Of a DNA stretch of 64,000 nucleotides, positions 1 through 64,000 are shown piece after piece; position 1 is the stretch's first letter; every line of letters begins with the position of its first letter. Made by a program: the position numbers and the translations under genes. Source of the stretch: Georgenia yuyongxinii (GTDB lineage Bacteria > Actinomycetota > Actinomycetes > Actinomycetales > Actinomycetaceae). Location of the stretch: positions 2,232,001-2,296,000 of the forward strand of contig NZ_CP040915.1 of assembly GCF_006352065.1 (NCBI RefSeq), given 5' to 3'. The notes beneath the pieces are model-generated. The model was not told where the DNA came from and searched no databases. It saw nothing but the letters and a program-made list of their open reading frames with translations.

Positions 1-958
1 CGCCCGGCATCAGCGAGATGATCTGCGGGAACGTGACGAAGCTGAGGCTCACTCCCGTCAGACCCTCGATCTCGCCGATCTCGATGCCCTGCTGGGCCGC
101 CATGAAGCCGAGCGTGGCGAACACACCGATACCGGCGAGGATCTCGAAGGAGGAGTTGGCGAACGCGGCCACGTACGAGACCGGCACCAGGTTGGACCGT
201 CGGCGCAGGTAGCTCGCGTAGGTCAGCATGATGCCGAAGGCGATGGACAACGAGAAGAAGATCTGGCTGTACGCCGCGATCCACACGCCCGGGTCCGCCA
301 GGGCGGCCCAGTTCGGCGTGAAGAACGCGTTGAGGCCGTCCATCGCGCCGGGCAGGAACAGCGCACGGACCACCAGGATCGCGAAGAGCACGATGAGCAG
401 CGGCAGCATGAGCTTGTTGACCCGCTCGATGCCCTTGCGCACCCCCCGCGCCATCACCCAGAGCGTCACGACCCACAGCCCGAGCAACGTCCAGAAGATC
501 CCGCCCACGACGTCCGCCGTGACGGTGGGGCCGGCGTACTGGAGGAACTCCTCCGCGAAGAACGTGCCGGGATCGTCGCCCCACGCCTCGGTCAGCGAGA
601 ACCCGACGTACCGCAGCGCCCAGACCAGGACGACGGCGTAGTAGGTGGCGATGATGAACGCGATGGCCACCTGGAACCAGCCCAGCGCCTCGAACCGCCG
701 GCCCAGGCGGCGGAACACCGCGGGAGCCGAGCCGCGGTAGCGGTGGCCCAGCGCGTAGTCGAGGAGCAGGATCGGGATGCCGGCCGTGAGCAGCGCGACG
801 AGGTACGGGATGAGGAAGGCGCCGCCACCGTTCTCGTACGCCACGCCGGGGAAGCGCCAGATGTTCCCGAGCCCGATCGCGGAGCCGATCGCGGCGAGCA
901 GGAACCCGAGCTGACCCGACCACTGCTCCCGCTCCACGGCGGGCTTCGCCTCGACCAT
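1..958 (-). CDS. Sodium:neurotransmitter symporter (NSS) family transporter, C-terminus outside window
   Basis: The minus-strand frame opens at ATG 958 and stays open to the window edge, so about 319 residues are visible and the C-terminal part is missing. The N-terminus carries the NSS signature: a first membrane segment reading GFLLAAIGSAIGLGNIWRFP, followed by GGGAFLIPYL and a second segment AGIPILLLDYALGH. These lie around residues 17-75. In this family the unwound GxGNxWRFP region of TM1 binds Na+ and an amino-acid-like substrate at the plasma membrane. The substrate cannot be named from the sequence. The gene diverges from the MetE-like gene across about 185 bp. I saw no strong ribosome binding site, so the start rests on the position of the TM1 motif. 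Confidence 0.9.
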   Translation of the reverse strand, partial: MVEAKPAVEREQWSGQLGFLLAAIGSAIGLGNIWRFPGVAYENGGGAFLIPYLVALLTAGIPILLLDYALGHRYRGSAPAVFRRLGRRFEALGWFQVAIAFIIATYYAVVLVWALRYVGFSLTEAWGDDPGTFFAEEFLQYAGPTVTADVVGGIFWTLLGLWVVTLWVMARGVRKGIERVNKLMLPLLIVLFAILVVRALFLPGAMDGLNAFFTPNWAALADPGVWIAAYSQIFFSLSIAFGIMLTYASYLRRRSNLVPVSYVAAFANSSFEILAGIGVFATLGFMAAQQGIEIGEIEGLTGVSLSFVTFPQIISLMPG

Positions 959-1143
959 GGCCCACACTGTCCCGCCATCGCCACACAGCCGCAATCGGAC
1001 AACACGTACGCGCGTACCGCCGTCGGCCACCCCGTCCGCCATCCGGACGCCTGACGACCGCTTCCCCGCCCACCGAGACGACCCGGCCGGCCACGGGCCC
1101 GGGTGTGACGATCGGAGCGACCCACCCACCGTGAGAGGACCCC

Positions 1144-2352
1144 ATGCTCCGCAGCACCGACCGCATCCAGACCACCCACGCCGGCTCGTTGCCCCGCACG
1201 GCCGAGCTGCTCGCCGCGAACGCGGCGCGCGAGGCCGGCGAGTCCCGGGAGGGCTTCGCCGAGCTGCTGCGCACCGCCGTCACGGACCTGGTGGGCCGCC
1301 AGCTCGACGCCGGCATCACGGTCGTGGGCGACGGGGAGTACGGCAAGTCGATGACCTCGGCCGTGGACTACGGCGCGTGGTGGTCCTACTCCTTCCAGCG
1401 CACCGGCGGCCTGGAGCTCGACGGCGACACGTCCTGGCTCACCGACCGGCACCTGTCCTCCCCCGGCGATGTCCGCCTCACCGGGTTCGCCCACCGCCGG
1501 GACCGCCAGCGCTTCGCCGAGGCCTACGCCGACCCGTCCTCCGGGATCTTCACCGGTGGTGACCCCAAGCCTTTCCCGACGGCGACCGGCCCGCTGCGTT
1601 ACACCGGCCAGGAGGCGGTCGGCACCGACGCAGCCAACCTGACGTCGGCGTTGCAGACGACCGGTGCCCAGGAGGGCTTCCTCACCGCCCTCTCCCCCGG
1701 GTCCGCCTCGCGGATCTCCAACCGGTACTACGCCTCTGACGAGGAGTTCCTCTACGCCTGGGCGGAGGTGCTGCGCGAGGAGTACCGCACCGTCATCGAC
1801 GCCGGGCTCGTGCTGCAGATCGACGATCCGTCGATCGCGGAGAACTTCGACCAGATCGAGCCCGAGCCGGCCGTCGAGGACTACGTGCGGTTCACCGAGC
1901 TGCGCGTCGAGGCGCTCAACCACGCCCTGCGCGGTCTGCCCGAGGACCGCATCCGCTTCCACCTGTGCTGGGGCAGCTGGCACGGTCCGCACACCACGGA
2001 CCTGCCGATGAAGGACATCGTGCGCACGATGCTCAAGATCAACGCCGGCGCCTACTCCTTCGAGGCAGCCAACGTGCGCCATGAGCACGAGTGGCGGGTG
2101 TGGGAGGACGTCGCGCTGCCCGAGGACAAGCTCATCCTGCCCGGCGTTGTCTCGCATGCGACCAACGTGGTGGAGCACCCCGAGCTCGTGGCCGACCGGA
2201 TCGAGCGCTTCGCCGGGCTCGTGGGGCGGGAGAACGTCGTCGCCTCGACCGACTGCGGCCTCGGCGGCCGGGTCCACCCGCAGATCGCGGCCGCGAAGCT
2301 CGAGGCGCTGGGTGCGGGCGCGGAGCTGGCCACCCGCCGTCTCTGGCGCTGA
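1144..2352 (+). CDS. Cobalamin-independent methionine synthase II-like (MetE C-terminal domain) protein
   Basis: The 402-residue protein matches the free-standing MetE C-terminal barrel, which is about half the length of full MetE. Near the N-terminus is TTHAGSLPR, the opening motif of this family. The zinc/thiol-binding region appears as FHLCWGSWHGPH near residue 280 and STDCGLGG near residue 380. Family members transfer methyl groups to or from thiols, or catalyse related C-S chemistry; many stand-alone copies have no proven substrate. An AGAGGA-like ribosome binding site lies a few bases before ATG 1144. The gene stands alone between a divergent transporter and a gene of unknown function, so context does not refine the role. 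It should not be assumed to be the cell's methionine synthase. Confidence 0.85.
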   Translation: MLRSTDRIQTTHAGSLPRTAELLAANAAREAGESREGFAELLRTAVTDLVGRQLDAGITVVGDGEYGKSMTSAVDYGAWWSYSFQRTGGLELDGDTSWLTDRHLSSPGDVRLTGFAHRRDRQRFAEAYADPSSGIFTGGDPKPFPTATGPLRYTGQEAVGTDAANLTSALQTTGAQEGFLTALSPGSASRISNRYYASDEEFLYAWAEVLREEYRTVIDAGLVLQIDDPSIAENFDQIEPEPAVEDYVRFTELRVEALNHALRGLPEDRIRFHLCWGSWHGPHTTDLPMKDIVRTMLKINAGAYSFEAANVRHEHEWRVWEDVALPEDKLILPGVVSHATNVVEHPELVADRIERFAGLVGRENVVASTDCGLGGRVHPQIAAAKLEALGAGAELATRRLWR

Positions 2353-2489
2353 GCTGCGGCGCGGCCCGGACACCCTGCGCCCCCGGGCCCCGCCGCACGC
2401 GCCCCGGAACGCCTCCCACCCATTGCGTCGACGGGTGTGGCGGAAGACACTCGGAGTACAACGAATCGTCCACCCGAGATGAGGTCGAC

Positions 2490-3179
2490 ATGCGCAGCGA
2501 CCCGACAGAGTTCCTCCCCGTCCTGGGCCGGGGCAAGCATCGCAGCCCCAAGCGGGGCGCGTGCTTCATGGAGATGGCCTCGGTGCTGGCGGGAGAACGG
2601 TGGAGCGACCACCCGGCCTGCACGCATCCGCTGCTGGCGCACCTGGCCAGGCTGGTCAACGACTTCACCTCCGACGCCGGTCGGCAGCGCCTCACCCCGC
2701 TGATCCCCTCGGTGATCGGTCTGCAGAGCGCGGACCGGCGGTGGGACCACGAGATCGCCCTGCTGGTGGCCACGCGCGCGCTGCCGTTCGCCTCCGCCCT
2801 GCGCCGCCCGACGGTGGCCGTGGGCATCCTGGCGTGCGAGCGGCTGCTGGCCCAGGCCGAAGGGCGCACGCCCGACGCGCTGCGGCCGTCCAGCGAGCGC
2901 GCGCTCGCGCACGACCCCGCCGCGGCCGGCTGGGCGCAGGAGTTCACCCGTCAGCTGGGTTCGGACCACGCCACCCGCCACCCCGGTCCGGCCATCCTGG
3001 AGTACTCCGTGCCGGCCATCGCCCACTCGCGCGGGGCCGACGCGGACGACATCCTCTTCACCCTGCTGAGTGACGCGATCACGCTCTGCGAACGGTTCAC
3101 GAGCCGTGCGGAGCGGGCGACGGCGGAGGTCCAGCCGGTCGAGCGGCCCGCCCAGCTCGCGGTGGCGCTGCCGGGTTGA
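2490..3179 (+). CDS. Conserved protein of unknown function, paralog of the gene at 4261
   Basis: The 229-residue product is not recognised. It aligns along its whole length with the product of 4261-4968. Shared blocks are GKHR.P.RGACFMEMAS (N-terminal), LAGERWSD, CTHPLLAHLARLVND, LIPSVIGL and HPGPAILEY near residue 170. The N-terminal half carries conserved Cys and His residues (RGACFME, CTHP). There is no signal peptide or membrane segment. The start at ATG 2490 follows a purine-rich GAGATGAGG. The frame extends upstream, but the shared N-terminus with the paralog supports this start. A 12-bp-stem hairpin follows the stop. The two paralogs flank deoD, which may be chance or a shared role. 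Confidence 0.75.
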   Translation: MRSDPTEFLPVLGRGKHRSPKRGACFMEMASVLAGERWSDHPACTHPLLAHLARLVNDFTSDAGRQRLTPLIPSVIGLQSADRRWDHEIALLVATRALPFASALRRPTVAVGILACERLLAQAEGRTPDALRPSSERALAHDPAAAGWAQEFTRQLGSDHATRHPGPAILEYSVPAIAHSRGADADDILFTLLSDAITLCERFTSRAERATAEVQPVERPAQLAVALPG

Positions 3180-3210
3180 CCCCGGCGACAGCTCATCTCG
3201 GAACGGTCGA

Positions 3211-3240
3211 GCGTGCGACCTCCCCCCGGAGGCCGCACGC
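3211..3240 (+). terminator. Hairpin after the first paralog gene
   Basis: The arms GCGTGCG-CCTCC (3211-3223) and GGAGG-CGCACGC (3228-3240) pair with one A/C mismatch and a 4-base C loop. It lies 32 bases after the stop at 3179 and before deoD. No U-tract follows, as is common in high-GC actinomycetes. Confidence 0.5.
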
Positions 3241-3365
3241 CCGCCGGCACGGACTGCCCCGCTGCCACCGGTAGCCAGGGCGGGGCCGTGACGTGGGACG
3301 ATGCGCGAGCGGTGCGAGATCCTCATCGTGTGCCGCCAACCGTCGTCCGCCGAGAAGGAGTCATC

Positions 3366-4073
3366 ATGGCCACCCCGCACATCGCCGCCGAGAAGGGCGA
3401 CTTCGCGCCCGCCGTCCTCATGCCGGGTGACCCGCGGCGTGCCGAACGGATCGCGAACCTGCTCATGCCGGACGCCCGGAAGGTCTCCGACGTGCGCGGC
3501 ATCGGCGCCTACACCGGCACGGTCGACGGCAAGCCGCTCTCCGTGATGGCCTCCGGGATGGGGATGCCCTCGCTGGGCATCTATGCCAACGAGCTCTTCT
3601 CGCAGTTCGACGTACAGCGCATCATCCGCGTGGGCACCGCAGGCGGGCTGGCGCACAAGGTCAAGGTGGGCGACGTCGTCGTGGCCCTGGGTGCGCACAC
3701 GGACTCGGCGATGAACACCACGCGGATCCCGGGCATCCACTTCTCCGCCGTCGCGTCCTACCCGCTGGTCGCCGCCGCTGTCGCCGCCGCCGGGGCCGAC
3801 ACGACGATCCACGTGGCGCCGGTGGTCTCCCGGGACCACTTCTACGGCAACCCCGCCGAGCAGATCCAGGCCCTCGCCGACTACGGCACGCTCGCGGTCG
3901 AGATGGAGGCCGCGGGCCTGTACGCCATCGCCGCCCAGTACGACCGCGAGGCGCTTGCCGTGCTCACGATCTCGGACCACCTCCTCGACCACTCCCAGGA
4001 CATGACCGCCGAGGAACGCGAGCACAACTTCGAGCGGGCGCTCGCGCTCGCCGTCGCCGCTGCGCACTGCTGA
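3366..4073 (+). CDS. deoD: Purine nucleoside phosphorylase, DeoD type
   Basis: The 235-residue length is that of hexameric bacterial PNP. The enzyme splits purine (deoxy)nucleosides with phosphate to the free base and (deoxy)ribose 1-phosphate in the cytoplasm. Visible family motifs are MPGDPRRAERIA near residue 20 (phosphate loop), RVGTAGG near residue 86, and VEMEAAGLY followed by TISDH near residue 200, where the catalytic Asp sits. ATG 3366 follows AAGGAG at about 7 bases, so the longer upstream frame is not used. The gene sits between two paralogous unknown genes and has no pentose-phosphate partner (deoB/deoC) nearby. Assignment is secure. Confidence 0.96.
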   Translation: MATPHIAAEKGDFAPAVLMPGDPRRAERIANLLMPDARKVSDVRGIGAYTGTVDGKPLSVMASGMGMPSLGIYANELFSQFDVQRIIRVGTAGGLAHKVKVGDVVVALGAHTDSAMNTTRIPGIHFSAVASYPLVAAAVAAAGADTTIHVAPVVSRDHFYGNPAEQIQALADYGTLAVEMEAAGLYAIAAQYDREALAVLTISDHLLDHSQDMTAEEREHNFERALALAVAAAHC

Positions 4074-4260
4074 GGGCGCGCCACCCTCGCTCCACGTCGG
4101 TTCAGACGGTCGGCGCGGCCCCGCGTCAAGCCAACACCCCGACGGCGCCCGAATTTCACCCTCTCAACGGCGTCGTACCCGTTGCACCCGCCGGGTGTCT
4201 GGCGCAGACTTGAGTGGGTCAAGAGCGCATCACCCCAGTGCCAAGGCCGGTGAGATCGTG

Positions 4261-4968
4261 ATGATGAAGACCGATCAGCCAGACATGCTCCCGATGCTGT
4301 CACGCGGGAAGCACAGAAACCCACGCCGTGGTGCGTGCTTCATGGAGCTGGCCTCGTTCCTCGCCGGTGAGCGGTGGAGCGACCGGCCGTCGTGCACGCA
4401 CCCCCTGCTCGCGCATCTGGCGCGCCTGGTCAACGACTGCACGTCGGACCATGCCAGGCCCCGGCTAGCACCGCTGATCCCGTCGGTTATCGGGCTGACC
4501 AGCAAGGACCCACGCTGGAACCACGAGATCGCCCTTCTCACGGCGGTCAAAGCGTTGCCTGTGGTGGCCGAGGAGACGCAGCGGGCGCTGGCCGTCGGTG
4601 TCCTGAGCGTCGACAGGATGCTGGCCGAGACCGACGGCCGTGAGCCGGGCACCTTGCGTCCGGCCACCGCCGAGGCACTCGACGCCGTCCCGCACGCGGC
4701 CCGGTGGGCGCGGGAGTTCATCGCGCACGGCGTCATCGGGCCGGTGCGCTACCACCCCGGGCCGGTGATCCTGGACTTCGCGGTGCCGGGCATCGCCACG
4801 GCGTGCGTCACCGATGCCGACGACCGGCTGCGCCGTCTGCTGACGGACGCGATCCACATGTGCGAGGACCTGGCGACGGCGGAGCGGGGCCCGGCCGAGG
4901 TCGACCGTCTCGCGGATCTGCGGCCGGAGCAGTGGCTGCTCGTGGTGTCGCCCGCAGCGACTCGCTGA
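4261..4968 (+). CDS. Conserved protein of unknown function, paralog of the gene at 2490
   Basis: The 235-residue protein is clearly homologous to the product of 2490-3179. They share GKHRNPRRGACFMELAS, LAGERWSD, CTHPLLAHLARLVND, LIPSVIGL and HPGPVILDF. Cys and His in the N-terminal half and His near residue 160 are kept in both copies. I do not recognise the family and assign no function. Start choice lies between GTG 4258, ATG 4261 and ATG 4264; 4261 is taken with GGTGAG just upstream. The upstream sequences of both paralogs contain a related CGGGTGT-N-GGCG-AGAC block, which hints at shared control. A 13-bp perfect hairpin follows the stop. Confidence 0.75.
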   Translation: MMKTDQPDMLPMLSRGKHRNPRRGACFMELASFLAGERWSDRPSCTHPLLAHLARLVNDCTSDHARPRLAPLIPSVIGLTSKDPRWNHEIALLTAVKALPVVAEETQRALAVGVLSVDRMLAETDGREPGTLRPATAEALDAVPHAARWAREFIAHGVIGPVRYHPGPVILDFAVPGIATACVTDADDRLRRLLTDAIHMCEDLATAERGPAEVDRLADLRPEQWLLVVSPAATR

Positions 4969-4976
4969 CCACGTTG

Positions 4977-5010
4977 GACGGCGGGGCGGACCAGGGACCG
5001 CCCCGCCGTC
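4977..5010 (+). terminator. Hairpin terminator after the second paralog gene
   Basis: A perfect 13-bp stem, GACGGCGGGGCGG (4977-4989) with its complement at 4998-5010, closes an 8-base loop 8 bases after the stop at 4968. There is no U-tract. Position and strength support a terminator. Confidence 0.7.
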
Positions 5011-5230
5011 GGCGTGCCACACGGCGCCCGGAGGCGGACACGGGGCGCCACTTGGCGGACGCGGACAACCCGCGCCGCGCCGGGGTGTGCCGTTTACGGC
5101 GTGTCGGGCGGTTTTCGGGCTCTCTTTCACAAGCGGCGCGATTCGTCGTCGATTGTCGCTCTGATGTGCCCCGCCGCGACGGGCGCCGCCGGTAACCTCC
5201 TGACAAGTCGTCGAGGAAGGGGCCCTGACA

Positions 5231-5878
5231 ATGACGCAGCAGCAATCGCCCGCAGCCGAGCAGCCTCCCGTCCGGCGGGGGCCGGGGCGGCCGCGGCATG
5301 CGGACACAGAGGCCCGTGCCTACCGCGCCGTGCTCGAGCTCTTCGGTCAGAAGGGCTGGTCCGGTCTGAGCCTCGACGGCGTGGCCACCCACGCAGGTAT
5401 CGGCAAGTCGTCGATCTACCTGCGGTGGAAGGACAAGCGCGACCTCCTCATGGACGCGCTTCATGATCTCGAGGAGCACCTCGTGGTCCCCGAGGAGACC
5501 GAGAACCTCAAGATCCGGGACTACCTCGTGGCGCATGCCACCGCCCGTGCGGAGCTGTACCTGGGCGAGCACGGCAGTGCTCTGTCACATCTCTACTCCG
5601 CCGCCCACGCCAATCCGTCGGAGTTCGCCGAGATCCGCCAGCAGAACATCAGCCGCGGGATCCTGAGCCTCCACGGCCGGATCGAGAAGGCCGTCGCCGA
5701 CGGTGAGCTGCCCAAGGACACCTCGGTGTTCCATCTGCTCGACGCGATCGAGGGAGCCGTCCTCGTCCACGTGCTCTTCAGCTCGCCCAAGAACAACGAC
5801 GACCTGAGCACCGGCATCGGGGAGTACGTGCGCAAGCTCGTCGACATCCAGCTCCGCGGGATCGGCGCCACCGTCTGA
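5231..5878 (+). CDS. TetR/AcrR-family transcriptional regulator
   Basis: The 215-residue protein has a basic N-terminus (RRGPGRPR) and then a TetR helix-turn-helix at about residues 25-70, including GWSGLSLDGVATHAGIGKSS and IYLRWKDKRDLL. The C-terminal two thirds would bind a ligand and dimerise; its sequence does not identify the ligand. ATG 5231 follows AGGAAGGGG at about 10 bases. The gene is preceded by about 220 bp without another gene and converges on alkA. No obvious target gene is adjacent on the same strand, so its regulon is unknown. Confidence 0.92.
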   Translation: MTQQQSPAAEQPPVRRGPGRPRHADTEARAYRAVLELFGQKGWSGLSLDGVATHAGIGKSSIYLRWKDKRDLLMDALHDLEEHLVVPEETENLKIRDYLVAHATARAELYLGEHGSALSHLYSAAHANPSEFAEIRQQNISRGILSLHGRIEKAVADGELPKDTSVFHLLDAIEGAVLVHVLFSSPKNNDDLSTGIGEYVRKLVDIQLRGIGATV

Positions 5879-5896
5879 CGGCTGGGGGCCAGGCGC

Positions 5897-6796
5897 TCAC
5901 ATGCGCGCGTACGCGGCGAGGGTCCACAGATGCGTGACCGCGTACGCGCGCAGCGGCCGCCAGGACTCGGCGCGCGCCACGGCAGCCTGGGCGTGAAGCC
6001 CGCCGAGAGCGCGCCTGAGCACCAGGTCGCCGGCGGGATAGGCGTCCCGGTCCCCGAGGGCGCGCAGCGCCAGGTAGTCCGCCGTCCAGGGGCCGACGCC
6101 GGGCAGAGCCAGCAGCTGCCGGCGGACGAGGGCGGGGTCGCTCCCCGGGGTGATGTGGAGCCCATCGGCGCAGGCGGTCGCCAGCGCGTGGACGGTGCGG
6201 GCTCGCGCCCCGGTCACGCGCACTGCCTCCCGTAGCTCGGTGGGATCGACGCCGGCGAGCCTCTCGGGTCGGGGGAACGCACGCAGGTTCCCCGGGGCGA
6301 GGGTCCCGTACGTGCTGACGAGCCGAGCGGCGAAGGTCCGCGCCGCGGCCAGGGAGACCTGCTGACCGAGCACCGTGACGACGGCGGCCTCGAAGCCGTC
6401 CACATGGCCAAGCACCCGCAGCCCCGGCCGCGCCGCGACAAGCGGTCCCAGGAGCGGGTCTCCGCCCAGTACCTGCGCCACACCAGACGGCTCTACGTCC
6501 AGATCAAGCCAGCGGCGGACCAGCTCGAGCACCGCCGGCACGTCAGGCGCCGCCGCCTCCAGGACGGCATCGACGTGCGTCTCGGTCAGCCGGACGGTCA
6601 CGGCAGCCGGCCCGTGCGCCGCCGGGACGGTGCGGGTGTGGGTGGCTGCGCTCGAGTCGTGGCGCTCGGCGCCCTGCAGGGCGTGCGCGGCCAGGGCACC
6701 GAGCACTCCGGCCACGTCGAAGGGCGCGTGCAGCGCCAGGCGCACCTCTGCTCGCACGGTGGTCGACGCCGTCGGCCGCGGTGCCGGCGTTCTCAC
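5897..6796 (-). CDS. alkA: DNA-3-methyladenine glycosylase II (AlkA)
   Basis: A base-excision glycosylase that removes alkylated purines. The 299-residue protein has an AlkA N-terminal domain, then an HhH-GPD core. The helix-hairpin-helix reads LLALPGVGPWTADYLALRAL, and the catalytic Asp is in YPAGDLVLRRAL at about residue 257. There is no N-terminal Ada methyltransferase domain, unlike the common actinobacterial Ada-AlkA fusions. GTG 6796 is preferred because it overlaps the stop of tag as GTGA, indicating coupling; an upstream GTG at 6820 is possible. It is the last gene of the sigma-ogt-tag-alkA operon. Confidence 0.93.
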   Translation of the reverse strand: MRTPAPRPTASTTVRAEVRLALHAPFDVAGVLGALAAHALQGAERHDSSAATHTRTVPAAHGPAAVTVRLTETHVDAVLEAAAPDVPAVLELVRRWLDLDVEPSGVAQVLGGDPLLGPLVAARPGLRVLGHVDGFEAAVVTVLGQQVSLAAARTFAARLVSTYGTLAPGNLRAFPRPERLAGVDPTELREAVRVTGARARTVHALATACADGLHITPGSDPALVRRQLLALPGVGPWTADYLALRALGDRDAYPAGDLVLRRALGGLHAQAAVARAESWRPLRAYAVTHLWTLAAYARM

Positions 6797-7431
6797 CGAC
6801 GTGACCCGTCCGGGTGCCACAGCCCGGAGCAGGCGCGCCGGTGCGAGCCCACCAGGTGGGTGTCGACCAGGCCGATGGCTTCCATGAGGGCGAACATGGT
6901 CGTCGGTCCGACGAAACGGAAGCCGTGGCTGCGCAGCTCCTTGGAGAGGGCGACGGACTCCGTGCTGGTGGTCGGCAGCTCCGCAAGCGTCCGCGGGGCC
7001 GGGGTGACCTCCGGCTGGAAGGACCAGACGAGCGCGTCGAGGCCACCCACCGCGCGCAGCGCGACCGTGGCGCGTGCGTTGGTCACCGTGGCCGCGATCT
7101 TCGCCCGGTTGCGCACGATCCGGGCGTCGGTCATCAGACGGTCGACGTCGGCGTCCCCGAAGGCTGCCACCACGTCTGGGTCGAAGTCGTGGAACGCCTC
7201 ACGAAAGGCGGCACGCTTGCGCAGGATCGTCGCCCACGACAAGCCGGCCTGGAAACCCTCGAGGCAGATCCGCTCGTAGATCCCGCTCTCGCCGCGTACC
7301 GGTACGCCCCACTCGGTGTCGTAGTACTCCCGGAGGAGCGCGTCGGTGGCCGCCCAGGCCGGGCGAGCGAGACCGTCCGACCCGACGACGAGGCCGTCGT
7401 CGATCAGGCCCTCCGAGGTTGCTGAGGTCAT
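6793..7431 (-). CDS. tag: DNA-3-methyladenine glycosylase I (Tag), zinc-ligand-depleted
   Basis: Tag removes 3-methyladenine from alkylated DNA. The core motifs are intact: YYDTEWGVP, ICLEGFQAGLSWATIL, LSKELRSHGFRFVGP and GLVDTHLVG. In E. coli Tag a zinc is held by Cys4, His17, His175 and Cys179. Aligning by eye, only the His175 equivalent (DTHLVG) remains; Cys4, His17 (Tyr in YYDTEWG) and Cys179 (Ser in HLVGS) are replaced. The protein therefore probably folds without the zinc snap. ATG 7431 gives 212 residues. It lies 58 bp after ogt and overlaps the alkA start by 4 bases. Confidence 0.93.
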   Translation of the reverse strand: MTSATSEGLIDDGLVVGSDGLARPAWAATDALLREYYDTEWGVPVRGESGIYERICLEGFQAGLSWATILRKRAAFREAFHDFDPDVVAAFGDADVDRLMTDARIVRNRAKIAATVTNARATVALRAVGGLDALVWSFQPEVTPAPRTLAELPTTSTESVALSKELRSHGFRFVGPTTMFALMEAIGLVDTHLVGSHRRACSGLWHPDGSRR

Positions 7432-7489
7432 GCGCCCACCCTGCCAGGCGTCACCCACATTACCGGACCCGCATACGGAGAAGACGTCC

Positions 7490-8095
7490 TCATGCTGCCT
7501 GCTCGAGCTCGAGGAGGCGCCGCTTGATCTCCGGGCCGCCCAGGTACCCGCCCAGCGAGCCGTCCGAGCGCAGCACCCGGTGGCACGGGACGACCAGAGG
7601 CACCGGGTTGGTCGCGCACGCTGTGCCCACCGCGCGCACGGCGCGGGGCCGGCCGGTCGCCGCAGCCACCTCGGCGTAGCTCTCGGTCTGCCCGAACGGG
7701 ATCGCGGGCAGGTGGTCGAGCACCTCTCGCCGGAACCCGGTGGCCAGGCGCAGATCCACAGGCAGGTCGAACGCGCGGCGCCGGCCCCCGAGGTACTCCT
7801 CGACCTGGCGGGCGGCGCGGTCCAGACGCGCCGGTGCCCGCAGGATGCGGGGGCTCACGCGCTGCGCGAGCCCGGCCAGGACTTCGTCGTGGTCCTCGGT
7901 GTCGAAGGCGACGCGCACCAGCCCCGCGCCGGTCGCCGCGAGCAGCAGTTGGCCGAGCGTCGTGTCGAGGGTGCGGTAGGCGACGTCGAGGACGCCCCCG
8001 GCGGCCGCCTGGCTCGCCAGGCGGGTGTGCAGTCGCTCGAGGTCGGCGGCGTCGATGGTGCCGAGCGAGCTCAACGGGTCGGTGCTGGTCATCAT
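7490..8095 (-). CDS. ogt: Methylated-DNA--protein-cysteine S-methyltransferase (Ogt/MGMT)
   Basis: A suicide repair protein that moves the O6-alkyl group of guanine to its own Cys. The 201-residue protein carries the active-site motif VPCHRVL with Cys at about 171, preceded by the helix-turn-helix region IPFGQTESYAEVAAATGRP and the arginine-finger region RAVRAVGTACATNP. No Ada regulatory N-terminal domain is present. The start ATG 8095 overlaps the stop of the sigma-factor gene as ATGA, so translation is probably coupled. ATG 8092 is an alternative start one codon later. Neighbours are other alkylation-repair genes. Confidence 0.95.
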   Translation of the reverse strand: MMTSTDPLSSLGTIDAADLERLHTRLASQAAAGGVLDVAYRTLDTTLGQLLLAATGAGLVRVAFDTEDHDEVLAGLAQRVSPRILRAPARLDRAARQVEEYLGGRRRAFDLPVDLRLATGFRREVLDHLPAIPFGQTESYAEVAAATGRPRAVRAVGTACATNPVPLVVPCHRVLRSDGSLGGYLGGPEIKRRLLELEQAA

Positions 8096-8562
8096 GCGTG
8101 CTCCTGGAGGGTGGAACGCAGGGTCCTCATGCCGTCGGCGGCGGCCCGGCGGGCCGCCGCCGGAGTGCCGCCGACGAGGGCGGCGACCTCGGCGTACGGC
8201 AGACCGGCGAGATGGTGGAAGGCGATGGCCTCGCGCTGGCGGTCGGTGAGTGCGCGAAGCGCCTCCCACAGGCCGTCCTCCGGCGGGGCCGGGACACCGT
8301 GCGGGGAGACCTGGTCGGGTGTCTCGGCCACGGGCACCGCCCGGCGGCTGCGGGCACGGTGGAGGTCGATGGCCTTGCGGCGGGCGATGGTGACCAGCCA
8401 CGCCTCGACGTTGGCGCCCTCGGACAGCTCCGGGTAGGCGCGCAACGCGGCGAGGAACGTCTCGGACCAGGCGTCGTCGGCATCCGTGGCGCCCAGGAGC
8501 GCGCGGCACACCCGCAGCACGGTGGGCCCGTGCTCGGCGACGACGTGTTCGAATGGCTGCAC
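8092..8562 (-). CDS. RNA polymerase sigma-70 family factor (ECF-like), leader gene of alkylation-repair operon
   Basis: The 156-residue product has sigma region 2 (DDAWSETFLAALRAY and AWLVTIARRKAIDLHR, residues about 25-65) and region 4 (LTDRQREAIAFHHLAGLPYA then EVAALVGGT, residues about 105-145). Length and two-domain build fit ECF-type sigma factors. GTG 8562 is chosen because region 2 begins soon after it and AGGA lies about 12 bases upstream; the frame remains open much further, so the start is uncertain. The stop overlaps ogt. No anti-sigma gene is adjacent. Placement suggests it switches on DNA-alkylation repair, which is inference. Confidence 0.85.
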   Translation of the reverse strand: MQPFEHVVAEHGPTVLRVCRALLGATDADDAWSETFLAALRAYPELSEGANVEAWLVTIARRKAIDLHRARSRRAVPVAETPDQVSPHGVPAPPEDGLWEALRALTDRQREAIAFHHLAGLPYAEVAALVGGTPAAARRAAADGMRTLRSTLQEHA

Positions 8563-8696
8563 GTGAGGTAGACGTCCTGGGAAGCGCAGATGTGAGGACT
8601 TGACTCTATCCGGGTGCTGCGCCGCCCCTGCTGGACGCCACTCGCCATCGGGAAGGGTGCTGGCGCCGACCGTCCCCTCGGAACCTGAGAAGAAGT

Positions 8697-8757
8697 GACC
8701 CCCGCAGGGTGGAAGCCCGCGGGGGTCTGCCGGACACCTGGCGAAGGGTGGCCGGCA
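8697..8757. other. Tandem hairpins in the sigma/aldolase divergent region
   Basis: Within the 495-bp gap between the divergent sigma and aldolase genes, GACCCCCGC (8697-8705) pairs with 8719-8727, with an inner GGG/CCC. Directly after it TGCCGG (8728-8733) pairs with 8752-8757. On the minus strand the first hairpin is followed by a pyrimidine-rich ACTTCTTCTC, as in a terminator or attenuator in the leader of the sigma gene. I could not match it to a known riboswitch class. The rest of the gap holds no gene that I can support. Confidence 0.4.
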
Positions 8758-8801
8758 CTCCCAGCCTACCCCGGCGGAGATCAAGCCCTGTGGAGTGGTG
8801 A

Positions 8802-8816
8802 GTGAGCTTGGCTCAC
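8802..8816. promoter_or_regulatory. Perfect palindrome GTGAGC-TTG-GCTCAC, candidate operator
   Basis: A 6-bp perfect inverted repeat with a 3-base centre lies about 240 bp before the aldolase start. It could be an operator for the aldolase-dhaLK operon or a small RNA hairpin. No regulator gene is adjacent, so the assignment is tentative. Confidence 0.3.
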
Positions 8817-9057
8817 GGGGTTCTGCGGGCGGCGCGCGGTTGCCGGACCAGCACGCCGGATAGCGCCCCGGTGGTCCTCGGTGCGAAGAGGCTCTGGACG
8901 GGCCTTGCCGTGTTTGCCTAGAGTCGCAACACCGAGTGTCCGTGCAGAGCTCGCGATGTCCGTCGACGGAGAGGACAGTCGTGGTGGACCTGTCCGCCTC
9001 ACGCGCCCGGAGCCGCACCCGCCTGCCCGGCGCGCCTGGCACCAGGAGGGGTTCCCC

Positions 9058-9930
9058 ATGATCACGTCCACGCTGGAGCTCACCCGCAAGGGGCAGGACG
9101 GCGGCTATGCCGTCCCCGCGGTGAACATCCTCGACGACCTGAGTCTGCGGGCGGTGATCGACGCCGCGGTCGAGAAAGCCTCGCCGGTGATCGTCCAGGT
9201 CTCGGTCAAGACCGTGCGGGCGGTCGGCGTGGACCTGATGACCAAAACCTTCGCGGCCGCCGCGACGTCGGTCCCCGTCCCGGTCGCGCTGCACCTGGAC
9301 CACTGCCCCGACCGGAAGGTCATCGACGACGTCGTGGCGGCCGGCTGGTCCTCGGTGCTCTTTGACGCCTCGGACCGCGACCTCGCCCAGGCCGAGCAGG
9401 AGACCGGCGAGGTGGTCGCCCTCGCGCACGGGGCCGGGGTCGACGTGGAGTCGGAGGTCGAGAACATCGTCGGCGTCGAGGACGGCGTCGGCTCCGACGT
9501 CGCCGTGCACGCGTACTCCGTGGACCAGCTCGCCGAGATCGCCGAGCGCACGGGCGCGGACCTGCTCGCCCCCCAGCTCGGCACGGCCCACGGGCAGTAC
9601 ACGAAGGCCCCCGTGCTGCTCCCGGACCGGGTCCGCGAGCTCGCCCGGCTCACGGACCGCCCGATCGTGCTGCACGGTGGCACGGGCCTGAGCGACGCCG
9701 ACTTCCGGACGTTCATCGACGCCGGGGTCTCCAAGATCAACATCTCCACCGGGCTGAAACGGGCGTACATGCACGCCGCCCTCGAGCACCTGCGCCGGGC
9801 GGAGGAGCGCGACAAGTGGGACCCGCCGTCGATGTTCAAGGACATCTCCGCGGCCGTGACGACCGAGATCGCCCGGTACTTCGACGTGTTCGGCTCGACC
9901 GGGCACGCCGACGGCGCGGGAGCGAACTGA
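9058..9930 (+). CDS. Class II fructose-bisphosphate aldolase family protein
   Basis: A zinc-dependent aldolase of 290 residues, shorter than housekeeping class II FbaA. Family members join or split DHAP and an aldehyde. The metal and DHAP residues are visible: LHLDHCPD near residue 80, TAHGQYTK near 180, VLHGGTG near 205 and KINISTGL near 225. ATG 9058 follows AGGAGGGG; the open frame reaches back to 8881 but that stretch has no coding character. The stop overlaps the HAD gene by one base (TGATG). Together with HAD phosphatase, DhaL and DhaK it probably handles DHA/DHAP-linked sugar or polyol breakdown; the true aldehyde partner is unknown. Confidence 0.9.
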   Translation: MITSTLELTRKGQDGGYAVPAVNILDDLSLRAVIDAAVEKASPVIVQVSVKTVRAVGVDLMTKTFAAAATSVPVPVALHLDHCPDRKVIDDVVAAGWSSVLFDASDRDLAQAEQETGEVVALAHGAGVDVESEVENIVGVEDGVGSDVAVHAYSVDQLAEIAERTGADLLAPQLGTAHGQYTKAPVLLPDRVRELARLTDRPIVLHGGTGLSDADFRTFIDAGVSKINISTGLKRAYMHAALEHLRRAEERDKWDPPSMFKDISAAVTTEIARYFDVFGSTGHADGAGAN

Positions 9931-10718
9931 TGGCCCCGACCCTGATCTTCGACTGCGACGGCGTCCTGGCCGACACGGAGCGCTTCGGCCACCTGCCGGC
10001 CTTCAATGAGACCTTCGCCGAGGTGGGTCTGCCGGTGCAGTGGTCCGAGGAGGAGTACGCCGAGCGCGTCAAGATCGGCGGCGGCAAGGAACGCATGGCG
10101 AGCCTGCTCACCCCGGAGCTCGTCGCGGCGGCGCACCTGCCCACCGACGCCGCGGAGCAGCAGGCGATGATCGCGGACTGGCACAAACGAAAGACGGCCC
10201 ACTACACCGCCCGGATCGGCGCCGGCGTCATGCCGCCGCGGCCCGGGATCGCCCGGATCGTCGAGGAGGCGGCCGCCGCCGGCTGGGGCCTGGCGGTCGC
10301 GTCCACCTCGGCCGAGGTCTCCGTGCGCGCCGTGCTGGAGCACGCCGTCGGGGCCGCGCGGGCCGCGGCCTTCGCCGTGTTCGCCGGCGACGTCGTGCCC
10401 CGCAAGAAGCCGGCCCCTGACATCTACCTGCACGCCCTGGACGAGCTCGGCCTCGAACCCGGCGACGCCGTCGTCGTCGAGGACAGCGAGAACGGACTCC
10501 GCGCCTCCCTTGCCGCGGGGCTGGCCACCGTCGTGACGGTGAGCAGCTACACCGCCGAGGAGAACTTCGACGGCGCCGCGCTGGTCCTCACCAGTCTGGG
10601 CGACGACACCGAGCCCGCCCGGGTGCTCGCCGACCCCCTCGGCCTGGGGGTGGGCGACCGCGTCCGCCTCACCGACCTGAGCACGATCCTGGACCGGACA
10701 AGGAAGGCGCCCCGATGA
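9930..10718 (+). CDS. HAD-superfamily hydrolase (CbbY/beta-phosphoglucomutase-like)
   Basis: The 262-residue protein has HAD motif I at the N-terminus (FDCDGVLADTE; nucleophile Asp about residue 8), motif II in VASTSAEVS, motif III Lys in RKKPAPDIY, and motif IV in VVEDSENGL. A four-helix cap between motifs I and II marks subfamily I. It probably dephosphorylates, or isomerises, a phosphorylated sugar. ATG 9930 overlaps the aldolase stop and the stop overlaps dhaL (ATGA), so it is inside a tightly coupled operon. The substrate is not determined by sequence. Confidence 0.9.
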   Translation: MAPTLIFDCDGVLADTERFGHLPAFNETFAEVGLPVQWSEEEYAERVKIGGGKERMASLLTPELVAAAHLPTDAAEQQAMIADWHKRKTAHYTARIGAGVMPPRPGIARIVEEAAAAGWGLAVASTSAEVSVRAVLEHAVGAARAAAFAVFAGDVVPRKKPAPDIYLHALDELGLEPGDAVVVEDSENGLRASLAAGLATVVTVSSYTAEENFDGAALVLTSLGDDTEPARVLADPLGLGVGDRVRLTDLSTILDRTRKAPR

Positions 10719-11368
10719 CCGCAGCGCTTCAACGCACCGAGCTCGTGGTGCGGACCATCGCCGAGACGACCGTCGCGAACGAGAAGTACTTCGGCGATCT
10801 CGACTCCGTGGTCGGCGACGGCGACTTCGGCTACTCCCTGGCCCGCGGCTTCGAGAAGGTGCTCGAGCAGTGGGACGACCTGGACCGCACCGACGCCGGG
10901 GTGTTCCTGCAGAAGGTCGCGATGGTCATCTCCAGCCGCATGGGTGGGACGTCGGGGCCGATCTGGGGCACGGCGTTCCTGCGCGCGGGCGCGGCCGCGA
11001 AGGGGAAGCAGGAGCTGGGCAGGTCCGACGTCGTCGAGATGCTCCGGGCGGCGATCACCGGCATCAAGGCCCGCGGCGGCGCCGACCTCGGCGAGAAGAC
11101 CCTCCTCGACGCGCTCGTGCCGATGACCGACACGCTGGCCGATCATCTCGAGCAGGGCGGTCAGGCCCAGGTGGCCCTCGACGCCGCAGCGGTGCAGGCG
11201 CGCGAGAGCGCCGAGGCCACCAGCGAGCTCCAGGCCAGACGCGGCCGGGCCTCCTACACCGGCGAGCGGAGCATCGGCTCGCCCGACCCAGGGGCCCTCG
11301 CGATCGCGGTGCTCGCGGAGGAGATCGCGAAACGGTGGCAGGACGGTTCCGCTCCCGCCGCCGGCTGA
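10715..11368 (+). CDS. dhaL: Dihydroxyacetone kinase subunit DhaL
   Basis: DhaL is the nucleotide-binding subunit of dihydroxyacetone kinase. The 217-residue length fits. Asp30, Asp35 and Asp37 in LDSVVGDGDFG match the Mg-ADP ligands of E. coli DhaL, and RMGGTSGPIWG near residue 76 and ERSIGSPDPGA near 190 are also typical. In PTS-type systems DhaL-ADP is rephosphorylated by DhaM. No DhaM gene is in this window, so either it lies elsewhere or this kinase uses ATP directly. ATG 10715 overlaps the HAD stop by ATGA. dhaL precedes dhaK, with about 80 bp between them. Confidence 0.93.
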   Translation: MTAALQRTELVVRTIAETTVANEKYFGDLDSVVGDGDFGYSLARGFEKVLEQWDDLDRTDAGVFLQKVAMVISSRMGGTSGPIWGTAFLRAGAAAKGKQELGRSDVVEMLRAAITGIKARGGADLGEKTLLDALVPMTDTLADHLEQGGQAQVALDAAAVQARESAEATSELQARRGRASYTGERSIGSPDPGALAIAVLAEEIAKRWQDGSAPAAG

Positions 11369-11447
11369 GGCTGCCACGCTGGCACAGTCGCCGGCCCCCG
11401 GGCCGGACCGAACATCACCGATCACTCACAACGATGTGGAGGACGCC

Positions 11448-12443
11448 GTGAAGAAGTTCGTCAACGACCCCAAGGATTACGTCCCGCAGATGCTCAAGGG
11501 CATCGCGCTCGCCAACCCGGACACCCTGCGCTACGTGCCTGACTACAACCTCATCATGCGGGCCGACGCCCCCCGCCACGACAAGGTCTCCATCGTCCAG
11601 GGCTCGGGCTCGGGCCACGAGCCGGCCCACGTGATGGCCGTGGGCAAGGGCATGCTCGACGGCGCCTGCCCCGGTGACGTCTTCGCCGCGCCGCCGTCGG
11701 ACTACGTCTACGAGAGCGCCAAGCTCCTCGCCTCCGACAAGGGTGTGCTGCTGCTGGTCAACAACTACACAGGCGACAAGATGGCCTTCGAGATGGCCCA
11801 GGAGCTGGCCGAGGCCGACGGGCTCACCGTGCGCACCCTCTTCATCGACGACGACGTCGCCGTGCAGGACTCCACCTACACCGTGGGGCGCCGCGGGGTC
11901 GCGGGCAACTTCTTCGTCATTAAGGCCGTGGGCGCCGCCGCCGAGGCCGGGGCGGACCTGGACGAGGTGGTCCGCATCGGGGAGAAGGTCAACTCCGTGA
12001 CCCGTACCCTCGGCATCGCCCTGACCGCCTGCACACCGCCAGCCAAGGGTGCGCCGTTGTTCGAGCTCGGCGACGACGAGATCGAGATCGGCGTCGGCAT
12101 CCACGGCGAGCCGGGGCGCCGCCGGGCGAAGGTCATGACGGCGGACGCGATCGTCGACGAGTTCCTCGGCGCCGTGGTCCCCGACCTGCCCTACGCCTCG
12201 GGCGACGACGTCGCGCTGATGATCAACGGGCTCGGCGGCACCCCGATCAGCGAGCTGTACCTGCTCTACGGCATCGCCCACGAGAAGCTCGCGGCGCAGG
12301 GCATCAACGTCCGGCGCAGCTACGTCGGGGAGTACTGCACCTCCCTCGACATGGCCGGCGCCTCGCTCACGCTCGTCAAGCTCGACGACGAGATCACGAA
12401 GCTCCTCGAGGCCCCCGCGGAGATCGCCATCCGCGTGTTCTGA
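11448..12443 (+). CDS. dhaK: Dihydroxyacetone kinase subunit DhaK
   Basis: DhaK binds dihydroxyacetone covalently through a His and passes it to DhaL for phosphorylation to DHAP. Visible are GSGSGHEPAH (His57), NNYTGDKMAF (Asp110) and GVGIHGEPG (His219), equivalent to His56, Asp109 and His230 of E. coli DhaK. The 331-residue length is slightly short of the usual ~355. GTG 11448 is chosen over GTG 11436 because GGAGG at 11438-11442 sits 5 bases upstream of it. It ends the aldolase-HAD-dhaL-dhaK operon and converges on the transaldolase-like gene. Confidence 0.93.
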   Translation: MKKFVNDPKDYVPQMLKGIALANPDTLRYVPDYNLIMRADAPRHDKVSIVQGSGSGHEPAHVMAVGKGMLDGACPGDVFAAPPSDYVYESAKLLASDKGVLLLVNNYTGDKMAFEMAQELAEADGLTVRTLFIDDDVAVQDSTYTVGRRGVAGNFFVIKAVGAAAEAGADLDEVVRIGEKVNSVTRTLGIALTACTPPAKGAPLFELGDDEIEIGVGIHGEPGRRRAKVMTADAIVDEFLGAVVPDLPYASGDDVALMINGLGGTPISELYLLYGIAHEKLAAQGINVRRSYVGEYCTSLDMAGASLTLVKLDDEITKLLEAPAEIAIRVF

Positions 12444-12461
12444 TTCCGCCGCCCGCCTGCC

Positions 12462-12521
12462 TGACCACGGACGACGCCGGACCCCGCCTGCCCGGGTCAG
12501 GTCCGGCGTCGTCCGTGGTCA
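12462..12521. terminator. Bidirectional terminator with perfect 22-bp stem
   Basis: The arms 12462-12483 and 12500-12521 are perfectly complementary over 22 bases around a 16-base loop. The element lies between the convergent ends of dhaK and the transaldolase-like gene, as expected for a shared terminator. Confidence 0.85.
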
Positions 12522-12562
12522 GCGCCCCTGCGGTCAGTGCCCCTTGTGGTCAGTGCCCCTGC
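12517..12562. repeat. Three tandem copies of GGTCAGTGCCCCT-type unit
   Basis: Units begin at 12517, 12532 and 12548 and read GGTCAG(C/T)GCCCCT plus 2-3 bases. The first overlaps the terminator arm and the last covers the final codons and stop of the transaldolase-like gene, so each unit carries a copy of the TGA-containing end. Confidence 0.6.
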
Positions 12563-13869
12563 GCGGCGGTCATGAAGCGCCGCTGGTAGCTGACGACCTG
12601 GTTCGTGGACGTGAACCGCGCGAGGTAGCCCGGCTCCGCCGTCACGACCACGCGGCGGCTCATGTCGCAGAACTCGTCGCTGGCCAGCAGCTTGTCGACC
12701 TCGGGGTAGTTCCGTTCGCCCTCCATGGAGCAGACGATCAGGCGGGTGTCGGGCAGGTTCGTCTCGCGCAGCACCCGCAGGTTGTGCCGTACGGAGTCCA
12801 GGCCGTCCCGGCCCTCGGGCGTGCGGGCCTGGCGGTAGGTGACCAGCTGCTCCGCCATGCGCCGGCACTCCTGAAGGGGGAAGTCGGTGTCCGTGCGGGC
12901 CAGGTAGTCGTTCTGGATCAGGTAGTCGCGCAGGGTGACGAGCACGCCGTCGTCCCGGCTCTCGGCGAAGTCGTCGAGCAGCTCGATCATCTTCGTGGAC
13001 TGCATGAGGCGGTGCCGGATGAAGCTGTTGATGAAGTAGGGCCGCGCCTGCAGCGCCAGCTGGGCCTGGTACGGCTCGAACATGAGCGTGAAGTTCACCC
13101 GGAAGCCGTGCTCGCGCAGCTTCAGGGCGAGGTTGTGCCCGCGGAGGGCGTCCGCCGTCGCCGGCTCCCACCACCGCCGGTCCAGGTGCTTGTCGCCGCT
13201 GAGGAGCTGGCCGACGTTGGCGTCGTTGACCGGTCCGGTGTGCGGCACCTTGATCACCACCCGCCAGCGCGACAGGATCTGCCGGAACCGCTCGGCCTCC
13301 TCCAGGATCTTGCCGAAGTCCGCCTCGAACGGGTTGTTGAGCTCCACGCACACGTCGCAGCCAGGGCCCAGGATGCGGCCGATCTCGGCCATGACCTCCT
13401 CGCGCGTGTGGAAGGTGCCGTCGACGTTGGCCTCGGGGTTGTTGAGAAAGAGGTCGTAGATGATGCCGGGGTTGCAGGTGAGGTTCGCGATCAGCCCGGC
13501 GATCGGCGCGATCTCGTAGGGGTTGGCGCTGTCGGCGGAGAACAGGACGTTGGTGGGACGTAGCGTGCCGTCGGTGTCGTAGGAGATGTCCCGGACGAGG
13601 TCGATCGCGAGGAGCCCGTCCGCCTCGAGGTTCAGGGCGAGCCGGAACCCCGGGGGTGTGTGCCCCGCCGGCGTGCCGAAGTAGCCGACGACCTCTCTGA
13701 ACTCCGCCGTCACCCCGACGTGCCGGGCGGCGCCCTCCAGCTCGCGGAAGGTCTCCGCGGCCAGGGGTTGGTCCAGCACCCGGTGGACGTCGTCCTCCTC
13801 GCCGGGCACGATCGGCAGGCCCAGCGAGCGCAGCCGGTAGGTGAGGGGCATGAGCGGTGTCGCGGCCAT
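12550..13869 (-). CDS. Transaldolase-family (TIM-barrel) protein
   Basis: The 439-residue protein resembles class I transaldolases. The Schiff-base Lys is expected in WRVVIKVPHTG near residue 230, the family block NFTLMFEPYQAQLALQA lies near residue 275, and LTCNPGIIYDLFLNNP near 150 resembles the TNP region. It is longer than usual bacterial TalB/TalC (~220-320), with a C-terminal extension of about 130 residues. ATG 13869 follows AGGGAG at about 6 bases; the longer frame is not needed. It faces the aldolase/DhaLK operon and may move three-carbon units in the same pathway, which is inference. Confidence 0.75.
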   Translation of the reverse strand: MAATPLMPLTYRLRSLGLPIVPGEEDDVHRVLDQPLAAETFRELEGAARHVGVTAEFREVVGYFGTPAGHTPPGFRLALNLEADGLLAIDLVRDISYDTDGTLRPTNVLFSADSANPYEIAPIAGLIANLTCNPGIIYDLFLNNPEANVDGTFHTREEVMAEIGRILGPGCDVCVELNNPFEADFGKILEEAERFRQILSRWRVVIKVPHTGPVNDANVGQLLSGDKHLDRRWWEPATADALRGHNLALKLREHGFRVNFTLMFEPYQAQLALQARPYFINSFIRHRLMQSTKMIELLDDFAESRDDGVLVTLRDYLIQNDYLARTDTDFPLQECRRMAEQLVTYRQARTPEGRDGLDSVRHNLRVLRETNLPDTRLIVCSMEGERNYPEVDKLLASDEFCDMSRRVVVTAEPGYLARFTSTNQVVSYQRRFMTAAQGH

Positions 13870-14057
13870 GGTGGCTCCCTGACGCGTGCAGGGCCGACGG
13901 CGTCGTCCGTGGCGAGCGGCGGCAGAGGGCCCGCTGGGCACACTGTACAAGGGGCCGTGGTCGGTGACCATGGCGCGATGAGGCTCGCGCAGACTACCCG
14001 CTCGCCGTCGTGCCCCGGCAGACCGATGGGGCGAAGTTCAACCGCTCCGGAGCGTTA

Positions 14058-16325
14058 CTAGTCACGCAGCGATCTGATCTCGATGGTGCCCGCGCCGCCG
14101 TCGACCGTGACAACCTGCCCGTCGCGTAGCCGTGCGGTGGCGTCCGTGGTGCCGACGACGGCGGGTATGCCGTACTCCCGGGCGACGAGTGAGGCGTGTG
14201 CGGCAAGGGTGCCGCCGTCGGTGACCACGGCTGCGGCCCGGGCGAACAGCGGGGTCCAGGCGGGCGAGGTCGCCTTGGCGACAAGGATGTCACCGGCGGC
14301 GAATCGGGTGAAGTCCTCGGGTGAGGTGACGATGCGTACCGGGCCCGTGGCGCGGCCCGCGCTGGCCGGCTGCCCCACGATCGCCCCTGCCGGGACGGCC
14401 TCGCGGGTGCGGGCGGCGTCGGCCGCGCGGGCAAGTGGATCGCCGACTAGTCGGGGAGGCGCACCGAGAGTGAGCGGCGCAACGAGCCGGCGCTGCCGCT
14501 CCCACAGCGCCCGACGAGCCGCGGCCACCCTCGCCCGTGAGGTCGCGTCTCCGTTCAACGCGGCGGTCAGCTCTTCGCGGGTGAGGAAGAAGGCCTGCTC
14601 ACGGTCGCCGATCACGCCCTGACGGGTGAGATGGTCGCCGAGGGCGTGCCCACAGCGCCGCAGCAACGGCCAGCCCAGGGTGAGGTCCCGGGCCTGCTCC
14701 TCGCGGGCCACGGTGTACCGCTGCACTGTGCGCAGCAGCCGCCCGAACCGGTGCAGGCGCCGGGGCCGGTCGCGCAGTGCCGCGACGACGGCACGCTCGG
14801 CCGCTACCCGTGTGGCGGCATGTTTCGTGTGCCGCGCGTCGACGCCCGTTGGGGCGCCGGTGCCCAGCTCGCCGGCGGTGGGCAGGAACCAGTCGACCGA
14901 CTGCACCGCATGACCGGGCAGTGCGGGCTCGGTGCCGGGCAGACCGGTCAGCAGCGCCTGGACGCTGTCGATGACTCCGGGGATGAGTCCGGACGTACGG
15001 CCGAGCGCCGCGAGGTGACCCTCCATCTTCCACGCCGAGCCACCGACGATCGCGAGGTACCACAGGTACTCCCCCGCCATCCGGCTCACTTGGTCCACGA
15101 TCTCCACCAGCCGGCGCGGGCCGGCGGTGGCGACCTCGCGTTCCCCGGCCTCGACCAGCCGCCGGTAGGCGGGAAGCGTGCCCGCACGCCACTCCTGCTC
15201 GAGGCCGGCGAGGAGCGCGCGGTCGGCGCCGACCGGGTTGGTGGAAACCCGCACGAGGGCGTTGAACAACAGCCACGGCGCCCGACCGCGGCTCTGTACG
15301 ATCACGCGGCCCAGCAGCCATGGCGTCGGGACAGGCAGGGCGTTGTAGTACCAGCCGTTGACGACGGCGTAGCGGAACGGGACCACCGTGCCGACCGTGG
15401 CGCGCTCGCCGTCGAGGTACCCGGCCTCGATCCGGTCGAGCGGCCAGCTGGCGAACAGCGGCGTCATCGCCTCGGGCAACCACTCCCCCAGGCGGAGGTT
15501 GCGCATCCAGTATCCCGGCCCGGGTGCCTCCCACACGACGGGTCCGGGCAGAGCGGTCATCGGCCTGGCCTGCACCAAGAACAGGACCCCGTCCCGATCG
15601 ATCGCCCACTCGATGTCCTGGGGCGCGCCGAAGTGCCGGGCCACGTGGCCGGCAAGTTCGGCAACGGCCGCCGCCCGGTCCCGGTCCAGGACCTTGTGGT
15701 CGGGGCCGGCGCGGGTCATCTCCACCGCCCCACCGCGGATGACCCACTCATCACCAGTCATCTCTCCGGACACCAGCCGCTCACCCAGACCGCGGACGGC
15801 GGTCACGACGGTCTCGTCGCGGTTGCCAGTGAGCGGATTGGCGGTGAACGCCACGCCCGCCGCGGCGGCGTTGACCATCTGTTGTACCAGCACGACCATC
15901 CCCGGCGAACCGCCGTCGCCGCGGTCGGCGTGGCCGCCGGTCCGCTGGCCCCTGACGGCCTGGTAAGCGCCGACTCGAGCTGCGCGCGACGAGTCCATGC
16001 AGCGACGGATCGCCTCGTGGAGGCCGTCACGATCCACATTCAGGTACGACTCGTACATCCCGGCGTAAGAGGCCCCGGGAAGATCCTCGGCCACCGCTGA
16101 GGAACGCACGGCGTACGGGCCCGGGACGGCTCGTGCGGCGGCGTCGACAGCGGCGCGCAGCTCGCTGGGAAGAATGCCGTCGGCCGGCGCAGCCACGATG
16201 AACCCCGGTGGCACCGGGAACCCGGCATGGGACAGCTCGGCCAGGACCCCTGCCTTGCTCCCCGTGGCCGACCGGTCGAGGCCGGCCGCCTCGGCGAGCC
16301 TCGTCACCGTGCCGACGGCGTCCAT
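14058..16325 (-). CDS. PEP-synthase/rifampin-phosphotransferase-like (Rph-like) enzyme
   Basis: The 755-residue protein has an N-terminal ATP-grasp (PEP/pyruvate-binding) domain at about residues 20-290 (GSKAGVLAELSHAGFPVPPG, YAVRSSAVAEDLPGASYAG, LFLVQARPMTAL). A middle region starts with LGEWLPEAMTPLF. A C-terminal swivelling domain holds the phospho-His in VTDGGTLAAHASLVARE near residue 705. This order (ATP-grasp, substrate domain, His domain) is that of rifampin phosphotransferase and PEP synthase. The middle domain lacks the C-terminal PEP barrel of true PpsA, favouring an Rph-like role on a small molecule. ATG 16325 follows AAGGGGG. It lies 62 bp downstream of an ArsR gene. Confidence 0.78.
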   Translation of the reverse strand: MDAVGTVTRLAEAAGLDRSATGSKAGVLAELSHAGFPVPPGFIVAAPADGILPSELRAAVDAAARAVPGPYAVRSSAVAEDLPGASYAGMYESYLNVDRDGLHEAIRRCMDSSRAARVGAYQAVRGQRTGGHADRGDGGSPGMVVLVQQMVNAAAAGVAFTANPLTGNRDETVVTAVRGLGERLVSGEMTGDEWVIRGGAVEMTRAGPDHKVLDRDRAAAVAELAGHVARHFGAPQDIEWAIDRDGVLFLVQARPMTALPGPVVWEAPGPGYWMRNLRLGEWLPEAMTPLFASWPLDRIEAGYLDGERATVGTVVPFRYAVVNGWYYNALPVPTPWLLGRVIVQSRGRAPWLLFNALVRVSTNPVGADRALLAGLEQEWRAGTLPAYRRLVEAGEREVATAGPRRLVEIVDQVSRMAGEYLWYLAIVGGSAWKMEGHLAALGRTSGLIPGVIDSVQALLTGLPGTEPALPGHAVQSVDWFLPTAGELGTGAPTGVDARHTKHAATRVAAERAVVAALRDRPRRLHRFGRLLRTVQRYTVAREEQARDLTLGWPLLRRCGHALGDHLTRQGVIGDREQAFFLTREELTAALNGDATSRARVAAARRALWERQRRLVAPLTLGAPPRLVGDPLARAADAARTREAVPAGAIVGQPASAGRATGPVRIVTSPEDFTRFAAGDILVAKATSPAWTPLFARAAAVVTDGGTLAAHASLVAREYGIPAVVGTTDATARLRDGQVVTVDGGAGTIEIRSLRD

Positions 16326-16387
16326 GCCGGCCCCCTTCGCTCCGAGACGGCCTGGCCCTTCACTGTTGTCGGCGTGCCGCGGTCCTG

Positions 16388-16774
16388 TTAGCAGCAACCG
16401 ACGTTGGCGTTGTGGTCGACAGTGTGCTGGGTGGTGAGGACGTTGCCGAGGGCGTCGAGCGCCGCCGGGACGACCGCGTAGTAGGACCACTTGCCCCGCT
16501 TGTCCCTGGTGACGAGGCCGGCGTCGACGAGCACCTTGAGGTGGTGGGAGACGGTCGGTTGGGTCAGGTCCAGCGGTTCGGTCAGGTCGCACACGCACGC
16601 CTCCCCGCCGTCGTGGCTGGCGATGATGGAGAGCAGGCGCAGGCGGGCGGGGTCGGCCACGGCCTTGAAGGTGCCGGCCAGCCGGGTCGCCTCATCCGCG
16701 GCGATCGGTTCGCGGGTCAGCGGGCTGCAGCACGCGGCGGCAGCCGTGACGTCGGTCAGCGGCAGAGCGGCCAT
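16388..16774 (-). CDS. arsR: ArsR/SmtB-family metalloid-responsive repressor
   Basis: The 128-residue protein has the winged-helix core at about residues 30-105 (FKAVADPARLRLLSII and LDLTQPTVSHHLKVLVDAGL). Thiols are Cys15-Cys16 near the N-terminus, Cys60 and Cys62 (EACVCDL), and a C-terminal CC. Corynebacterium glutamicum ArsR binds As(III) with Cys15, Cys16 and Cys55, so the N-terminal CC pair plus C60/C62 suggests the same site type. It is 62 bp upstream of the Rph-like gene on the same strand and downstream of arsDA. A palindromic candidate operator lies just upstream at 16789-16814. Confidence 0.9.
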   Translation of the reverse strand: MAALPLTDVTAAAACCSPLTREPIAADEATRLAGTFKAVADPARLRLLSIIASHDGGEACVCDLTEPLDLTQPTVSHHLKVLVDAGLVTRDKRGKWSYYAVVPAALDALGNVLTTQHTVDHNANVGCC

Positions 16775-16788
16775 GCCGGCCAGTATTG

Positions 16789-16814
16789 CGCATCAATTGA
16801 CAGACGTCGATGCG
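16789..16814. promoter_or_regulatory. Candidate ArsR operator upstream of arsR
   Basis: CGCATC (16789-16794) and GATGCG (16809-16814) form an inverted repeat about 15 bp before the arsR start. The left part also contains the palindrome TCAATTGA (16793-16800), similar to TCAATATTGA before the ArsR-ArsC gene. Autoregulation is the simplest reading. Confidence 0.55.
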
Positions 16815-16938
16815 TGCGGCGTCCTCGCATCCCGAACCTGGCATTGAGAACACTCGACAGGACGGCAGTGGTCGGAGATCTCCGGCGCACGCCGGCGGAG
16901 GAACCCACGGTGGAAGTCCCCCGGCCTCACCGACATTC

Positions 16939-16972
16939 CTCCTCGCCACCGGCTGCGAGCACCGGCGAGGAG
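16939..16972 (-). terminator. Hairpin after arsA
   Basis: CTCCTCGCC (16939-16947) pairs perfectly with 16964-16972 in the 259-bp gap between the arsA stop and arsR. No U-tract follows. It may end the aqp-arsD-arsA transcript. Confidence 0.4.
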
Positions 16973-17033
16973 CCGCGCAAGCGGTTTGTAGGGTCGCGCG
17001 CCCCCGCCTCGTGGCGCGGGGCGGGCACCGGTT

Positions 17034-18827
17034 TCAGGCGGTGACCGCAACCGGGCTCGTGGTCAGGGCTTCCAGGGCGGGGATGCCGACCGGCTCGCGG
17101 GCGAGGAGCGGGAGCACCGCACATCGTGAGGAGCCCTCGGCCATGATCTTGGTGATCTCGGCGTGCTCATTGCGGGCGCGGCGGCGCAGCAGCGGGTCGG
17201 TCGTGGCCGCGGCGGCGAGGGAGTTGTTGACCACCCAGGCCCAGGGCTCGATGCCGGCCCGGCGCAGGTCGGCCTGCAGCTGCTCGGCCTCCATCACCGG
17301 GGTGGCCTCCGGCAGGGTCACCACGATGACCTTGGTCAGCTCGGGGTCCTGCAGCCGCATCATCGGGGTGACGAACGAGGCCCGCTCCCCCATCTGCCGC
17401 AGGACGTCGCGGTGGTAGGAGCCGGTGGCATCCAGCAGCAACAGGGTGTGCCCGGTGGGGGCGGTGTCGATGACGACGAAGCGTCGCCGGGCCTCGCCCA
17501 CGGCCTTGGAGAAGGCCTGGAAGACGGCGATCTCCTCGGTGCACGGCGAGCGCAGGTCCTCCGCGAGGGCGGCCAGGCCGGCGTCGTCCAGCGCGGCCCC
17601 CTTGGTGCGCAGCACCGTCTCGCGGTAGGTGCGCGTGGCGACCTCGGGGTCGATCCGGGAGACCTGGAGGTTCTCCACGGCGCCGGCCAGGGTCTCGGTC
17701 AGGTGCGCGGCGGGGTCGGTGGTGGTCAGGTGCACCGGCAGGCCACGATCGGCCAGGGCGACCGCGATCGCGGCGGCGACCGTGGTCTTGCCGACACCCC
17801 CCTTGCCCATCAGCATCACCAGACCGTGGTCCTGGGCGGCGAGCTCGTCGACCAGCGCGTCCAGGCCGCCGACACCTCCGGGGATCTGTGGCACGGTGGC
17901 CGGCGGTACCGGCTCCGCGCCGGCGGCACCGGCCGGGCCGGGCTCGAAGAGCCTGCCGAGGGCGTCCAGACCCACCATGTCCTCGCCCTTGAGCTCCAAG
18001 ACGTCGGTGGGCAGGGCACGCAAGGCGGGGGGCAGGCCATTCAGGACGGCCTGCTCGCGCGCGTGCACCGCGGCAGCCAACTCGTCCGGGCCCTCGGGTG
18101 CGGGCATGACGGAATTGACGACGACGTGCTGCCCGCCCATGCCCAGGGCGGCGAGCTCGCCGCGGGTGCGCTCGATCTCCGCGATCGCCGCCCGCTGGGC
18201 GCGGGTGACCAGCACCAGGCGGGTGCGGGCCGGGTCGCCGAGGGCGGCGACCGCCGCGGCGTACGCGGTGCGCTGGCGCTCCAGGCCGGCGAGGGGGCCG
18301 AGACAGGAGGCGTCGCCCTTGCCCTCGTCGAGGAAGTCGGTCCAAGACCCCGGCAGCTGGAGCAGACGGATGGTGTGGCCGGTGGGAGCGGTGTCGAAGA
18401 CGACGTGGTCGAAGCCGGCGATGGACTCCTCGCCGGTGAGCAGTCCGGTGAACTCGTTGAACGAGGCGATCTCGGTGGTGCAGGCTCCGGAGAGCTGCTC
18501 CTCGATCAGGTCGACCTCCACCTGTGGCAGGAGGCCCCGCACGGGGGCGACGATGCGTTCGCGGTACGCCGTGGCCGCCTGGTCGGGGTTGATCTCCAGG
18601 GCGGACAGGCCCGGCACGGCCGGGACGGCGGTGACCGCGTTCCCGATGGTGAGTCCGAACACCTGCCCGACATTGGAGGCCGGGTCGGTGCTCACCAGCA
18701 GCACCGAACGTCCCTGGCGAGCCAGGACGATGGCAGCGCCACAGGCGACGGAGGTCTTGCCCACCCCGCCCTTGCCGGTCAGGAACAGGTAGCGCGGCGC
18801 CCCGATGAGGAAGGACGGCACAGTCAT
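17034..18827 (-). CDS. arsA: Arsenical pump-driving ATPase ArsA, duplicated-domain form
   Basis: The 597-residue protein has two ATPase halves. Each has a P-loop (GKGGVGKTS near residue 20; GKGGVGKTT near 330) and a DTAPTGHT signal sequence. The As(III)/Sb(III) site cysteines are present: SGACTTE, GDASCLG and RSPCTEE, matching Cys113, Cys172 and Cys422 of E. coli ArsA. ArsA normally energises the ArsB/Acr3 efflux pump and receives metalloid from ArsD. No ArsB or Acr3 is in the window. ATG 18827 is chosen with GGAAGG 8 bases upstream; GTG 18833 is too close to it. arsD lies 17 bp upstream. Confidence 0.95.
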   Translation of the reverse strand: MTVPSFLIGAPRYLFLTGKGGVGKTSVACGAAIVLARQGRSVLLVSTDPASNVGQVFGLTIGNAVTAVPAVPGLSALEINPDQAATAYRERIVAPVRGLLPQVEVDLIEEQLSGACTTEIASFNEFTGLLTGEESIAGFDHVVFDTAPTGHTIRLLQLPGSWTDFLDEGKGDASCLGPLAGLERQRTAYAAAVAALGDPARTRLVLVTRAQRAAIAEIERTRGELAALGMGGQHVVVNSVMPAPEGPDELAAAVHAREQAVLNGLPPALRALPTDVLELKGEDMVGLDALGRLFEPGPAGAAGAEPVPPATVPQIPGGVGGLDALVDELAAQDHGLVMLMGKGGVGKTTVAAAIAVALADRGLPVHLTTTDPAAHLTETLAGAVENLQVSRIDPEVATRTYRETVLRTKGAALDDAGLAALAEDLRSPCTEEIAVFQAFSKAVGEARRRFVVIDTAPTGHTLLLLDATGSYHRDVLRQMGERASFVTPMMRLQDPELTKVIVVTLPEATPVMEAEQLQADLRRAGIEPWAWVVNNSLAAAATTDPLLRRRARNEHAEITKIMAEGSSRCAVLPLLAREPVGIPALEALTTSPVAVTA

Positions 18828-18844
18828 GGTCACAGCCTTCCGGG

Positions 18845-19225
18845 TCAGCAGCAGCCGGAGCCGCCGCAGCAGCCTCCGCCGTCCTGCGCCAGTCCCAGCT
18901 CCGTGCGCCCCGCCGGCACCGGGGTGAGCCCGGCCCAGTGGGCGAGCTGAGCACGGTCCGGATACCGGCCCGTCATCGCGATGACGCCGTCCACCACCAC
19001 CAGCGGCAGCCCTTCGGAGCCGGAGACCTGCAAGAACTGGACAACGGCCTGCCGGCCGGTGAACGCTGTCGGCTCGCTCGCCAGGTTGAACCGCGCGATG
19101 TCACCGCCCTGGGACCGGAGCCAGTCCAGGTCGGCCGAGAAGGTCACCAGCTCCTGTGGCACGTCGGTGCCGCACACCCCGGTGCTGCAGCACATGGCCG
19201 GCTCGAAGACCTCGATGGTGCTCAT
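18845..19225 (-). CDS. arsD: Arsenic metallochaperone ArsD
   Basis: ArsD hands As(III) to ArsA. The 126-residue protein has Cys12-Cys13 and Cys18 in PAMCCSTGVCG, matching the As(III)-transfer cysteines of E. coli ArsD. A C-terminal GGCCGGSGCC adds two vicinal pairs. The thioredoxin-like core contains GLPLVVVDG. It directly precedes arsA and follows the aquaporin gene on the same strand. A candidate operator lies upstream at 19258-19273. Confidence 0.94.
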   Translation of the reverse strand: MSTIEVFEPAMCCSTGVCGTDVPQELVTFSADLDWLRSQGGDIARFNLASEPTAFTGRQAVVQFLQVSGSEGLPLVVVDGVIAMTGRYPDRAQLAHWAGLTPVPAGRTELGLAQDGGGCCGGSGCC

Positions 19226-19257
19226 CGCTTCTTCCCACTCTCCGATCGATGATTGTC

Positions 19258-19273
19258 TATGCGTGGAAGCATA
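19258..19273. promoter_or_regulatory. Inverted repeat before arsD, candidate operator
   Basis: TATGC-N6-GCATA, preceded by ATCGATGATTG, lies 33 bases before the arsD start. It could be an ArsR-family site giving arsDA its own promoter. Confidence 0.35.
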
Positions 19274-19350
19274 CGAGCCGGCCCTCGAGCCACGTCACAC
19301 CAAGGTCCCGCCCAGGAGAGCGCCAACCCAGCGTGTGGCGCCGCGCCTGC

Positions 19351-20103
19351 TCAACCCCGCTGGGCGAGCACCGCCGCCTCGGGCAGCCGGTCCCGCGGTG
19401 CCGGCGCGGGGGCGGGGTAGAAGAACCGGGCAGCCAGCACCCCGATCGCGGCACCCAGCAGCTGGGCGAGGACGAACGGCAGCACGGAGGCCGGTGCGAT
19501 GCCCGCAAAGGTGTCGGAGAAGACCCGGCCGATGGTGACGGCCGGGTTCGCGAACGCGGTCGAGCTGGTGAACCAGTACGCCGCCCCGATGTAGGCGCCG
19601 ACGGCAGGCGCGACCAGTCGGCCGCGGCCGGAGCGGGTCAGGGCGAAGATGACGAGGACGAGGCCGGCGGTGGCCACCACCTCGGCGAGCAGCGGCCCCG
19701 CGCCGGCCCGGTCGGTCGTGGCCAGCGTGGTCGGCACCTCGAACATGAGGTTCGCCAGGACCGCGCCCGCAACACCGCCCACCACCTGGGCGAGGGCGTA
19801 GGCGCCGGCCGCTCGCAGGTTCAGGCCGCCGCCGGTCCCTCGCCCGAGGACCCATTCGGCCAGCGAGACCGCCGGGTTCAGGTGCGCCCCGGACACCGGC
19901 CCCAGGACGACGATCAGGATCGCCAGTCCCAGCGTGGTGGCCAGGCTGTTCTGCAGCAGCTGCAGACCGATGTCGCCGGGCGAGAGCCGCTGCGCGGCGA
20001 TTCCCGACCCCACGACCACGGTGACCAGCAGACCGGTGCCCACGAACTCGGCCACCAGCCGGCGACCCCACGACGGCGCCACGGCCGTCCCCTCGTTGCT
20101 CAT
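19351..20103 (-). CDS. MIP/aquaporin-family channel in the ars cluster (AqpS-like)
   Basis: The 250-residue membrane protein has both NPA loops: AHLNPAVSL near residue 65 and AFANPAVTIGR near 180, with six hydrophobic segments around them. In some bacteria an aquaglyceroporin in an ars operon lets As(III) flow out once ArsC has reduced arsenate. Here it replaces ArsB/Acr3 in the local gene set, beside arsD-arsA and divergent from the ArsR-ArsC gene. ATG 20103 is preferred to an upstream start at 20112. It shares a 47-bp control region with the divergent ars genes. Confidence 0.88.
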   Translation of the reverse strand: MSNEGTAVAPSWGRRLVAEFVGTGLLVTVVVGSGIAAQRLSPGDIGLQLLQNSLATTLGLAILIVVLGPVSGAHLNPAVSLAEWVLGRGTGGGLNLRAAGAYALAQVVGGVAGAVLANLMFEVPTTLATTDRAGAGPLLAEVVATAGLVLVIFALTRSGRGRLVAPAVGAYIGAAYWFTSSTAFANPAVTIGRVFSDTFAGIAPASVLPFVLAQLLGAAIGVLAARFFYPAPAPAPRDRLPEAAVLAQRG

Positions 20104-20130
20104 GCCTGCCATACTTGACGAACCGGGGTG

Positions 20131-20148
20131 CCTCAGTCAATATTGAGG
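20131..20148. promoter_or_regulatory. Candidate ArsR operator between divergent ars transcripts
   Basis: CCTCA (20131-20135) and TGAGG (20144-20148) bracket the perfect palindrome TCAATATTGA (20137-20146). It occupies most of the 47-bp gap between the aquaporin and ArsR-ArsC starts, so one site could control both directions. Confidence 0.6.
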
Positions 20149-20150
20149 CA

Positions 20151-20876
20151 ATGAATGCCGAGCGAGGTGACGAGCTGCTGCGCCGGGCGGCGTTGCACGC
20201 GGCCCTGGCCGACCCGGCGCGGCTGCAGATCGTCGACACCCTGCACCTGGGCGACGCTTCCCCCTCCGAGCTCGCCGAGGCCCTGGCCATGCCGTCGAAC
20301 CTTCTCGCGCACCACCTGAAGGTGCTCGAGCGTGAGGGGATCGTGGGCCGCACCCGTTCCGAGGGCGACAAGCGGCGCACCTATGTCCAGCTGGTGCCCG
20401 GTGCCCTGGACGACCTCACCGTTCCGAAGCTGCGGTCGGTCCCGCGGGTGCTGTTCGTGTGCACGGCCAACTCGGCCCGCTCCCACCTGGCGGCCGCGCT
20501 GTGGCGGCGAGCCAGCGAGGTGCCCGCCGTCTCGGCCGGCACCCACCCCACCGAGGCGATCGCCGATGGCGCCCTGGACAGTGCCCGCCGCCACGGCCTC
20601 GACCTCCCGGCGGTGCGGCCCCAGCACGTCAGCGACGTCCGGACCGATGACGACCTCATCGTCACGGTCTGCGACCGCGCGCACGAGGAGCTCGACTTTC
20701 CCGTCGACGTCCACTGGTCCATCCCCGACCCCCTTCTCGCCGGCACGCCCGAGGCGTTCGACCATGCCCTGGAGGAGATCGGCCGCCGCGTCGGCAGCCT
20801 TGCTCCGCGCCTGACCGCACTCAACAGCCCACAAGGCTTCCGGCCTGGCCGTGCACCGGCCGTCACCCACCACTGA
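20151..20876 (+). CDS. ArsR-type HTH fused to a low-molecular-weight-phosphatase ArsC domain
   Basis: The 241-residue protein joins an ArsR winged helix (residues about 8-90: ALADPARLQIVDTL, NLLAHHLKVLEREGI) to an LMW-PTPase/ArsC domain (about 100-225). That domain has the P-loop VLFVCTANSARSH (CX5R) and the Asp region SIPDPLL. The HTH half contains no cysteine, so the usual ArsR As(III) site is absent; the only Cys are in the phosphatase half. Sensing may therefore be through the catalytic domain. ATG 20151 follows GAGG. It heads the arsC-trxB-trxA operon. Confidence 0.88.
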   Translation: MNAERGDELLRRAALHAALADPARLQIVDTLHLGDASPSELAEALAMPSNLLAHHLKVLEREGIVGRTRSEGDKRRTYVQLVPGALDDLTVPKLRSVPRVLFVCTANSARSHLAAALWRRASEVPAVSAGTHPTEAIADGALDSARRHGLDLPAVRPQHVSDVRTDDDLIVTVCDRAHEELDFPVDVHWSIPDPLLAGTPEAFDHALEEIGRRVGSLAPRLTALNSPQGFRPGRAPAVTHH

Positions 20877-20907
20877 CCCACCACCCGATCGTCAAGAGGA
20901 GATTCCC

Positions 20908-21318
20908 GTGTCCGAGCGCCCCAGCGTCCTGTTCGTCTGCGTCCACAACGCCGGCCGTTCCCAGATGGCCGCCGCCTGGCTGTCCCACCTCGCCGGCGAC
21001 GCCGTCGAGGTCCGCTCCGCCGGCTCCGCGCCGGCGGACCAGGTGAACCCCTCCGCTGTGCAGGCCATGGCCGAGGTCGGCATCGACATCGCCGCCGAGC
21101 AGCCCAAGGTCCTGACCACCGAGGCGGTCAAGGAGTCCGACGTCGTCATCACCATGGGCTGCGGCGACGCCTGCCCGATCTTCCCCGGCAAGCGCTACGA
21201 GGACTGGGAGCTCGAAGACCCGGCCGGCAAGAGCATCGACGGCGTGCGGCCCGTGCGCGACGAGATCAAGGGACGCGTCGAGGAGCTCATCGCCAGCCTC
21301 CTGCCCACCAACGCCTGA
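20908..21318 (+). CDS. arsC: Arsenate reductase ArsC (LMW-PTPase type)
   Basis: The enzyme reduces arsenate to arsenite in the cytoplasm. The 136-residue protein begins with the P-loop [17 protein letters not shown] (CX5R) and has further redox thiols in MGCGDACP near residue 78, then an EDPAGK Asp loop. The three-cysteine relay (P-loop Cys plus the GCGDAC pair) is that of thioredoxin-coupled ArsC, which agrees with trxB-trxA downstream. GTG 20908 follows AGAGGAGA. It lies 31 bp after the ArsR-ArsC fusion gene. Confidence 0.94.
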
Positions 21319-21332
21319 CCGGAGCAACCCTC

Positions 21333-22340
21333 ATGACGCAGGAGAACACCACACCCGAGATCCACGACGTGATCATCGTCGGCTCCGGCCCGGCCGGGTA
21401 CACGGCCGCGATCTACGCGGCCCGCGCCGACCTTCGCCCGCTCGTCTTTGCCGGTGCCATCACCGCCGGTGGCGCGCTGATGAACACGACCGAGGTGGAG
21501 AACTTCCCCGGCTTCCCAGGCGGCATCCTCGGCCCGGAGCTCATGGAGAACATGCAGAAACAGGCCGAGCGCTTCGGCGGCGAGGTCCGCTACGAGGACG
21601 TCGTCGCCGTCGATCTGACCGGCGTGGTCAAGACCGTGACGACCGACGACGGCGAGACCGTCGCGGCACGGGCGGTCATCCTGGCCAACGGCTCGGAGTA
21701 CAAGGAGCTGGGCCTGCCCGCGGAGACGACCTTCTCCGGCCACGGCGTTTCCTGGTGCGCCACCTGCGACGGCTTCTTCTTCCGTGGCCAGCAAGTCCTG
21801 GTCGTCGGCGGCGGCGACTCCGCGATGGAGGAGGCCACCTTCCTGACCCGGTTCGCTCAGAAGGTCACCGTCGTCCACCGTCGCGACACCCTGCGCGCGT
21901 CGAAGATCATGGCGGCCCGCGCCCTGGCACACGAGAACATCGAGTTCGCCTTCAACACCGAGGTCGCCGCGATCCACGGCAACGGCAAGGTCACCGGTGC
22001 CCGCCTGCGCGACACCGTCACCGGTGCCGAGCGCGACATCGACGCGACCGGCATCTTCGTCGCCATCGGCCACCGGCCCCGCACGGATATCCTCCGGGGC
22101 CAGGTCCACCTCGACGAGGCCGGCTACATCCAGGTCGCCCACCCCCACACCGCCACCAACGTCCCGGGCGTGTTCGCGTGCGGGGACGCCGTCGACCACA
22201 CCTACCGCCAGGCCATCACCGCCGCCGGCACCGGCTGTGCCGCCGCCCTGGACGCCGAGCGCTACCTCGCCGCCCTGGACGAATCCGGCGACCCGGTCAC
22301 CGACGCCGCCCAAGCACCCCAAAGCGCCGTTCTCAGCTGA
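21333..22340 (+). CDS. trxB: Thioredoxin-disulfide reductase
   Basis: A flavoprotein that reduces thioredoxin with NADPH. The 335-residue protein has the FAD GxGxxG ([18 protein letters not shown]), redox-active [13 protein letters not shown] near residue 142, the NADPH motif [12 protein letters not shown] near 158 and the C-terminal [14 protein letters not shown]. Length is typical. ATG 21333 follows GGAGCAACC. It is 14 bp after arsC and before trxA, so it probably supplies electrons for arsenate reduction. Confidence 0.96.
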
Positions 22341-22364
22341 ACCACGAGCAATCCGGGAGAAGTC

Positions 22365-22691
22365 ATGAGCACCGTCACCGCCGTCAGCGACACCACCTTC
22401 GAGACCGAGGTCCTCCGGGCAGACGGTCCCGTCCTGGTCGATGTCTGGGCTACCTGGTGCGCCCCCTGTCGCCGCACCGAGCCGATCATCGAAGAGCTCG
22501 CTGCCGAGCACGGCGACAAGATCAAGTTCGTCAAGCTCGACGCTGACGCCAACACGGAGACCGTCACCCAGTGCGGGGTCGTGTCGATCCCGACCTTCAA
22601 CCTGTACATCGACGGCGAGGTGGTCAAGAGCCTCGTCGGCGCACAGACCAAGAAGCAGTTTCTCAACGAGCTCGGGGACTACCTCGGATAA
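22365..22691 (+). CDS. trxA: Thioredoxin
   Basis: The 108-residue protein has the thioredoxin fold with the active site VWATWCAPCRRTEP, cis-Pro region VSIPTFNLY and length of a canonical Trx. ATG 22365 follows GGGAGAAG. It ends the ars-trx operon and is the likely electron donor to ArsC. A 12-bp hairpin lies about 220 bp downstream. Confidence 0.96.
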   Translation: MSTVTAVSDTTFETEVLRADGPVLVDVWATWCAPCRRTEPIIEELAAEHGDKIKFVKLDADANTETVTQCGVVSIPTFNLYIDGEVVKSLVGAQTKKQFLNELGDYLG

Positions 22692-23048
22692 GAGGGCGCC
22701 TAACCACGCAACGTTCCGGGACTCCGGGCACGGCCCCCAACTTCGAGCGGCGTGAGCGCAAACCGCAAATCTGCCCCTCCGCCATGGTGCAGCGCGCGTT
22801 CCCGGCACGGACTGGGCGAAAGCGACCAGCAAACGATTCAGGGAGCGCCCTTCGCTAACTATTCAGGGGCCGTCCTTCGCAAGGCAAGGTAGCGAGCAGG
22901 GCCGCAGCGCCTGGCAGAGATCCCGCCCTCTGCCAGGCGACACCGCGACGAAGTCATTCGTGCATCGTCGCACTCGAGGCCACACACCGCGTTGGACGCC
23001 GACCGCCCCCTCCCTGGCAGCTCGTCGAACGGACAGCTCTCAGGGGGA
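22692..23048. other. Intergenic left edge of the accessory block, with repeats and a hairpin
   Basis: The 357-bp stretch between trxA and the RidA-like gene holds no supported gene. It contains two imperfect 20-bp direct repeats (22836-22855, 22861-22880; 17 of 20 identical) and a 12-bp hairpin (22908-22919 with 22928-22939). To the right, genes are visibly less GC-rich up to about 26.6 kb. Confidence 0.5.
22908..22939 (+). terminator. Hairpin downstream of trxA
   Basis: CGCCTGGCAGAG (22908-22919) pairs perfectly with 22928-22939 around an 8-base loop. It is the first strong hairpin after the ars-trx operon. No U-tract. Confidence 0.5.
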
Positions 23049-23510
23049 TCAAGCCGATGGAGGTTTCACTGCAATGCTCTGGATTTCCAGGCGCAGCTTT
23101 GGGTCAGCCGCCATCCTCGTCACCTCGACCGAGGCGCTGGTGGGCACATGCCCTTGGAACCACTTCTTCTGGTATTTGTTCACAGTATCCTGATCTTCAT
23201 CCACATTCGTGAAGAACCGAGTCATGTAGACGACGTCGCTCCTACTGCACCCAGCCGCTTCGAGCCGCTGGTCGAGATTGTCGAAAATGATTTGGAGCTG
23301 CCCCTCGATGTCCCGTGGAATAGCATCGAAGACCTCGGGCACGTGTGGGTGGTCGTGGTAGGTAGGAGACGCCGACACACCTGAGATAAACACCATCGTG
23401 CCCGCCGACGCTCGGATCGCCGGCACAAAGGGACTATTGATGCTGGGGTCATGCCCATCATGGTGAATAATTTCGAGATTGCTCGATGTGGACTGGTTGA
23501 CAAGACTCAT
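23049..23510 (-). CDS. RidA/YjgF/YER057c-family protein
   Basis: The 153-residue protein has the Rid fold: FISGVSASP near residue 63, QLQIIFDNLDQRLEAAG near 95, VVYMTRFFTN near 117 and VTRMAADPKLRLEIQ near the end. Rid proteins hydrolyse reactive enamine/imine intermediates or act as uncharacterised deaminases. Start choice is uncertain: ATG 23510 gives a normal family length, while ATG 23555 would add 15 residues. It follows the ABC binding-protein gene on the same strand by about 80 bp and is probably its last operon member. Codon use is less GC-rich than the flanking chromosome. Confidence 0.85.
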   Translation of the reverse strand: MSLVNQSTSSNLEIIHHDGHDPSINSPFVPAIRASAGTMVFISGVSASPTYHDHPHVPEVFDAIPRDIEGQLQIIFDNLDQRLEAAGCSRSDVVYMTRFFTNVDEDQDTVNKYQKKWFQGHVPTSASVEVTRMAADPKLRLEIQSIAVKPPSA

Positions 23511-23592
23511 CGTTCTCGGTGTCCCTTCGGTGTAGTGATCGACCAAATAGCCCATCGGGTCGAAGAATCCATCTTCAGGCAGGTCGTCGGGA

Positions 23593-24609
23593 TCACCCCG
23601 CCGAGCAGGCGGTATCCGCAGCCCGGTCGGGAGCGACTTCCCTGAGCGCCGACAGGTCGACGTAGTCGCAGACCTCGTAGTCCTCGGGAAGGCTTCCCTT
23701 CTCCACCAGCCATCGAGCCATGCGCTCAAGAAGCCCGTGCGTTTCCGCCGAGAACTGCGGATTGAAGTCGAGTTCTGCGTTGTCGATCGCCTCGTGATAC
23801 TGCGCGTCGGTCAAGCCGTGCATCCCGGACACTGCTTCCAGTGCACCTTCAGGGTCGGACTCAATTTCCTCCGCCCCCCTAGCGAGCACCTCCAGCACAC
23901 CAGCGACAGCCTCTGGATTCTCCGAAAGGTAGTCGTTCCTGACGATCAGCGTGAGCACCGAGGGCCACGTCTCAAGCAGTTCGAACTCCCCGCTCTCGAT
24001 CGCCGTCAGAGCTTGCGCCAAGAACGTCGCGGCCGCATCGATCTCCCCCTTAAGGAGCGCAGGCACATGGCTGCCGGGATCCAGGTAAATCACCTCAACG
24101 TCGTCAGCAATGCCGTTCTCGGCGAGGTACTCCGCGAGCCAAAACTCCGTTGAGGAGCCCTGATTCACGGCAATCCTCTTGCCGACCAAATCCTGAGGTG
24201 ACTGGATGTCCTTGGAAGCGACAAAGCGCAGCCCGGTCCACGACGTGACCTGACCGACGATCGTCGCATCATGGCGATCAACGAAGCTTACGCTCGGCAG
24301 GTCGCCGGCGACGAGCATTGTTCCATCCTGGGTCGCAAAGGCCTCGGCCGACTCGGGGCCCGACGAGAAGCCGGTGACGTTGATGTCAAGGCCCGCCTCC
24401 GAGAAGCTGCCCCGAGCATCGTCCTCACCCAGGAAGACGTGCCATCCGATCATGTTTGACGAGATGAACAGATTTGCTGGCGGAGCGCTGGCATCTGCGC
24501 CGTCGCCAGGCGTGTCCGCCCCCTCTGCACCCCGACTGCACGCTGCTAGCAGCGAAACAGACATGGCCAGTGCTGCGGCCGCTGCGATGGCCGTCTTGTG
24601 CCTTCTCAC
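23593..24609 (-). CDS. ABC transporter substrate-binding lipoprotein (SsuA/TauA/NMT1 type)
   Basis: The 338-residue protein has a lipoprotein signal peptide ending in LLAACS (Cys about residue 23). The mature part matches the nitrate/sulfonate/taurine binding family, with GPESAEAFATQDG, GKRIAVNQGSSTEFWL and LLKGEIDAAATF. It captures ligand outside the membrane for the adjacent permease and ATPase. GTG 24609 follows GGAGGAG at 8 bases. A 178-bp gap separates it from the permease gene upstream. The family fits alkylsulfonate, taurine or nitrate-like anions, which agrees with the sulfonate hypothesis for this block. Confidence 0.9.
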   Translation of the reverse strand: MRRHKTAIAAAAALAMSVSLLAACSRGAEGADTPGDGADASAPPANLFISSNMIGWHVFLGEDDARGSFSEAGLDINVTGFSSGPESAEAFATQDGTMLVAGDLPSVSFVDRHDATIVGQVTSWTGLRFVASKDIQSPQDLVGKRIAVNQGSSTEFWLAEYLAENGIADDVEVIYLDPGSHVPALLKGEIDAAATFLAQALTAIESGEFELLETWPSVLTLIVRNDYLSENPEAVAGVLEVLARGAEEIESDPEGALEAVSGMHGLTDAQYHEAIDNAELDFNPQFSAETHGLLERMARWLVEKGSLPEDYEVCDYVDLSALREVAPDRAADTACSAG

Positions 24610-24787
24610 GATGTGATCTCCTCCTGCGGGCGAAGCCGCAGTAGCTAGTCAACCTGTGGTTGCCCCGAGCAGCCATGCCACATCCTGGCCACTGGGGGTG
24701 GTTCAGTGCACAGTCGTTCACACTGGGAATGGTGACAGCGTCATCTCTCGCTGGGAGATGGTGACCCTGTCATCGGTCGCCCTGCCC

Positions 24788-25633
24788 CTACAACGTCTCG
24801 GAGAACTCCTTACCGACATATGCCCCACCAAAACGCCGGATCAATCGGCGGAAGAGGTAATCGATACTGAAGCCGATTACGGAAAGACAGAGCAATCCTA
24901 CGAACATCCTGTCGACCAGCATCGAGTACCGAGATTGGATGATCAAAAATCCGATACCTTCTTCGGCAGCGATCAACTCGGCGGCGACGACCGACATGAA
25001 AGCCAGCCCAAGGCCGATCCGCATCCCCGCTAGTATGTACGGAATAGCCGAGGGAAACACAACGAGTCTAAAAACGCTGAACCCACTCGCCCCAAGGGTT
25101 TGCGCAGCCCGAATCCGGGTGGGGGGCACCGAGGCAACGCCGGTCATCGTATTGAAGAAGATCGTGATGAACGCCGTGTACCCGACGAGCACAACTTTCG
25201 ACATCTCCCCGATTCCGAACCAAATGATCATAAGGGGTACCAGTGCGACGGGAGAGATGGGCCTCACAAGATTCATCACGGGCATGATGAGTCCGCGCGC
25301 CGCGGCAATCCGTCCGGCGGCGGATCCGAGGATGATCGCCCAGACACACCCGTTCGCGTAACCGATAATGATCCGCATGAGGCTCGCACCCACGTGGTTG
25401 GCGAGCTCGCCGTCCACGATCATCGAATACGTCGTACTCAGGACGGTCCAGGGTGACGGTAATATGAGGGAATTAACGAAGGTCCCTGACGCGATCGTCC
25501 AAAGAATCAGCAAGGACGATACGGAGACGATGGAAAGCCCGAGTGGGCTTCGCAGTGACTTGCCCCAGCGACTTGGCGACCGCTCAGACCGTTCGTCCAC
25601 CGGCTCGGCCGATTTGGTGCTGATGGACGTCAT
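24788..25633 (-). CDS. ABC transporter permease (SsuC/TauC type)
   Basis: The 281-residue inner-membrane protein has about six hydrophobic segments and the permease EAA-like loop in RIRAAQTLGASGFSVFRLVV near residue 195. A cytoplasmic N-terminus of about 30 residues precedes the first segment (LSIVSVSSLLILWTI). The family imports sulfonates, nitrate or similar small anions. ATG 25633 overlaps the stop of the ATPase gene as ATGA, so the two are translationally coupled. Confidence 0.92.
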   Translation of the reverse strand: MTSISTKSAEPVDERSERSPSRWGKSLRSPLGLSIVSVSSLLILWTIASGTFVNSLILPSPWTVLSTTYSMIVDGELANHVGASLMRIIIGYANGCVWAIILGSAAGRIAAARGLIMPVMNLVRPISPVALVPLMIIWFGIGEMSKVVLVGYTAFITIFFNTMTGVASVPPTRIRAAQTLGASGFSVFRLVVFPSAIPYILAGMRIGLGLAFMSVVAAELIAAEEGIGFLIIQSRYSMLVDRMFVGLLCLSVIGFSIDYLFRRLIRRFGGAYVGKEFSETL

Positions 25634-26499
25634 GCCGCACCCGCCTCTTGCGCGCGAGTACGGTTCGCGCTCTGAGGGACGTGAGAGATGGGATCGAGAA
25701 TGAGGTCGGTCATTTCTTCTACTACCTCCACGATGTGGCGATCGGTCACCTTGCGCGGGCGCTCCGACACGATCTCGATGCATCGGGTCAGCTGTCCGCG
25801 CGTCCCCATGACGTAGACGAAATCACCGAGGAGGGCGGCTTCGCCGATGTCGTGTGTCACGAAAAGGATTGTCGCTCCCGTGCGTTCGTGCAGGTCTTGC
25901 AACTGTTCTTGCAAGAGAGAACGTGTGAGGTAGTCGAGCGCCCCGAAGGGCTCGTCCATCAGTAGGATTCCGGGTTGCAGCACGAGGGCACGAGCGATCT
26001 GCACACGTTGCTGCATCCCGCCACTCAGCTCGAAGACAAACTTGTCGCGTGCTTCCGGCAAGCCGACCAAGGCAAGTGCCTCCCTCGCTCGCTCGGCGCG
26101 CTCTCGCTTCGAGACTCCGGCCACTTTGAGACCGAACTCAACGTTCCGCTGGGCGGTGAGCCAGGGCATGAGCGATCCCTGAACGTCTTGGAAGACCACG
26201 ACGCGGTCGGATCCAGCACCGTCGACTTGGCGGCCGTCGACCAACAGCTGCCCGCGGGAGGCCTTTTCGAATCCAGCAACGAGATTGAGAAGGGTTGTCT
26301 TCCCGCAGCCCGAAGGTCCAATGATGCAGTTGATGGTGCCAGGCTGCATCGTGATGCTGAGGTCTTCTATCGCCGTGGTGGAAGCACCCAGAGACGCTGC
26401 ATAGGACTTCGAAAGTCCGCGGATTTCGACGCTCAGTCCGGTGCTCTGACCATTGTCGAGACGGGGGCGAGTTTGTTCACGACGTGTCGGAGTAGACAT
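25630..26499 (-). CDS. ABC transporter ATP-binding protein (SsuB/TauB type)
   Basis: The 289-residue ATPase has Walker A GPSGCGKTT near residue 64, the Q-loop VVFQDVQGSLMPWLT, the signature ELSGGMQQRVQIARAL, Walker B ILLMDEPFGALD and the H-loop VTHDIGEAALL. It powers the adjacent nitrate/taurine-type importer. Starts at ATG 26499 and ATG 26508 are both possible relative to GGAGG. A near-consensus promoter lies immediately upstream at 26530-26558. It is the first gene of the transporter-RidA operon. Confidence 0.94.
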   Translation of the reverse strand: MSTPTRREQTRPRLDNGQSTGLSVEIRGLSKSYAASLGASTTAIEDLSITMQPGTINCIIGPSGCGKTTLLNLVAGFEKASRGQLLVDGRQVDGAGSDRVVVFQDVQGSLMPWLTAQRNVEFGLKVAGVSKRERAERAREALALVGLPEARDKFVFELSGGMQQRVQIARALVLQPGILLMDEPFGALDYLTRSLLQEQLQDLHERTGATILFVTHDIGEAALLGDFVYVMGTRGQLTRCIEIVSERPRKVTDRHIVEVVEEMTDLILDPISHVPQSANRTRAQEAGAA

Positions 26500-26513
26500 T
26501 GGCACCATTGCCT

Positions 26514-26558
26514 CCAATCGATTGGGCTGACTGTAGGGTCACCCTCTTGGGCTGTCAA
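26514..26558 (-). promoter_or_regulatory. Near-consensus promoter with palindromic operator before the ABC operon
   Basis: On the minus strand TTGACA (26558-26553), a 17-bp spacer and TACAGT (26535-26530) form a strong sigma-70-type promoter. The perfect palindrome CCAATCGATTGG (26514-26525) covers the expected start site. Its pattern NCAANCGNTTGN is the same as the GCAAACGTTTGC sites elsewhere in this block. Confidence 0.75.
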
Positions 26559-26676
26559 CGACATTTGCTGCAGACCCGCACGGGCAGAGCGTGGGGGGCG
26601 ATGAACTGTGATGTTGACGATGAATGGCAGAACGCCGATTCCAGTCGTCGCCTTGCGGACAGTGGGGCGGGGGGAT

Positions 26677-26763
26677 TGTTGCACTGAGCGGGGCGAGCCG
26701 CCCTCCCCGATCAAGAAAGGTTTCGGCGCCGGTTCCGAGGCTCGCCACCGTTGGCTTCTCCAT
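26677..26763 (-). pseudogene. Duplicated 5' fragment of the 2-hydroxyacid dehydrogenase gene
   Basis: From ATG 26763 the minus strand reads MEKPTVASLGTGAETF and then RLAPLSAT, aligning with MEQPRVAILGTRYRDF and QLGPLGAT at the start of the dehydrogenase at 32527. The leader DNA also matches: both have GTCGACCCAA, a GGAGGG-type ribosome site and a promoter with the GCAAACGTTTGC operator. Similarity fades after about 29 codons, and the frame then runs into unrelated sequence ahead of the ABC operon. I read it as a remnant of a partial duplication that included the promoter. Confidence 0.65.
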
Positions 26764-26795
26764 CGAAGTCCGTCCCTCCATTGGGTCGACCTCGA

Positions 26796-26833
26796 ACGCT
26801 AGGGCAAACGTTTGCGGTTGGTCAAGCGTTTGC
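26796..26833 (-). promoter_or_regulatory. LacI-type operator inside promoter spacer (copy 1)
   Basis: On the minus strand TTGACC (26825-26820) and TAGCGT (26801-26796) are 18 bp apart. The palindrome GCAAACGTTTGC (26804-26815) fills the spacer. A second, imperfect site TCAAGCGTTTGC (26822-26833) lies 18 bp away, overlapping the -35. It is the duplicated counterpart of the promoter at 32465. Confidence 0.7.
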
Positions 26834-27036
26834 GCGGTCCATGTTCGCTACCCCCGGCGGTCTGGCACCGAGGGGCCCCCCGGACCAGTGCTGGAACGCA
26901 GTATCCGCACCATCTCATCGACCTCCTTGCGCGCCAGGAACCGCGGAACGTGGCCATCGGGACCCGGGACGTCCCCGCCCGGGCCGCGTTCGAACAGCGG
27001 AGCTAGGGGGACGGGCACGATTCGATGGTGAGTTGC

Positions 27037-27066
27037 TTGACGACCGCAAACGATTGCACCTACGGT
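27037..27066 (+). promoter_or_regulatory. LacI-type operator inside zwf promoter spacer (copy 2)
   Basis: TTGACG (27037-27042), ACC, GCAAACGATTGC (27046-27057), ACC, TACGGT (27061-27066): an 18-bp spacer filled by an operator-like palindrome with one mismatch. It lies about 125 bp before the zwf start and has the same layout as the promoter at 32465. The remaining 26.5-27.2 kb gap holds no supported gene besides the dehydrogenase fragment. Confidence 0.72.
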
Positions 27067-27190
27067 ACGTCGAACATGGCCGGGGCAAAGACCACGATCC
27101 CGGCGATGTGACTGTGCTTCCCCCTGGACCGCCCCGACTCTGTTGGAGACAGGGTTGCTCGATAGGTCACCGGATTGGAGGGATCAGACT

Positions 27191-28732
27191 GTGGGACCGA
27201 CAGCAAACGCGCAGGTAGGCATCACGTTGGCGGATCCGCTTGACCGTCGCCTTCCCCGCATTGCCGGCCCGTGTGGGCTCGTCATCTTCGGCGTCACGGG
27301 GGACCTCGCCAAGCGCAAGCTGATGCCGGCGATCTACGATCTCGCGAACCGCGGACTCCTCTCCCCGGCCTTCGCGCTGACTGGCTTCGCCAGGCGCGAC
27401 TGGTCGACTGCGGACTTCGCCCAAGTCGTCCGAGACGCGGTCCGTGTGCACGCCCGCACCCCGTTCGACGAGCGGACGTGGGAGCAACTCGCGTCCGGGT
27501 TCCGCTTCGTCCAGGGCGAGTTTTCGGACGACGACGCCTTTGACCGCCTTGCTGCCACGGTGAAGTCGCTGGACGAGGAGCGCGGGACGGGTGGGAACCA
27601 TGCGTTCTACCTCTCGGTGCCGCCCGGCTCGTTCCCGCTCGTGTGCGCCCAGCTCGCACGCTCGAGGTTGTCTTCCCCCGAGCCAGAGACCTGGCGGCGC
27701 GTCGTGATCGAAAAGCCCTTCGGCCACGACCTCGCCTCCGCACGCGAGCTCGACGCCGTCGTCTCCGACGTCTTCGCGCCGGGCTCGGTCTTCCGGATCG
27801 ACCACTACCTCGGCAAGGAGACGGTCCAGAACATCTTGGCCTTGCGCTTCGCCAACCAGCTGTTCGAGCCGATCTGGAATTCGAATTACGTCGACCATAT
27901 CCAGATCACCATGGCCGAAGACATCGGCATCGGCGCCCGCGCCGGCTACTACGACGGCGTCGGCGCCGCCCGGGACGTCATCCAGAACCACCTCCTCCAG
28001 CTGCTCGCACTCACAGCGATGGAAGCCCCCGTCTCCTTCGACCCGGCGGCACTGCGCGCAGAGAAGGAGAAGGTGCTCTCCGCCGTCCGGTTGGGGGCCG
28101 ACCTCGACGCCACTACTGCCCGCGGTCAGTACGCCCCAGGATGGCAGGCGGGGGCGTACGTGCGCGGCTACCTCGGCGAGGACGGTATCCCCCCGGGCTC
28201 TGCCACGGAGACCTATGCCGCGCTGAGACTAGAGGTAGACACCCGCCGATGGGCCGGCGTGCCGTTCTACCTACGGGCTGGGAAGCGCCTTGGGCGCCGG
28301 GTGACGGAGATCGCCGTCGTCTTCAAGCGCGCGCCGCACCTACCTTTCGACCTCGGCGCCACGGAGGAACTCGGGCAGAACGCGCTCGTCATCCGCATCC
28401 AGCCAGACCAGGGCGTGACGATCCGGTTTGGTGCGAAGGTCCCTGGGGCCGCAACGGCGGTACGGGACGTGACGATGGATTTCGGCTATGGCCATGCGTT
28501 CACCGAGGACTCACCCGAGGCCTACGAGCGGCTTATCCTCGACGTCCTCCTCGGCGAGCCGCCACTCTTCCCCCGGCAGCGCGAGGTCGAACTCTCCTGG
28601 GAGATCCTCGACCCCGTGACCGCCAAGTGGGAGTCCTCGGACCAGATCCAGCACTACCGGCCCGGTTCGTGGGGCCCCATAAGCGCCGAGCAGATGCTCG
28701 CCCGTGACGGACGCGCCTGGCGCATGCCATGA
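27191..28732 (+). CDS. zwf: Glucose-6-phosphate 1-dehydrogenase
   Basis: The enzyme oxidises glucose 6-phosphate to 6-phosphogluconolactone with NADP. The 513-residue protein has the nucleotide motif FGVTGDLAKRKLMPAIYDL, EKPFGHDL, and the G6PD signature RIDHYLGKE at about 202-210. Its C-terminal domain is complete (YERLILDVLLGE). GTG 27191 is chosen because GGAGGG lies 9 bases upstream; a TTG at 27143 lacks this. opcA follows at 16 bp. Unusually for actinomycetes, tkt, tal and pgl are not adjacent; instead the pair sits inside an accessory block behind a LacI-type operator. A role on a G6P analogue is possible but unproven. Confidence 0.95.
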   Translation: MGPTANAQVGITLADPLDRRLPRIAGPCGLVIFGVTGDLAKRKLMPAIYDLANRGLLSPAFALTGFARRDWSTADFAQVVRDAVRVHARTPFDERTWEQLASGFRFVQGEFSDDDAFDRLAATVKSLDEERGTGGNHAFYLSVPPGSFPLVCAQLARSRLSSPEPETWRRVVIEKPFGHDLASARELDAVVSDVFAPGSVFRIDHYLGKETVQNILALRFANQLFEPIWNSNYVDHIQITMAEDIGIGARAGYYDGVGAARDVIQNHLLQLLALTAMEAPVSFDPAALRAEKEKVLSAVRLGADLDATTARGQYAPGWQAGAYVRGYLGEDGIPPGSATETYAALRLEVDTRRWAGVPFYLRAGKRLGRRVTEIAVVFKRAPHLPFDLGATEELGQNALVIRIQPDQGVTIRFGAKVPGAATAVRDVTMDFGYGHAFTEDSPEAYERLILDVLLGEPPLFPRQREVELSWEILDPVTAKWESSDQIQHYRPGSWGPISAEQMLARDGRAWRMP

Positions 28733-28748
28733 CAAGGGGCAGCCAGCA

Positions 28749-29672
28749 ATGACCGTCACCATGTCGGGCACGACCTCCGCCGCAGTGAGTACCCGGCTGG
28801 TCGAGGTGCGCGAGGCCACCGGGATCTCCGCGCTGGGCCGGGTACTCACCCTCATCATCGTCGCGACCGACAACGACGTCGCAGAGCGGGCGATCCAGTC
28901 CGCGAAAGTCGCCTCACGTGAGCACCCGTGCCGGATCATCGTCATGGTGTCCGAGGATGGGCCTGGAAACACTCGGCTCGACGCCGAGATCCGGGTCGGC
29001 GGCGATGCCGGCGCGAGCGAGGTCATCGTCCTTCACGCGCGCGGCCGGGCCCGGCAGGCGTCCGACGCTATCGTCGTCCCGCTCCTGCTGCCCGACGCCC
29101 CGGTCGTCGCGTGGTGGCCAGGGACACCACCGCGCGATCCGGCCGGTGACCCTATCGGAGCCATTGCGCAGAGGCGGATCACCGATGTCTCCTCAGCCCC
29201 GGATCCGCTCGCCGCGTTGCACCGGCTCGGGCGGGCGTACTCCCCTGGTGACACGGACCTCGCATGGTCACGGGTGACGCTCTGGCGCGGTCTGCTCGCC
29301 GCGGCTGTCAACGAGCCGCCGCACGAGGCGATCACCGCCGCGACCGTCACGGGTACGTCGAGCAAGCCTTGGGTCCACCTACTAGCCGGCTGGCTCGCCG
29401 AGCGGCTCGGAGTGCCGGTCCAGCTCGCCGCCAAAGCCCGTGAGGTCATCACTACAGTCGAGCTGGCGCGGCCGAGCGGGCCCATCATGCTGCGGCGCAC
29501 CCCGGCCTCCTCTGTCGCCTTTCTCACCCGGCCCGGGCGCCCGGACCAGCGCATCAACCTTCCCCTGCGCTCCGTCCAGGATTGCCTCATCGAGGAACTG
29601 CGGAGTCTCCACCCCGACCAGACCTACGGGCGAGCGCTCACCCGTGGACTGCCCGTCCTGGAGGAACGATGA
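28749..29672 (+). CDS. opcA: Glucose-6-phosphate dehydrogenase assembly protein OpcA
   Basis: OpcA is a partner protein needed for G6PD activity in actinobacteria and cyanobacteria. The 307-residue protein matches in order: VLTLIIVATDN near residue 35, EHPCRIIVMV, LPDAPVVAWWPGTPP near 125, and a C-terminal LHPDQTYGRALTRGLP. ATG 28749 follows AAGGGG. It is transcribed with zwf. Its stop overlaps a short downstream frame (ATGA at 29669). Confidence 0.93.
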   Translation: MTVTMSGTTSAAVSTRLVEVREATGISALGRVLTLIIVATDNDVAERAIQSAKVASREHPCRIIVMVSEDGPGNTRLDAEIRVGGDAGASEVIVLHARGRARQASDAIVVPLLLPDAPVVAWWPGTPPRDPAGDPIGAIAQRRITDVSSAPDPLAALHRLGRAYSPGDTDLAWSRVTLWRGLLAAAVNEPPHEAITAATVTGTSSKPWVHLLAGWLAERLGVPVQLAAKAREVITTVELARPSGPIMLRRTPASSVAFLTRPGRPDQRINLPLRSVQDCLIEELRSLHPDQTYGRALTRGLPVLEER

Positions 29673-30153
29673 GCTACGCCGACGCGGACGGGCGACGTAC
29701 AACTCGTGCCCCTCCCAATCGACTAGCGGCCGGTGCGCGCCCTCCACATGGTGCTCGCCCGTGGGATCCGCATCGCGGTGCGCTACGCAGCCGCTCAGGT
29801 CCACAGCTGAGTCTGCGGTGGAGCCCCGACTGTGAACTCGTCGTTGGTTCTCGGTCCGTGTACGATCGCCGCCTGCTCCATTACCAGCCAGTGCCTATAC
29901 TGTCTGGCAATTGGTGCCGGCTCATCATCCAGATGCGCAAGAGCCAATGAGTGTGTCGAATGGGTGCGTGATGACGAAATTTCGCCCGCTCGTGCTCGCA
30001 GCGGTCGTTTTTGCAGCATCCCCTAACCGCAATCTCAGCGAGCGGCGATCGACAAGCCTTCGATGCCGCATGAAGGAGGTCTCCCGTGCCGGGACATGCA
30101 CCTCAGACCTGCGTCGATCCGGGTGAGGCATCTGGTGCGCCGGCGAGGCTCCC
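29673..30153. other. Gap between opcA and lacI with an unrecognised 93-codon frame
   Basis: A frame from ATG 29669 to 29950 overlaps the opcA stop as ATGA and begins MSYADADGRRTT. I do not recognise it, and its composition is Arg/Pro-rich as expected for non-coding high-GC DNA, so it may be a decayed gene. No LacI-type operator is seen before the lacI gene. Confidence 0.3.
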
Positions 30154-31245
30154 ATGAGCAGTCGCCGCAGCGAAGGACAATCAGAGCACTCCGATTCACT
30201 CAACGGAACCAAGACCGCGACCACCAGACCGCAACGTCCGCCCACGCTCCGTGAGGTAGCCAGTGTCGCGGGAGTCGACGTATCGACCGCCTCCCGTGCA
30301 CTGCGGACAGAGACGCGCGGCACCGTCAAGTCCGAGACTCTCGAGCGAGTGGTGGCAACGGCAGAAGCGCTCGGCTACCGGGCCAACCCGTTCGCGCGCG
30401 GATTGAAGGACCATCGGTCCATGACAGTCGGGATGCTCATCCCCGACCTTGCGAACCCGCTGTTCCCACCAATCGTGCGTGGAATCGAGGACGGACTCGG
30501 AGAGCACGGCTATGTGGCCATTCTCGCGAACACGGACATGGACCCTGATCGCGAGCGCCACTTACTGGACCTCTTCTTGGAACGCCGTGTCGACGGACTC
30601 TTCCTGGCGACAGCTTTACGGTCTTACCCATTGATCGAGAAGGTCGTGGAGTCCAGGATCCCAACTGTTCTGGTAAATCGCACCATGGATGACAAACGGG
30701 TGTCGATGGTCACGACGGACGACTATCACGGTATGGGGCTGGCGCTCCGGCATCTCGTGAATCTGGGGCACAAGCGCATCGCTTTTGTCGGGGCTGCACC
30801 TTCTACATCCACCGGATACAACCGGCACAAGTACTTTCTCGCCTGGATGGACAGGCTCGGGCTTCCGCTCGACGAGGAGCTGCTCGTCACCGCTCCGTGG
30901 TTCAACAAGCAGAGCGGCGCCGAGGCCTGTGACGAGCTGATCAATCGCGGGCGGGAGTTCACGGCGATCATTGCCGCAAGTGACATGATCGCTCTCGGCT
31001 GCTATAGCTCGCTGCGCGCTCATGGCCTGAAAATCCCAGACGATGTCTCCGTTGTGGGGTACAACGGTTCACGGTGGTGCGACGAGTTCAACCCACCACT
31101 GACGGCCGTCCATGTACCAAAGTACGACCTCGGTCGTGCAGCCGCAGATCTTATGCTCAGCCTGCTCCAGGGCCCCGACACGGAACCGTCGAGAGTCTTC
31201 TTGGACACCTCGCTTCAGGTGCGCGAGTCCACGCGCCAGATTTGA
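30154..31245 (+). CDS. LacI-family transcriptional regulator
   Basis: The 363-residue protein has a LacI helix-turn-helix at about residues 30-75 (TLREVASVAGVDVSTASRAL, EALGYRANPFARGL), preceded by an unusual ~28-residue polar N-terminal extension. A periplasmic-binding-protein-like effector domain follows, with VGMLIPDLANPLFPPIVRGI, LGHKRIAFVG and DDVSVVGYNG. Effectors of this family are usually sugars or their derivatives. The GCAAACGTTTGC-type sites at four places in this block fit a LacI-family repressor (central CG), and this is the only LacI gene in view. Confidence 0.94.
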   Translation: MSSRRSEGQSEHSDSLNGTKTATTRPQRPPTLREVASVAGVDVSTASRALRTETRGTVKSETLERVVATAEALGYRANPFARGLKDHRSMTVGMLIPDLANPLFPPIVRGIEDGLGEHGYVAILANTDMDPDRERHLLDLFLERRVDGLFLATALRSYPLIEKVVESRIPTVLVNRTMDDKRVSMVTTDDYHGMGLALRHLVNLGHKRIAFVGAAPSTSTGYNRHKYFLAWMDRLGLPLDEELLVTAPWFNKQSGAEACDELINRGREFTAIIAASDMIALGCYSSLRAHGLKIPDDVSVVGYNGSRWCDEFNPPLTAVHVPKYDLGRAAADLMLSLLQGPDTEPSRVFLDTSLQVRESTRQI

Positions 31246-31354
31246 ACCGGCTTCCTGCCCCGAGCATCGGCAACGGATTGGTCCTTCGCACCAAGAGATT
31301 TTGAGGGCCCGAGCGTCGACGACCCCGCACGGACCAGCGCGAACGAAACCGTCC

Positions 31355-32092
31355 TCAGCCGGCCAATCCCTGCCACACGAGCACACCCGCCGCCACCCCC
31401 AGGAAGGCCAGCACGACGCGTCCGAACACGGCCGGATCGAGCAACTTGCCCAGGCGCACCCCCGGCACCAAGAAGGCGGCCACGGGGACCAGGGCGAGCA
31501 GCCCTTCCAGGAGAAGTTCAGTGCTGTAGGCACCCAACCCTGCCAAGGTCGCCACCTGGGCCACCGAGAACACGCCGAAGAGCGCAGAGAGCGAGAAGAC
31601 GTAGGCGCCCGGCGTGAGCCGCAGGCTGTGGATGTAGGTGGCGAGTAATGGACCTGAGATGCCCGTCGAGCCCTGGAGCGCTCCTGCCGCGAGCCCGATC
31701 GGTGGCGACAGCCAGAAGCTCGCGCGGCGCGAGACATGCAGTCGTGGCGCAGCGACACGCAGGACGACGTAGACGAGGATGAGCGCAGCCAGCACAAGCG
31801 AGAGCAGCCGGCCGTCCACCGTAGTTAGCGCGACAGTGCCCACGACAGCGCCTATCACTCCCGTGAACAGCAAATTCAGTAGGTGACGGCTCTGCGAAGC
31901 GCTCTTCACGTGGTTAACGACGAGCCAGAGGTTCGACACGACGCCCGGGATCGACATGATGATCACCGCGCGCTCGACGCCTAGGAAAGCCGCCATCACG
32001 GGGACTGCGACCTGCGGAAGGCCGGTGCCGGTCACCCCTTTGACGAATGACCCGACCGCCAGGGCACCCACAATGACGAGGAGATCCGTCAT
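31355..32092 (-). CDS. TauE/SafE-family sulfite/anion exporter
   Basis: The 245-residue membrane protein has about eight hydrophobic segments and the family motifs GSFVKGVTGTGLPQVAVPVM near residue 15 and GALQGSTGISGPLLATY near 140. TauE/SafE proteins export sulfite, sulfoacetate or related anions made during sulfonate degradation. ATG 32092 starts the frame. It is convergent with lacI and divergent from the dehydrogenase operon. A GCAAACGTTTG-type site lies about 190 bp upstream at 32283. Its presence supports a sulfonate pathway but the exported ion is inferred. Confidence 0.85.
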   Translation of the reverse strand: MTDLLVIVGALAVGSFVKGVTGTGLPQVAVPVMAAFLGVERAVIIMSIPGVVSNLWLVVNHVKSASQSRHLLNLLFTGVIGAVVGTVALTTVDGRLLSLVLAALILVYVVLRVAAPRLHVSRRASFWLSPPIGLAAGALQGSTGISGPLLATYIHSLRLTPGAYVFSLSALFGVFSVAQVATLAGLGAYSTELLLEGLLALVPVAAFLVPGVRLGKLLDPAVFGRVVLAFLGVAAGVLVWQGLAG

Positions 32093-32282
32093 CGGATGAA
32101 TGTCCTGTGCCCTGTGCGGGGTTGGGGCGTACAGCGTGGCACCACAGTCACAACACCGCCCGATCTAGTTTCAGCAACCGCAGCTCCGAACCTGCCGCTG
32201 GACATGGATGCCTGCCGCCACAGCGGGGGACACGCCGCCCCGTAGGGGACAAGCGTGGCATCGCGAAGCATCGTTTCGAGGG

Positions 32283-32294
32283 CCAAACGTTTGC
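32283..32294. promoter_or_regulatory. LacI-type operator CCAAACGTTTGC
   Basis: The core palindrome CAAACGTTTG is perfect. It lies about 190 bp before the TauE-like gene and about 235 bp before the dehydrogenase gene. No clear -35/-10 pair flanks it, so it may be an auxiliary operator. Confidence 0.55.
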
Positions 32295-32464
32295 AGTATC
32301 GCGCACCGTGCGATGAAGGTCAATGGCGCCGACACGGCCACCGCGGGGTGTCGCCCGGCCCGGAGTCAGTGCCTGACGGAGTCAGGTTTTGCCACCAGTT
32401 CCAGTCTGATCTGCGCGAACGCCTCAGAAGCCCACTTGGAATCGACGCCCTCGACGTTAAAGCC

Positions 32465-32494
32465 TTGACGTATGCAAACGTTTGCTCTTACGGT
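32465..32494 (+). promoter_or_regulatory. LacI-type operator inside dehydrogenase promoter spacer (copy 3)
   Basis: TTGACG (32465-32470), TAT, GCAAACGTTTGC (32474-32485), TCT, TACGGT (32489-32494): an 18-bp spacer filled by a perfect palindrome. The start codon is at 32527 after AGGAGGGG. Confidence 0.78.
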
Positions 32495-32526
32495 GGCCGT
32501 GTCGACCCAAAGGAGGGGACAGACAG

Positions 32527-33495
32527 ATGGAGCAGCCAAGGGTGGCGATCCTCGGAACGCGGTACCGGGACTTCTCGATCGAGGAGGAACAGCTCGGCCC
32601 GCTCGGCGCAACACTCATCAGTGGGCCTGGCGGTTCGCCGGCGGACATTCTGGAGGTGGCAAGGGGTGCCACGGTCATCCTCGCGGGTTCCCGCCCCCGA
32701 TTCACCGCGGAGGTACTCGCAGGTTTGTCCTGTCGCGGGATCGTCAGGTACGGAGTTGGCACCGATTCCATCGACCTCGAGGCGGCACACCGTCTCGGCA
32801 TCGCCGTCGCCCGCGTATCGGACTACGGCACAGAGGCGGTGGCCTTCCACGCGGTCTCGATGGCAGTGGCCCAGTTGAGACGCCTCAACGAGGTGGATCG
32901 CTCCATCCGCAGCGGGAGGTGGGGGTTCGGCGAAGTCAGGCCCTTGCACGAACCGAGCACACTGGCGGCAGGTGTCATCGGCTACGGGCGCATCGGCCGG
33001 CAGTCGGCGGCGTACCTGAAGGCCCTGGGCATGCGGGTGAGCGCCTACGACCCGTATGCCGACATCCCCGCGGACCACGACGTCGCCGACGTCAGCCTCG
33101 AGGAACTTCTCGCCACCACCGACGTCGTCCTGCTCCATGCGGCCGGCCGCCCGGACGGAAGGCCCCTGCTCGACGCCAAGGCGCTGGGGCGGATGCGCCC
33201 AGGAAGCATCCTCGTCAACACCGCCCGTGGATCGCTCATTGACTTTGCGACATTGGTCGAGGCCCTCCGTGCAGGCCGGCCGGCTCGCGCCGCGCTCGAC
33301 GTCTTCCCAACCGAACCGCCGGACCTCAGCGCCCTCAGTGACGTGGCCGACAAGGTTCTGCTGAGCCCGCACATGGCGTGGTACACGGAGGAGTCCGAGG
33401 CAGACATGCGGCAGAAAGCCGCCGCTGAGGCGGCCCGGCTGCTGCAGGGCGAGCCCCTCGCCGACCCTGTCGTGGAGATTGGACAACTGGCATGA
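32527..33495 (+). CDS. D-isomer-specific 2-hydroxyacid dehydrogenase family protein
   Basis: The 322-residue NAD-dependent enzyme has the Rossmann motif GYGRIG at residues 152-157, the substrate Arg in NTARGSLID near 245, and the catalytic His in LLSPHMAWYTEE near 290. This family includes SlcC, the (S)-sulfolactate dehydrogenase of sulfolactate pathways. With SuyAB, TauE and YeiH homologs nearby, sulfolactate or a related 2-hydroxyacid is a reasonable substrate guess. ATG 32527 follows AGGAGGGG. The stop overlaps the creatininase-like gene (ATGA). A 5' fragment of this gene is duplicated at 26763. Confidence 0.88.
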   Translation: MEQPRVAILGTRYRDFSIEEEQLGPLGATLISGPGGSPADILEVARGATVILAGSRPRFTAEVLAGLSCRGIVRYGVGTDSIDLEAAHRLGIAVARVSDYGTEAVAFHAVSMAVAQLRRLNEVDRSIRSGRWGFGEVRPLHEPSTLAAGVIGYGRIGRQSAAYLKALGMRVSAYDPYADIPADHDVADVSLEELLATTDVVLLHAAGRPDGRPLLDAKALGRMRPGSILVNTARGSLIDFATLVEALRAGRPARAALDVFPTEPPDLSALSDVADKVLLSPHMAWYTEESEADMRQKAAAEAARLLQGEPLADPVVEIGQLA

Positions 33496-34250
33496 GCAAC
33501 GACCTCAGCACGATGACGAGCCCGGAGGCAGCCGAGTCGTTTGCCCGGTCCCGCACCGCTGTGATCCCTCTTGGCAGCGTCGAGCAGCACGGTCCGCACC
33601 TACCCAACGGCACTGACATCTTCGCCGCCGAACTCGTCGCCCGGGCGACGGCCGAGAGCCTTGATGCTGTATATGTACCACTCTCGCCGTACGGGGTCAC
33701 GCCGATCCACGCCGGGCACCCGGGCACGGTCACGCTGCGGCGGGAGACCTTCGAGATGTTGCTGACGGACGTGTGCAGCGAGCTCATCGCCCTTGGGATT
33801 CGTACGCTCGTGCTCGTCAACTGGCACGAGGGCAACATCGCTTCGATGGATGCCGTGGCAACCGACCTACAGCATCGAACTGAGGCCGTCTTCATCTCGG
33901 CCCAAGCGTGCTACACCGCCCAGCGTGTCTACCGGGAGGCGGGTGGTGAACTCACTCACGGTGGAGGGATCGAGACTCTGGCCGTCATGGCGTACGACCC
34001 TGCATTGGCCAAGGTGGACCGAGCAGGCGAGCCGACCAGGCCCGAGGGTGCTGATGCGCTGGACGCCATGCGACGTTCTTCCGAGGTCTACGGATTCGTA
34101 ACGGACGTCTCCGAACTCGCCGACGACGGCTGGTACGGCAACCCGTGGTGGGCCACGTCTGACCGGGCCACCGCCTTCCCCACCCTCGTGGCGCAGGAAA
34201 TCGTCGAGCGGGTCCGATCCGTCGTCGCGGCCCACGAAGCACGTTCCTAG
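33492..34250 (+). CDS. Creatininase-family amidohydrolase
   Basis: The 252-residue protein has the family motifs IPLGSVEQHGPHLPNGTDIF near residue 27 (metal ligands Glu, His, Asp) and LVNWHEGNIASMDA near 112. The usual NGHGGN motif is changed to NWHEGN here. HGGGIETLAVM near residue 155 supplies the third region. Members hydrolyse creatinine, formamides or lactam/lactone-like rings; the substrate here is unknown. A lactonase or amidase step in the sulfonate pathway is possible. It is translationally coupled to the dehydrogenase. Confidence 0.87.
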   Translation: MSNDLSTMTSPEAAESFARSRTAVIPLGSVEQHGPHLPNGTDIFAAELVARATAESLDAVYVPLSPYGVTPIHAGHPGTVTLRRETFEMLLTDVCSELIALGIRTLVLVNWHEGNIASMDAVATDLQHRTEAVFISAQACYTAQRVYREAGGELTHGGGIETLAVMAYDPALAKVDRAGEPTRPEGADALDAMRRSSEVYGFVTDVSELADDGWYGNPWWATSDRATAFPTLVAQEIVERVRSVVAAHEARS

Positions 34251-34379
34251 CCCGCTGTACTCATCACGCGCCGGGGTCACCCCTGCCAGTGCACAAGCGC
34301 AGGGCGGGGCGGGGCGATCGCACAGTACCAGGCAACGTCGACCGTCGGCGTAGCCACAACACCGCAGGAGGACATGGTC

Positions 34380-35447
34380 ATGGAGAATAGGGTCAGGCTC
34401 GCATCAGTCGGTCTTGGACGCTGGGCACGGGTGCTCGCGCGCGGCGCCCAGCGTGGTGACACTGTCGAGCTCTATAGCTGCTTCAGCCGCAACGAGGAAC
34501 GACGTCGCGCCTTCTGTGATGAGTACGGCATACCACGCAGCGCCGCAACCTACGAGGAGCTGCTCGCAGACCCGGAGGTAGAGGGCGTCATCATCACCAC
34601 CCCGAACGACACGCATCGGGACGTCATCATCCAAGCGCTCGAGGCCGGCAAGGCCGTCTACACGGACAAGCCGATCGCGCACAGCTTGGAGCACGCGAGC
34701 GAGATCGCGGCCGCCGTCCGGGCGACCGGGCAGGTCTTCGCGGTCGGGCACAGCTCGCGCAGGCTGTCCGGCCATCGGGAGATGCGGCGCTGGATCGACT
34801 CCGGGCAGATCGGCGAGATCAGCCTCGCGGAGGCGAACTTCTCGAACGAGCGCGGCCTGGAGCTGACGCCTGACACGTGGCGCTTCTACGCCGACAAGAG
34901 CCCGGGCGGGGCGTTCATCCAACTCGGCGTGCACCATGCCGACACCCTGCAGTACCTGCTCGGGCCGGTGAAGCAGGTCACCGCTCACGCTCGGCGCCTG
35001 TTCACCAAGGCAGAGGTGCCCGATGCCGTCATGGCCATCCTCGAGTTCGAGAGCGGGGCCCTGGGGTACATCGGTACCGGGTGGGCATCCCCCGGCGTCT
35101 ACTCAATGAATCTCCTCGGGACGAAGGCCAACCTCATGTACGACCTGGACTTCACCCACTGGGACGAGTCGCACCTGGCGGACGACTATTCGTCACTCCG
35201 ATCGCAGTTCTACGGCGAGTCCGAGCGCCAGACCGTCGACCTGCAGCGAACGGACATGTTCCGCGAGCAGCTGGAGGAGTTCGGGCTGGCGATCCGTGGT
35301 CAGGCCGCGGTAGAGGTGGGGCCAGAGGAAGCAGTGCGCGCACTCGCCGTGGTTCGAGCGGTGCTGGAGTCGTCCGCGCGCAACGGTGCGGCGGTGAGCA
35401 TCGACGAGGTGATCGCCAACGCGGACACCAGGCAGACCGTGGCTTGA
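34380..35447 (+). CDS. Gfo/Idh/MocA-family oxidoreductase
   Basis: The 355-residue protein has an N-terminal NAD(P)-binding domain (VGLGRWARVLARGA at residues about 10-23, TTPNDTHRD, and TDKPIAHSLEHA near residue 98). A C-terminal alpha/beta domain follows, with GGAFIQLGVHHADTLQYLLG near residue 180. Members oxidise sugars, inositols or hydroxy acids. ATG 34380 is preferred because GGAGG is 8 bases upstream, against 2 bases for ATG 34374. It lies 129 bp after the creatininase-like gene and 3 bp before the cupin gene. The substrate could be a sulfosugar or polyol; this is inference. Confidence 0.9.
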   Translation: MENRVRLASVGLGRWARVLARGAQRGDTVELYSCFSRNEERRRAFCDEYGIPRSAATYEELLADPEVEGVIITTPNDTHRDVIIQALEAGKAVYTDKPIAHSLEHASEIAAAVRATGQVFAVGHSSRRLSGHREMRRWIDSGQIGEISLAEANFSNERGLELTPDTWRFYADKSPGGAFIQLGVHHADTLQYLLGPVKQVTAHARRLFTKAEVPDAVMAILEFESGALGYIGTGWASPGVYSMNLLGTKANLMYDLDFTHWDESHLADDYSSLRSQFYGESERQTVDLQRTDMFREQLEEFGLAIRGQAAVEVGPEEAVRALAVVRAVLESSARNGAAVSIDEVIANADTRQTVA

Positions 35448-35450
35448 CCG

Positions 35451-35819
35451 ATGCCGGTCTACCGTGGCGTCGAGCTTGGCTTCACGGAGCTTGCCGGCCG
35501 GCTGTCGGCCGATCCTCTACCCGGGGACGGCCTGACAGACGATGTGAGCATGCGGGTAGTGCGGATCCGGCCGGGTCCGCGCACCCCGCATCGCCATCCT
35601 CACAGCTGCGAGGTCATGTTCGTCGCACAGGGCGACGGGCGGTTCTGGGAGGGCGACACGGTTCACCAGGTCCGTGCGGGTGACGTCTTGTTCGTCCCGA
35701 CCGGTGTCCCGCACGCGACCGTCTGCGTGGGTGACACCGACATCGTGCTCGCATGCTTCTTCCCCCGGCGGGATCTGCCCAGCAACATCGAGGAGCTCCC
35801 AGGTCCGGTACGTCACTGA
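35451..35819 (+). CDS. Cupin-domain protein
   Basis: The 122-residue protein is a single small cupin barrel. Metal-binding motif 1 is PHRHPHSCEVMFVAQGDGRF near residue 46 and motif 2 is AGDVLFVPTGVPHA near residue 75. Small cupins act as isomerases, epimerases, lyases or binding proteins for sugars and acids. It starts 3 bp after the oxidoreductase stop and shares its transcript. A 13-bp inverted repeat follows directly. Confidence 0.87.
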   Translation: MPVYRGVELGFTELAGRLSADPLPGDGLTDDVSMRVVRIRPGPRTPHRHPHSCEVMFVAQGDGRFWEGDTVHQVRAGDVLFVPTGVPHATVCVGDTDIVLACFFPRRDLPSNIEELPGPVRH

Positions 35820-35859
35820 CGTGTGTGGGTCGGGGCCTGTCCACAACGACCCACACACG
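35820..35859. repeat. Perfect 13-bp inverted repeat between cupin and yeiH-like genes
   Basis: CGTGTGTGGGTCG (35820-35832) and its complement at 35847-35859 flank a 14-base loop. It starts one base after the cupin stop and ends 25 bases before the next start. It may be a terminator/attenuator or an operator. Confidence 0.6.
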
Positions 35860-35884
35860 TCGCGAGCATTGATAAGGGTGAGTC

Positions 35885-36901
35885 GTGCACCGCTTCGTGA
35901 CGAACAAGCAAGCCTCTTCCCGCATTCGCACGACGCTGGGTGCCGCCTGGCCCCCGCTGCTCGTGGCCATCGGATGCGCGGCTCTGGCCCGCGTCGTCCC
36001 GCTCCTCAGCCCTCTGCTCACTAGCCTCATCGTGGGCGCGGTGGTGGCGAATACTCGCCTGGTGCGCCTCGGGGCGCTCGGGCAGGCCGGCCCGATCGCG
36101 AAGACCCTGCTACGGGTTGGCATTGTCCTCGTCGGCTTCCGACTGTCGCTCGAGGCACTGGCCGGAGTCGGTGGCCGAGGGGCCGTCGTCATCATCGTCA
36201 CCGTCGTCCTGGTCTTTCTTGCGACCTGCTGGGTCGGTGATCGGTTGGGGCTGGACCGCGGTCTTGTCACGCTCATCGCCAGCGGGTTCGCCATCTGCGG
36301 TGCGGCTGCGATCGCTGCCGTGGAGGGGGCGATCCGCCGACGCGATGAGGACGTTGCGCTCTCCATCGCCATGGTGACGCTATTCGGCAGCGCGATGATC
36401 ATCATCGTCCCGCTCGCCGGCGCCGGGCTGGCACTCAGCCCGGAACAGATTGGGGTGTGGGCCGGGGCGAGCATCCACGAGGTCGCCCAGGTGGTTGCCG
36501 CAGCTTCTATCACGGGCGGGGCAGCGGTGGCGGTCGCCACAACAATCAAGCTCGGTCGCGTCCTGCTCCTCGGAATTGTCTACAGCGCCGCCCGCTTTCG
36601 GGACGGAGCGCCTGGGGGTCTGGACCAGGTCGCCCAGCGCAAGGTGCGGCTCGTGCCGTGGTTCGTCATCGGGTTCGTCCTCGCGATGCTCCTGCGCTCC
36701 AGCGGGCTCTTGCCGGCGACAGCGCTTGGCGCGATCGATGCGCTCGCCAACGTGAGCCTCGCCGCCGGAATGTTCGGCCTCGGACTAGGCGTGCGATTCG
36801 CCCAGCTCTACCCGCTGCCGTGGAGGGTGGTCGGGCTCTCAGCGGTGTCCACGGCTGTGGCTGCCAGCGCTTCGCTCGGGCTCGTTGTCCTGCTCTTCTA
36901 G
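35885..36901 (+). CDS. YeiH-family (Cons_hypoth698) membrane protein, putative sulfate exporter
   Basis: The 338-residue protein has about ten hydrophobic segments. Family blocks visible are LLRVGIVLVGFRLSLEALAG near residue 75, ASGFAICGAAAIAAVEGAI near 137, WAGASIHEVAQVVAAAS near 193 and PWFVIGFVLAML near 260. YeiH-like proteins are annotated as putative sulfate exporters and recur in organosulfonate clusters. GTG 35885 follows AAGGGTGA. Its end overlaps the end of the convergent GntR gene by 4 bases. Together with the TauE homolog it suggests release of inorganic sulfur from a carbon skeleton. Confidence 0.86.
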   Translation: MHRFVTNKQASSRIRTTLGAAWPPLLVAIGCAALARVVPLLSPLLTSLIVGAVVANTRLVRLGALGQAGPIAKTLLRVGIVLVGFRLSLEALAGVGGRGAVVIIVTVVLVFLATCWVGDRLGLDRGLVTLIASGFAICGAAAIAAVEGAIRRRDEDVALSIAMVTLFGSAMIIIVPLAGAGLALSPEQIGVWAGASIHEVAQVVAAASITGGAAVAVATTIKLGRVLLLGIVYSAARFRDGAPGGLDQVAQRKVRLVPWFVIGFVLAMLLRSSGLLPATALGAIDALANVSLAAGMFGLGLGVRFAQLYPLPWRVVGLSAVSTAVAASASLGLVVLLF

Positions 36902-37722
36902 GACTTTGGGTCAGTCATCTGAGGAGTACGGTCGGCCGCTTGCCGGCTCATGGCGTTGAGGTGCCGTTCCGCCGCCGCCCGCGCTCGCAGAACATGCTCG
37001 CGTGCAGCCTCGGCAGCCCCTTCGGCGTCCCCACTCTCGATCGCGGCAAGAATCCGCAGGTGTTCCTTTCGGGAAGCCGCGGCGCGGCCCTCGACCTCTA
37101 GCGTCGTCCGCATGCCCTCGAGTAGAAGGTCGTAGATGACTGCCTGAGTCTGTTCCAACAGAGAGTTCCCGGCCGCCTGGACGATCCGCGTGTGGAAGAG
37201 GGCGTCGAGCCGTTGCACCTTGTCGTTCTGAACGTCGTCGCTGTCCAGGGCCCCCTCGAGAGTCGCGTACGCAGCGCGAATCCTGGCGAGTTCGCCGGGG
37301 TCCTTACGCTGGCTCGCCCACCGAGCGGCGGGGACCTCGATGACCTCACGCATAGCGAAGAGCTGGGACAGATCCTCCTCCCAGTCCTGGAGCGATCCTC
37401 GCAGCTTCTGCTGGGTCGCCGGCTCTGCCACGAACACGCCTTGGCCGTGCTTGACCACGAGCCGTCCCTCCGCTTCGAGCGTACGCACGGCCTCGCGCAC
37501 TGAGGGGCGGCTGACCTCCAGTGCCGCGGCGAGGTCCCGCTCCGCGGGGAGTCGTTCCCCGGGCTGGAGATGCCGCTCGGTCATCACCCGGAGGATCTCG
37601 CCCCTGATGCGCGCGATCAGGCCGGACCGACCGATCACCTGCCAGCCCTCGGTCATCTCGCGGTCCTGCGGTGCTGTCACGCGGACGCTCCTCTTGTCAT
37701 TGACATCTGTGACGAAATACAT
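36898..37722 (-). CDS. GntR/FadR-family transcriptional regulator
   Basis: The 274-residue protein has a GntR winged helix at about residues 30-100 ([40 protein letters not shown]) and a FadR/FCD all-helical effector domain after it (metal-binding His in [15 protein letters not shown]). FCD regulators sense small carboxylic acids. It is divergent from suyA by 47 bp, with a FadR-type operator in the gap. Control of suyAB by the substrate or product acid is likely. Confidence 0.92.
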
Positions 37723-37750
37723 AGGCTATCAAACACCAGAGGTCGGACCA
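37700..37750 (+). promoter_or_regulatory. suyA promoter and FadR-type operator
   Basis: TTGACA (37700-37705) and TAGGCT (37722-37727), 16 bp apart, form a promoter candidate pointing at suyA. AGGTCGGACCA (37740-37750) fits the FadR-type GT-N3-AC operator pattern and sits just after the -10, where a bound regulator would block initiation. AGAAGGAGG precedes ATG 37770. Confidence 0.55.
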
Positions 37751-37769
37751 CTTACCAGAAGGAGGGGCC

Positions 37770-38069
37770 ATGATCAGACAGCCAGACTTCCTGGCACACA
37801 GGCGGGGCGACTTTGTCGCTGTCGCGGTTCGGGACGTCGAACCAGGAGAGGCCACAGTCGGCTATCTCGACGAGACCCCATCGGCCCAGATCGACGTCAC
37901 TCAGCCCGTGCCGCTCGGCCACAAGGTTGCACTGTCCCATGTGGCAGCAGAGGCAGACGTCATCGAGTACGGGCTGCGGATCGGCACAGCCAGCAAGGAC
38001 ATCACCAAGGGCGATTACGTCCACATCCACAACCTGAGGAGTGCCCGGTGGCAAAGAAGCCTCGCCTGA
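37770..38069 (+). CDS. suyA: UxaA-family small subunit (SAF domain), probable sulfolactate sulfo-lyase alpha SuyA
   Basis: The 99-residue protein is a stand-alone SAF domain: [16 protein letters not shown] near the start, [10 protein letters not shown] near residue 48 and [19 protein letters not shown] near 67. The UxaA family includes altronate/galactarate dehydratases and (2R)-sulfolactate sulfo-lyase, which splits sulfolactate to pyruvate and sulfite. The split into ~99 and ~386 residues is the SuyA/SuyB arrangement. ATG 37770 follows AAGGAGG. Its end overlaps the large-subunit start by 22 bases. A split sugar-acid dehydratase is the main alternative. Confidence 0.68.
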
Positions 38070-39208
38070 CAGGATTTCGGCGGTCGAACGGGGCGGTGGG
38101 CGTGCGCAATCACGTCGCGATCCTCCCCGTGGACGACCTCTCCAACGCAGCTGCCGAGGGCGTCGCCGCGCTCGTGCCGGGCGCACTTCCCCTCCCCCAC
38201 GCATACGGGCGGCTTCAGTTCGGGGAGGACCTTGACCTGACATTCCGTACGCTTATTGGGATCGGCTCCAACCCCAACGTCGCAGCTGTCATCGTCATCG
38301 GTATCGAGCCCAATTGGACCAACCGGATCGTCGAGGGCATCCAGAAGACCGGCAAGCCCGTCGAAGGATTTTCCATCGAGGGCAACGGCGATCTCAAAGT
38401 GATCGAGCTCGCCTCACGCGTGGCCAAGGAGTACATGCAGGCCGCTAGCGAGGAAGCACGCGAGCCCATCGACTGGTCCGACATCCTCCTCACGACCAAG
38501 GACGGCGAGTCGGACACCACCACCGGCCTCGGTTCATGCCGAATCACCGCTTACCTGAGCGACAAATGGGTCGAGGCCGGCGGCACGATGATCTTCGGAG
38601 AGACAAGCGAACTTACCGGCGGCGAGCACCTCATCGCCGAGCGCTGCATCGATGACGTGGTCCGGGCACGCTTCCAGGGGTTCTACGACGACTACATCCA
38701 GATGATCGAGGACACCGGCGCGAACCTTCTCGGCTCGCAACCCACCCAGGGAAATATCGCCGGCGGCCTGTCCACTATCGAGGAGAAGGCCCTGGGCAAC
38801 ATCGTCAAGACGGGCACCGCGCCGATCGTCGGTGCCCTCGCGCCCGCTGAGGCACCGAGCCGCCCGGGGTTGCACTTCATGGACACCTCCTCGGCCGCTG
38901 CGGAGTGCGTCACTTTGATGGCCGCTGGCGGGGGCGTGATCAACCTCTTCCCGACGGGGCAGGGCAACGTCATTGGCAACCCCATCATCCCCGTCATCAA
39001 GATCACAGCTAACCCGCAGACCGCGGACCTGATGAAGGACCACATCGACGTCGACTGCTCGGGCTTGCTCACCGAAGGGCGCTCGGTTGAGGACGCTGGC
39101 GAGGAGCTGATCAACATCGTCGAACGAACCGTGAACGGCAGGCTCTCGTGCGCCGAGGCTCTTGGCCACCGCGAGTTCACCATCACCAAGCTGTACCGGA
39201 GTGCTTGA
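38048..39208 (+). CDS. suyB: UxaA-family large subunit, probable sulfolactate sulfo-lyase beta SuyB
   Basis: The 386-residue protein opens [20 protein letters not shown] and has [45 protein letters not shown] near residue 158, [17 protein letters not shown] near 185, [20 protein letters not shown] near 230 and [18 protein letters not shown] near 300. As I recall the families, these agree better with SuyB than with UxaA, whose equivalent blocks read GGSDAFSG and GNxSPGNKAGG. SuyAB releases sulfite from (R)-3-sulfolactate. GTG 38048 has GAGGAG 6 bases upstream. A strong terminator follows. Two sulfur-anion exporter homologs nearby support the call. Confidence 0.68.
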
Positions 39209-39220
39209 CCCGGACGACAC

Positions 39221-39272
39221 GCACGCGGCGACGTCCCCGTCTGACCGGCCAGGCGGGGACGTCGTCGCGTGC
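39221..39272 (+). terminator. Terminator after suyB
   Basis: A 19-bp stem (39221-39239 with 39254-39272, one G-U pair) closes a 14-base loop 12 bases after the suyB stop. It marks the right end of the functional block. Confidence 0.8.
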
Positions 39273-39434
39273 CTTGCGATTCTCCACACAAGTTCGCGCG
39301 ACCTGAAGGTGTTCCTCCCATAGCGACCATGGGTATACCGAGCGGCCCGGTTTGTTCGACTCCCTGACTGTCAGCGACGAACGAAAAGTAGGCCAGTTCC
39401 GACGGGGCGAAAAGTCTACCCCGCCGTTGTGTGG

Positions 39435-39813
39435 CTAGTGTGCCCTGAGGTTTTCGGGTTTACGCATCCTGCCGCCCTTGCCCGGCTCGCTAGTGACCCG
39501 CTCCAGCCACTGCTCGGAGTAGTCCCGGAAGGTGATGTCTCGAACCGCTGCCGCCTCGGCCTCCGCCCGCCGCCGGCGAGCGGCCACCGCCGGCGGCTCC
39601 CACTCCCCCTTGCTGATGGACCCGTGCGTTCGGTTGAGCCACGCGCGGGCGTCTCCCTCGGTGAGGAACGTCAGCGGTTTGTCGTCCTCGGTCCGCGCCG
39701 AGTACAGCTTGCGCCCGGTCCGGTGCAGCTAACCTGGCACCGTTTCGACAGCAGCTTCGAGAGGCTCCCCAACCTTCGCGACGCTGCCGCGCCGCCTTGT
39801 TCATCTCGCTCAT
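39435..39813 (-). pseudogene. Truncated, frameshifted phage-type integrase (N-terminal part)
   Basis: From ATG 39813 (after AGGAGG) the frame starts MSEMNKAARQRREGWG and then loses register. The next frame reads KLYSARTEDDKPLTFLTEGD, AWLNRTHGSISKGEWEPP and DITFRDYSEQWLERV. This is the arm/N-terminal region and start of the core-binding domain of actinobacterial tyrosine recombinases. A stop at 39435 ends it; the catalytic domain is absent from the window. No intact tRNA attachment site is seen. It marks a past integration event at the boundary between the sulfonate block and the aromatic cluster. Confidence 0.75.
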
Positions 39814-39921
39814 CTCCGTACCTCCTGTCGCGTGTCCGTCGTGCCATCCCCGTGCCATTGCGAATGGGATTCTCGTGCCTCTCATGTCTCTCGGTGTCCA
39901 CGACGCCCGAAGACACGAAAA

Positions 39922-39956
39922 GGCCCGGATCCGCGAAATTCCGCAGATCCGGCCCC
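39922..39956 (-). terminator. Rho-independent-type terminator of the minus-strand aromatic operon
   Basis: On the minus strand CCGGATC and GATCCGG arms (with extra GCG/CGC pairs inside) form a stem-loop followed by CCTTTTCGT. It lies about 200 bases beyond the stop of the acyl-CoA synthetase gene and is one of the few hairpins here with a T-run. The interval from here to 40155 holds nothing else I can support. Confidence 0.65.
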
Positions 39957-40155
39957 TCTGACCAGATTCAACGGCCGGTGGGGCCGAGGAACCGTAGAAG
40001 CTGATCGTCAAGTCAGAACAAGTCAAAACCGTTGGAACTTCGCGGACCGGGCCTGGTGTATGGCGCCCGTTCCCGCTACGTGCCACTGCAGGATGACGAT
40101 GATCGCCAGCTCGCAAATCACAGGAGCGCACAACGCAGCCCTGCCCCGGCTGTGC

Positions 40156-42270
40156 TCAGCTCTGCGCTGCTGGTGCGTCAACGTGCCCTGTGCGGGCGTC
40201 CCCGTCTACCGCTATGTCACTGCTCGGAACGACCACGGCGTCGAGGGCCACCAGGCCGGAGGCCGTCAGCCGCAGCGGGTTCACCTCGATCTCGTCGATC
40301 GCTGGGGTCGCGCGTAGGACGCCGCCCAGTGCGGTGAGCACGCCGGCCAGCTGGGTCCGGTCGGCGACCGGTCCGGACCGGTGCCCTAGGAGGAGGGCAC
40401 GGCCTTGGAGGTCGTCCACCATACCGGCAGCGGCCCGTTCATCTAGGGGCACCGACCGGATCGCGACGTCGGCCATCACCTCGGCGGCCGTACCGCCGAT
40501 TCCCAGCAGGACGACGGGCCCGAACACGGGGTCACGCCGGGCGCCGACGATGAGGTCGACGCCGGGCGCCGCCATGGACTCGACGAGGAACTCGCGGGCT
40601 CCCACGGCCTCCAGGGCATCGAGCGCGCCGTCCATCTCGGCCGCCGTGCGGATGTTGAGGTGGACTCCCCCGAGCTCCGTCTTGTGCAGCACCGCGGCGT
40701 CGACGAGCTTCACGGCCACCGGGGTCTCGAGCACGTTGAGTGCCTCGTGCGCCTCCGCCCTGGTGGTGCAGCGCCGGCGTGGCGGCGTCCTCAGACCAAT
40801 CTGGTCCAGGAGCTCCTTCGCCCGGATCTCGTCCCAGGGTCCGGTCAGGCGTGCCGGCTCTGCCGCCGGGGCGGGTTCCACCGAGCGGGCGAACTGCGCC
40901 CGGGCGTCCTCGACGAGCGCGACGAGCCCGCGCGCCAGGGCGGTGGGCCCGGCGAGAAGCGGCAGTCCCAGCTCGGCGGCGGACGCCCGTGCCTGGTCCA
41001 GGTCACCCTGGGGGCCGTCCACGCCGATGAGCACCGGGACGACGTCGGACGCACCCGACTGTGCGACGGCTGCGGGCAGGTCCACCACCGGCTCGGTCAG
41101 TCCGTACACCGCCAGCGCGTCGACGGCCGGGTCCGCGGCGACGGCGGCGACGACCCGGTCGAACCCGGGGCCTGGTCGGCCGGTGTCCACCGGGTTGGCC
41201 TGGAAGGTGATCGGGGGCAGCTGCTCGGCGACGGCCGCCTGGGTCTGCAAGGACAGCCGGGGCAGGTCCACCCCGGCGCTCTGGAGCGCGTCGGCCACGA
41301 GGAGACCTGGCCCCGCCTGCGCGGTGATGAGGGCGACGCCGGGGGTGGGCGACGGCGCGAGCCGGCGCCCGGCGAGCGCGGTGACGCCGTCCACCAGCGC
41401 CTCCTCGTCGTCGACGAGCACGGCGCCGGCCTGCCGGAGCAGCGCGCGGGTGGTGCGCCAGGAGGTGGCCAGGGCCCCGGTGTGCGAGCTGGCGAACTCG
41501 CTGACGTCGCTTCGGCCGACCACCAGGGCGACGACGGGCTTGACCGCGGAGAGCCGTGCCACCGCCCGGAGCAGCGCGGGGCCGTCCTTGACGGTCTCGA
41601 GGTGCAGCGCCACCACGCGCGTGCCGTCGTCGCCGACGAGGTGCTCGAGCACGTCCTCGGCGCCGACGTCGAGCGAAGCCCCCAGGCCGACGGCGAGGCT
41701 GACGCCGACCCCGGCCCGTTGCAGCCGGAACGCGAGCGCGTGGTTCACCCCGCCGCTCGCGGCGACCACGGCCACCGGGCCCGGGCGAACCGCCGCGACG
41801 CCGGGGACGAAGCTGGCCCGCAGGCCTCTGCCGGGCACGAAGAACCCGGACGTGTTGGGACCGAGGAGGCGGATCCCCGTCTCACGGACGGCCTGGACGA
41901 CCGCGCGTTCATGGGCCTCGCCGGCCGGGCCGGCCTCCCCGAAGCCGCCGGCGCACACCAGCGCCGCGCGCAGCCCGCCGGCGGCGCACTCGCGCAGGGC
42001 CTGCGCCGTCGCCGGCGCGGGGATGCACATCACCGCGAGGTCCACCTCGCCTTCGGCGGCCGCCAGGGCGTCGCTGATCGTGGCGTGCATGCCCGCGGCG
42101 CGGTTGTTGACGAGATAGAGCGGCGCGTTGTGACCGCGGAGGGACTCCGCCATGACGGCACCGAGCTTCCCCGGCGTGGCGGAGGCACCGACGACCATCA
42201 CGCCGGACGGCGCGAACAAGGGCTCGAGCGTGGCTGCCGCGAGGCGCGGGGCAGTCGGGGTGGACGTCAT
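40156..42270 (-). CDS. Acetate--CoA ligase (ADP-forming) family acyl-CoA synthetase
   Basis: The 704-residue protein has a CoA-binding Rossmann domain (LFAPSGVMVVGASATPGKLG near residue 18), succinyl-CoA-synthetase-like domains with the phosphorylated-His region EFASSHTGALATSW near 260, and a C-terminal ATP-grasp domain (EIRAKELLDQIGL near 475, PVAVKLVDAAVLHKTELGGV near 520, IDEIEVNPLRL near the end). It makes an acyl-CoA from acid, CoA and ATP, giving ADP and phosphate, or runs in reverse. It is the last gene of a seven-gene operon and follows the BKACE gene by 29 bp. The acid is probably a ring-cleavage fragment. Confidence 0.88.
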   Translation of the reverse strand: MTSTPTAPRLAAATLEPLFAPSGVMVVGASATPGKLGAVMAESLRGHNAPLYLVNNRAAGMHATISDALAAAEGEVDLAVMCIPAPATAQALRECAAGGLRAALVCAGGFGEAGPAGEAHERAVVQAVRETGIRLLGPNTSGFFVPGRGLRASFVPGVAAVRPGPVAVVAASGGVNHALAFRLQRAGVGVSLAVGLGASLDVGAEDVLEHLVGDDGTRVVALHLETVKDGPALLRAVARLSAVKPVVALVVGRSDVSEFASSHTGALATSWRTTRALLRQAGAVLVDDEEALVDGVTALAGRRLAPSPTPGVALITAQAGPGLLVADALQSAGVDLPRLSLQTQAAVAEQLPPITFQANPVDTGRPGPGFDRVVAAVAADPAVDALAVYGLTEPVVDLPAAVAQSGASDVVPVLIGVDGPQGDLDQARASAAELGLPLLAGPTALARGLVALVEDARAQFARSVEPAPAAEPARLTGPWDEIRAKELLDQIGLRTPPRRRCTTRAEAHEALNVLETPVAVKLVDAAVLHKTELGGVHLNIRTAAEMDGALDALEAVGAREFLVESMAAPGVDLIVGARRDPVFGPVVLLGIGGTAAEVMADVAIRSVPLDERAAAGMVDDLQGRALLLGHRSGPVADRTQLAGVLTALGGVLRATPAIDEIEVNPLRLTASGLVALDAVVVPSSDIAVDGDARTGHVDAPAAQS

Positions 42271-42299
42271 CGGGGCTCCGTAGGTCGAGGGTGGCGCAG

Positions 42300-43250
42300 T
42301 CAGGGCAGCACGGCTGGAGCGGGCTGGGCCGGCGCAAGGCTCTTCAGGCCGAGGATCTGCCGGGCCTCCTCCGGGGTGGCGATCTCATGACCGAGCTCGC
42401 GGATGATTCGCACCGCCCGCTCGACGAGCTGCACGTTCGTGGCGAGCTCGCCGCGGCGGTAGTAGAGGTTGTCCTCGAGCCCGACCCGGACGTGACCGCC
42501 GAGCAGGACGGCGTGGGTGATGGCGGGGAGCTGGTTCGCGGCGACGGCGGAGACGCACAGCTCGGCGCCCTCCGGGAGCTCGTCGACCATCTGGTGGAGG
42601 ATGCGCGGGGTGTAGGGCAGCGCGCCCTGGAAGCCGCGGTCGAGGCCCAGCACGACGTTGACCCAGTACGGCTGGGCGTCGAAGCCCGCGTTGATCAGGC
42701 GGCTGGGGTCCTGGCGGATGTGGGCGGTGCTCATGACCTCCCACTCGGGCTTGATCCCGAGCTCGGTCATCCGGGCGGCCAGCTCGTCGCACTGGGCTGG
42801 GGTGGTGAGGTTGACGATCTCGCGACCGCCGGTGGTGATGACGAAGGACTCGGCGTCGAAGGTCGCCATCTCCACATGCGGGGCCTCGAGGCCACGCAGC
42901 CGCTCGGTGAAGTCGATGCGCAGCTGGCCCTCGGAGTTCTCCTTGATCATGTCCCCGGAGATGCCGCCGCCGGTAGAGATGTTGATGACGACGTCGGTAC
43001 GTTCGCGCAGGGCCTCGTTGATGCGGCCGTAGACGTCGGCGCTGCACGTGGCGAGGTCGTCCTCGGGCCGGCGGGCGTGGATGGCGGCCACCGAGGCGCC
43101 CGCCTCGACGCAGGCGGCGACGTCGTCGGCGATCTCCTCGGGCTGGGTGGGCAGGTGCGGGTTCTGCTCCTTCGACGCCATGCCGCCTGTGGGGGCGATG
43201 GTGACGATGACCTTTCGCGGCTTGATGTTCGCGGCGGTGGTGGTGGCCAT
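42300..43250 (-). CDS. 3-keto-5-aminohexanoate cleavage protein family (BKACE)
   Basis: BKACE enzymes react a beta-keto acid with acetyl-CoA to give acetoacetate and a new CoA ester, using a zinc ion. The 316-residue protein has VIVTIAPTGGMASKEQNPHL, AAIHARRPED near residue 56 (zinc His), INISTGGG near 90, EMATFDAESFV near 127 and HVRVGLEDNLYY near 255 (second His region). ATG 43250 follows AAAGGA. It sits between hyuB (12 bp) and the acyl-CoA synthetase (29 bp). It implies that the pathway produces a beta-keto acid; which one is unknown. Confidence 0.9.
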   Translation of the reverse strand: MATTTAANIKPRKVIVTIAPTGGMASKEQNPHLPTQPEEIADDVAACVEAGASVAAIHARRPEDDLATCSADVYGRINEALRERTDVVINISTGGGISGDMIKENSEGQLRIDFTERLRGLEAPHVEMATFDAESFVITTGGREIVNLTTPAQCDELAARMTELGIKPEWEVMSTAHIRQDPSRLINAGFDAQPYWVNVVLGLDRGFQGALPYTPRILHQMVDELPEGAELCVSAVAANQLPAITHAVLLGGHVRVGLEDNLYYRRGELATNVQLVERAVRIIRELGHEIATPEEARQILGLKSLAPAQPAPAVLP

Positions 43251-43262
43251 GGTGGGGTCCTT

Positions 43263-45518
43263 TCAGACGCGCAGCGCGAGCCGCTCGGCGGCGCCGCCGG
43301 GGGTGAGGTCGAGGTCGAGGTCGTCCGCCGGCTCGCTGCCGGCGAGGTGGATGTCGACGGCGAGCAGGTGCCCGCTGACGGGGCAGAGCCAGCCGGTGAC
43401 GGCGAGGTCGCGGTGCAGGTGGGACCCCACCCGCTCGGGCAGCGGCAGCGCAACCGGCTTCGCGCCGCTGCGCCACCGTGTGGAGCCGGTGACCAGCACG
43501 GCGCCGTCGACGGTCTCCACCCGCCAGACGCCGTCGGTACCGCGGATGGCGCGGAGCCGGTCGGACAGCGGCAGCCAGGTCTCCCCGTCGCGCAGGCCGG
43601 CGGGCTGCAGCTCCGGGTCGATGGGCCGGCCACGCTCGGGCACGTCGTCGACCGGAACGCCGAGGCGGGCGGCGCGCTCGCCGCGCCGGAGCACATCGGT
43701 CGCCGCTTCGTCGTACCCGGTACCGCCGTCGGTGAGCACGACGCTGTAGGTGTCCCGGGCGGCGGCGGCGGAGACGACGCCGCGGCGCACGTCGGCGACG
43801 ACGTCGGCCGGGTCGCGGTCGAGTGGGTCGCCGATGCCGCCGCCACCCTGCCACGTGACCGCGAAGACGTCCCGGTCGGTGATCGGGAAGGCGCCGGGCT
43901 TGGAGCCCAGGTCGGCAAAGCGGGGGTCCTGCTCGGTGCGGCCGGTCAGCAGGCCGGCCAGCCGCGCGGAGTCGGCGGAGCCGGTCATGATGCCGGCGGC
44001 GAAGGACTGCCGGACGAGCCCGGCGGGCAGGCCGCCGCCCAGGCCGGTGGAGTTGGGCACCTGGGCGCCGTGGGTCATCACGAGGGCCTCGGCGGCGGGC
44101 ACGGACACGGTCAGGGCGACCTCCGCGCCGAGGCCCCCGCGGCGGCGGCCCGCTCCCCCGGTGTCCTGGGCCAGGCGGCGGTAGAGGTACACCAGCGGGG
44201 TGACGAGCTCGTTGACCTCGACGTCGGCGATCGAGGGGCAGGGCGCGTTGATCGGGCCCGCGGCGTCCTGGCCGTCATGGGCGGCGAAGGCGCCGAAGCC
44301 GCCGGCGAGCGGGTCCATGAGGTGCAGGCCGAAGACCTCGCCGAACTGGTTCTTGCCGCTGAGGTTGAACGTGGCCATCGTGCCGCTGCTGACGGCCTGC
44401 GCGCGGTGGGCGTACTCCGGGGTGGCGGCGAGCAGCCGGTTCAGCGCGGCGGAGACGACGTTGGAGACCACCCACACGGTCTCGACCGTCGCGCTGCCCA
44501 CCGGCGCGGGCGGGATCGCGGTGCACACGAGCCCGTCGGGGGCGACCACGTCGACCGGGCGCAGCAACCCGTCGTTCCAGGGGATGTCGAAGCCGAGGGT
44601 CGGGATGAGGGAACCGGCGACCCCGCCGATCAGGCCGGCGCGCGAGCAGTTCACGAAGCCCTGTGCCTGCTCGGAGGAGCCGGAGAAGTCGAGCGTGAGG
44701 TGGTCGCCCTCCTTCGTCAGGACGAGGTCGACGGTGTAGAGCTTGTCGGTGTGGCCGTCGTGCTCGAGGAAGTCCCGGGTGCGGACCACGCCGTCGGGGA
44801 TAGTCAGGAGGCGGTCGCGGAGCTTGCGCTCGGCGTCGTCGACCATCGCCGCCATGGCGCCCTGGACGACGTCGGTGCCGTACCGGTGGCACAGGTCGCC
44901 CAGCCGTTCCGCCGCCACGTTGAGGGTGGCGATGAAGGCCCGGATGTCGAGGCCGAGCTGGGCCGGCAGGCGGGAGGCGGACAGGACCATCTCCAGCACG
45001 TCCTCGCGCAGCTCGCCGCGGTCGACGAGGGTGACGGCGGGGATCCGCAGGCCTTCTTGCCAGATCTCCTTGGCCTTGGGCGACCAGGAGGCGAAGTCCA
45101 TGCCGCCGACGTCGGTCTCGTGTGCCATGACGCCGGCCCACGCGACCAGCTCGCCGTCGACGAACAGCGGTGCGCACATCTGGACGTCGTTCTGGTGCAG
45201 GGCGCCGACGAACGGGTCGTTGCCGATGATGCGGTCGCCGTCGCGCAGCTTGCGGCCGGAGGCCAGCAGGTGCCGGATGAGGGAGCCGACCGGCGGCGCC
45301 TCGAACGTGACCTGGTGACCCATCGTGGCGAAGGAGCCGTCGGGCAGGTACAGGCCGGTGAAGAAGTCGCTGGCCTCGGTGACCGTGGGGCTGCCGCTGA
45401 CCGATTGCAGCGCGAGCCGCATCTGGTCGGTGATGGCCACCAGGCGGCTGCGCACCACCTGGGCGATCACCGGGTCGGTCGTGGTGGGCGCCTGGGCCGA
45501 GAGGTCGAGGGTGCTCAT
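43263..45518 (-). CDS. hyuB: Hydantoinase B/oxoprolinase family protein
   Basis: The 751-residue protein matches HyuB/N-methylhydantoinase B: IGNDPFVGALHQNDVQMCAP near residue 85, HETDVGGMDFASWSPKAKEI near 110, GSATVETVWVVSNVV near 330 and GGAGRRRGGLGAEV near 450. It is somewhat longer than typical HyuB (~520-600) owing to a C-terminal extension of about 150 residues, which may correspond to an acetone/acetophenone-carboxylase-type delta region. HyuA/HyuB pairs open lactam or hydantoin rings with ATP, or carboxylate ketones. ATG 45518 overlaps the hyuA stop (ATGA). Confidence 0.9.
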   Translation of the reverse strand: MSTLDLSAQAPTTTDPVIAQVVRSRLVAITDQMRLALQSVSGSPTVTEASDFFTGLYLPDGSFATMGHQVTFEAPPVGSLIRHLLASGRKLRDGDRIIGNDPFVGALHQNDVQMCAPLFVDGELVAWAGVMAHETDVGGMDFASWSPKAKEIWQEGLRIPAVTLVDRGELREDVLEMVLSASRLPAQLGLDIRAFIATLNVAAERLGDLCHRYGTDVVQGAMAAMVDDAERKLRDRLLTIPDGVVRTRDFLEHDGHTDKLYTVDLVLTKEGDHLTLDFSGSSEQAQGFVNCSRAGLIGGVAGSLIPTLGFDIPWNDGLLRPVDVVAPDGLVCTAIPPAPVGSATVETVWVVSNVVSAALNRLLAATPEYAHRAQAVSSGTMATFNLSGKNQFGEVFGLHLMDPLAGGFGAFAAHDGQDAAGPINAPCPSIADVEVNELVTPLVYLYRRLAQDTGGAGRRRGGLGAEVALTVSVPAAEALVMTHGAQVPNSTGLGGGLPAGLVRQSFAAGIMTGSADSARLAGLLTGRTEQDPRFADLGSKPGAFPITDRDVFAVTWQGGGGIGDPLDRDPADVVADVRRGVVSAAAARDTYSVVLTDGGTGYDEAATDVLRRGERAARLGVPVDDVPERGRPIDPELQPAGLRDGETWLPLSDRLRAIRGTDGVWRVETVDGAVLVTGSTRWRSGAKPVALPLPERVGSHLHRDLAVTGWLCPVSGHLLAVDIHLAGSEPADDLDLDLTPGGAAERLALRV

Positions 45519-47638
45519 GCCTGTCCTACCTTTACGTGGATGGTGCCGGCGTCGTCGGTGGTGGCACTGCCACCCGGCGGGACGACGACGACGCACCCGG
45601 GAAGCTGGATGAGGGCCGGTCCGGCGACGTGCTGGTCAGCAGCGGGCCAGTCGCAGCCGTAGACCACCGTGTCCTCGGGGGCGTGCGCGTCGTCGAAGAC
45701 GACGGGCCGCACCTCCCGCACCGTCAGCTCCTCCCCGGAGGTCGAGGAGGTCGGGGTGGTCGAGCGCAGGGCCGCGACGGCGCGGACGGAGAGGATCTCG
45801 AACCCCGCCTCGCGGAACCCGGCACCCTTGCCGAAGAGCAGCTCGTACTCGGTCTCGAACTCTGCCAGCAGCGCCTCGACCGCGGCGGCGTCGGGCCGGT
45901 CGGCGACGGCGATGTCCAGGTGGTGTGCCTGCCCGCGGTAGCGCACGGCGGCGGTATGGCTGACCTCGGCGAGGCCCGGGTCCGGGATCGTGCCGAGGGC
46001 CCGCTCGCGCGCGTCCGCCAGGGCCGCCGTCAGCTCGGCGGCGTGCTCCGCGGTCGGCTCCACCCCCGGGGCGAGGCGCTGGTACCTGGTGCGTGACGCC
46101 GTCGTGCGCAGGTCGGAGGTGCCCGCGCCAAAGGCGGACTGGGCCGTGGCGGTGGCCGGGACGACGAAGCCGTCCAGGCCGAGCTCGCGGCACAGCTTCC
46201 AGGCATGGGACGGCCCGGAGCCGCCCCCGGCGACGAGGGTGAACTCGCGCGGGTCGTGCCCGCGCTCGATGGTCACCGCGCGCAGGAGGTCGGCCATGGC
46301 AGCGTCGAAGACCTCCCGCACTGCGCGCGCGGCCTCCATCGGGCTCAGCCCGAGGGGCTCGCCCACCTGCTCGGCCAGCGCGGTGCGGGCGGCGTCGACG
46401 TCGAGGCGGATCCCGCCCGAGCCGAAGCGGTCGGGGTCGAGCACGCCGAGGACGAGGTCGGCGTCGGTGGTCGTGGGCTCGGTGCCGCCCTTGCCGTAGC
46501 AGACGGGCCCGGGCACGGCGCCGGCACTGCGCGGCCCGACGCTGAGGATGCCGTCGCGGACGGCGGCGATGGAGCCGCCGCCGGCGCCGATGCTGGCGAT
46601 GTCGACGCTGGGGACGCGCATGTCCGCCCCGCCGAAGGTGACCTCCTCGCGCAGGAGGGGGGCACCGTCGACGACGACGCCGACGTCGAAACTCGTGCCG
46701 CCGACGTCGAGGGTGAGGATCTTCGGCCGGTCCAGCCGGACGCCCAGGGCCTGGCCGGCGACGACGCAGGAGGCCGGCCCCGACAGCAGGCCCCGGACGG
46801 GAGTGGCGGTCAGCGTCGCGGCCGGCACGACGCCACCGGCGGAGGTCGTCATCATGATCGGGGCGGTCATGCCCAGGGCACGCAGCTCGTCCTCGAGAGT
46901 GCCGAGGTAGCCGCCGGCGATCGGGCCCAGCGCAGCGTTGGCGACCGTGGTCGAGGCGCGGGCGTACTCCCCCACGCTCGGTGCGATGTCGTGGGAGACG
47001 GAGACGAACGCGCCGGGGAGGATCTCGGCGGCGAGGCGGCCGAGCGCCGTCTCGTGCGCCGGGTTCTCCGTGGCCCACAGCAGGCAGATCGCGACGGCCT
47101 CGACACCGGCGTCGCGCAGATGCTCCAGCGCGCGCCGGGCGGAGGGCTCGTCGAGCGGCGTGACGACCTCGCCCTGGGGGTTGACGCGCTCGGTGACCTC
47201 CACGACCAGCTCGCGTGGCACCAGCGGGGCCGTGCGGCCGCGCAGGAAGTAGTTGCCGAGATCCAGGCCCTGCAGGCCCGCCGTGCCCCGCCGCAGCCGG
47301 CCGATCTCCAGCACGTCACCGAAGCCCAGGGTGGTGACCAGGCCGACCTTGGCGGTACGACCGGTGAGGAGCGCGTTGAGGCCGACGGTGGTGCCGTGAC
47401 CGAAGCGGGTGACCTGGCGGGCGAGCTCCTCGGTGGGCAGACCCGCGATCTCGGCCGCGAGGTGGAGCGCGTCGACGACCCCCGTGACGACGTCTGCGGT
47501 GGTCGGGGACTTGCAGACGAACGAGCGGCCGTCGGCCGCGCGCAGCCACAGGTCGGTGAACGTGCCGCCCACGTCCGTGCCGACGGCCCAGCCGTCCGTG
47601 TCCGGCGCCGATGTGGGTGGTTCGGTGATCGCGGTCAA
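45515..47638 (-). CDS. hyuA: Hydantoinase A/oxoprolinase family protein
   Basis: The 707-residue protein begins with the actin-like ATPase phosphate loop GTDVGGTFTDLWL, has RFGHGTTVGLNALL near residue 78, LTLDVGGTSFDVGVV near 295, ASIGAGGGSIAAV near 335 and GGGSGPSHAW near 460, all typical of HyuA. With HyuB it forms an ATP-dependent ring-opening or carboxylating enzyme. The start is TTG 47638, with GGAG 7 bases upstream; no ATG is available nearby. It follows the extradiol dioxygenase by about 125 bp. The substrate could be an N-heterocyclic ring, an oxoproline-like lactam or an aryl ketone. Confidence 0.92.
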   Translation of the reverse strand: MTAITEPPTSAPDTDGWAVGTDVGGTFTDLWLRAADGRSFVCKSPTTADVVTGVVDALHLAAEIAGLPTEELARQVTRFGHGTTVGLNALLTGRTAKVGLVTTLGFGDVLEIGRLRRGTAGLQGLDLGNYFLRGRTAPLVPRELVVEVTERVNPQGEVVTPLDEPSARRALEHLRDAGVEAVAICLLWATENPAHETALGRLAAEILPGAFVSVSHDIAPSVGEYARASTTVANAALGPIAGGYLGTLEDELRALGMTAPIMMTTSAGGVVPAATLTATPVRGLLSGPASCVVAGQALGVRLDRPKILTLDVGGTSFDVGVVVDGAPLLREEVTFGGADMRVPSVDIASIGAGGGSIAAVRDGILSVGPRSAGAVPGPVCYGKGGTEPTTTDADLVLGVLDPDRFGSGGIRLDVDAARTALAEQVGEPLGLSPMEAARAVREVFDAAMADLLRAVTIERGHDPREFTLVAGGGSGPSHAWKLCRELGLDGFVVPATATAQSAFGAGTSDLRTTASRTRYQRLAPGVEPTAEHAAELTAALADARERALGTIPDPGLAEVSHTAAVRYRGQAHHLDIAVADRPDAAAVEALLAEFETEYELLFGKGAGFREAGFEILSVRAVAALRSTTPTSSTSGEELTVREVRPVVFDDAHAPEDTVVYGCDWPAADQHVAGPALIQLPGCVVVVPPGGSATTDDAGTIHVKVGQA

Positions 47639-47763
47639 CCGGGTGCTCCTTCAGAAGTGACGTCGTCGTCCAGGAATGACGCCGTCGAGTCAGGTCGTAA
47701 GTGATGCAGTGGCCCTGGCGGTCCCGTCCGCCGGCGGCGAACGGGACTCCGTGCCCCGGCCGG

Positions 47764-48762
47764 TCAGGAGTTGATCAGCGCGGCGCGCATGTCGGGGTGG
47801 ACGCCGTCCTCGGTGGCCGTGAGGCCGTCGGCCGCCGGGAAGGACTCGAAGATCGACTGCGGGATGGGTGCGTTGCGGTAGAAGTTGCTCCCGCCCAGGC
47901 CCGGGGTCCAGGTGTTGGGCTCCCAGTCGGGGAGGTAGTTGCGGTAGCCACCGGAGTTGAGCTCCACCCGCAGGCCGCTCGGCTCGCGGAAGTACAGGTA
48001 CTGCTGCTCGCCGATGCCGTGGACCCCCGGCCCGGACTCCATCGGGGTGCCGTTCTCCATGAGCACATCCGCGCTGATGAGCAGCTCCTCGTGGGTGTCC
48101 ACCCAGAACGCGATGTGGTTGACGCGGCCGGCCCGCGTGGAGTGGTCGAGCACCACGCCGAGATCGTGGGACTTCTCGTTGGTGGTCAGCACCGAGAACA
48201 CGCTGATGTTGGTGTCGTCGAGCTGGGTGCGGGCCATGAGCCGGAAGCCGAGCACGTCGCGGTGCCAGGCGGCGAAGCCGTCGACGTCGGTGGCCGCAAT
48301 GGTCACGTGGTCGAGGAACCGCGGGGCGCCGGCGTGGCTGGAGCGCTTCTCGGGGCGGTCGGGGAAGATCGAGGCGTGCGCGGCGTCGGCCTCGAAGCGG
48401 TCGACCTCCCAGAACAGCCGGATGGGGTGGCCGTAGGGGCCCTCGAACTCGAAGGCGCGGCCGTAGCCGTGGCCGCTTTCGCTCCACGTGCCGGTGATGC
48501 CAGCGTCCTGGACGCGGCCGGCTGCGACCTCCAGCGCCTCGGCGCTCTCGGTGCGCCAGGCCATGCGGGTCAGGGCGGGATCCGGCCCTTCGGTGATGAT
48601 CAGGCTGTAGCGGTAGTGGTCGCCCCAGCAGCGCAGGTAGGTAGCGCCGTCGACGCGGTCGACGATGCGCATGCCGAACTGCTGCTCGTAGAACGCGGCC
48701 GACGCCTCGACGTCGGGGCTCGCGATCTCGAGGTGGGAGAGGTGTGACAGAAGCTTCTCCAT
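47764..48762 (-). CDS. Extradiol (catechol 2,3-) dioxygenase, VOC family
   Basis: The 332-residue protein has two VOC modules, the layout of type I extradiol dioxygenases. The 2-His-1-Glu Fe(II) ligands are His152 (FLDHVTIAATD), His216 (RVNHIAFWVD) and Glu267 (LRVELNSGG). It would cleave a catechol-type ring next to the hydroxyls. The C-terminus is about 20 residues longer than usual. It lies between the binding-protein gene and hyuA in the operon. A LysR-type box is at 48869-48883 in the upstream gap, so it may also have its own promoter. Confidence 0.92.
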   Translation of the reverse strand: MEKLLSHLSHLEIASPDVEASAAFYEQQFGMRIVDRVDGATYLRCWGDHYRYSLIITEGPDPALTRMAWRTESAEALEVAAGRVQDAGITGTWSESGHGYGRAFEFEGPYGHPIRLFWEVDRFEADAAHASIFPDRPEKRSSHAGAPRFLDHVTIAATDVDGFAAWHRDVLGFRLMARTQLDDTNISVFSVLTTNEKSHDLGVVLDHSTRAGRVNHIAFWVDTHEELLISADVLMENGTPMESGPGVHGIGEQQYLYFREPSGLRVELNSGGYRNYLPDWEPNTWTPGLGGSNFYRNAPIPQSIFESFPAADGLTATEDGVHPDMRAALINS

Positions 48763-48868
48763 GGGGGATGCCTCCAGGGCGGTCTGGGTGGCGCTCGTCG
48801 TCGAGCGGTCTCGTCAACTGTGGTCTGGGCGGGATGGCCTCAGAAAGAGGCAAAGCCGGATGCTGCGG

Positions 48869-48883
48869 ATCGATGCGGTCGAT
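48869..48883. promoter_or_regulatory. LysR-type box ATCGATGCGGTCGAT
   Basis: A perfect ATCGA-N5-TCGAT repeat, containing T-N11-A, lies 107 bp before the extradiol dioxygenase start. The same box type occurs at three other promoter regions in this cluster. Confidence 0.6.
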
Positions 48884-48898
48884 GCGTTCGACATGGAC

Positions 48899-49900
48899 CT
48901 ACTCGAACATCGACATGTCCACCGGCTTCGACACGAGCCCCTCGTCGTGCGCGAGGCCAGCGAGGGTGCTGAGCGCCTCGAGGTTGATCGCCGTCGCGAA
49001 CCGGTCCATCCGCACCCGCTCTGCGAGTGCCGGGTCCATCTCGAGCTTCTCGACGAGGATCTCGCGCAGGCCGGCCTCGTCGCTCCCCGCCGCGTCCAGC
49101 ACCTCGGTCAGTGCGGCGGTGAAGCGCTCGAGCACCTCCGGGTCCTGGTCGGCCGCCGTCACCATCAGCTGCGTGGAGAGCCCCGGGGCGGACTCGGCGA
49201 AGTTCCAGGAGACGACCTGCGCGCCGTTGCCCTGGGCGATCGTGATGAACGGCTCGACCTCCCAGATCGCGTCGACGTCACCTGCCTCGAGGGCGCGAAG
49301 CATGTCGGGGTAACGGATCTCGACGAAGTCGATCTCCGCCGGGTCGCCGCCGGCCGCGCGGACCGCCTCGTTGATCGTGAGCGTGCCCGCCGAGCTCAGG
49401 GTGTTGACGGCGACGGTGCGTCCGGCGAGGTCCGCGGCGCCTGTGATGCCCGAGTCCGGCTTGGCGAGGACGGCGGAGATGTCCTCGTCGCCGTCCTCCC
49501 ACGCCTGGCTGAAGCCGCCGGCGACCTGCAGCGGGACACCGGCGTCGAGGGCGACCATCAGGGAGACGGAGTTGAGGGTGACGAAGTCGACCTCGTGGGC
49601 GAGGGTGGCGGCGACCATCGTCTCGCTGCCCACCCCCGTGTCGATCGTGACGTCGAGGCCGTGCTCCTCGAAGATGCCCTGGTCGACGCCGTACCAGAGG
49701 GCGGACGTCGCGACGATGGGCAGGGTGCCGATCGTGATCGGCAGCACCTCGGCCTGTTCCGTGGCCGCCGGTCCGGCGGACGTCGCGGCGTCGGTGGTCG
49801 GGTTGCTGCTCGCGCCTGAGCTGCCGCAGGCGGCGAGGACGAGGGCGGCGAGGCTGAGGACGGCGGCGCGGCCGGCAGTGCGGCGTAGAGGGGTCGACAT
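48899..49900 (-). CDS. ABC-type substrate-binding lipoprotein (NMT1/THI5-like), orphan
   Basis: The 333-residue protein has a lipoprotein signal peptide with lipobox LVLAACGS (Cys about residue 25). The mature part is of the NMT1/THI5/SsuA type: GTLPIVATSALWYGVDQGIF, VGSETMVAATLAHEVDFVTL and AGDVDAIWEVEPFI. It would bind the growth substrate outside the cell. No permease or ATPase gene is next to it, which is odd; it must borrow another transporter or has lost its partners. ATG 49900 follows AAGGAGCACC. Confidence 0.9.
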   Translation of the reverse strand: MSTPLRRTAGRAAVLSLAALVLAACGSSGASSNPTTDAATSAGPAATEQAEVLPITIGTLPIVATSALWYGVDQGIFEEHGLDVTIDTGVGSETMVAATLAHEVDFVTLNSVSLMVALDAGVPLQVAGGFSQAWEDGDEDISAVLAKPDSGITGAADLAGRTVAVNTLSSAGTLTINEAVRAAGGDPAEIDFVEIRYPDMLRALEAGDVDAIWEVEPFITIAQGNGAQVVSWNFAESAPGLSTQLMVTAADQDPEVLERFTAALTEVLDAAGSDEAGLREILVEKLEMDPALAERVRMDRFATAINLEALSTLAGLAHDEGLVSKPVDMSMFE

Positions 49901-49978
49901 GGTGCTCCTTCGGCATGGGGGATCTCCCGCGGCGTCGTCGCCTCGGGGTCGTGCAGGAGGGTGATCTGGGTGGGCGAG

Positions 49979-51121
49979 TCAGATGGTCTCGGCGACCCAG
50001 TCGGCGATGAAGTTGGTGGCGACGGGCTGGTTGTCGGCGCTGACGTGCTCGACGCCACCTTCGCGACGGGTGAAGATCTTCAGCTCCCGCTTGGGGCTGT
50101 TGACGGCGCTGTCGTACTGGGCGTGGGCGTACTCCAGCGGGATCTGCCGGTCGTTCTCCCCGTGGGTGACGAGGAACGGCACGGTGATGTTCTCGACGAC
50201 GCCGACCAGGCTGACGGCCGGCGCGAAGTCCATGAACTCCTCGAGCGAGTTCTTGCCCCAGACCCACTGGACGTGGTCCCAGTAGTGCGGGACGGGGTTC
50301 TCGCCCTCGCGCTCGCGGCGCCGGCGCTGGAGCTCGCCCCAGTTGTAGTTCGCGCCCCAGGCGACGCAGAGGGCGAACCGCTTCTCGAACGCGGCGGCGC
50401 GCGGCGCGTAGTAGCCGCCGAGCGACCAGCCCATCACGCCGATCCGGTCCGGGTCGACGTCGTCGCGTGTACACAGGTAGTCGACGCACGCGGCGCCCCA
50501 GCGCTCGCTCTCCGGGAAGGCGGTGAGGCCCCGCAGGCGCAGCGCCCCGCCGGTCCCGGGGTGATCGACCATGAGGGTGGAGACCCCGCGGCGGGCGAGC
50601 TCTTGGCCGATGCCCGACCAGTAGATCATCTCCTTGGTGCTGTCCAGGCCGTTGAAGTGCACCATCACGGGAGCGGGAGCGCCGGAGCTCTCGGCCCGGA
50701 CGAACAGCGAAGGCAGCGTGGTGCCCTCGTACGGGACCTCGACGAGCTCGCAGTTCTCCTCCCCCAGACGCACTGCCCGCTCGAAGGCGTCGAGCATCTT
50801 GCGGTAGGCCTCGGCGCGAGGCGCGAAGCCGCGAGACTGCATCCGCTCGGCCACCTGGTAGTAGATGGCCGCACGGCGCAGCCGGGTGGCGGCGCTGAGG
50901 CTCCGCCCGGCCGCCGCGTTCTCGTCGGCGAGCTCGACCTGCCGGTCGGCGACCGCGCACCACGAGGCGAAGAAGTCCTCGGTACCCGGGTCTTCCCCGT
51001 TGCCGGCGGCATCGAGGAGGGGACGGCAGGCCTCGAGGATCTCCTCGATCTCGCCGCCGCTGCTCAGTGCGATGTTGGCCGACAGGTTCCACACGTACTT
51101 GTTGGGGAAGATCTCGAACAC
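49979..51121 (-). CDS. Alpha/beta-hydrolase, 2,6-dihydroxypseudooxynicotine hydrolase-like C-C hydrolase
   Basis: The 380-residue enzyme has an N-terminal helical domain of about 125 residues and then an alpha/beta-hydrolase core. The triad is visible: Ser233 in VMGWSLGGYYAP, Asp324 in VTHGENDRQIP and His359 in GGVEHVSADNQP. The helical-domain-plus-core layout and length match 2,6-dihydroxypseudooxynicotine hydrolase, which cuts a C-C bond between a pyridine ring and a side chain. It probably acts on a ring-cleavage or diketone-like intermediate. It is the first gene of the minus-strand operon, with a LysR-type box 122 bp upstream. Confidence 0.85.
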   Translation of the reverse strand: MFEIFPNKYVWNLSANIALSSGGEIEEILEACRPLLDAAGNGEDPGTEDFFASWCAVADRQVELADENAAAGRSLSAATRLRRAAIYYQVAERMQSRGFAPRAEAYRKMLDAFERAVRLGEENCELVEVPYEGTTLPSLFVRAESSGAPAPVMVHFNGLDSTKEMIYWSGIGQELARRGVSTLMVDHPGTGGALRLRGLTAFPESERWGAACVDYLCTRDDVDPDRIGVMGWSLGGYYAPRAAAFEKRFALCVAWGANYNWGELQRRRREREGENPVPHYWDHVQWVWGKNSLEEFMDFAPAVSLVGVVENITVPFLVTHGENDRQIPLEYAHAQYDSAVNSPKRELKIFTRREGGVEHVSADNQPVATNFIADWVAETI

Positions 51122-51242
51122 GAAGGCGCCTCTCTGCGAAATTCGGTGAGGAGAGGCGCGGTCGACGTCGGCCGGCGCCCTCCCGCCGGGACGCTAGAGG
51201 GGAGCGGGTGTCGCCCGGAAGGCGAGTTTGGCGATGCGCGGG

Positions 51243-51257
51243 ATCGATGCGGTCAAT
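51243..51257. promoter_or_regulatory. LysR-type box ATCGATGCGGTCAAT
   Basis: It lies in the 154-bp gap between the lysR stop and the alpha/beta-hydrolase start. It has the same 14-base GGATCGATGCGGTC core as the box at 48869. One base departs from perfect symmetry; T-N11-A is kept. Confidence 0.6.
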
Positions 51258-51275
51258 GTTCGAGCTGTCACGACG

Positions 51276-52205
51276 TCAGGCGCCGGAGGCGGTCACCTCT
51301 CCCGCCAGCTCCAGAAGGCGGGTTCGCAGCCACCGGTGGCCGGCGTCGGCGGTGTGCCGGGACGTCCACACCATGACCTCCTGCAACGGTACGAGCGGCA
51401 TGGGTGGGTCAAGGAGCTTCAGGTGTGCCTCCTCGACGAGCAGACGGCCCAGATGCTCGTGGATGAGCATGATCAGCCCCGTGCCACGGAGGAGGAATGG
51501 CGCCACGACGAAGGACTGCACGGTGACCTGAAGGTTTCGGGGGATCTGCTGCTGGTCGAGCTGGTTCTCCGGCAGGCCGATCATGGCGCCCGCACGGTAG
51601 GCGAGGTAGGGCAGCTCGCTGAGCTGCTCGACCGTGATCGCGTCGCCGAGGTCGGGGTGGTCACGGTCGGCGGCGACGAGGTAGCGGTCGGTGAACAGCG
51701 CTTTGTACGGGTAACCGACGTCCGCCCCCAGGAGTTCCCGCGGCAGGATCAGCAGGTCGGCCTCGTTGCGGCGGAGCGCGTCGGTGAAGCCCACGGGGTT
51801 GATCGGCAGGATGTTGACCCTGACGTTGGGCGCCTCCTCGTTGAGCCGCTCCAGGAGCGGTCGGAGCAGGACGAGGCCGATGTAGTCGCTCGCGCTGATC
51901 GTGAAGCTGCGCTGGTCGGTGGTCGGGTCGAAGTCCGTGCGCACCGCCAGCACGGACTCGACGATCGACAGCGCCTCACGGACCGGGACGACGAGCGACT
52001 CGGCCAGCGGTGTGGGGACGAGGATGCGGCCCTGTCGGACCAGCAGAGGGTCGTCGAAGAGTCGGCGCAGCCGGGCCAGGGTCGAGCTCATGGCCGACTG
52101 ACCGACCATCAGCCGCTCCGCGGCACGGGTCACGCTCCGCTCGGCGAGCAAGGCGTCGAGTGCGACGAGCACGTTGAGGTCGACGTTGGCCAGCTTCTCC
52201 GACAT
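51276..52205 (-). CDS. LysR-family transcriptional regulator (NodD/PcpR-like subgroup)
   Basis: The 309-residue protein has the LysR helix-turn-helix at about residues 8-65 (VDLNVLVALDALLAERSVTR, QSAMSSTLARLRRLFDDPLL) and a periplasmic-binding-like effector domain after residue 90. The PcpR/NodD subgroup often senses aromatic compounds. ATG 52205 follows GGAGGAGG; the longer frame to 52325 is rejected for that reason. It is divergent from the FAD monooxygenase and lies upstream of the minus-strand operon, an ideal position to control both. Confidence 0.93.
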   Translation of the reverse strand: MSEKLANVDLNVLVALDALLAERSVTRAAERLMVGQSAMSSTLARLRRLFDDPLLVRQGRILVPTPLAESLVVPVREALSIVESVLAVRTDFDPTTDQRSFTISASDYIGLVLLRPLLERLNEEAPNVRVNILPINPVGFTDALRRNEADLLILPRELLGADVGYPYKALFTDRYLVAADRDHPDLGDAITVEQLSELPYLAYRAGAMIGLPENQLDQQQIPRNLQVTVQSFVVAPFLLRGTGLIMLIHEHLGRLLVEEAHLKLLDPPMPLVPLQEVMVWTSRHTADAGHRWLRTRLLELAGEVTASGA

Positions 52206-52229
52206 GTGGCTCCTCCTCCAGCGGGGTGC

Positions 52230-52244
52230 ATCGATCATGTCGAT
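52230..52244. promoter_or_regulatory. LysR-type box ATCGATCATGTCGAT
   Basis: A perfect ATCGA-N5-TCGAT inverted repeat in the 119-bp gap between lysR and the FAD monooxygenase, where an autoregulatory LysR site is expected. Confidence 0.7.
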
Positions 52245-52324
52245 GTGTCGCATCGTCAGCATCTGTTTCCGCGAATCTGCGGCGTCACCTATCTTCCGAG
52301 CATCCGTCGAAGGAGAGGGTGGCA

Positions 52325-53500
52325 ATGACGCCTGTTCGCAACTGCTTGGTGGTTGGCGCGGGGATCGGTGGCCTGGGTGCCGCCGTGGCCCTGAGGCAGC
52401 AGGGTATCGACGTCGACGTCGTCGAGATCAAACCGGACGCCCGCGTCGTCGGCGTGGGCATCAACCAGCCCGGCAACTCCCTGCGTGCCCTGGACGTGCT
52501 CGGGGTGCTCGAGGAGTGCCTAGCGGTGGGGTACCAGTTCGACCGGAACGAGCACTTCGACTGGCAAGGCCGGCACATCCTCCTCACCCCGTGCTCGCTC
52601 GGCACCGATCGTGTGCCGCCGAACAACGCGCTCGCCCGGGCTGCTCTGCATCGCATCCTTGGTGACGCCGCCCGGCGGGCCGGCGTGAACGTCAGGTACG
52701 GCGCCAGCGTGGCGGACCTGGTCGACGACGGCGACGGCGTGACGGTCACGTTCACCGACGGGCGGGTGGGGCGCTACGACGTCGTGGCCGCCTTCGACGG
52801 GATCCGCTCCCCCATGCGCCGGCGACTCTTCGGCGCGGCGGTCGAGCCGCAGTACACCGGCTTCGCGGTCTGGCGGGTCACCCTGCCCCGCCCCGCCGAG
52901 GTCACCCACACGATGCTCTTCCACGGCGACCGCTCCAACACCGGGGTGATCCCCCTATCCCCCGAGCACATGTACTTGCTGCACGTCACGGCCGAACCGG
53001 CGGGCGCCCGCTACGAGGACGCCGAGCTCGCCGCCCTGCTCCGCCAGCGCCTGGCCGGCTACGGCGGACTCGTGGCGCAGCTGCGGGACACGCTTCCCGA
53101 CGACGGCGTGGTCTACAGCCCGATCAGCGAGGTCCACCTGAGCGCACCCTGGCACCGGGGCCGGGTCATCGTCCTGGGCGACGCCGCCCACGCCTCGGCA
53201 CCCAACCTCACCCAGGGTGCCGCGATGGCGCTCGAGGACGCCGTCGTCCTGGCCGACGAGCTCGTGCGGGACCGGCCGGTCGAGGACTCCCTCGCTGCGG
53301 TCTCCGACCTGCGCTTCGCGCGCACCAAGCTCGTCCAGGACGTCTCCCACGGCATCCTCGCCACCGAGATGGCCATCACCTCCGACGGGCTCGAGGACTT
53401 CGCCGCGAACCTGCGGGAGCACCTCCCCGGCCAGGCCGCCTTCGTCGAAGCCAAGCTCAACGAACACTTCCGTCTGGTGGCCGACCCTGTGACGACCTGA
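52325..53500 (+). CDS. FAD-dependent aromatic monooxygenase (group A)
   Basis: The 391-residue flavoprotein has the FAD motif VVGAGIGGLGAAVALRQQGI at residues 9-28, the DG motif in VVAAFDGIRSPMRRRL near 155 and the second FAD motif VIVLGDAAHASAPNLTQGAA near 280. It would hydroxylate an aromatic or N-heteroaromatic ring with NAD(P)H and O2. Relatives include salicylate, 6-hydroxynicotinate and 2,6-dihydroxypyridine hydroxylases. ATG 52325 follows AAGGAGAGGG. It heads the plus-strand arm of the cluster, beyond a LysR-type box. Confidence 0.92.
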   Translation: MTPVRNCLVVGAGIGGLGAAVALRQQGIDVDVVEIKPDARVVGVGINQPGNSLRALDVLGVLEECLAVGYQFDRNEHFDWQGRHILLTPCSLGTDRVPPNNALARAALHRILGDAARRAGVNVRYGASVADLVDDGDGVTVTFTDGRVGRYDVVAAFDGIRSPMRRRLFGAAVEPQYTGFAVWRVTLPRPAEVTHTMLFHGDRSNTGVIPLSPEHMYLLHVTAEPAGARYEDAELAALLRQRLAGYGGLVAQLRDTLPDDGVVYSPISEVHLSAPWHRGRVIVLGDAAHASAPNLTQGAAMALEDAVVLADELVRDRPVEDSLAAVSDLRFARTKLVQDVSHGILATEMAITSDGLEDFAANLREHLPGQAAFVEAKLNEHFRLVADPVTT

Positions 53501-53532
53501 GTCGACGCGGCGCGGCTCTGAACCACACGAGC

Positions 53533-53547
53533 ATCGACCTCGTCAAT
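53533..53547. promoter_or_regulatory. LysR-type box ATCGACCTCGTCAAT
   Basis: It lies in the 165-bp gap before the Rieske alpha-subunit gene, with the same ATCGA-N5-TC(A)AT form as the box at 51243. Confidence 0.5.
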
Positions 53548-53665
53548 TCCGCGCATCCAGATTGGCTTGTTCCTCCGATGTGACGCGGCTCATAAGGTCG
53601 ACACGACTCAGCCCGCGCGCCACCGACGTACCGCCCCCCCACCCAGTCAAAGGAGACAGCGGGAC

Positions 53666-55060
53666 ATGACCCAGACCGAATCTTTCCGTCCGACGACGGT
53701 AAGCACCCGCCTCGACGAGATCCTCGACAAGGTCGAGGCCGCGCTCGAGGACGACCTTGTCCCCGTCGACATCTTCAACGACCAGGAGGTCTTCGAGGCC
53801 GAGGTCGACCGCATCTTCACCAACAGCTGGGTATTCGTCGCGCACGAGAGCGAGATCCCCAACCCCGGTGACTTCGTGCAGCGCCGCATCGGCATCGACC
53901 CGGTGATCGTCACCCGTGACGGCCAGGGCGGCATCAACGTCCTGTCGAACTACTGCCGGCACCGCGGGACGCAGGTCTGCCAGACCGACAGCGGGAACTC
54001 CCGGTTCTTCAAGTGCCCGTACCACGGCTGGACCTACAACAGCCAGGGTCAGCTCATCGGCACCCCACACCTGCAGGACGCCTACGGCGAGCTGCTCGAC
54101 CCCGACGACTGGAGCCTCATGCGCGCCCCGAAGGTCGACACCCGCCAGGGCTTCATCTTCGCCTCGCTCAACGCCGACGTCCCCCCGCTGGAGGAGTACC
54201 TCGGCGGTGCCGGCTGGATGCTCGACGCCATCGTCGGCCTGCATCCCCAGGGCATGCGGGTGGCCGGGCCGCCGGACCGCTACCGGGTCAAGGCCGACTG
54301 GAAGACGGCGGCCGAGAACTTCGCCGGCGACGTCTACCACCTCGACGTGCTGCACTGGGGCACCGAGGAGATCCACGTCTCCCAGGGGCTGCAGATGTCG
54401 TGCGAGATCGCCCGGAGGTACGAGTTCGGCAACGGCCACAACTTCACCGGGCACGCCTGGACCAAGGCGATCCACCCCGGTTACGTCCTGTGGGGCTACC
54501 CCGAGCACATCGCGTCCCAGTTCGACCTGTCCGGGCTCGACGAGGCACAGCTCCAGGTGGTCAACCACGAGCCGCCGACGGTCGGGACGATCTTCCCCAA
54601 CCTCAGCTTCATCCGCTTCAACACCCCGGCCGTGCCGGGCGGTCCCATGTCGGTCGTGACGAGCTTCCGGCAGTGGCAGCCGATCGGCCCGGGCGAGATC
54701 GAGCTGTGGAGCTGGCAGTTCGTCTGGGACTTCATGTCCGAGGAAGAGATCGAGCAGCACTACGTCACCGGCGAGTTCGTCTTCGGGTCCGCGGGCGTCT
54801 TCGAGCAGGACGACACCGTGGCGTGGGAGGGCATCGCCAAGGCCGGCGCCAGCCCCTGGGCGCGCAAGGCGGGTATGTCCCTCAACTTCCAACAGGGTCG
54901 CAACAGCGCCGTGGACCAGTCTCCCGACCCCACCTGGACGGGTCCGGGGATCAAACGCAACACCGGTTACGGCGAGCACGTGCAGCTCGCCTTCTACCGC
55001 CACTGGCTGAACGTCATGCGCGGCGAGGGCGTGGCGCCGAACGCGACCGAGGGGAACTGA
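53666..55060 (+). CDS. Aromatic ring-hydroxylating dioxygenase, alpha subunit (Rieske)
   Basis: The catalytic subunit of a Rieske non-heme iron dioxygenase, 464 residues. Rieske cluster ligands are Cys97, His99, Cys117 and His120 (CRHRG, CPYHGW). The mononuclear iron site is Asn218/Asp222/His225/His230 in ENFAGDVYHLDVLH. It would insert both atoms of O2 to give a cis-dihydrodiol. ATG 53666 follows AAAGGAGACAG; the frame upstream to 53567 is not needed. The beta-subunit gene starts 2 bp after its stop. Confidence 0.96.
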   Translation: MTQTESFRPTTVSTRLDEILDKVEAALEDDLVPVDIFNDQEVFEAEVDRIFTNSWVFVAHESEIPNPGDFVQRRIGIDPVIVTRDGQGGINVLSNYCRHRGTQVCQTDSGNSRFFKCPYHGWTYNSQGQLIGTPHLQDAYGELLDPDDWSLMRAPKVDTRQGFIFASLNADVPPLEEYLGGAGWMLDAIVGLHPQGMRVAGPPDRYRVKADWKTAAENFAGDVYHLDVLHWGTEEIHVSQGLQMSCEIARRYEFGNGHNFTGHAWTKAIHPGYVLWGYPEHIASQFDLSGLDEAQLQVVNHEPPTVGTIFPNLSFIRFNTPAVPGGPMSVVTSFRQWQPIGPGEIELWSWQFVWDFMSEEEIEQHYVTGEFVFGSAGVFEQDDTVAWEGIAKAGASPWARKAGMSLNFQQGRNSAVDQSPDPTWTGPGIKRNTGYGEHVQLAFYRHWLNVMRGEGVAPNATEGN

Positions 55061-55062
55061 CC

Positions 55063-55602
55063 ATGACCACCACCGAGACCACCACTTCGGCCGCAGCGGT
55101 CGCGTCCGACCCGGAGATCCGGGCGCTCATCACCCAGTTCCTCGCCACCGAGGCCCGCCTGCTGGACGAAGGGCGCGAGGAGGACTGGTACGAGCTCCTC
55201 GACGACGCCTTCGTCTACGAGGTGCCCGTCCGGCAGGCCACCGAGCCGCGCTCGCACGAGTTCGCCCAGCGGGGTATCCGCGTCAAGGACACCAAGGCCC
55301 ACATCCGCACCCGGATCGACCGGCTCAACACCGGGATCGCCTACTCCGAGGTCCCACCCTCGCGCACCCTGCGCGTGGTCGGCAGCGTCGAGATCCTCGA
55401 CACCGACGCCCCCGACGTCGTCGCCGTCAACAGCGCCCTGCTGCTCTACCGGCAGCGCGGGATCGACACGTGGAACGACCTCATTCCCGTCCGCCGGGAG
55501 GACACGATCCGGCTCGCCGCGGAGGGGCCCCGGCTGCTCTCCCGCCGGGCGCTCACCACCGAGACCACGCTCGGCACTCCGAACCTGGCGGTGTTCCTGT
55601 GA
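55063..55602 (+). CDS. Aromatic ring-hydroxylating dioxygenase, beta subunit
   Basis: The 179-residue protein has the SnoaL-like cone fold of dioxygenase beta subunits. It shows LITQFLATEARLLDEGREED then WYELL near residue 20, YEVPVRQ, and a C-terminal DLIPVRREDTIRL followed by LLSRRAL. Beta subunits stabilise the alpha3beta3 hexamer. Its stop overlaps the ferredoxin start as GTGA. Confidence 0.94.
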   Translation: MTTTETTTSAAAVASDPEIRALITQFLATEARLLDEGREEDWYELLDDAFVYEVPVRQATEPRSHEFAQRGIRVKDTKAHIRTRIDRLNTGIAYSEVPPSRTLRVVGSVEILDTDAPDVVAVNSALLLYRQRGIDTWNDLIPVRREDTIRLAAEGPRLLSRRALTTETTLGTPNLAVFL

Positions 55603-55835
55603 CCGACCTGAAGAACGCCCAGCAGGTCGCTGTCCACCTCGACACCACCAAGTGCCGCGCCTACGGCATCTGCGTGACCATCGCCCCCGACGTCTTCTCC
55701 CTGCCCAAGGGCAGCCCCGTGGCGGTCCTCCTTAAGGACGTCACCGACGGCGAGGACCTCGCCGACCTGGAGGAGGCCAGCTTCAACTGTCCGGCGCAGG
55801 CCATCTCCGTGGCCAGGGTCGAGGCAGCGTCATGA
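55599..55835 (+). CDS. [3Fe-4S]-type ferredoxin
   Basis: The 78-residue protein has three cluster cysteines: Cys19 and Cys25 in KCRAYGICV and Cys64 in FNCPAQAI. This C-x5-C...CP pattern is that of actinobacterial 3Fe-4S ferredoxins that usually serve cytochromes P450, not the Rieske ferredoxin normally seen with dioxygenases. GTG 55599 overlaps the beta-subunit stop and the gene overlaps the reductase start by ATGA. It presumably passes electrons from the reductase to the oxygenase. Confidence 0.92.
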   Translation: MTDLKNAQQVAVHLDTTKCRAYGICVTIAPDVFSLPKGSPVAVLLKDVTDGEDLADLEEASFNCPAQAISVARVEAAS

Positions 55836-57055
55836 CGTCCAGCATCCGCAACGTCGTCGTCGCGGGCGCGTCGCTCGCAGGCCTCGCAGCCGCCGACGCC
55901 CTCCGGCAAAGCGGCTTCGACGGGTCCATCACCCTCCTGTCGGACGAACGGCGGGCGCCGTACGACCGGCCACCGCTGTCCAAGGACCTGCTCGCCGCCG
56001 ACGGCGATCCGGTGCCCGTGGCGCTGAGGCCGGAGGGCCACTTCGCCGACCACGAGCTCGACCTGCGCCTGGGCCACGCCGCCGTCGGCCTGGACATCGA
56101 CCGGCGCTACGTCGTCACCAGCGACGGGGCCGCCCTGCCGTGGGACGCCGTCGTCGTCGCCACGGGCAGCCGGCCCCGGCCGCTGCTGACGACGTCGGGC
56201 GAGGCACTGCCCGTGCTACGGACCATCGACGACCTGCTCCGCATCCGCGACGGCGTTGCACGGCACGGCCGCGTGACCCTCATCGGCTCCAGCTTCATCG
56301 GCCTCGAGATCGCCGCGAGCCTGCGCCGGCGCGGCGTCGCGGTCACCCTCTTCGGCGCCACGGCGCTGCCGCTGAACGACGTCGTCGGCCCCGAGGTGGC
56401 CACCGACATCCGCGACCTCCACGCCGCCCACGGCGTGGACCTGCGCCTCGGTACGCTCGTCACCGCCGTCGAGGGGGCACCGGGCGATTACACCCTGCAC
56501 CTCTCCGACGGCACCACCCATGCGACGCCGTTCGTCGTGGCGGGCGTGGGCGTCGAGCCCAACGTCGAGTGGCTGCTGGGATCCGGCGTCGTGCTCGACG
56601 GCGGGGTGGTCTGCGACGCCGCCGGGCGCACCAACGTGCCCGGCGTGTGGGCGGCCGGCGACGTCGCCGCCTGGGACCACCCGCTCCTGGGCGAGCGGGT
56701 GCGGGTGGACCACTGGACAAGCGCTGGGCAACAGGGCCGGCACGTCGCCGCCAGCATCCTCTCGGGTGGCGACACGCCTTTCACCTCCGTGCCGTACTAC
56801 TGGACCGATCAGTACGACCGGAAGTTCCACTGCTACGGCCGCCGACTGCCCGCGGACGACGCGTTCGTCGCCGAAGGGTCGCTCGCTTCCGGCGAGTACC
56901 TCGTCCTCTACGGCACCGCCGGAGAGTTCCACAGCGTCTTCTCCTCCGGGCGTGAGCGATCCCTGCGCGGCTACCGCAAGCTCCTCGAGCGCGGCGGGAC
57001 GTGGGACGAGGCGCTCGCGATCGCCGACGGCAACCTGCAGTCCACCCAGGTCTGA
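55832..57055 (+). CDS. FAD-dependent ferredoxin reductase
   Basis: The 407-residue protein matches the BphA4/rubredoxin-reductase type: VVVAGASLAGLAAADALRQ at residues 8-26, APYDRPPLSKDLL near 43, the NADH motif VTLIGSSFIGLEIAASLRRR near 150, and VWAAGDVAAWDHPL near 270. It takes electrons from NAD(P)H and passes them to the 3Fe-4S ferredoxin. Its start overlaps the ferredoxin stop. It completes the three-component dioxygenase. Confidence 0.95.
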   Translation: MTSSIRNVVVAGASLAGLAAADALRQSGFDGSITLLSDERRAPYDRPPLSKDLLAADGDPVPVALRPEGHFADHELDLRLGHAAVGLDIDRRYVVTSDGAALPWDAVVVATGSRPRPLLTTSGEALPVLRTIDDLLRIRDGVARHGRVTLIGSSFIGLEIAASLRRRGVAVTLFGATALPLNDVVGPEVATDIRDLHAAHGVDLRLGTLVTAVEGAPGDYTLHLSDGTTHATPFVVAGVGVEPNVEWLLGSGVVLDGGVVCDAAGRTNVPGVWAAGDVAAWDHPLLGERVRVDHWTSAGQQGRHVAASILSGGDTPFTSVPYYWTDQYDRKFHCYGRRLPADDAFVAEGSLASGEYLVLYGTAGEFHSVFSSGRERSLRGYRKLLERGGTWDEALAIADGNLQSTQV

Positions 57056-57138
57056 TCACCACCCAGCCCGGGTTTCGTGTGTGGGGACACCCACCCCCGC
57101 GACAGTCCCCGGGAGCACCACCCACACAGGGAGAAGCA

Positions 57139-57984
57139 GTGCAGCTACTTGATGACCACGTCGTTCTCATCACCGGAGGAGGCTCCGGCCTCGGCCTCGG
57201 CGTCGCCCGGCAGTGCCTCGCCGAGGGCGCCCAGGTCGCGATCATGGAGATCGCGCCGGACAAGGTCGAGCACCTTGTCGCCGAGTTCGGCGACCGGGTC
57301 CTCATCCGGCAGGGCGACGTCCGCAGCGTCACGGACCTCGAGGCACTGAGAGCGGCCATCGTCGAGCGCTACGGCAGGCTCGACGCGCTCATCGGCTGCC
57401 AGGGCATCTTCGACGGCAACCTGCCCCTGCGGGAGACCCCCGTCGACCGCATCGACTCGCTCTTCGACGAGCTCTTCCACGTCAACGTCAAGGGGTACAT
57501 CCTCTCCGCTCGGGTGTTCGTGGACCTCCTCGAGGAGAACGACGGCGCCATCGTCCTGACCTCCTCGACGGCGGCATACGCGGCCGACGGCGGTGGTCTC
57601 TTCTACTCAGCGAGCAAGGGGGCCGTCCGTAGCGTGGTCAACCAGCTGGCGTTCGAGTTCGCCCCGCGGATACGCGTGAACGGTGTGGCGCCGTCCGGCA
57701 TCGCGAACAGCCAGCTGCAGGGGCCGGCCGCCCTCGGCCTGGAGAAGGTGAAGCAGTCGGACATCCCGAAGGAGGATTTCCTCGAGCAGTTCCGGATGCT
57801 CGCACCGCTCCAGCACCTGCCCACGCCCGAGGAATACGGCTGGCTATATGCGTTTCTCGCGTCCCGGCGCAACACACTCATGACCGGCCAGACCATCGTC
57901 GCCGATCAGGGCCTGTTCAACCGCGCGGTGATCAGCTCGGGATCCAAGGCCGGCGGGATCCCGGTCGGCGTAGTTACCGGGTAG
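57139..57984 (+). CDS. SDR-family cis-dihydrodiol dehydrogenase-like enzyme
   Basis: The 281-residue short-chain dehydrogenase has the NAD motif ITGGGSGLGLGVARQ at residues 10-24 and the catalytic Ser/Tyr/Lys in TSSTAAYAAD and FYSASKGAV (near residues 138-160). The FYSASKGAV-RSVVNQLAFEFAP-IRVNGVAP stretch resembles BphB-type cis-dihydrodiol dehydrogenases. It would oxidise the dioxygenase product to a catechol for the extradiol dioxygenase. GTG 57139 follows AGGGAGAAG; the upstream extension is rejected. Confidence 0.92.
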   Translation: MQLLDDHVVLITGGGSGLGLGVARQCLAEGAQVAIMEIAPDKVEHLVAEFGDRVLIRQGDVRSVTDLEALRAAIVERYGRLDALIGCQGIFDGNLPLRETPVDRIDSLFDELFHVNVKGYILSARVFVDLLEENDGAIVLTSSTAAYAADGGGLFYSASKGAVRSVVNQLAFEFAPRIRVNGVAPSGIANSQLQGPAALGLEKVKQSDIPKEDFLEQFRMLAPLQHLPTPEEYGWLYAFLASRRNTLMTGQTIVADQGLFNRAVISSGSKAGGIPVGVVTG

Positions 57985-58160
57985 GACGCGCCCGCCCGGC
58001 GTTGTTGGCCGCTCAACAGAGCGTCTCAAGATCGATTGTTTTCGGCCACCGGCAACTCTGCACTCATCGCACCGTGCCAAGTACTGGTGGCCGCCGCACC
58101 TTTGGATGTTGACACTGCACGGCCGCGCGCACGGACATACCGAGGCCCAAGCACGCGAGG

Positions 58161-58748
58161 TCAGCGGGCATTGAACCCGGTCATGCGGATGAGCTTGGCC
58201 GGCACACCGGCGACGATTGCGTTGGCAGGCACGTCCTTGGTCACAACGGCACCGGCGCCGACGATCGCCCCGTCGCCGATCGTCACGCCTGGGATGACTG
58301 TCACGGCGGCCCCAAGCCACACCTTGCGGCCGATCACGATCGGTGCGGGCATCATGTCCGCGCGTCGGTCCGGATCGACGCCGTGGTTGAGAGTGGTCAA
58401 CGTGCTCCCGTGTCCGATGAGCGAGCCGTCCCCGACCGTGATGCCCCCCGTGTCCTGAAACCGACAACCGACGTTGATGAAGACGTCCCTGCCGAGGGTC
58501 AGGTTCTTGCCGAACTCGCTGTAGAACGGCGGGAAGACGACGACGGAGTGATCGATCGGCTTTCCGGTGAGTCTCGCGAGCAGGGCGCGCACTTCGTCGG
58601 GCGTGCGGTAGGCGGAGTTCATTTCGGCCACAGTCCGCAGAGCGTCCTGCGCGGCGCCGTGCATGAACTGGTGCTCCTTCGATCCGCCTTCGATAAGCGC
58701 TCCACTGTTGACGTGGTCGAGGAAGCTCTGCAGCTCAATATCGTGCAT
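58161..58748 (-). CDS. Maltose/galactoside O-acetyltransferase-like hexapeptide-repeat enzyme
   Basis: The 195-residue protein has an N-terminal helical part ([20 protein letters not shown]) and a left-handed beta-helix of hexapeptide repeats ([44 protein letters not shown]). The likely catalytic His is in TTLNHGVDP near residue 118. It moves acetyl from acetyl-CoA to a sugar or xenobiotic acceptor. ATG 58748 follows GGAGAAACG. The first hexapeptide segment is shorter than in E. coli Maa. It converges on the SDR gene and has no functional link to it. Confidence 0.92.
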
Positions 58749-58795
58749 GACGTTTCTCCGTGTGATTTCCGGGACGGATGCAGAACGTCGGCGAC

Positions 58796-59155
58796 TCAGT
58801 CACCGTGGACCTCTACGGTGGCCGTGATGGAGCCGTCCCGTTCCGCGATCCGCTGCGCGGCGTCGCCCTCCGATCGCCCCAGGATGACGATGCCGGGGTA
58901 GTAGGACTGGTCGCCGTTGTAGAGGACGAGGTCGTTGCCGGGAGCGTAGTAGCCCACGTCGCCCACGTCGGGGTCTGCGCCCTCGGGCTGGCCGTCGAGG
59001 GAGAGCGGTGACGGGAGCGGACCGGTCTTCTCAACTCCGCCGTGGTCGGTCATGTCGATGGACACGGGCAGCTGTGCCACCAGATCGCGGGCGGCAGCAC
59101 TCTCGGCCAGAGTCGCCTGAAAGTGTTGGTTGCCTATGGTGATCTGGACCTTCAT
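58796..59155 (-). CDS. Cyclophilin-like fold protein
   Basis: The 119-residue protein matches the bacterial cyclophilin-like family (about 120 residues): [33 protein letters not shown] near residue 25, [19 protein letters not shown] near 67 and [12 protein letters not shown]. It lacks the classical isomerase motifs, so activity is unproven. ATG 59155 follows GGAGG. It sits 47 bp upstream of the acetyltransferase gene on the same strand, so the two are probably co-transcribed. Confidence 0.85.
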
Positions 59156-59237
59156 CCGGTCCTCCAAGTCGTTCGTGGGGGCAGGGACATCAGGCGGGAA
59201 CGTACGGTCTAGGGCATCGGGCCTCCGGCAGCGACCG

Positions 59238-60257
59238 TCAAAGGGTGAGAAGGACCTTGGTGGCGGTGCGCTGATCCATAGCCAGGTAGCCCTCGGCGGC
59301 ACGCTCGAGCGGGAGGGTGAGGTCGAAAACCTTGCCTGGGTTGATCTTGCGGTCCCAGATGAGCTGGATGAGCTCGGGCAGGTACTGCCGCACCGGCGCG
59401 GGTCCGCCGTGGATATGGACACCGGCCATGAAGAGCTCGTCACCGGTGATCGCGACGTCGTGGGAGACGCCGACAAAGCCAACGTGCCCGCCGGGCCGGG
59501 TCGAGCGGATTGCCTGCATCATGGCTTCCTGAGTGCCGACCGCCTCGATCACCGAGTGGGCCCCGAGGCCGTCAGTGAGCTCCTTGACCCGAGCCACACC
59601 TGCGTCTCCGCGCTCCGCCACGATGTCCGTGGAGCCGAACTCGCGCGCCAGTGCCTGGCGGTCGGCGTGGCGGCTGAACGCGATGATCCGCTCGGCGCCC
59701 AGCTGGCTGGCGGCGAGGATTCCCAGCAAACCAACCGCTCCGTCGCCGACAACCGCGACCGTCTTGCCCGGGCCGGCCTCGGCGGCGACGGCGGCGAACC
59801 AGCCCGTGCCCAGCACGTCGGAGGCAGCCATGAGCGACGGGATGAGGTCGGGGTCCGGCATGCCGGCGGTGGCGACCAGCGTGCCGTCGGCGAGCGGGAT
59901 GCGGGCCAGCTCCGACTGGGTACCGATGGTGCCCATAGGGACGCGGTGCACGCAGTACGCCTGGTACCCGGCCTGACAGATCTCGCAGGTGTTGTCAGAG
60001 GCCCAGAACGAGCCGACCACGAACTCGCCGACCTTCACGTTGCGGACCTCAGAACCCACCTCCTGGACCACGCCGACGTACTCGTGGCCCATCACCTGGT
60101 GGTCCACCGGTTCGGCGCCGCGGTAGGGCCACAGGTCGCTCCCGCAGACACAGGTCGCCGCGAGCCGGATAATCGCGTCGGTCGGCTCCATGATTCTCGG
60201 GTCCTCACGGTCCTCGACCCGCACGTCCCCGGGTCCGTACATGACAACCTGACGCAT
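59238..60257 (-). CDS. Zinc-dependent alcohol dehydrogenase family protein
   Basis: The 339-residue MDR enzyme has the catalytic zinc Cys in CVCGSDLWPYRG near residue 38 and GHEYVGVV near 60. A partial structural-zinc lobe follows (NTCEICQAGYQAYC, three cysteines), and the NAD(P) motif VAVVGDGAVGLLG lies near 168. It oxidises alcohols or reduces aldehydes; the substrate is not evident. ATG 60257 has GAGGAGC 8 bases upstream. It is divergent from the cupin gene and lies 82 bp upstream of the cyclophilin-like gene on the same strand. Confidence 0.92.
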   Translation of the reverse strand: MRQVVMYGPGDVRVEDREDPRIMEPTDAIIRLAATCVCGSDLWPYRGAEPVDHQVMGHEYVGVVQEVGSEVRNVKVGEFVVGSFWASDNTCEICQAGYQAYCVHRVPMGTIGTQSELARIPLADGTLVATAGMPDPDLIPSLMAASDVLGTGWFAAVAAEAGPGKTVAVVGDGAVGLLGILAASQLGAERIIAFSRHADRQALAREFGSTDIVAERGDAGVARVKELTDGLGAHSVIEAVGTQEAMMQAIRSTRPGGHVGFVGVSHDVAITGDELFMAGVHIHGGPAPVRQYLPELIQLIWDRKINPGKVFDLTLPLERAAEGYLAMDQRTATKVLLTL

Positions 60258-60340
60258 CACAGTGCGCTCCTCTTCGTGGCTCGTCTCATGTGGCGTCGGC
60301 ACGGCGCCACGATGACGAGTCAACCCCCGGTCCCCGCAGT

Positions 60341-60718
60341 ATGGGAGTCCCGGTCGTTGGGTGCACTGACAGGGCGCCCTTCGCAAAGGGACCGAACGAC
60401 TGGTTCACTGGTGACGTCTACATCGACCCCGTCGCCGCCGCCCCGCCGCCGTCGCGCGTGACCGCAAACCTGGTGCACTTCATGCCCGGCGCACGGACCC
60501 ACTGGCACCGTCACCCGCTGAGCCAGACCGTGTTCGTGACCGAAGGCGTCGGCCTGTGCCAGCGCCGCGGCGGCCCGATCGAGGTGATCCATCCGGGCGA
60601 TCGCGTGCTCTTCGAAGCCGACGAGGAGCATTGGCACGGCGCCACGCCGAACCGCCTCATGGTGCATCTGGCCATGAACGAGGGTGACGACCAGCACGAC
60701 GTCGTCCACTGGCTCTAG
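60341..60718 (+). CDS. Cupin-domain protein ((R)-mandelonitrile lyase-like small cupin)
   Basis: The 125-residue protein has PNDWFTGDVYIDPV near its start, cupin motif 1 in ARTHWHRHPLSQTVFVTEGV near residue 55 and motif 2 in HPGDRVLFEADEEHWHGATP near 90, ending in MVHLAMNEG. This set is typical of small cupins annotated as carboxymuconolactone-associated or mandelonitrile-lyase-like. The start is uncertain: ATG 60341 fits the family length, GTG 60290 is an alternative, and neither has a good ribosome site. It is divergent from the alcohol dehydrogenase. Confidence 0.8.
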   Translation: MGVPVVGCTDRAPFAKGPNDWFTGDVYIDPVAAAPPPSRVTANLVHFMPGARTHWHRHPLSQTVFVTEGVGLCQRRGGPIEVIHPGDRVLFEADEEHWHGATPNRLMVHLAMNEGDDQHDVVHWL

Positions 60719-61345
60719 CCGGTGACCGACGACTAGTACATCGCAGCCCATCCACTCGACCGCTGACGGCCCTCGACGAAATTCGACGTACCCAGATTGG
60801 GGTTGCGCCAGCCATCTTCGGGCCGAGAACCATGTCGCGAACACGTAGAACGCGTGTACTCCGACCGCGACCACCAAGGCGCCTAGCAGTAGCCCGGGGT
60901 GCGCGGTGCGGAAGCCACTGCGATGCTAGGAGCCACAAGGCAAACGGGACAGCCACCGAGGACAGCGTCGTGATCCCTTGACAGATCTCGCCGCGAGCGC
61001 TGACATCGTCAGCGGATGGCAGTGTTCGGGGCACGTGCGCTACATCGCCGAAGTCGGCTACGGATCACTTGATCTGCGTGATGCAGTCGATGCCGGTTCG
61101 GCGCTCAATGGATTGAGCACAGTTCTCCCCGCGGACCGGACCTGCGGGTCTGGACTTGGGGATGCCGCCGAAACGCTTGAAGGAGGGGCTGGCATTGGAC
61201 CACACGGACCGGCTCCTCCGGCTTGCCAGCGATCCCGGCTTCACCGAGGATCTCGTGGCGGGACCGGGATGGACGCTGCCTGGCTGGATCCCAGGCCCCG
61301 AATCGGACACCTGCAGCGCAGCTGCGATCCGTTGGGCCGAGGGCT
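60719..61345. other. Gap with a possible frameshifted membrane-protein remnant
   Basis: On the minus strand, one frame reads LSSVAVPFALWLLASQWLPH (about 60910-60980). A shifted frame continues LLLGALVVAVGVHAFYVFAT (about 60820-60890). Together they look like two membrane segments of a small protein broken by a frameshift. I do not recognise the family. The rest of the gap, about 61035-61345, shows no supported gene. Confidence 0.3.
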
Positions 61346-62008
61346 GTGACCACTGACCCACCCTTGCTGACCGCTCGGTTCTGGCGAAGCCGACGGTCAG
61401 CGGCCCTCGCGGGGATCGTGTTCGCCGTGCTGCTGCTTGCGGCCATGACGATGATGCGCATCGCCCTGTCCGAGGACAGTCTCCGATCGCTCGAGTCGGA
61501 TCCGCAGCGACGTACCCTGATCCGGCTCAGTCTCAACTTGGTGCCGTTTGCCGGCATCGCCTTCCTGTGGTTCATCGGCGTGGTGCGCGAACAGATCGGC
61601 GAGGTCGAGGACCGGCTATTCTCCACGGTTTTCCTGGGCAGCGGACTGCTCTTCCTAGGCATGCTCTTCGAGGGCGCCGTCACCTCGACTGGCCTGATGG
61701 AGATGCTGTCCGGATCGAACGTCGACGCCGACATCTTCGCCTACGGTCGCAGCACCACCCAGACGCTCATCTCCATCTACGCCATGCGGATGGCTGCCGT
61801 GTTCACCCTCTCGGTGAGCACCCTGGGGCTCCGCACCTCCGCCATTCCACGCTGGGTCTGCTACCTCGGATACCTGGTCGCTGCCGTGCTCCTACTCGTA
61901 GCCGGTGAGAACAAGTGGACCCAGCTCCTCTTCCCCGCCTGGGTCCTTCTGGTAAGCATCGTGATCCTCTTGACCCGCCCACAAGTCCGTGCAGCCGCCA
62001 CCGAATAG
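61346..62008 (+). CDS. Six-helix membrane protein of unknown function
   Basis: The 220-residue protein has about six hydrophobic segments: residues about 19-40 (AALAGIVFAVLLLAAMTMM), 60-82, 92-115, 135-155, 165-182 and 190-208. No catalytic motif is visible and I cannot name the family with confidence; it resembles small DUF4386-like membrane proteins in size and layout. GTG 61346 is the last good start before the first helix; the frame extends to 61223. No neighbour suggests its function. Confidence 0.7.
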   Translation: MTTDPPLLTARFWRSRRSAALAGIVFAVLLLAAMTMMRIALSEDSLRSLESDPQRRTLIRLSLNLVPFAGIAFLWFIGVVREQIGEVEDRLFSTVFLGSGLLFLGMLFEGAVTSTGLMEMLSGSNVDADIFAYGRSTTQTLISIYAMRMAAVFTLSVSTLGLRTSAIPRWVCYLGYLVAAVLLLVAGENKWTQLLFPAWVLLVSIVILLTRPQVRAAATE

Positions 62009-62245
62009 CCGCCAATGTCATGGGGTCCCCCTGGCGGCCGCGATCACGCGCTGCCTTCGGGCGGGCGAGGAAGACCCTGCGTCAAAGGCGTCGACACAGC
62101 ACGCCGCGGCGCTCTGCCCGGTCGGTGAAAATCCCTGACCGATCGACCAAAGACCGCAGCCCCCCGACGCTTTGGCGACAAGGTTGGGAGGATATCGAGA
62201 CCTTGGTATCAGAGGCAGCAGGTCACAACAGCGCTATGCGACTAC
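62009..62245. other. Intergenic, nothing recognised
   Basis: I see no gene, repeat or clear hairpin in this convergent gap. Confidence 0.4.
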
Positions 62246-62410
62246 CTAGATCCGCCGGCGACGGCGCCCGGGAGTGACGGCGGCAGCCACCACGGCCGTC
62301 TTCGCGACCGGCGCTGGACCGGGTGTGACGGCCTTTGCGACGACAGCGGTCTTGGCCACCGGGTGGCCGATAACCCCGACTCGTCCTACTCGAGCTGGCC
62401 TGAGGGGCAT
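62246..62410 (-). CDS. Small repeat protein downstream of DUF6325-type gene
   Basis: A 54-residue basic protein from ATG 62410, with AAGGAG 7 bases upstream. It contains a tandem repeat: PVAKTAVVAKAVTPG then PVAKTAVVAAAVTPG, ending in GRRRRRI. It begins one base after the stop of the DUF6325-type gene, so the two are probably co-translated. No function is known to me. The longer frame starting at 62503 overlaps the neighbour and is rejected. Confidence 0.6.
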   Translation of the reverse strand: MPLRPARVGRVGVIGHPVAKTAVVAKAVTPGPAPVAKTAVVAAAVTPGRRRRRI

Positions 62411-62411
62411 G

Positions 62412-62870
62412 TCATTCTCCTTCGGTCGTGGTGTCTTCATCGGCCTCGATCGAGGCGATGATCGCCTGGATGGGAATCCGTCCGTCGGCGATGAGCTGTC
62501 CACCCGAGCGCCGCGCGGCGGATGCGAACGGTGCCGCCCACAGATTTTCCCAGATGAGGACTCCGGCCGTGCTTCCCGGGTCCATGGCGGCGGCGAGGTC
62601 TGCGACGTCGTCCGCGGCCAACAACTCGGCGAGTTCGGTCTCGATCTGTTGGAGCGGGCCGAGGTCGGGGACGTCGGAGAGCTCCATGGCCTCGACCGAG
62701 CCGTCCTCGTCCTTGGTCAGGATCAGGACGTCGATCACACGGATGGTTCCGGAGTCGACCAGGGCGACTAGTTCTTTCGCCATCTCGCCGGTGAAGTTGC
62801 TTGCTCCTGCGGGGAACTCGACGACGATGTAGTCGACGGGGCCAAGCCGGTCTAGCGATGTGTCTGTCAT
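62412..62870 (-). CDS. DUF6325-type protein
   Basis: The 152-residue acidic protein has LGPVDYIVVEFPAGASNFTG near residue 9, ELVALVDSGTIRVIDVLILT near 30, and PGSTAGVLIWENLWAAPFA near 100. I recall this as the actinobacterial DUF6325 family (DUF1269-like), of unknown biochemical function. Such genes often sit beside small membrane or SHOCT-domain genes. ATG 62870 follows GGGAG. It is followed after one base by the small repeat protein. Confidence 0.75.
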   Translation of the reverse strand: MTDTSLDRLGPVDYIVVEFPAGASNFTGEMAKELVALVDSGTIRVIDVLILTKDEDGSVEAMELSDVPDLGPLQQIETELAELLAADDVADLAAAMDPGSTAGVLIWENLWAAPFASAARRSGGQLIADGRIPIQAIIASIEADEDTTTEGE

Positions 62871-62993
62871 CGCTCGTTCTCCCTTCCTATCGGAGGTCAG
62901 CCCGCTCCCTGGGTGAGTGCGGTGTCAGACCCCCTGATTTGGCTGGCTGAGTTGCCGATGTCCCTATGCATCGGGCCGCGGGACCCAGCCTGC

Positions 62994-64000
62994 CTACTGC
63001 CGGGCCATGGCGAGGCGGAGCCGTTCCTCGGGGTCGATGAAGTGGTCGTTGTCGTCGGCACCGAGGTCGATCTGTACCCAGTTGATCCGGCCAGTAAAGC
63101 GGCTGGTGGCAGGGGTGTAGTCGGGGGTGACGGTGGTGCCGGACTCGTAGCCGATGTCGGTGGTCTCGTCGGCGGAGAAGACCATCGGCTGGGTCATCTG
63201 GACTCGGCCGGTGCCGACCTCGGCTCCGTCGTGGAAGAGGGTGACGTCGCCTCCCTTGGCCAGCCCGCCGCCGTCGTAGGCGAACTCCATGCGGACCTGG
63301 TGGGTGCCCGCCGGGATGGGCGTCTCGGCCTCGGTGGTGAACTCGTGGATGCCGAGCACGCTGTAGACGAACTTGGCCGTGCCGTCCTTGAGGTAGAGGG
63401 ACCAGCCGCCGAATCGGCCGCCCTGGGCGATGATCACGCCGTTCGCGCCGGCGACGGGGACCTCGACCTCAGCGGTGACCGAGAACGACTTGTTCTTGAT
63501 GTTCACCACACTGTTCTCGGAGAGGCGTCCCATCCCGGCGAAGAACATCTGGGAGTTTCCGTGGATCAGGGTCGGGCGTCCGGCACTTTCGGCCAACGCC
63601 CGTTCCATGCTCCGGTCGTCTAGGGGCAACACGTTGTACTTGGTGGCCTCGATCAGCCAGAGCAGCTGCAGCTCCGCCAGCTTCTCGGGGTAGTCGGCCG
63701 CCAGGTTCCGGGCCTGGCTGTAGTCGCTGTTGCCGTCGTAGAGCTCCCAGACGTCGTCGTCGAACGCCGGCAGGACGCCACCGACCATGACCCAGGGTGT
63801 CTTGTGCTTGGTGACTGCGCTCCAGCCCTGGTGGTAGATGCCGCGGTTGGCAAACATCTCGAAGTACTGCAGGTCGTGGCGTTCCGGGGCGTCGGCCTCG
63901 TTGAAGCTGTACAGCATGCTCGTGCCCTCCATGGGCGACTGGAGCACGCCGTTGACCATGGTCGGCTCGGGGATCCCGGCGGCCTCGAGGATGGTCGGCG
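62994..64000 (-). CDS. Arylsulfatase (C-terminal part; N-terminus outside window)
   Basis: The minus-strand frame runs off the right edge and stops at 62994, so about 335 C-terminal residues are visible. They match the C-terminal third of bacterial arylsulfatases: ILEAAGIPEPT and GVLQSPMEGTSMLYSF, HKTPWVMVGGVLPAFDDDVW, ELYDGNSDYSQARNLAADYP, LPLDDRSMERAL, and an ending IDLGADDNDHFIDPEERLRL. The catalytic Cys/Ser that becomes formylglycine lies beyond the window. These enzymes release sulfate from aryl or alkyl sulfate esters. It lies downstream of nothing relevant here, so a link to the sulfonate block at 23-39 kb is not supported. Confidence 0.9.
   Translation of the reverse strand, partial: PTILEAAGIPEPTMVNGVLQSPMEGTSMLYSFNEADAPERHDLQYFEMFANRGIYHQGWSAVTKHKTPWVMVGGVLPAFDDDVWELYDGNSDYSQARNLAADYPEKLAELQLLWLIEATKYNVLPLDDRSMERALAESAGRPTLIHGNSQMFFAGMGRLSENSVVNIKNKSFSVTAEVEVPVAGANGVIIAQGGRFGGWSLYLKDGTAKFVYSVLGIHEFTTEAETPIPAGTHQVRMEFAYDGGGLAKGGDVTLFHDGAEVGTGRVQMTQPMVFSADETTDIGYESGTTVTPDYTPATSRFTGRINWVQIDLGADDNDHFIDPEERLRLAMARQ

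Follow-up and report, generated by a model that had tools for sequence, protein, structure and literature searches.

A candidate organosulfonate-catabolic gene island of Georgenia yuyongxinii joining sulfolactate sulfo-lyase genes to a recurring four-gene module

The block at positions 23049..39272 of the window, which is the whole 64-kb stretch of DNA analysed here, carries the genes that an earlier note had assigned to it, since open reading frames together with Pfam and NCBIfam searches place each of them at its claimed position. Pfam cut-offs are passed by the creatininase, Gfo/Idh/MocA, cupin, 2-hydroxyacid dehydrogenase, LacI, GntR/FCD, SAF (SuyA) and GD_AH (SuyB) matches. The GC content of the block is 0.60–0.69 in 2-kb bins against 0.70–0.74 to its left and, on its right, up to 50 kb; it falls again to 0.66 beyond 58 kb. 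The SuyB of the block is absent from all eight congeners compared, and the block is read as an acquired gene island. At its edge lies a possible integrase remnant (39438..39728, minus strand), a very weak call with a PHROG integrase match at E 0.031 and no Pfam match, and regions 22601–23049 and 39206–40300 have no stretch of 11 or more bases in common, direct or inverted.

The importer operon is read from the minus strand and ends with a Rid-family protein (23049..23555; PF01042 59 bits, TIGR00004 47 bits and below cut-off), whose 226-residue reading frame is overlong, with a likely start at 23555. It further encodes an SsuA/TauA-type substrate-binding protein (23593..24609; best fit TIGR01728, the SsuA family, 115 bits, below the cut-off of 163.5), a TauC/SsuC-type permease (24788..25633; NF007545 182 bits, below cut-off, the TauC model fitting best) and a TauB/SsuB-type ATPase (25630..26508; NF008421 217 bits, below cut-off, the TauB model fitting best). 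On the plus strand follow zwf for glucose-6-phosphate dehydrogenase (27191..28732; TIGR00871 630 bits, passing the NCBIfam cut-off), an extra copy that is 81% identical to one in a different part of the genome, and opcA for the G6PDH assembly protein (28761..29672; TIGR00534 242 bits, just below the cut-off of 256). Two genes encode predicted exporters that both meet their Pfam family cut-offs, namely a TauE/SafE-family sulfite exporter homologue (31355..32092, minus strand; PF01925 72.5 bits) and a YeiH-type putative sulfate or sulfite exporter (35885..36901, plus strand; PF03601 191 bits, below the TIGR00698 cut-off), their transport role being predicted from the family.

A LacI-family regulator with Pfam LacI and Peripla_BP_3 domains is encoded at 30154..31245 (plus strand), and its predicted operator GCAAACGWTTGC occurs at four sites in the 64 kb, all within the block: upstream of the importer operon (26804..26815), upstream of zwf (27046..27057), between TauE and the four-gene module with one mismatch (32283..32294), and about 40 bp upstream of the first gene of the module (32474..32485). 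The motif gives eight strand-matches in the window against 0.23 expected, a number reached in none of 100 shuffles, and three further genomes also carry it where their SuyAB or module genes lie. The regulator is 67, 50, 48 and 47% identical to the LacI proteins of loci L016, L148, L116 and L115 respectively; in L148 the motif stands next to ComC, to suyAB and to lacI itself, three sites in all, and L115 has none. Of the single one-mismatch matches in further loci, those inside gene bodies (L144, L173, and L073 with its copy L119) were taken for background, unlike the one in L118, which lies between two genes. A longer and looser motif at two mismatches, with four matches against 1.33 expected and 4 of 100 shuffles, is not clearly above chance. 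Judged by these sites, a single regulon seems to comprise the importer, zwf-opcA, the operon of the dehydrogenase and perhaps TauE, and the LacI protein probably regulates the importer genes, zwf-opcA and the module; therefore even zwf-opcA probably belongs to the system. The possibility that zwf-opcA is a bystander was rejected on the operator preceding zwf, although none of the other module loci was found to carry zwf. No predicted LacI operator precedes suyAB in the window. A FadR/GntR-type regulator (36898..37722, minus strand; Pfam GntR and FCD) is divergent from these genes and is 57% identical to the regulator beside suyAB in L016.

The pair suyA (37770..38069, plus strand; Pfam SAF, 57% identity to Rhodococcus koreensis SuyA) and suyB (38048..39208, plus strand; Pfam GD_AH) consists of two separate overlapping genes for a SAF-type small and a GD_AH-type large subunit, and the pair is also delimited as 37770–38066 and 38048–39205, the latter from a GTG start. 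The large subunit is 58–70% identical to 13 plasmid SuyBs of suy-type loci, with the next match among the plasmid matches listed dropping to 39.5%. In the tree it lies inside the SuyB clade with 100/100 support (90 SuyB rows, two of them copies, and 15 UxaA-like rows outside), the tool warning of long branches where the outgroup joins. The tree omitted L001 and all loci L121–L147 (copies, plus extra SuyBs of G480, G501 and others) and retained L096, a copy of L039, and L119, a copy of L073. The four conserved cysteines of the superfamily are absent from SuyAB, according to PMC6336799; three of the four are missing in all 90 SuyB rows compared, including that of the block, and the column presumed to hold the fourth has Cys in 87 of 90 rows, the three with Asp being L016, L017 and the window, so that family Cys152 is Asp in the block. 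That the pair might be an altronate, galactarate or fuconate type sugar-acid dehydratase is scarcely credible, although these enzymes share the superfamily and a heteromeric fuconate dehydratase is reported within it (PMC6336799): identity is at most 39.5% to the sugar-acid dehydratase group among the plasmid matches listed against 58–82% to SuyB, the curated galactarate dehydratase model gives 132.9 bits, below its cut-off of 730.85, and the tree has no grouping with UxaA or GarD. The candidate was dropped on tree and residues. The phylogeny named beforehand as a check thus does not place the subunit with the dehydratases of altronate or other sugar acids, and the proposal that this UxaA-family pair is SuyAB holds, as identity, tree and residue signature agree; judged on these, the large subunit is the predicted (R)-sulfolactate sulfo-lyase subunit SuyB.

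Four plus-strand genes make up the module, beginning with a 2-hydroxyacid dehydrogenase (32527..33495; Pfam 2-Hacid_dh). It had been called SlcC-like, an identity dropped on the tree, where the 37 rows of the SlcC-type group from suy loci are separate from all 11 module rows with 97/96 support; the module rows, which leave out G803, form three sets, of which that of L144 adjoins the SlcC-type group in a tree with a long-branch warning. The block has no ComC (Ldh_2 family), and the genome's sole ComC-like match, at 37% identity, is about 0.2 Mb away. The creatininase-family hydrolase (33492..34250; PF02633 180 bits) belongs to a type whose members score 313 bits or more with A3, against 153 for the next protein in the list; its model aligns to creatininases with 21–25% identity, and family and fold searches give no substrate. 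For the Gfo/Idh/MocA-family dehydrogenase (34374..35447; Pfam) the closest solved relative is 3db2 (287 bits), annotated merely as a putative oxidoreductase, and no entry named as a GH188 NAD-dependent sulfoquinovosidase, judged by name alone, is among the 60 solved relatives listed. The cupin (35451..35819; PF07883) has three His and one Glu conserved, H47, H49, E54 and H88 being invariant in five of five sequences, and its model fits DddK, TM1459, KdgF, oxalate decarboxylase and many other cupins about equally, giving no substrate. In the literature searched no described function was found for the four-gene module, nor a paper that connects sulfolactate pathways with a creatininase or a cupin, so the placing of these two outside the described pathways stands to that extent.

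The module is found in 12 genomes of three phyla and in five gene orders; besides the present genome, ten have the four genes in one run, and in G803 gfo is about 12.6 kb off. In six of the 12 genomes SuyAB and the module are no more than 5 kb apart, two more have SuyAB elsewhere in the genome, G803 has a divergent Suy-like pair on the contig of the module, and five of the 11 other module genomes were found via SuyB. Among sampled Actinomycetota, SuyB is present in two of four other module genomes against 12 of 345 (p 0.006). LacI regulators often respond to sugars, and two pathways might share the island, SuyAB and an exporter serving sulfolactate and the module a sulfur-free sugar, cyclitol or cyclic amide. 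We consider this unlikely. It would fit the lack of SuyB in three of the 12 module genomes (G331, G356 and G431), the different genes downstream of the module in G480, G688 and G356, and the matches of Gfo and creatininase to the NCBIfam inositol 2-dehydrogenase and 3-dehydro-scyllo-inosose hydrolase, which are far below cut-off. Against it stand the six loci shared with SuyAB, for which the SuyB tree requires at least four gains or losses (the module is present in six rows and missing from 39 with full flanks; copies L096 and L119 were dropped for this count, and the window, which the tree above had labelled apart from the module rows, was included), the operator-bearing intergenic region common to the TauE-type exporter and the module, and the related LacI with sites beside suyAB in L148. 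The earlier grouping of these genes is supported. HMGL-like and CoA-ligase genes follow the module in the two anaerobes G688 and G803, and pyruvate-dehydrogenase-like genes in G480; because these downstream genes differ, the substrate may not be a single compound.

Another reading lets the module replace the SlcC/ComC racemase, interconverting (S)- and (R)-sulfolactate via sulfopyruvate and feeding imported sulfolactate to SuyAB. Of 85 SuyB loci, 47 have ComC nearby, but only one of the four module loci among them does (presence by score thresholds of our own, and many of the 85 loci cut by contig ends), and a dicarboxylate symporter is paired with the module in L073 and L114. Yet L039 and G803 carry ComC-like genes besides the module, and since a pair of redox enzymes would be enough, the presence of creatininase and cupin would have no explanation, which makes this reading improbable.

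SuyAB of Paracoccus and Cupriavidus is reportedly an (R)-sulfolactate sulfo-lyase accompanied by a sulfate-exporter gene (work of Rein in 2005 and Mayer in 2010). As in Paracoccus versutus pTAV3, the block has SuyA, SuyB, a GntR regulator and a YeiH-type exporter in one locus, but it differs from the Paracoccus and Cupriavidus systems in its upstream genes, having no hpsN/hpsO, SlcC-type or ComC gene, and in the aspartate at Cys152. A creatininase-family hydrolase accompanies a Gfo/Idh/MocA dehydrogenase in the IolG-IolN inositol route as it does in the module, but the block creatininase scores 50.9 bits with the IolN model NF041098, below the cut-off of 245, and that route is not known to us to involve a sulfonate, a cupin or a 2-hydroxyacid dehydrogenase. 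The tandem sulfofucolytic-sulfolactate sulfolyase pathway of Paracoccus wurundjeri comprises an SDR dehydrogenase, lactonase, enolase-type dehydratase, aldolase and SlcC/ComC, none of which was identified in the block; the resemblance lies in ABC import, oxidation steps, a SuyAB end, a TauE homologue as proposed exporter, and pentose-phosphate proteins, which were raised on the sulfosugar together with those of gluconeogenesis (PMC12421959). That the block itself runs a described route to sulfolactate (DHPS, cysteate, sulfo-ED or sulfofucose) is very improbable: such routes can also end in SuyAB, as PMC12421959 and PMC6278857 describe, but in the family searches none of the 16 identified genes is HpsN, a sulfolactaldehyde dehydrogenase, a sugar-acid dehydratase or an aldolase.

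The reading we favour, and regard as likely from homology and gene association, is that of an acquired organosulfonate-catabolic island with TauABC-type import, a module leading to (R)-sulfolactate, SuyAB, and sulfite or sulfate export. The TauABC-type importer, so named by homology, would take up a sulfonate, which the associated module would oxidise and hydrolyse to (R)-sulfolactate, and SuyAB, by its family membership, is predicted to convert this to pyruvate and sulfite with Fe(II), whereupon YeiH and TauE would export sulfite or sulfate. The LacI protein would control importer, zwf-opcA, module and perhaps TauE through the GCAAACGWTTGC sites, and suyAB is probably under the control of the GntR regulator next to it. 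The likeliest chemistry is that Gfo would oxidise a hydroxyl or hemiacetal, the creatininase hydrolyse the resulting lactone, amide or 1,3-diketone, and the module dehydrogenase interconvert 2-oxo and 2-hydroxy groups, while the cupin could be an isomerase or a lyase; the order of steps is a guess. More tentatively, and somewhat short of an even chance, the module may be an undescribed pathway of at least three phyla, turning a hitherto unrecognised environmental organosulfonate larger than C3 (e.g. a sulfonated lactone, lactam or sugar acid) directly into (R)-sulfolactate; it would need neither an aldolase nor SlcC/ComC, and the decisive step, a ring opening or C-C cleavage, would fall to the creatininase. 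Also considered were retro-Claisen cleavage of a sulfosugar, sulfomethyl-malate as substrate in the anaerobes, and a nitrogen-containing substrate, given the RidA, amidase and PALP neighbours.

In soil, sea and gut, SuyAB provides one of the known ways for sulfur to leave C3-sulfonates. Here this sulfite-releasing enzyme is joined to a four-gene front end recurring in several phyla. The published routes into SuyAB that we found start from DHPS, cysteate, sulfolactate or sulfosugars, and a conserved front end that repeatedly joins SuyAB across lineages points to a sulfonate or a route not yet described. The module names the genes to test, and offers a lead to the function of the solved but unassigned structure 3db2.

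The block at 23049–39208 combines SuyAB with a previously unrecognised four-gene module upstream, encoding a 2-hydroxyacid dehydrogenase, a creatininase-family hydrolase, a Gfo/Idh/MocA dehydrogenase (Gfo) and a cupin, and every gene named in the earlier note was found at its expected position. No description of the module was found in the mainly open-access literature on SuyAB/sulfolactate, creatininase, MocA, cupin and IolN.

The split UxaA-family pair (37770–38069 and 38048–39208) had been proposed to be SuyAB, and phylogeny of the large subunit, set beforehand as the check, bears this out by placing it among SuyB and not among the UxaA-like sugar-acid dehydratase relatives. Scanning one genome for each species gave at least 597 stretches with at least 589 relatives, the best 80 of which (59–82% identity) were used. 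In a tree of 105 rows the 90 SuyB rows, including the window, are split from 15 UxaA-like rows with support 100/100, with long branches meeting at the join. PMC6336799 describes four conserved cysteines in the UxaA/GarD superfamily, sulfolactate sulfo-lyase excepted, which in our own reading are the four Cys columns found here. At three columns, 13 of the 15 UxaA-like rows have Cys and no SuyB row among the 90 does; the window shows Leu31, Arg55 and a gap at these positions. The fourth is Cys in 15/15 UxaA-like and 87/90 SuyB rows, and is Asp152 (codon 38501–38503) in the window and two other loci (L016 and L017), the three forming one clade. Recombinant SuyAB of Desulfovibrio DF1 converts sulfolactate to pyruvate and sulfite, according to PMC6278857.

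SuyB matched 314 records in a plasmid collection, the top 13 at 58–70% identity and the next among the matches listed at 39.5%. The hosts of the top 13 are Rhodococcus, Sinorhizobium, Methylobacterium, Paracoccus, a Rhodobacteraceae bacterium, Cupriavidus pinatubonensis and Caballeronia. In C. pinatubonensis, genes carrying the annotations hpsN and hpsO are located nearby; in Paracoccus versutus a GntR regulator and a sulfate-exporter gene are near and a histidinol-dehydrogenase gene is farther away, and in Rhodococcus koreensis SuyB adjoins an aldehyde dehydrogenase, a hydroxyacid dehydrogenase and an Ldh-family gene. A Variovorax plasmid (L152, 2505–7268) carries a split UxaA-family pair with 37% identity to SuyB and Arg at the SuyB-type position, adjoining genes for a hydroxyacid dehydrogenase and an Ldh-family protein; the pair is perhaps another substituted-lactate lyase.

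A search for the window genes covered 85 SuyB loci (the 80 and five plasmid loci), many interrupted by contig ends. With thresholds set by us, the same four of the 85 loci, and no others, carry creatininase, Gfo and cupin, each time with a dehydrogenase: a Mycobacteriaceae MAG (L016, module genes 60–81% identical to those of the window), two Actinomycetes MAGs (L031 and L039) and an Acidobacteria MAG (L073), the last three at 30–44%. A creatininase profile of these four and the window served to search three sets of genomes, 247 Acidobacteriota, 346 Actinomycetota and 299 from the Moorella stamsii phylum (E limits 1e-40 in two scans and 1e-50 in the third). With some candidates scored per genome, 9 of 892 genomes gave 313–437 bits, three of them already known (G000, G102 and G688), and the next among the matches listed gave 153. 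Cupin and 2-hydroxyacid dehydrogenase are in the creatininase gene run in all nine, and Gfo in eight, lying about 12.6 kb away in G803. One of three low scorers (G076, 141 bits) has none of the module partners at its locus. Together with G099–G101 the module is present in 12 genomes, eight Actinomycetota, two Acidobacteriota and two Bacillota-type. The gene order takes five forms: dehydrogenase-creatininase-Gfo-cupin (window, L016, L115, L117), dehydrogenase-creatininase-cupin-Gfo (L116, L118), Gfo-creatininase-cupin-dehydrogenase (L031, L073, L114), creatininase-cupin-dehydrogenase-Gfo (L039) and creatininase-cupin-Gfo-dehydrogenase (L144).

Six genomes (G000, G099, G100, G101, G102, G680) have SuyAB no more than 5 kb from the module, while G480 (two copies) and G688 have it elsewhere in the genome, and it is absent from G331, G356 and G431. 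This share is biased, since 5 of the 11 other module genomes were reached via SuyB. G803 has on its module contig a divergent Suy-like pair (40%, with the Arg55 signature), adjoining YeiH and ComC-like genes. In the less biased Actinomycetota draw, SuyB is found in 2/4 other module genomes versus 12/345 overall (hypergeometric p 0.006). Well-supported branches of the SuyB tree without copies require at least four gains or losses of the link (six module rows versus 39 full-flank rows without it), indicating that it arose or was kept repeatedly. In addition to its module locus, G480 has a second locus (L146, 8479–15226), where SuyAB is accompanied by a different Gfo-family gene (33%) and a different creatininase (26%), with an HpaI-type aldolase, a luciferase-like monooxygenase and an amidase.

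The 64-kb window has four sites matching the motif GCAAACGWTTGC with at most one mismatch, every one inside the block. These predicted LacI operators are upstream of the importer operon (26804), upstream of zwf (27046), and between TauE and the module operon (32283 and 32474). There are 8 strand-matches versus 0.23 expected, and none of 100 shuffles reaches 8; the motif was derived from intergenic stretches of the block and other loci, so its presence there is not blind, and its absence from the remaining 47 kb is the blind test. The scan was extended to 17 other loci, some with LacI proteins 47–67% identical to that of the window. Among these, the stretch separating suyB from the importer in L016 carries two sites (0.21 expected), and L116 has one exact site upstream of the module operon. 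In L148, which contains SuyAB but not the module, three sites with one mismatch each are located next to ComC, suyAB and lacI (0.07 expected); L115 has no site. In the window, a predicted LacI regulon thus comprises the importer, zwf-opcA and the module, and perhaps also TauE, and a related LacI is predicted to be joined to SuyAB in another genome (L148). The membership of TauE, based on the divergent intergenic stretch, may be wrong. No LacI site accompanies suyAB in the window, and these genes are probably controlled by the adjoining GntR protein (36898–37722).

The host genome is a single contig of 4.17 Mb containing the block, which is probably of foreign origin. Its GC is 0.60–0.69 versus 0.70–0.74 to the left and rightward up to 50 kb (2-kb bins; down to 0.66 again from 58 kb onward), and its genes have a GC3 of 0.68–0.86 versus 0.91–0.95 in three flanking genes. 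A SuyB orthologue is absent from 98 relatives including eight congeners (best matches at most 36% identical). On the right side, close relatives of the second gene (42300–43250) are present in 4 of 8 congeners, and 40.2–43.9 kb is matched at 76–95% DNA identity in the three congeners compared, where about 15 kb beyond this counterpart gave no match above 200 bases to window 18–48 kb. A possible decayed integrase fragment, with a very weak match, is located at the right edge (39438–39728), and left of the block an ArsR-type helix-turn-helix is fused to a low-molecular-weight phosphatase (arsenate-reductase-like) domain (20115–20876).

The module dehydrogenase sits outside the SlcC-type group, so the earlier label SlcC-like does not hold. 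The module dehydrogenases fall into three sets, and the gene may therefore have been recruited more than once. Creatininase residues E31, H33, D42, H112 and E161, the metal-site residues of the family, are invariant in all five sequences, and three His and one Glu are conserved in the cupin. Predicted structures of the two are fair (mean pLDDT 78.8 and 86.9); they resemble creatininases and a large number of small cupins, and do not point to a particular substrate. HMGL-like and two-subunit succinyl-CoA-ligase-like genes come after the module, in the same order, in two genomes of anaerobe type (runs L144 7549–10869 and L166 12014–15285). At four loci, LVIVD or choice-of-anchor-B-like proteins are encoded close to the module or to SuyAB (L039 15810–17021, L115 2652–3815, L145 4010–5653, L166 6499–7614), the last two being weak matches under the model cut-off.

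Transport genes at module loci encode NMT1/SsuA-type ABC systems, a dicarboxylate symporter and MFS proteins, which fits small anions. The contiguous run of L073 holds a symporter, the module, GntR, SuyAB and nothing else, and there the module alone would therefore bridge the imported compound to sulfolactate. The nearest solved relative of the module Gfo is 3db2, named putative oxidoreductase only, with 448 bits to the Gfo of G803 (L173 13108–14181) and 287 bits to that of the window (34374–35447), and the module gives a lead to the function of this solved protein.
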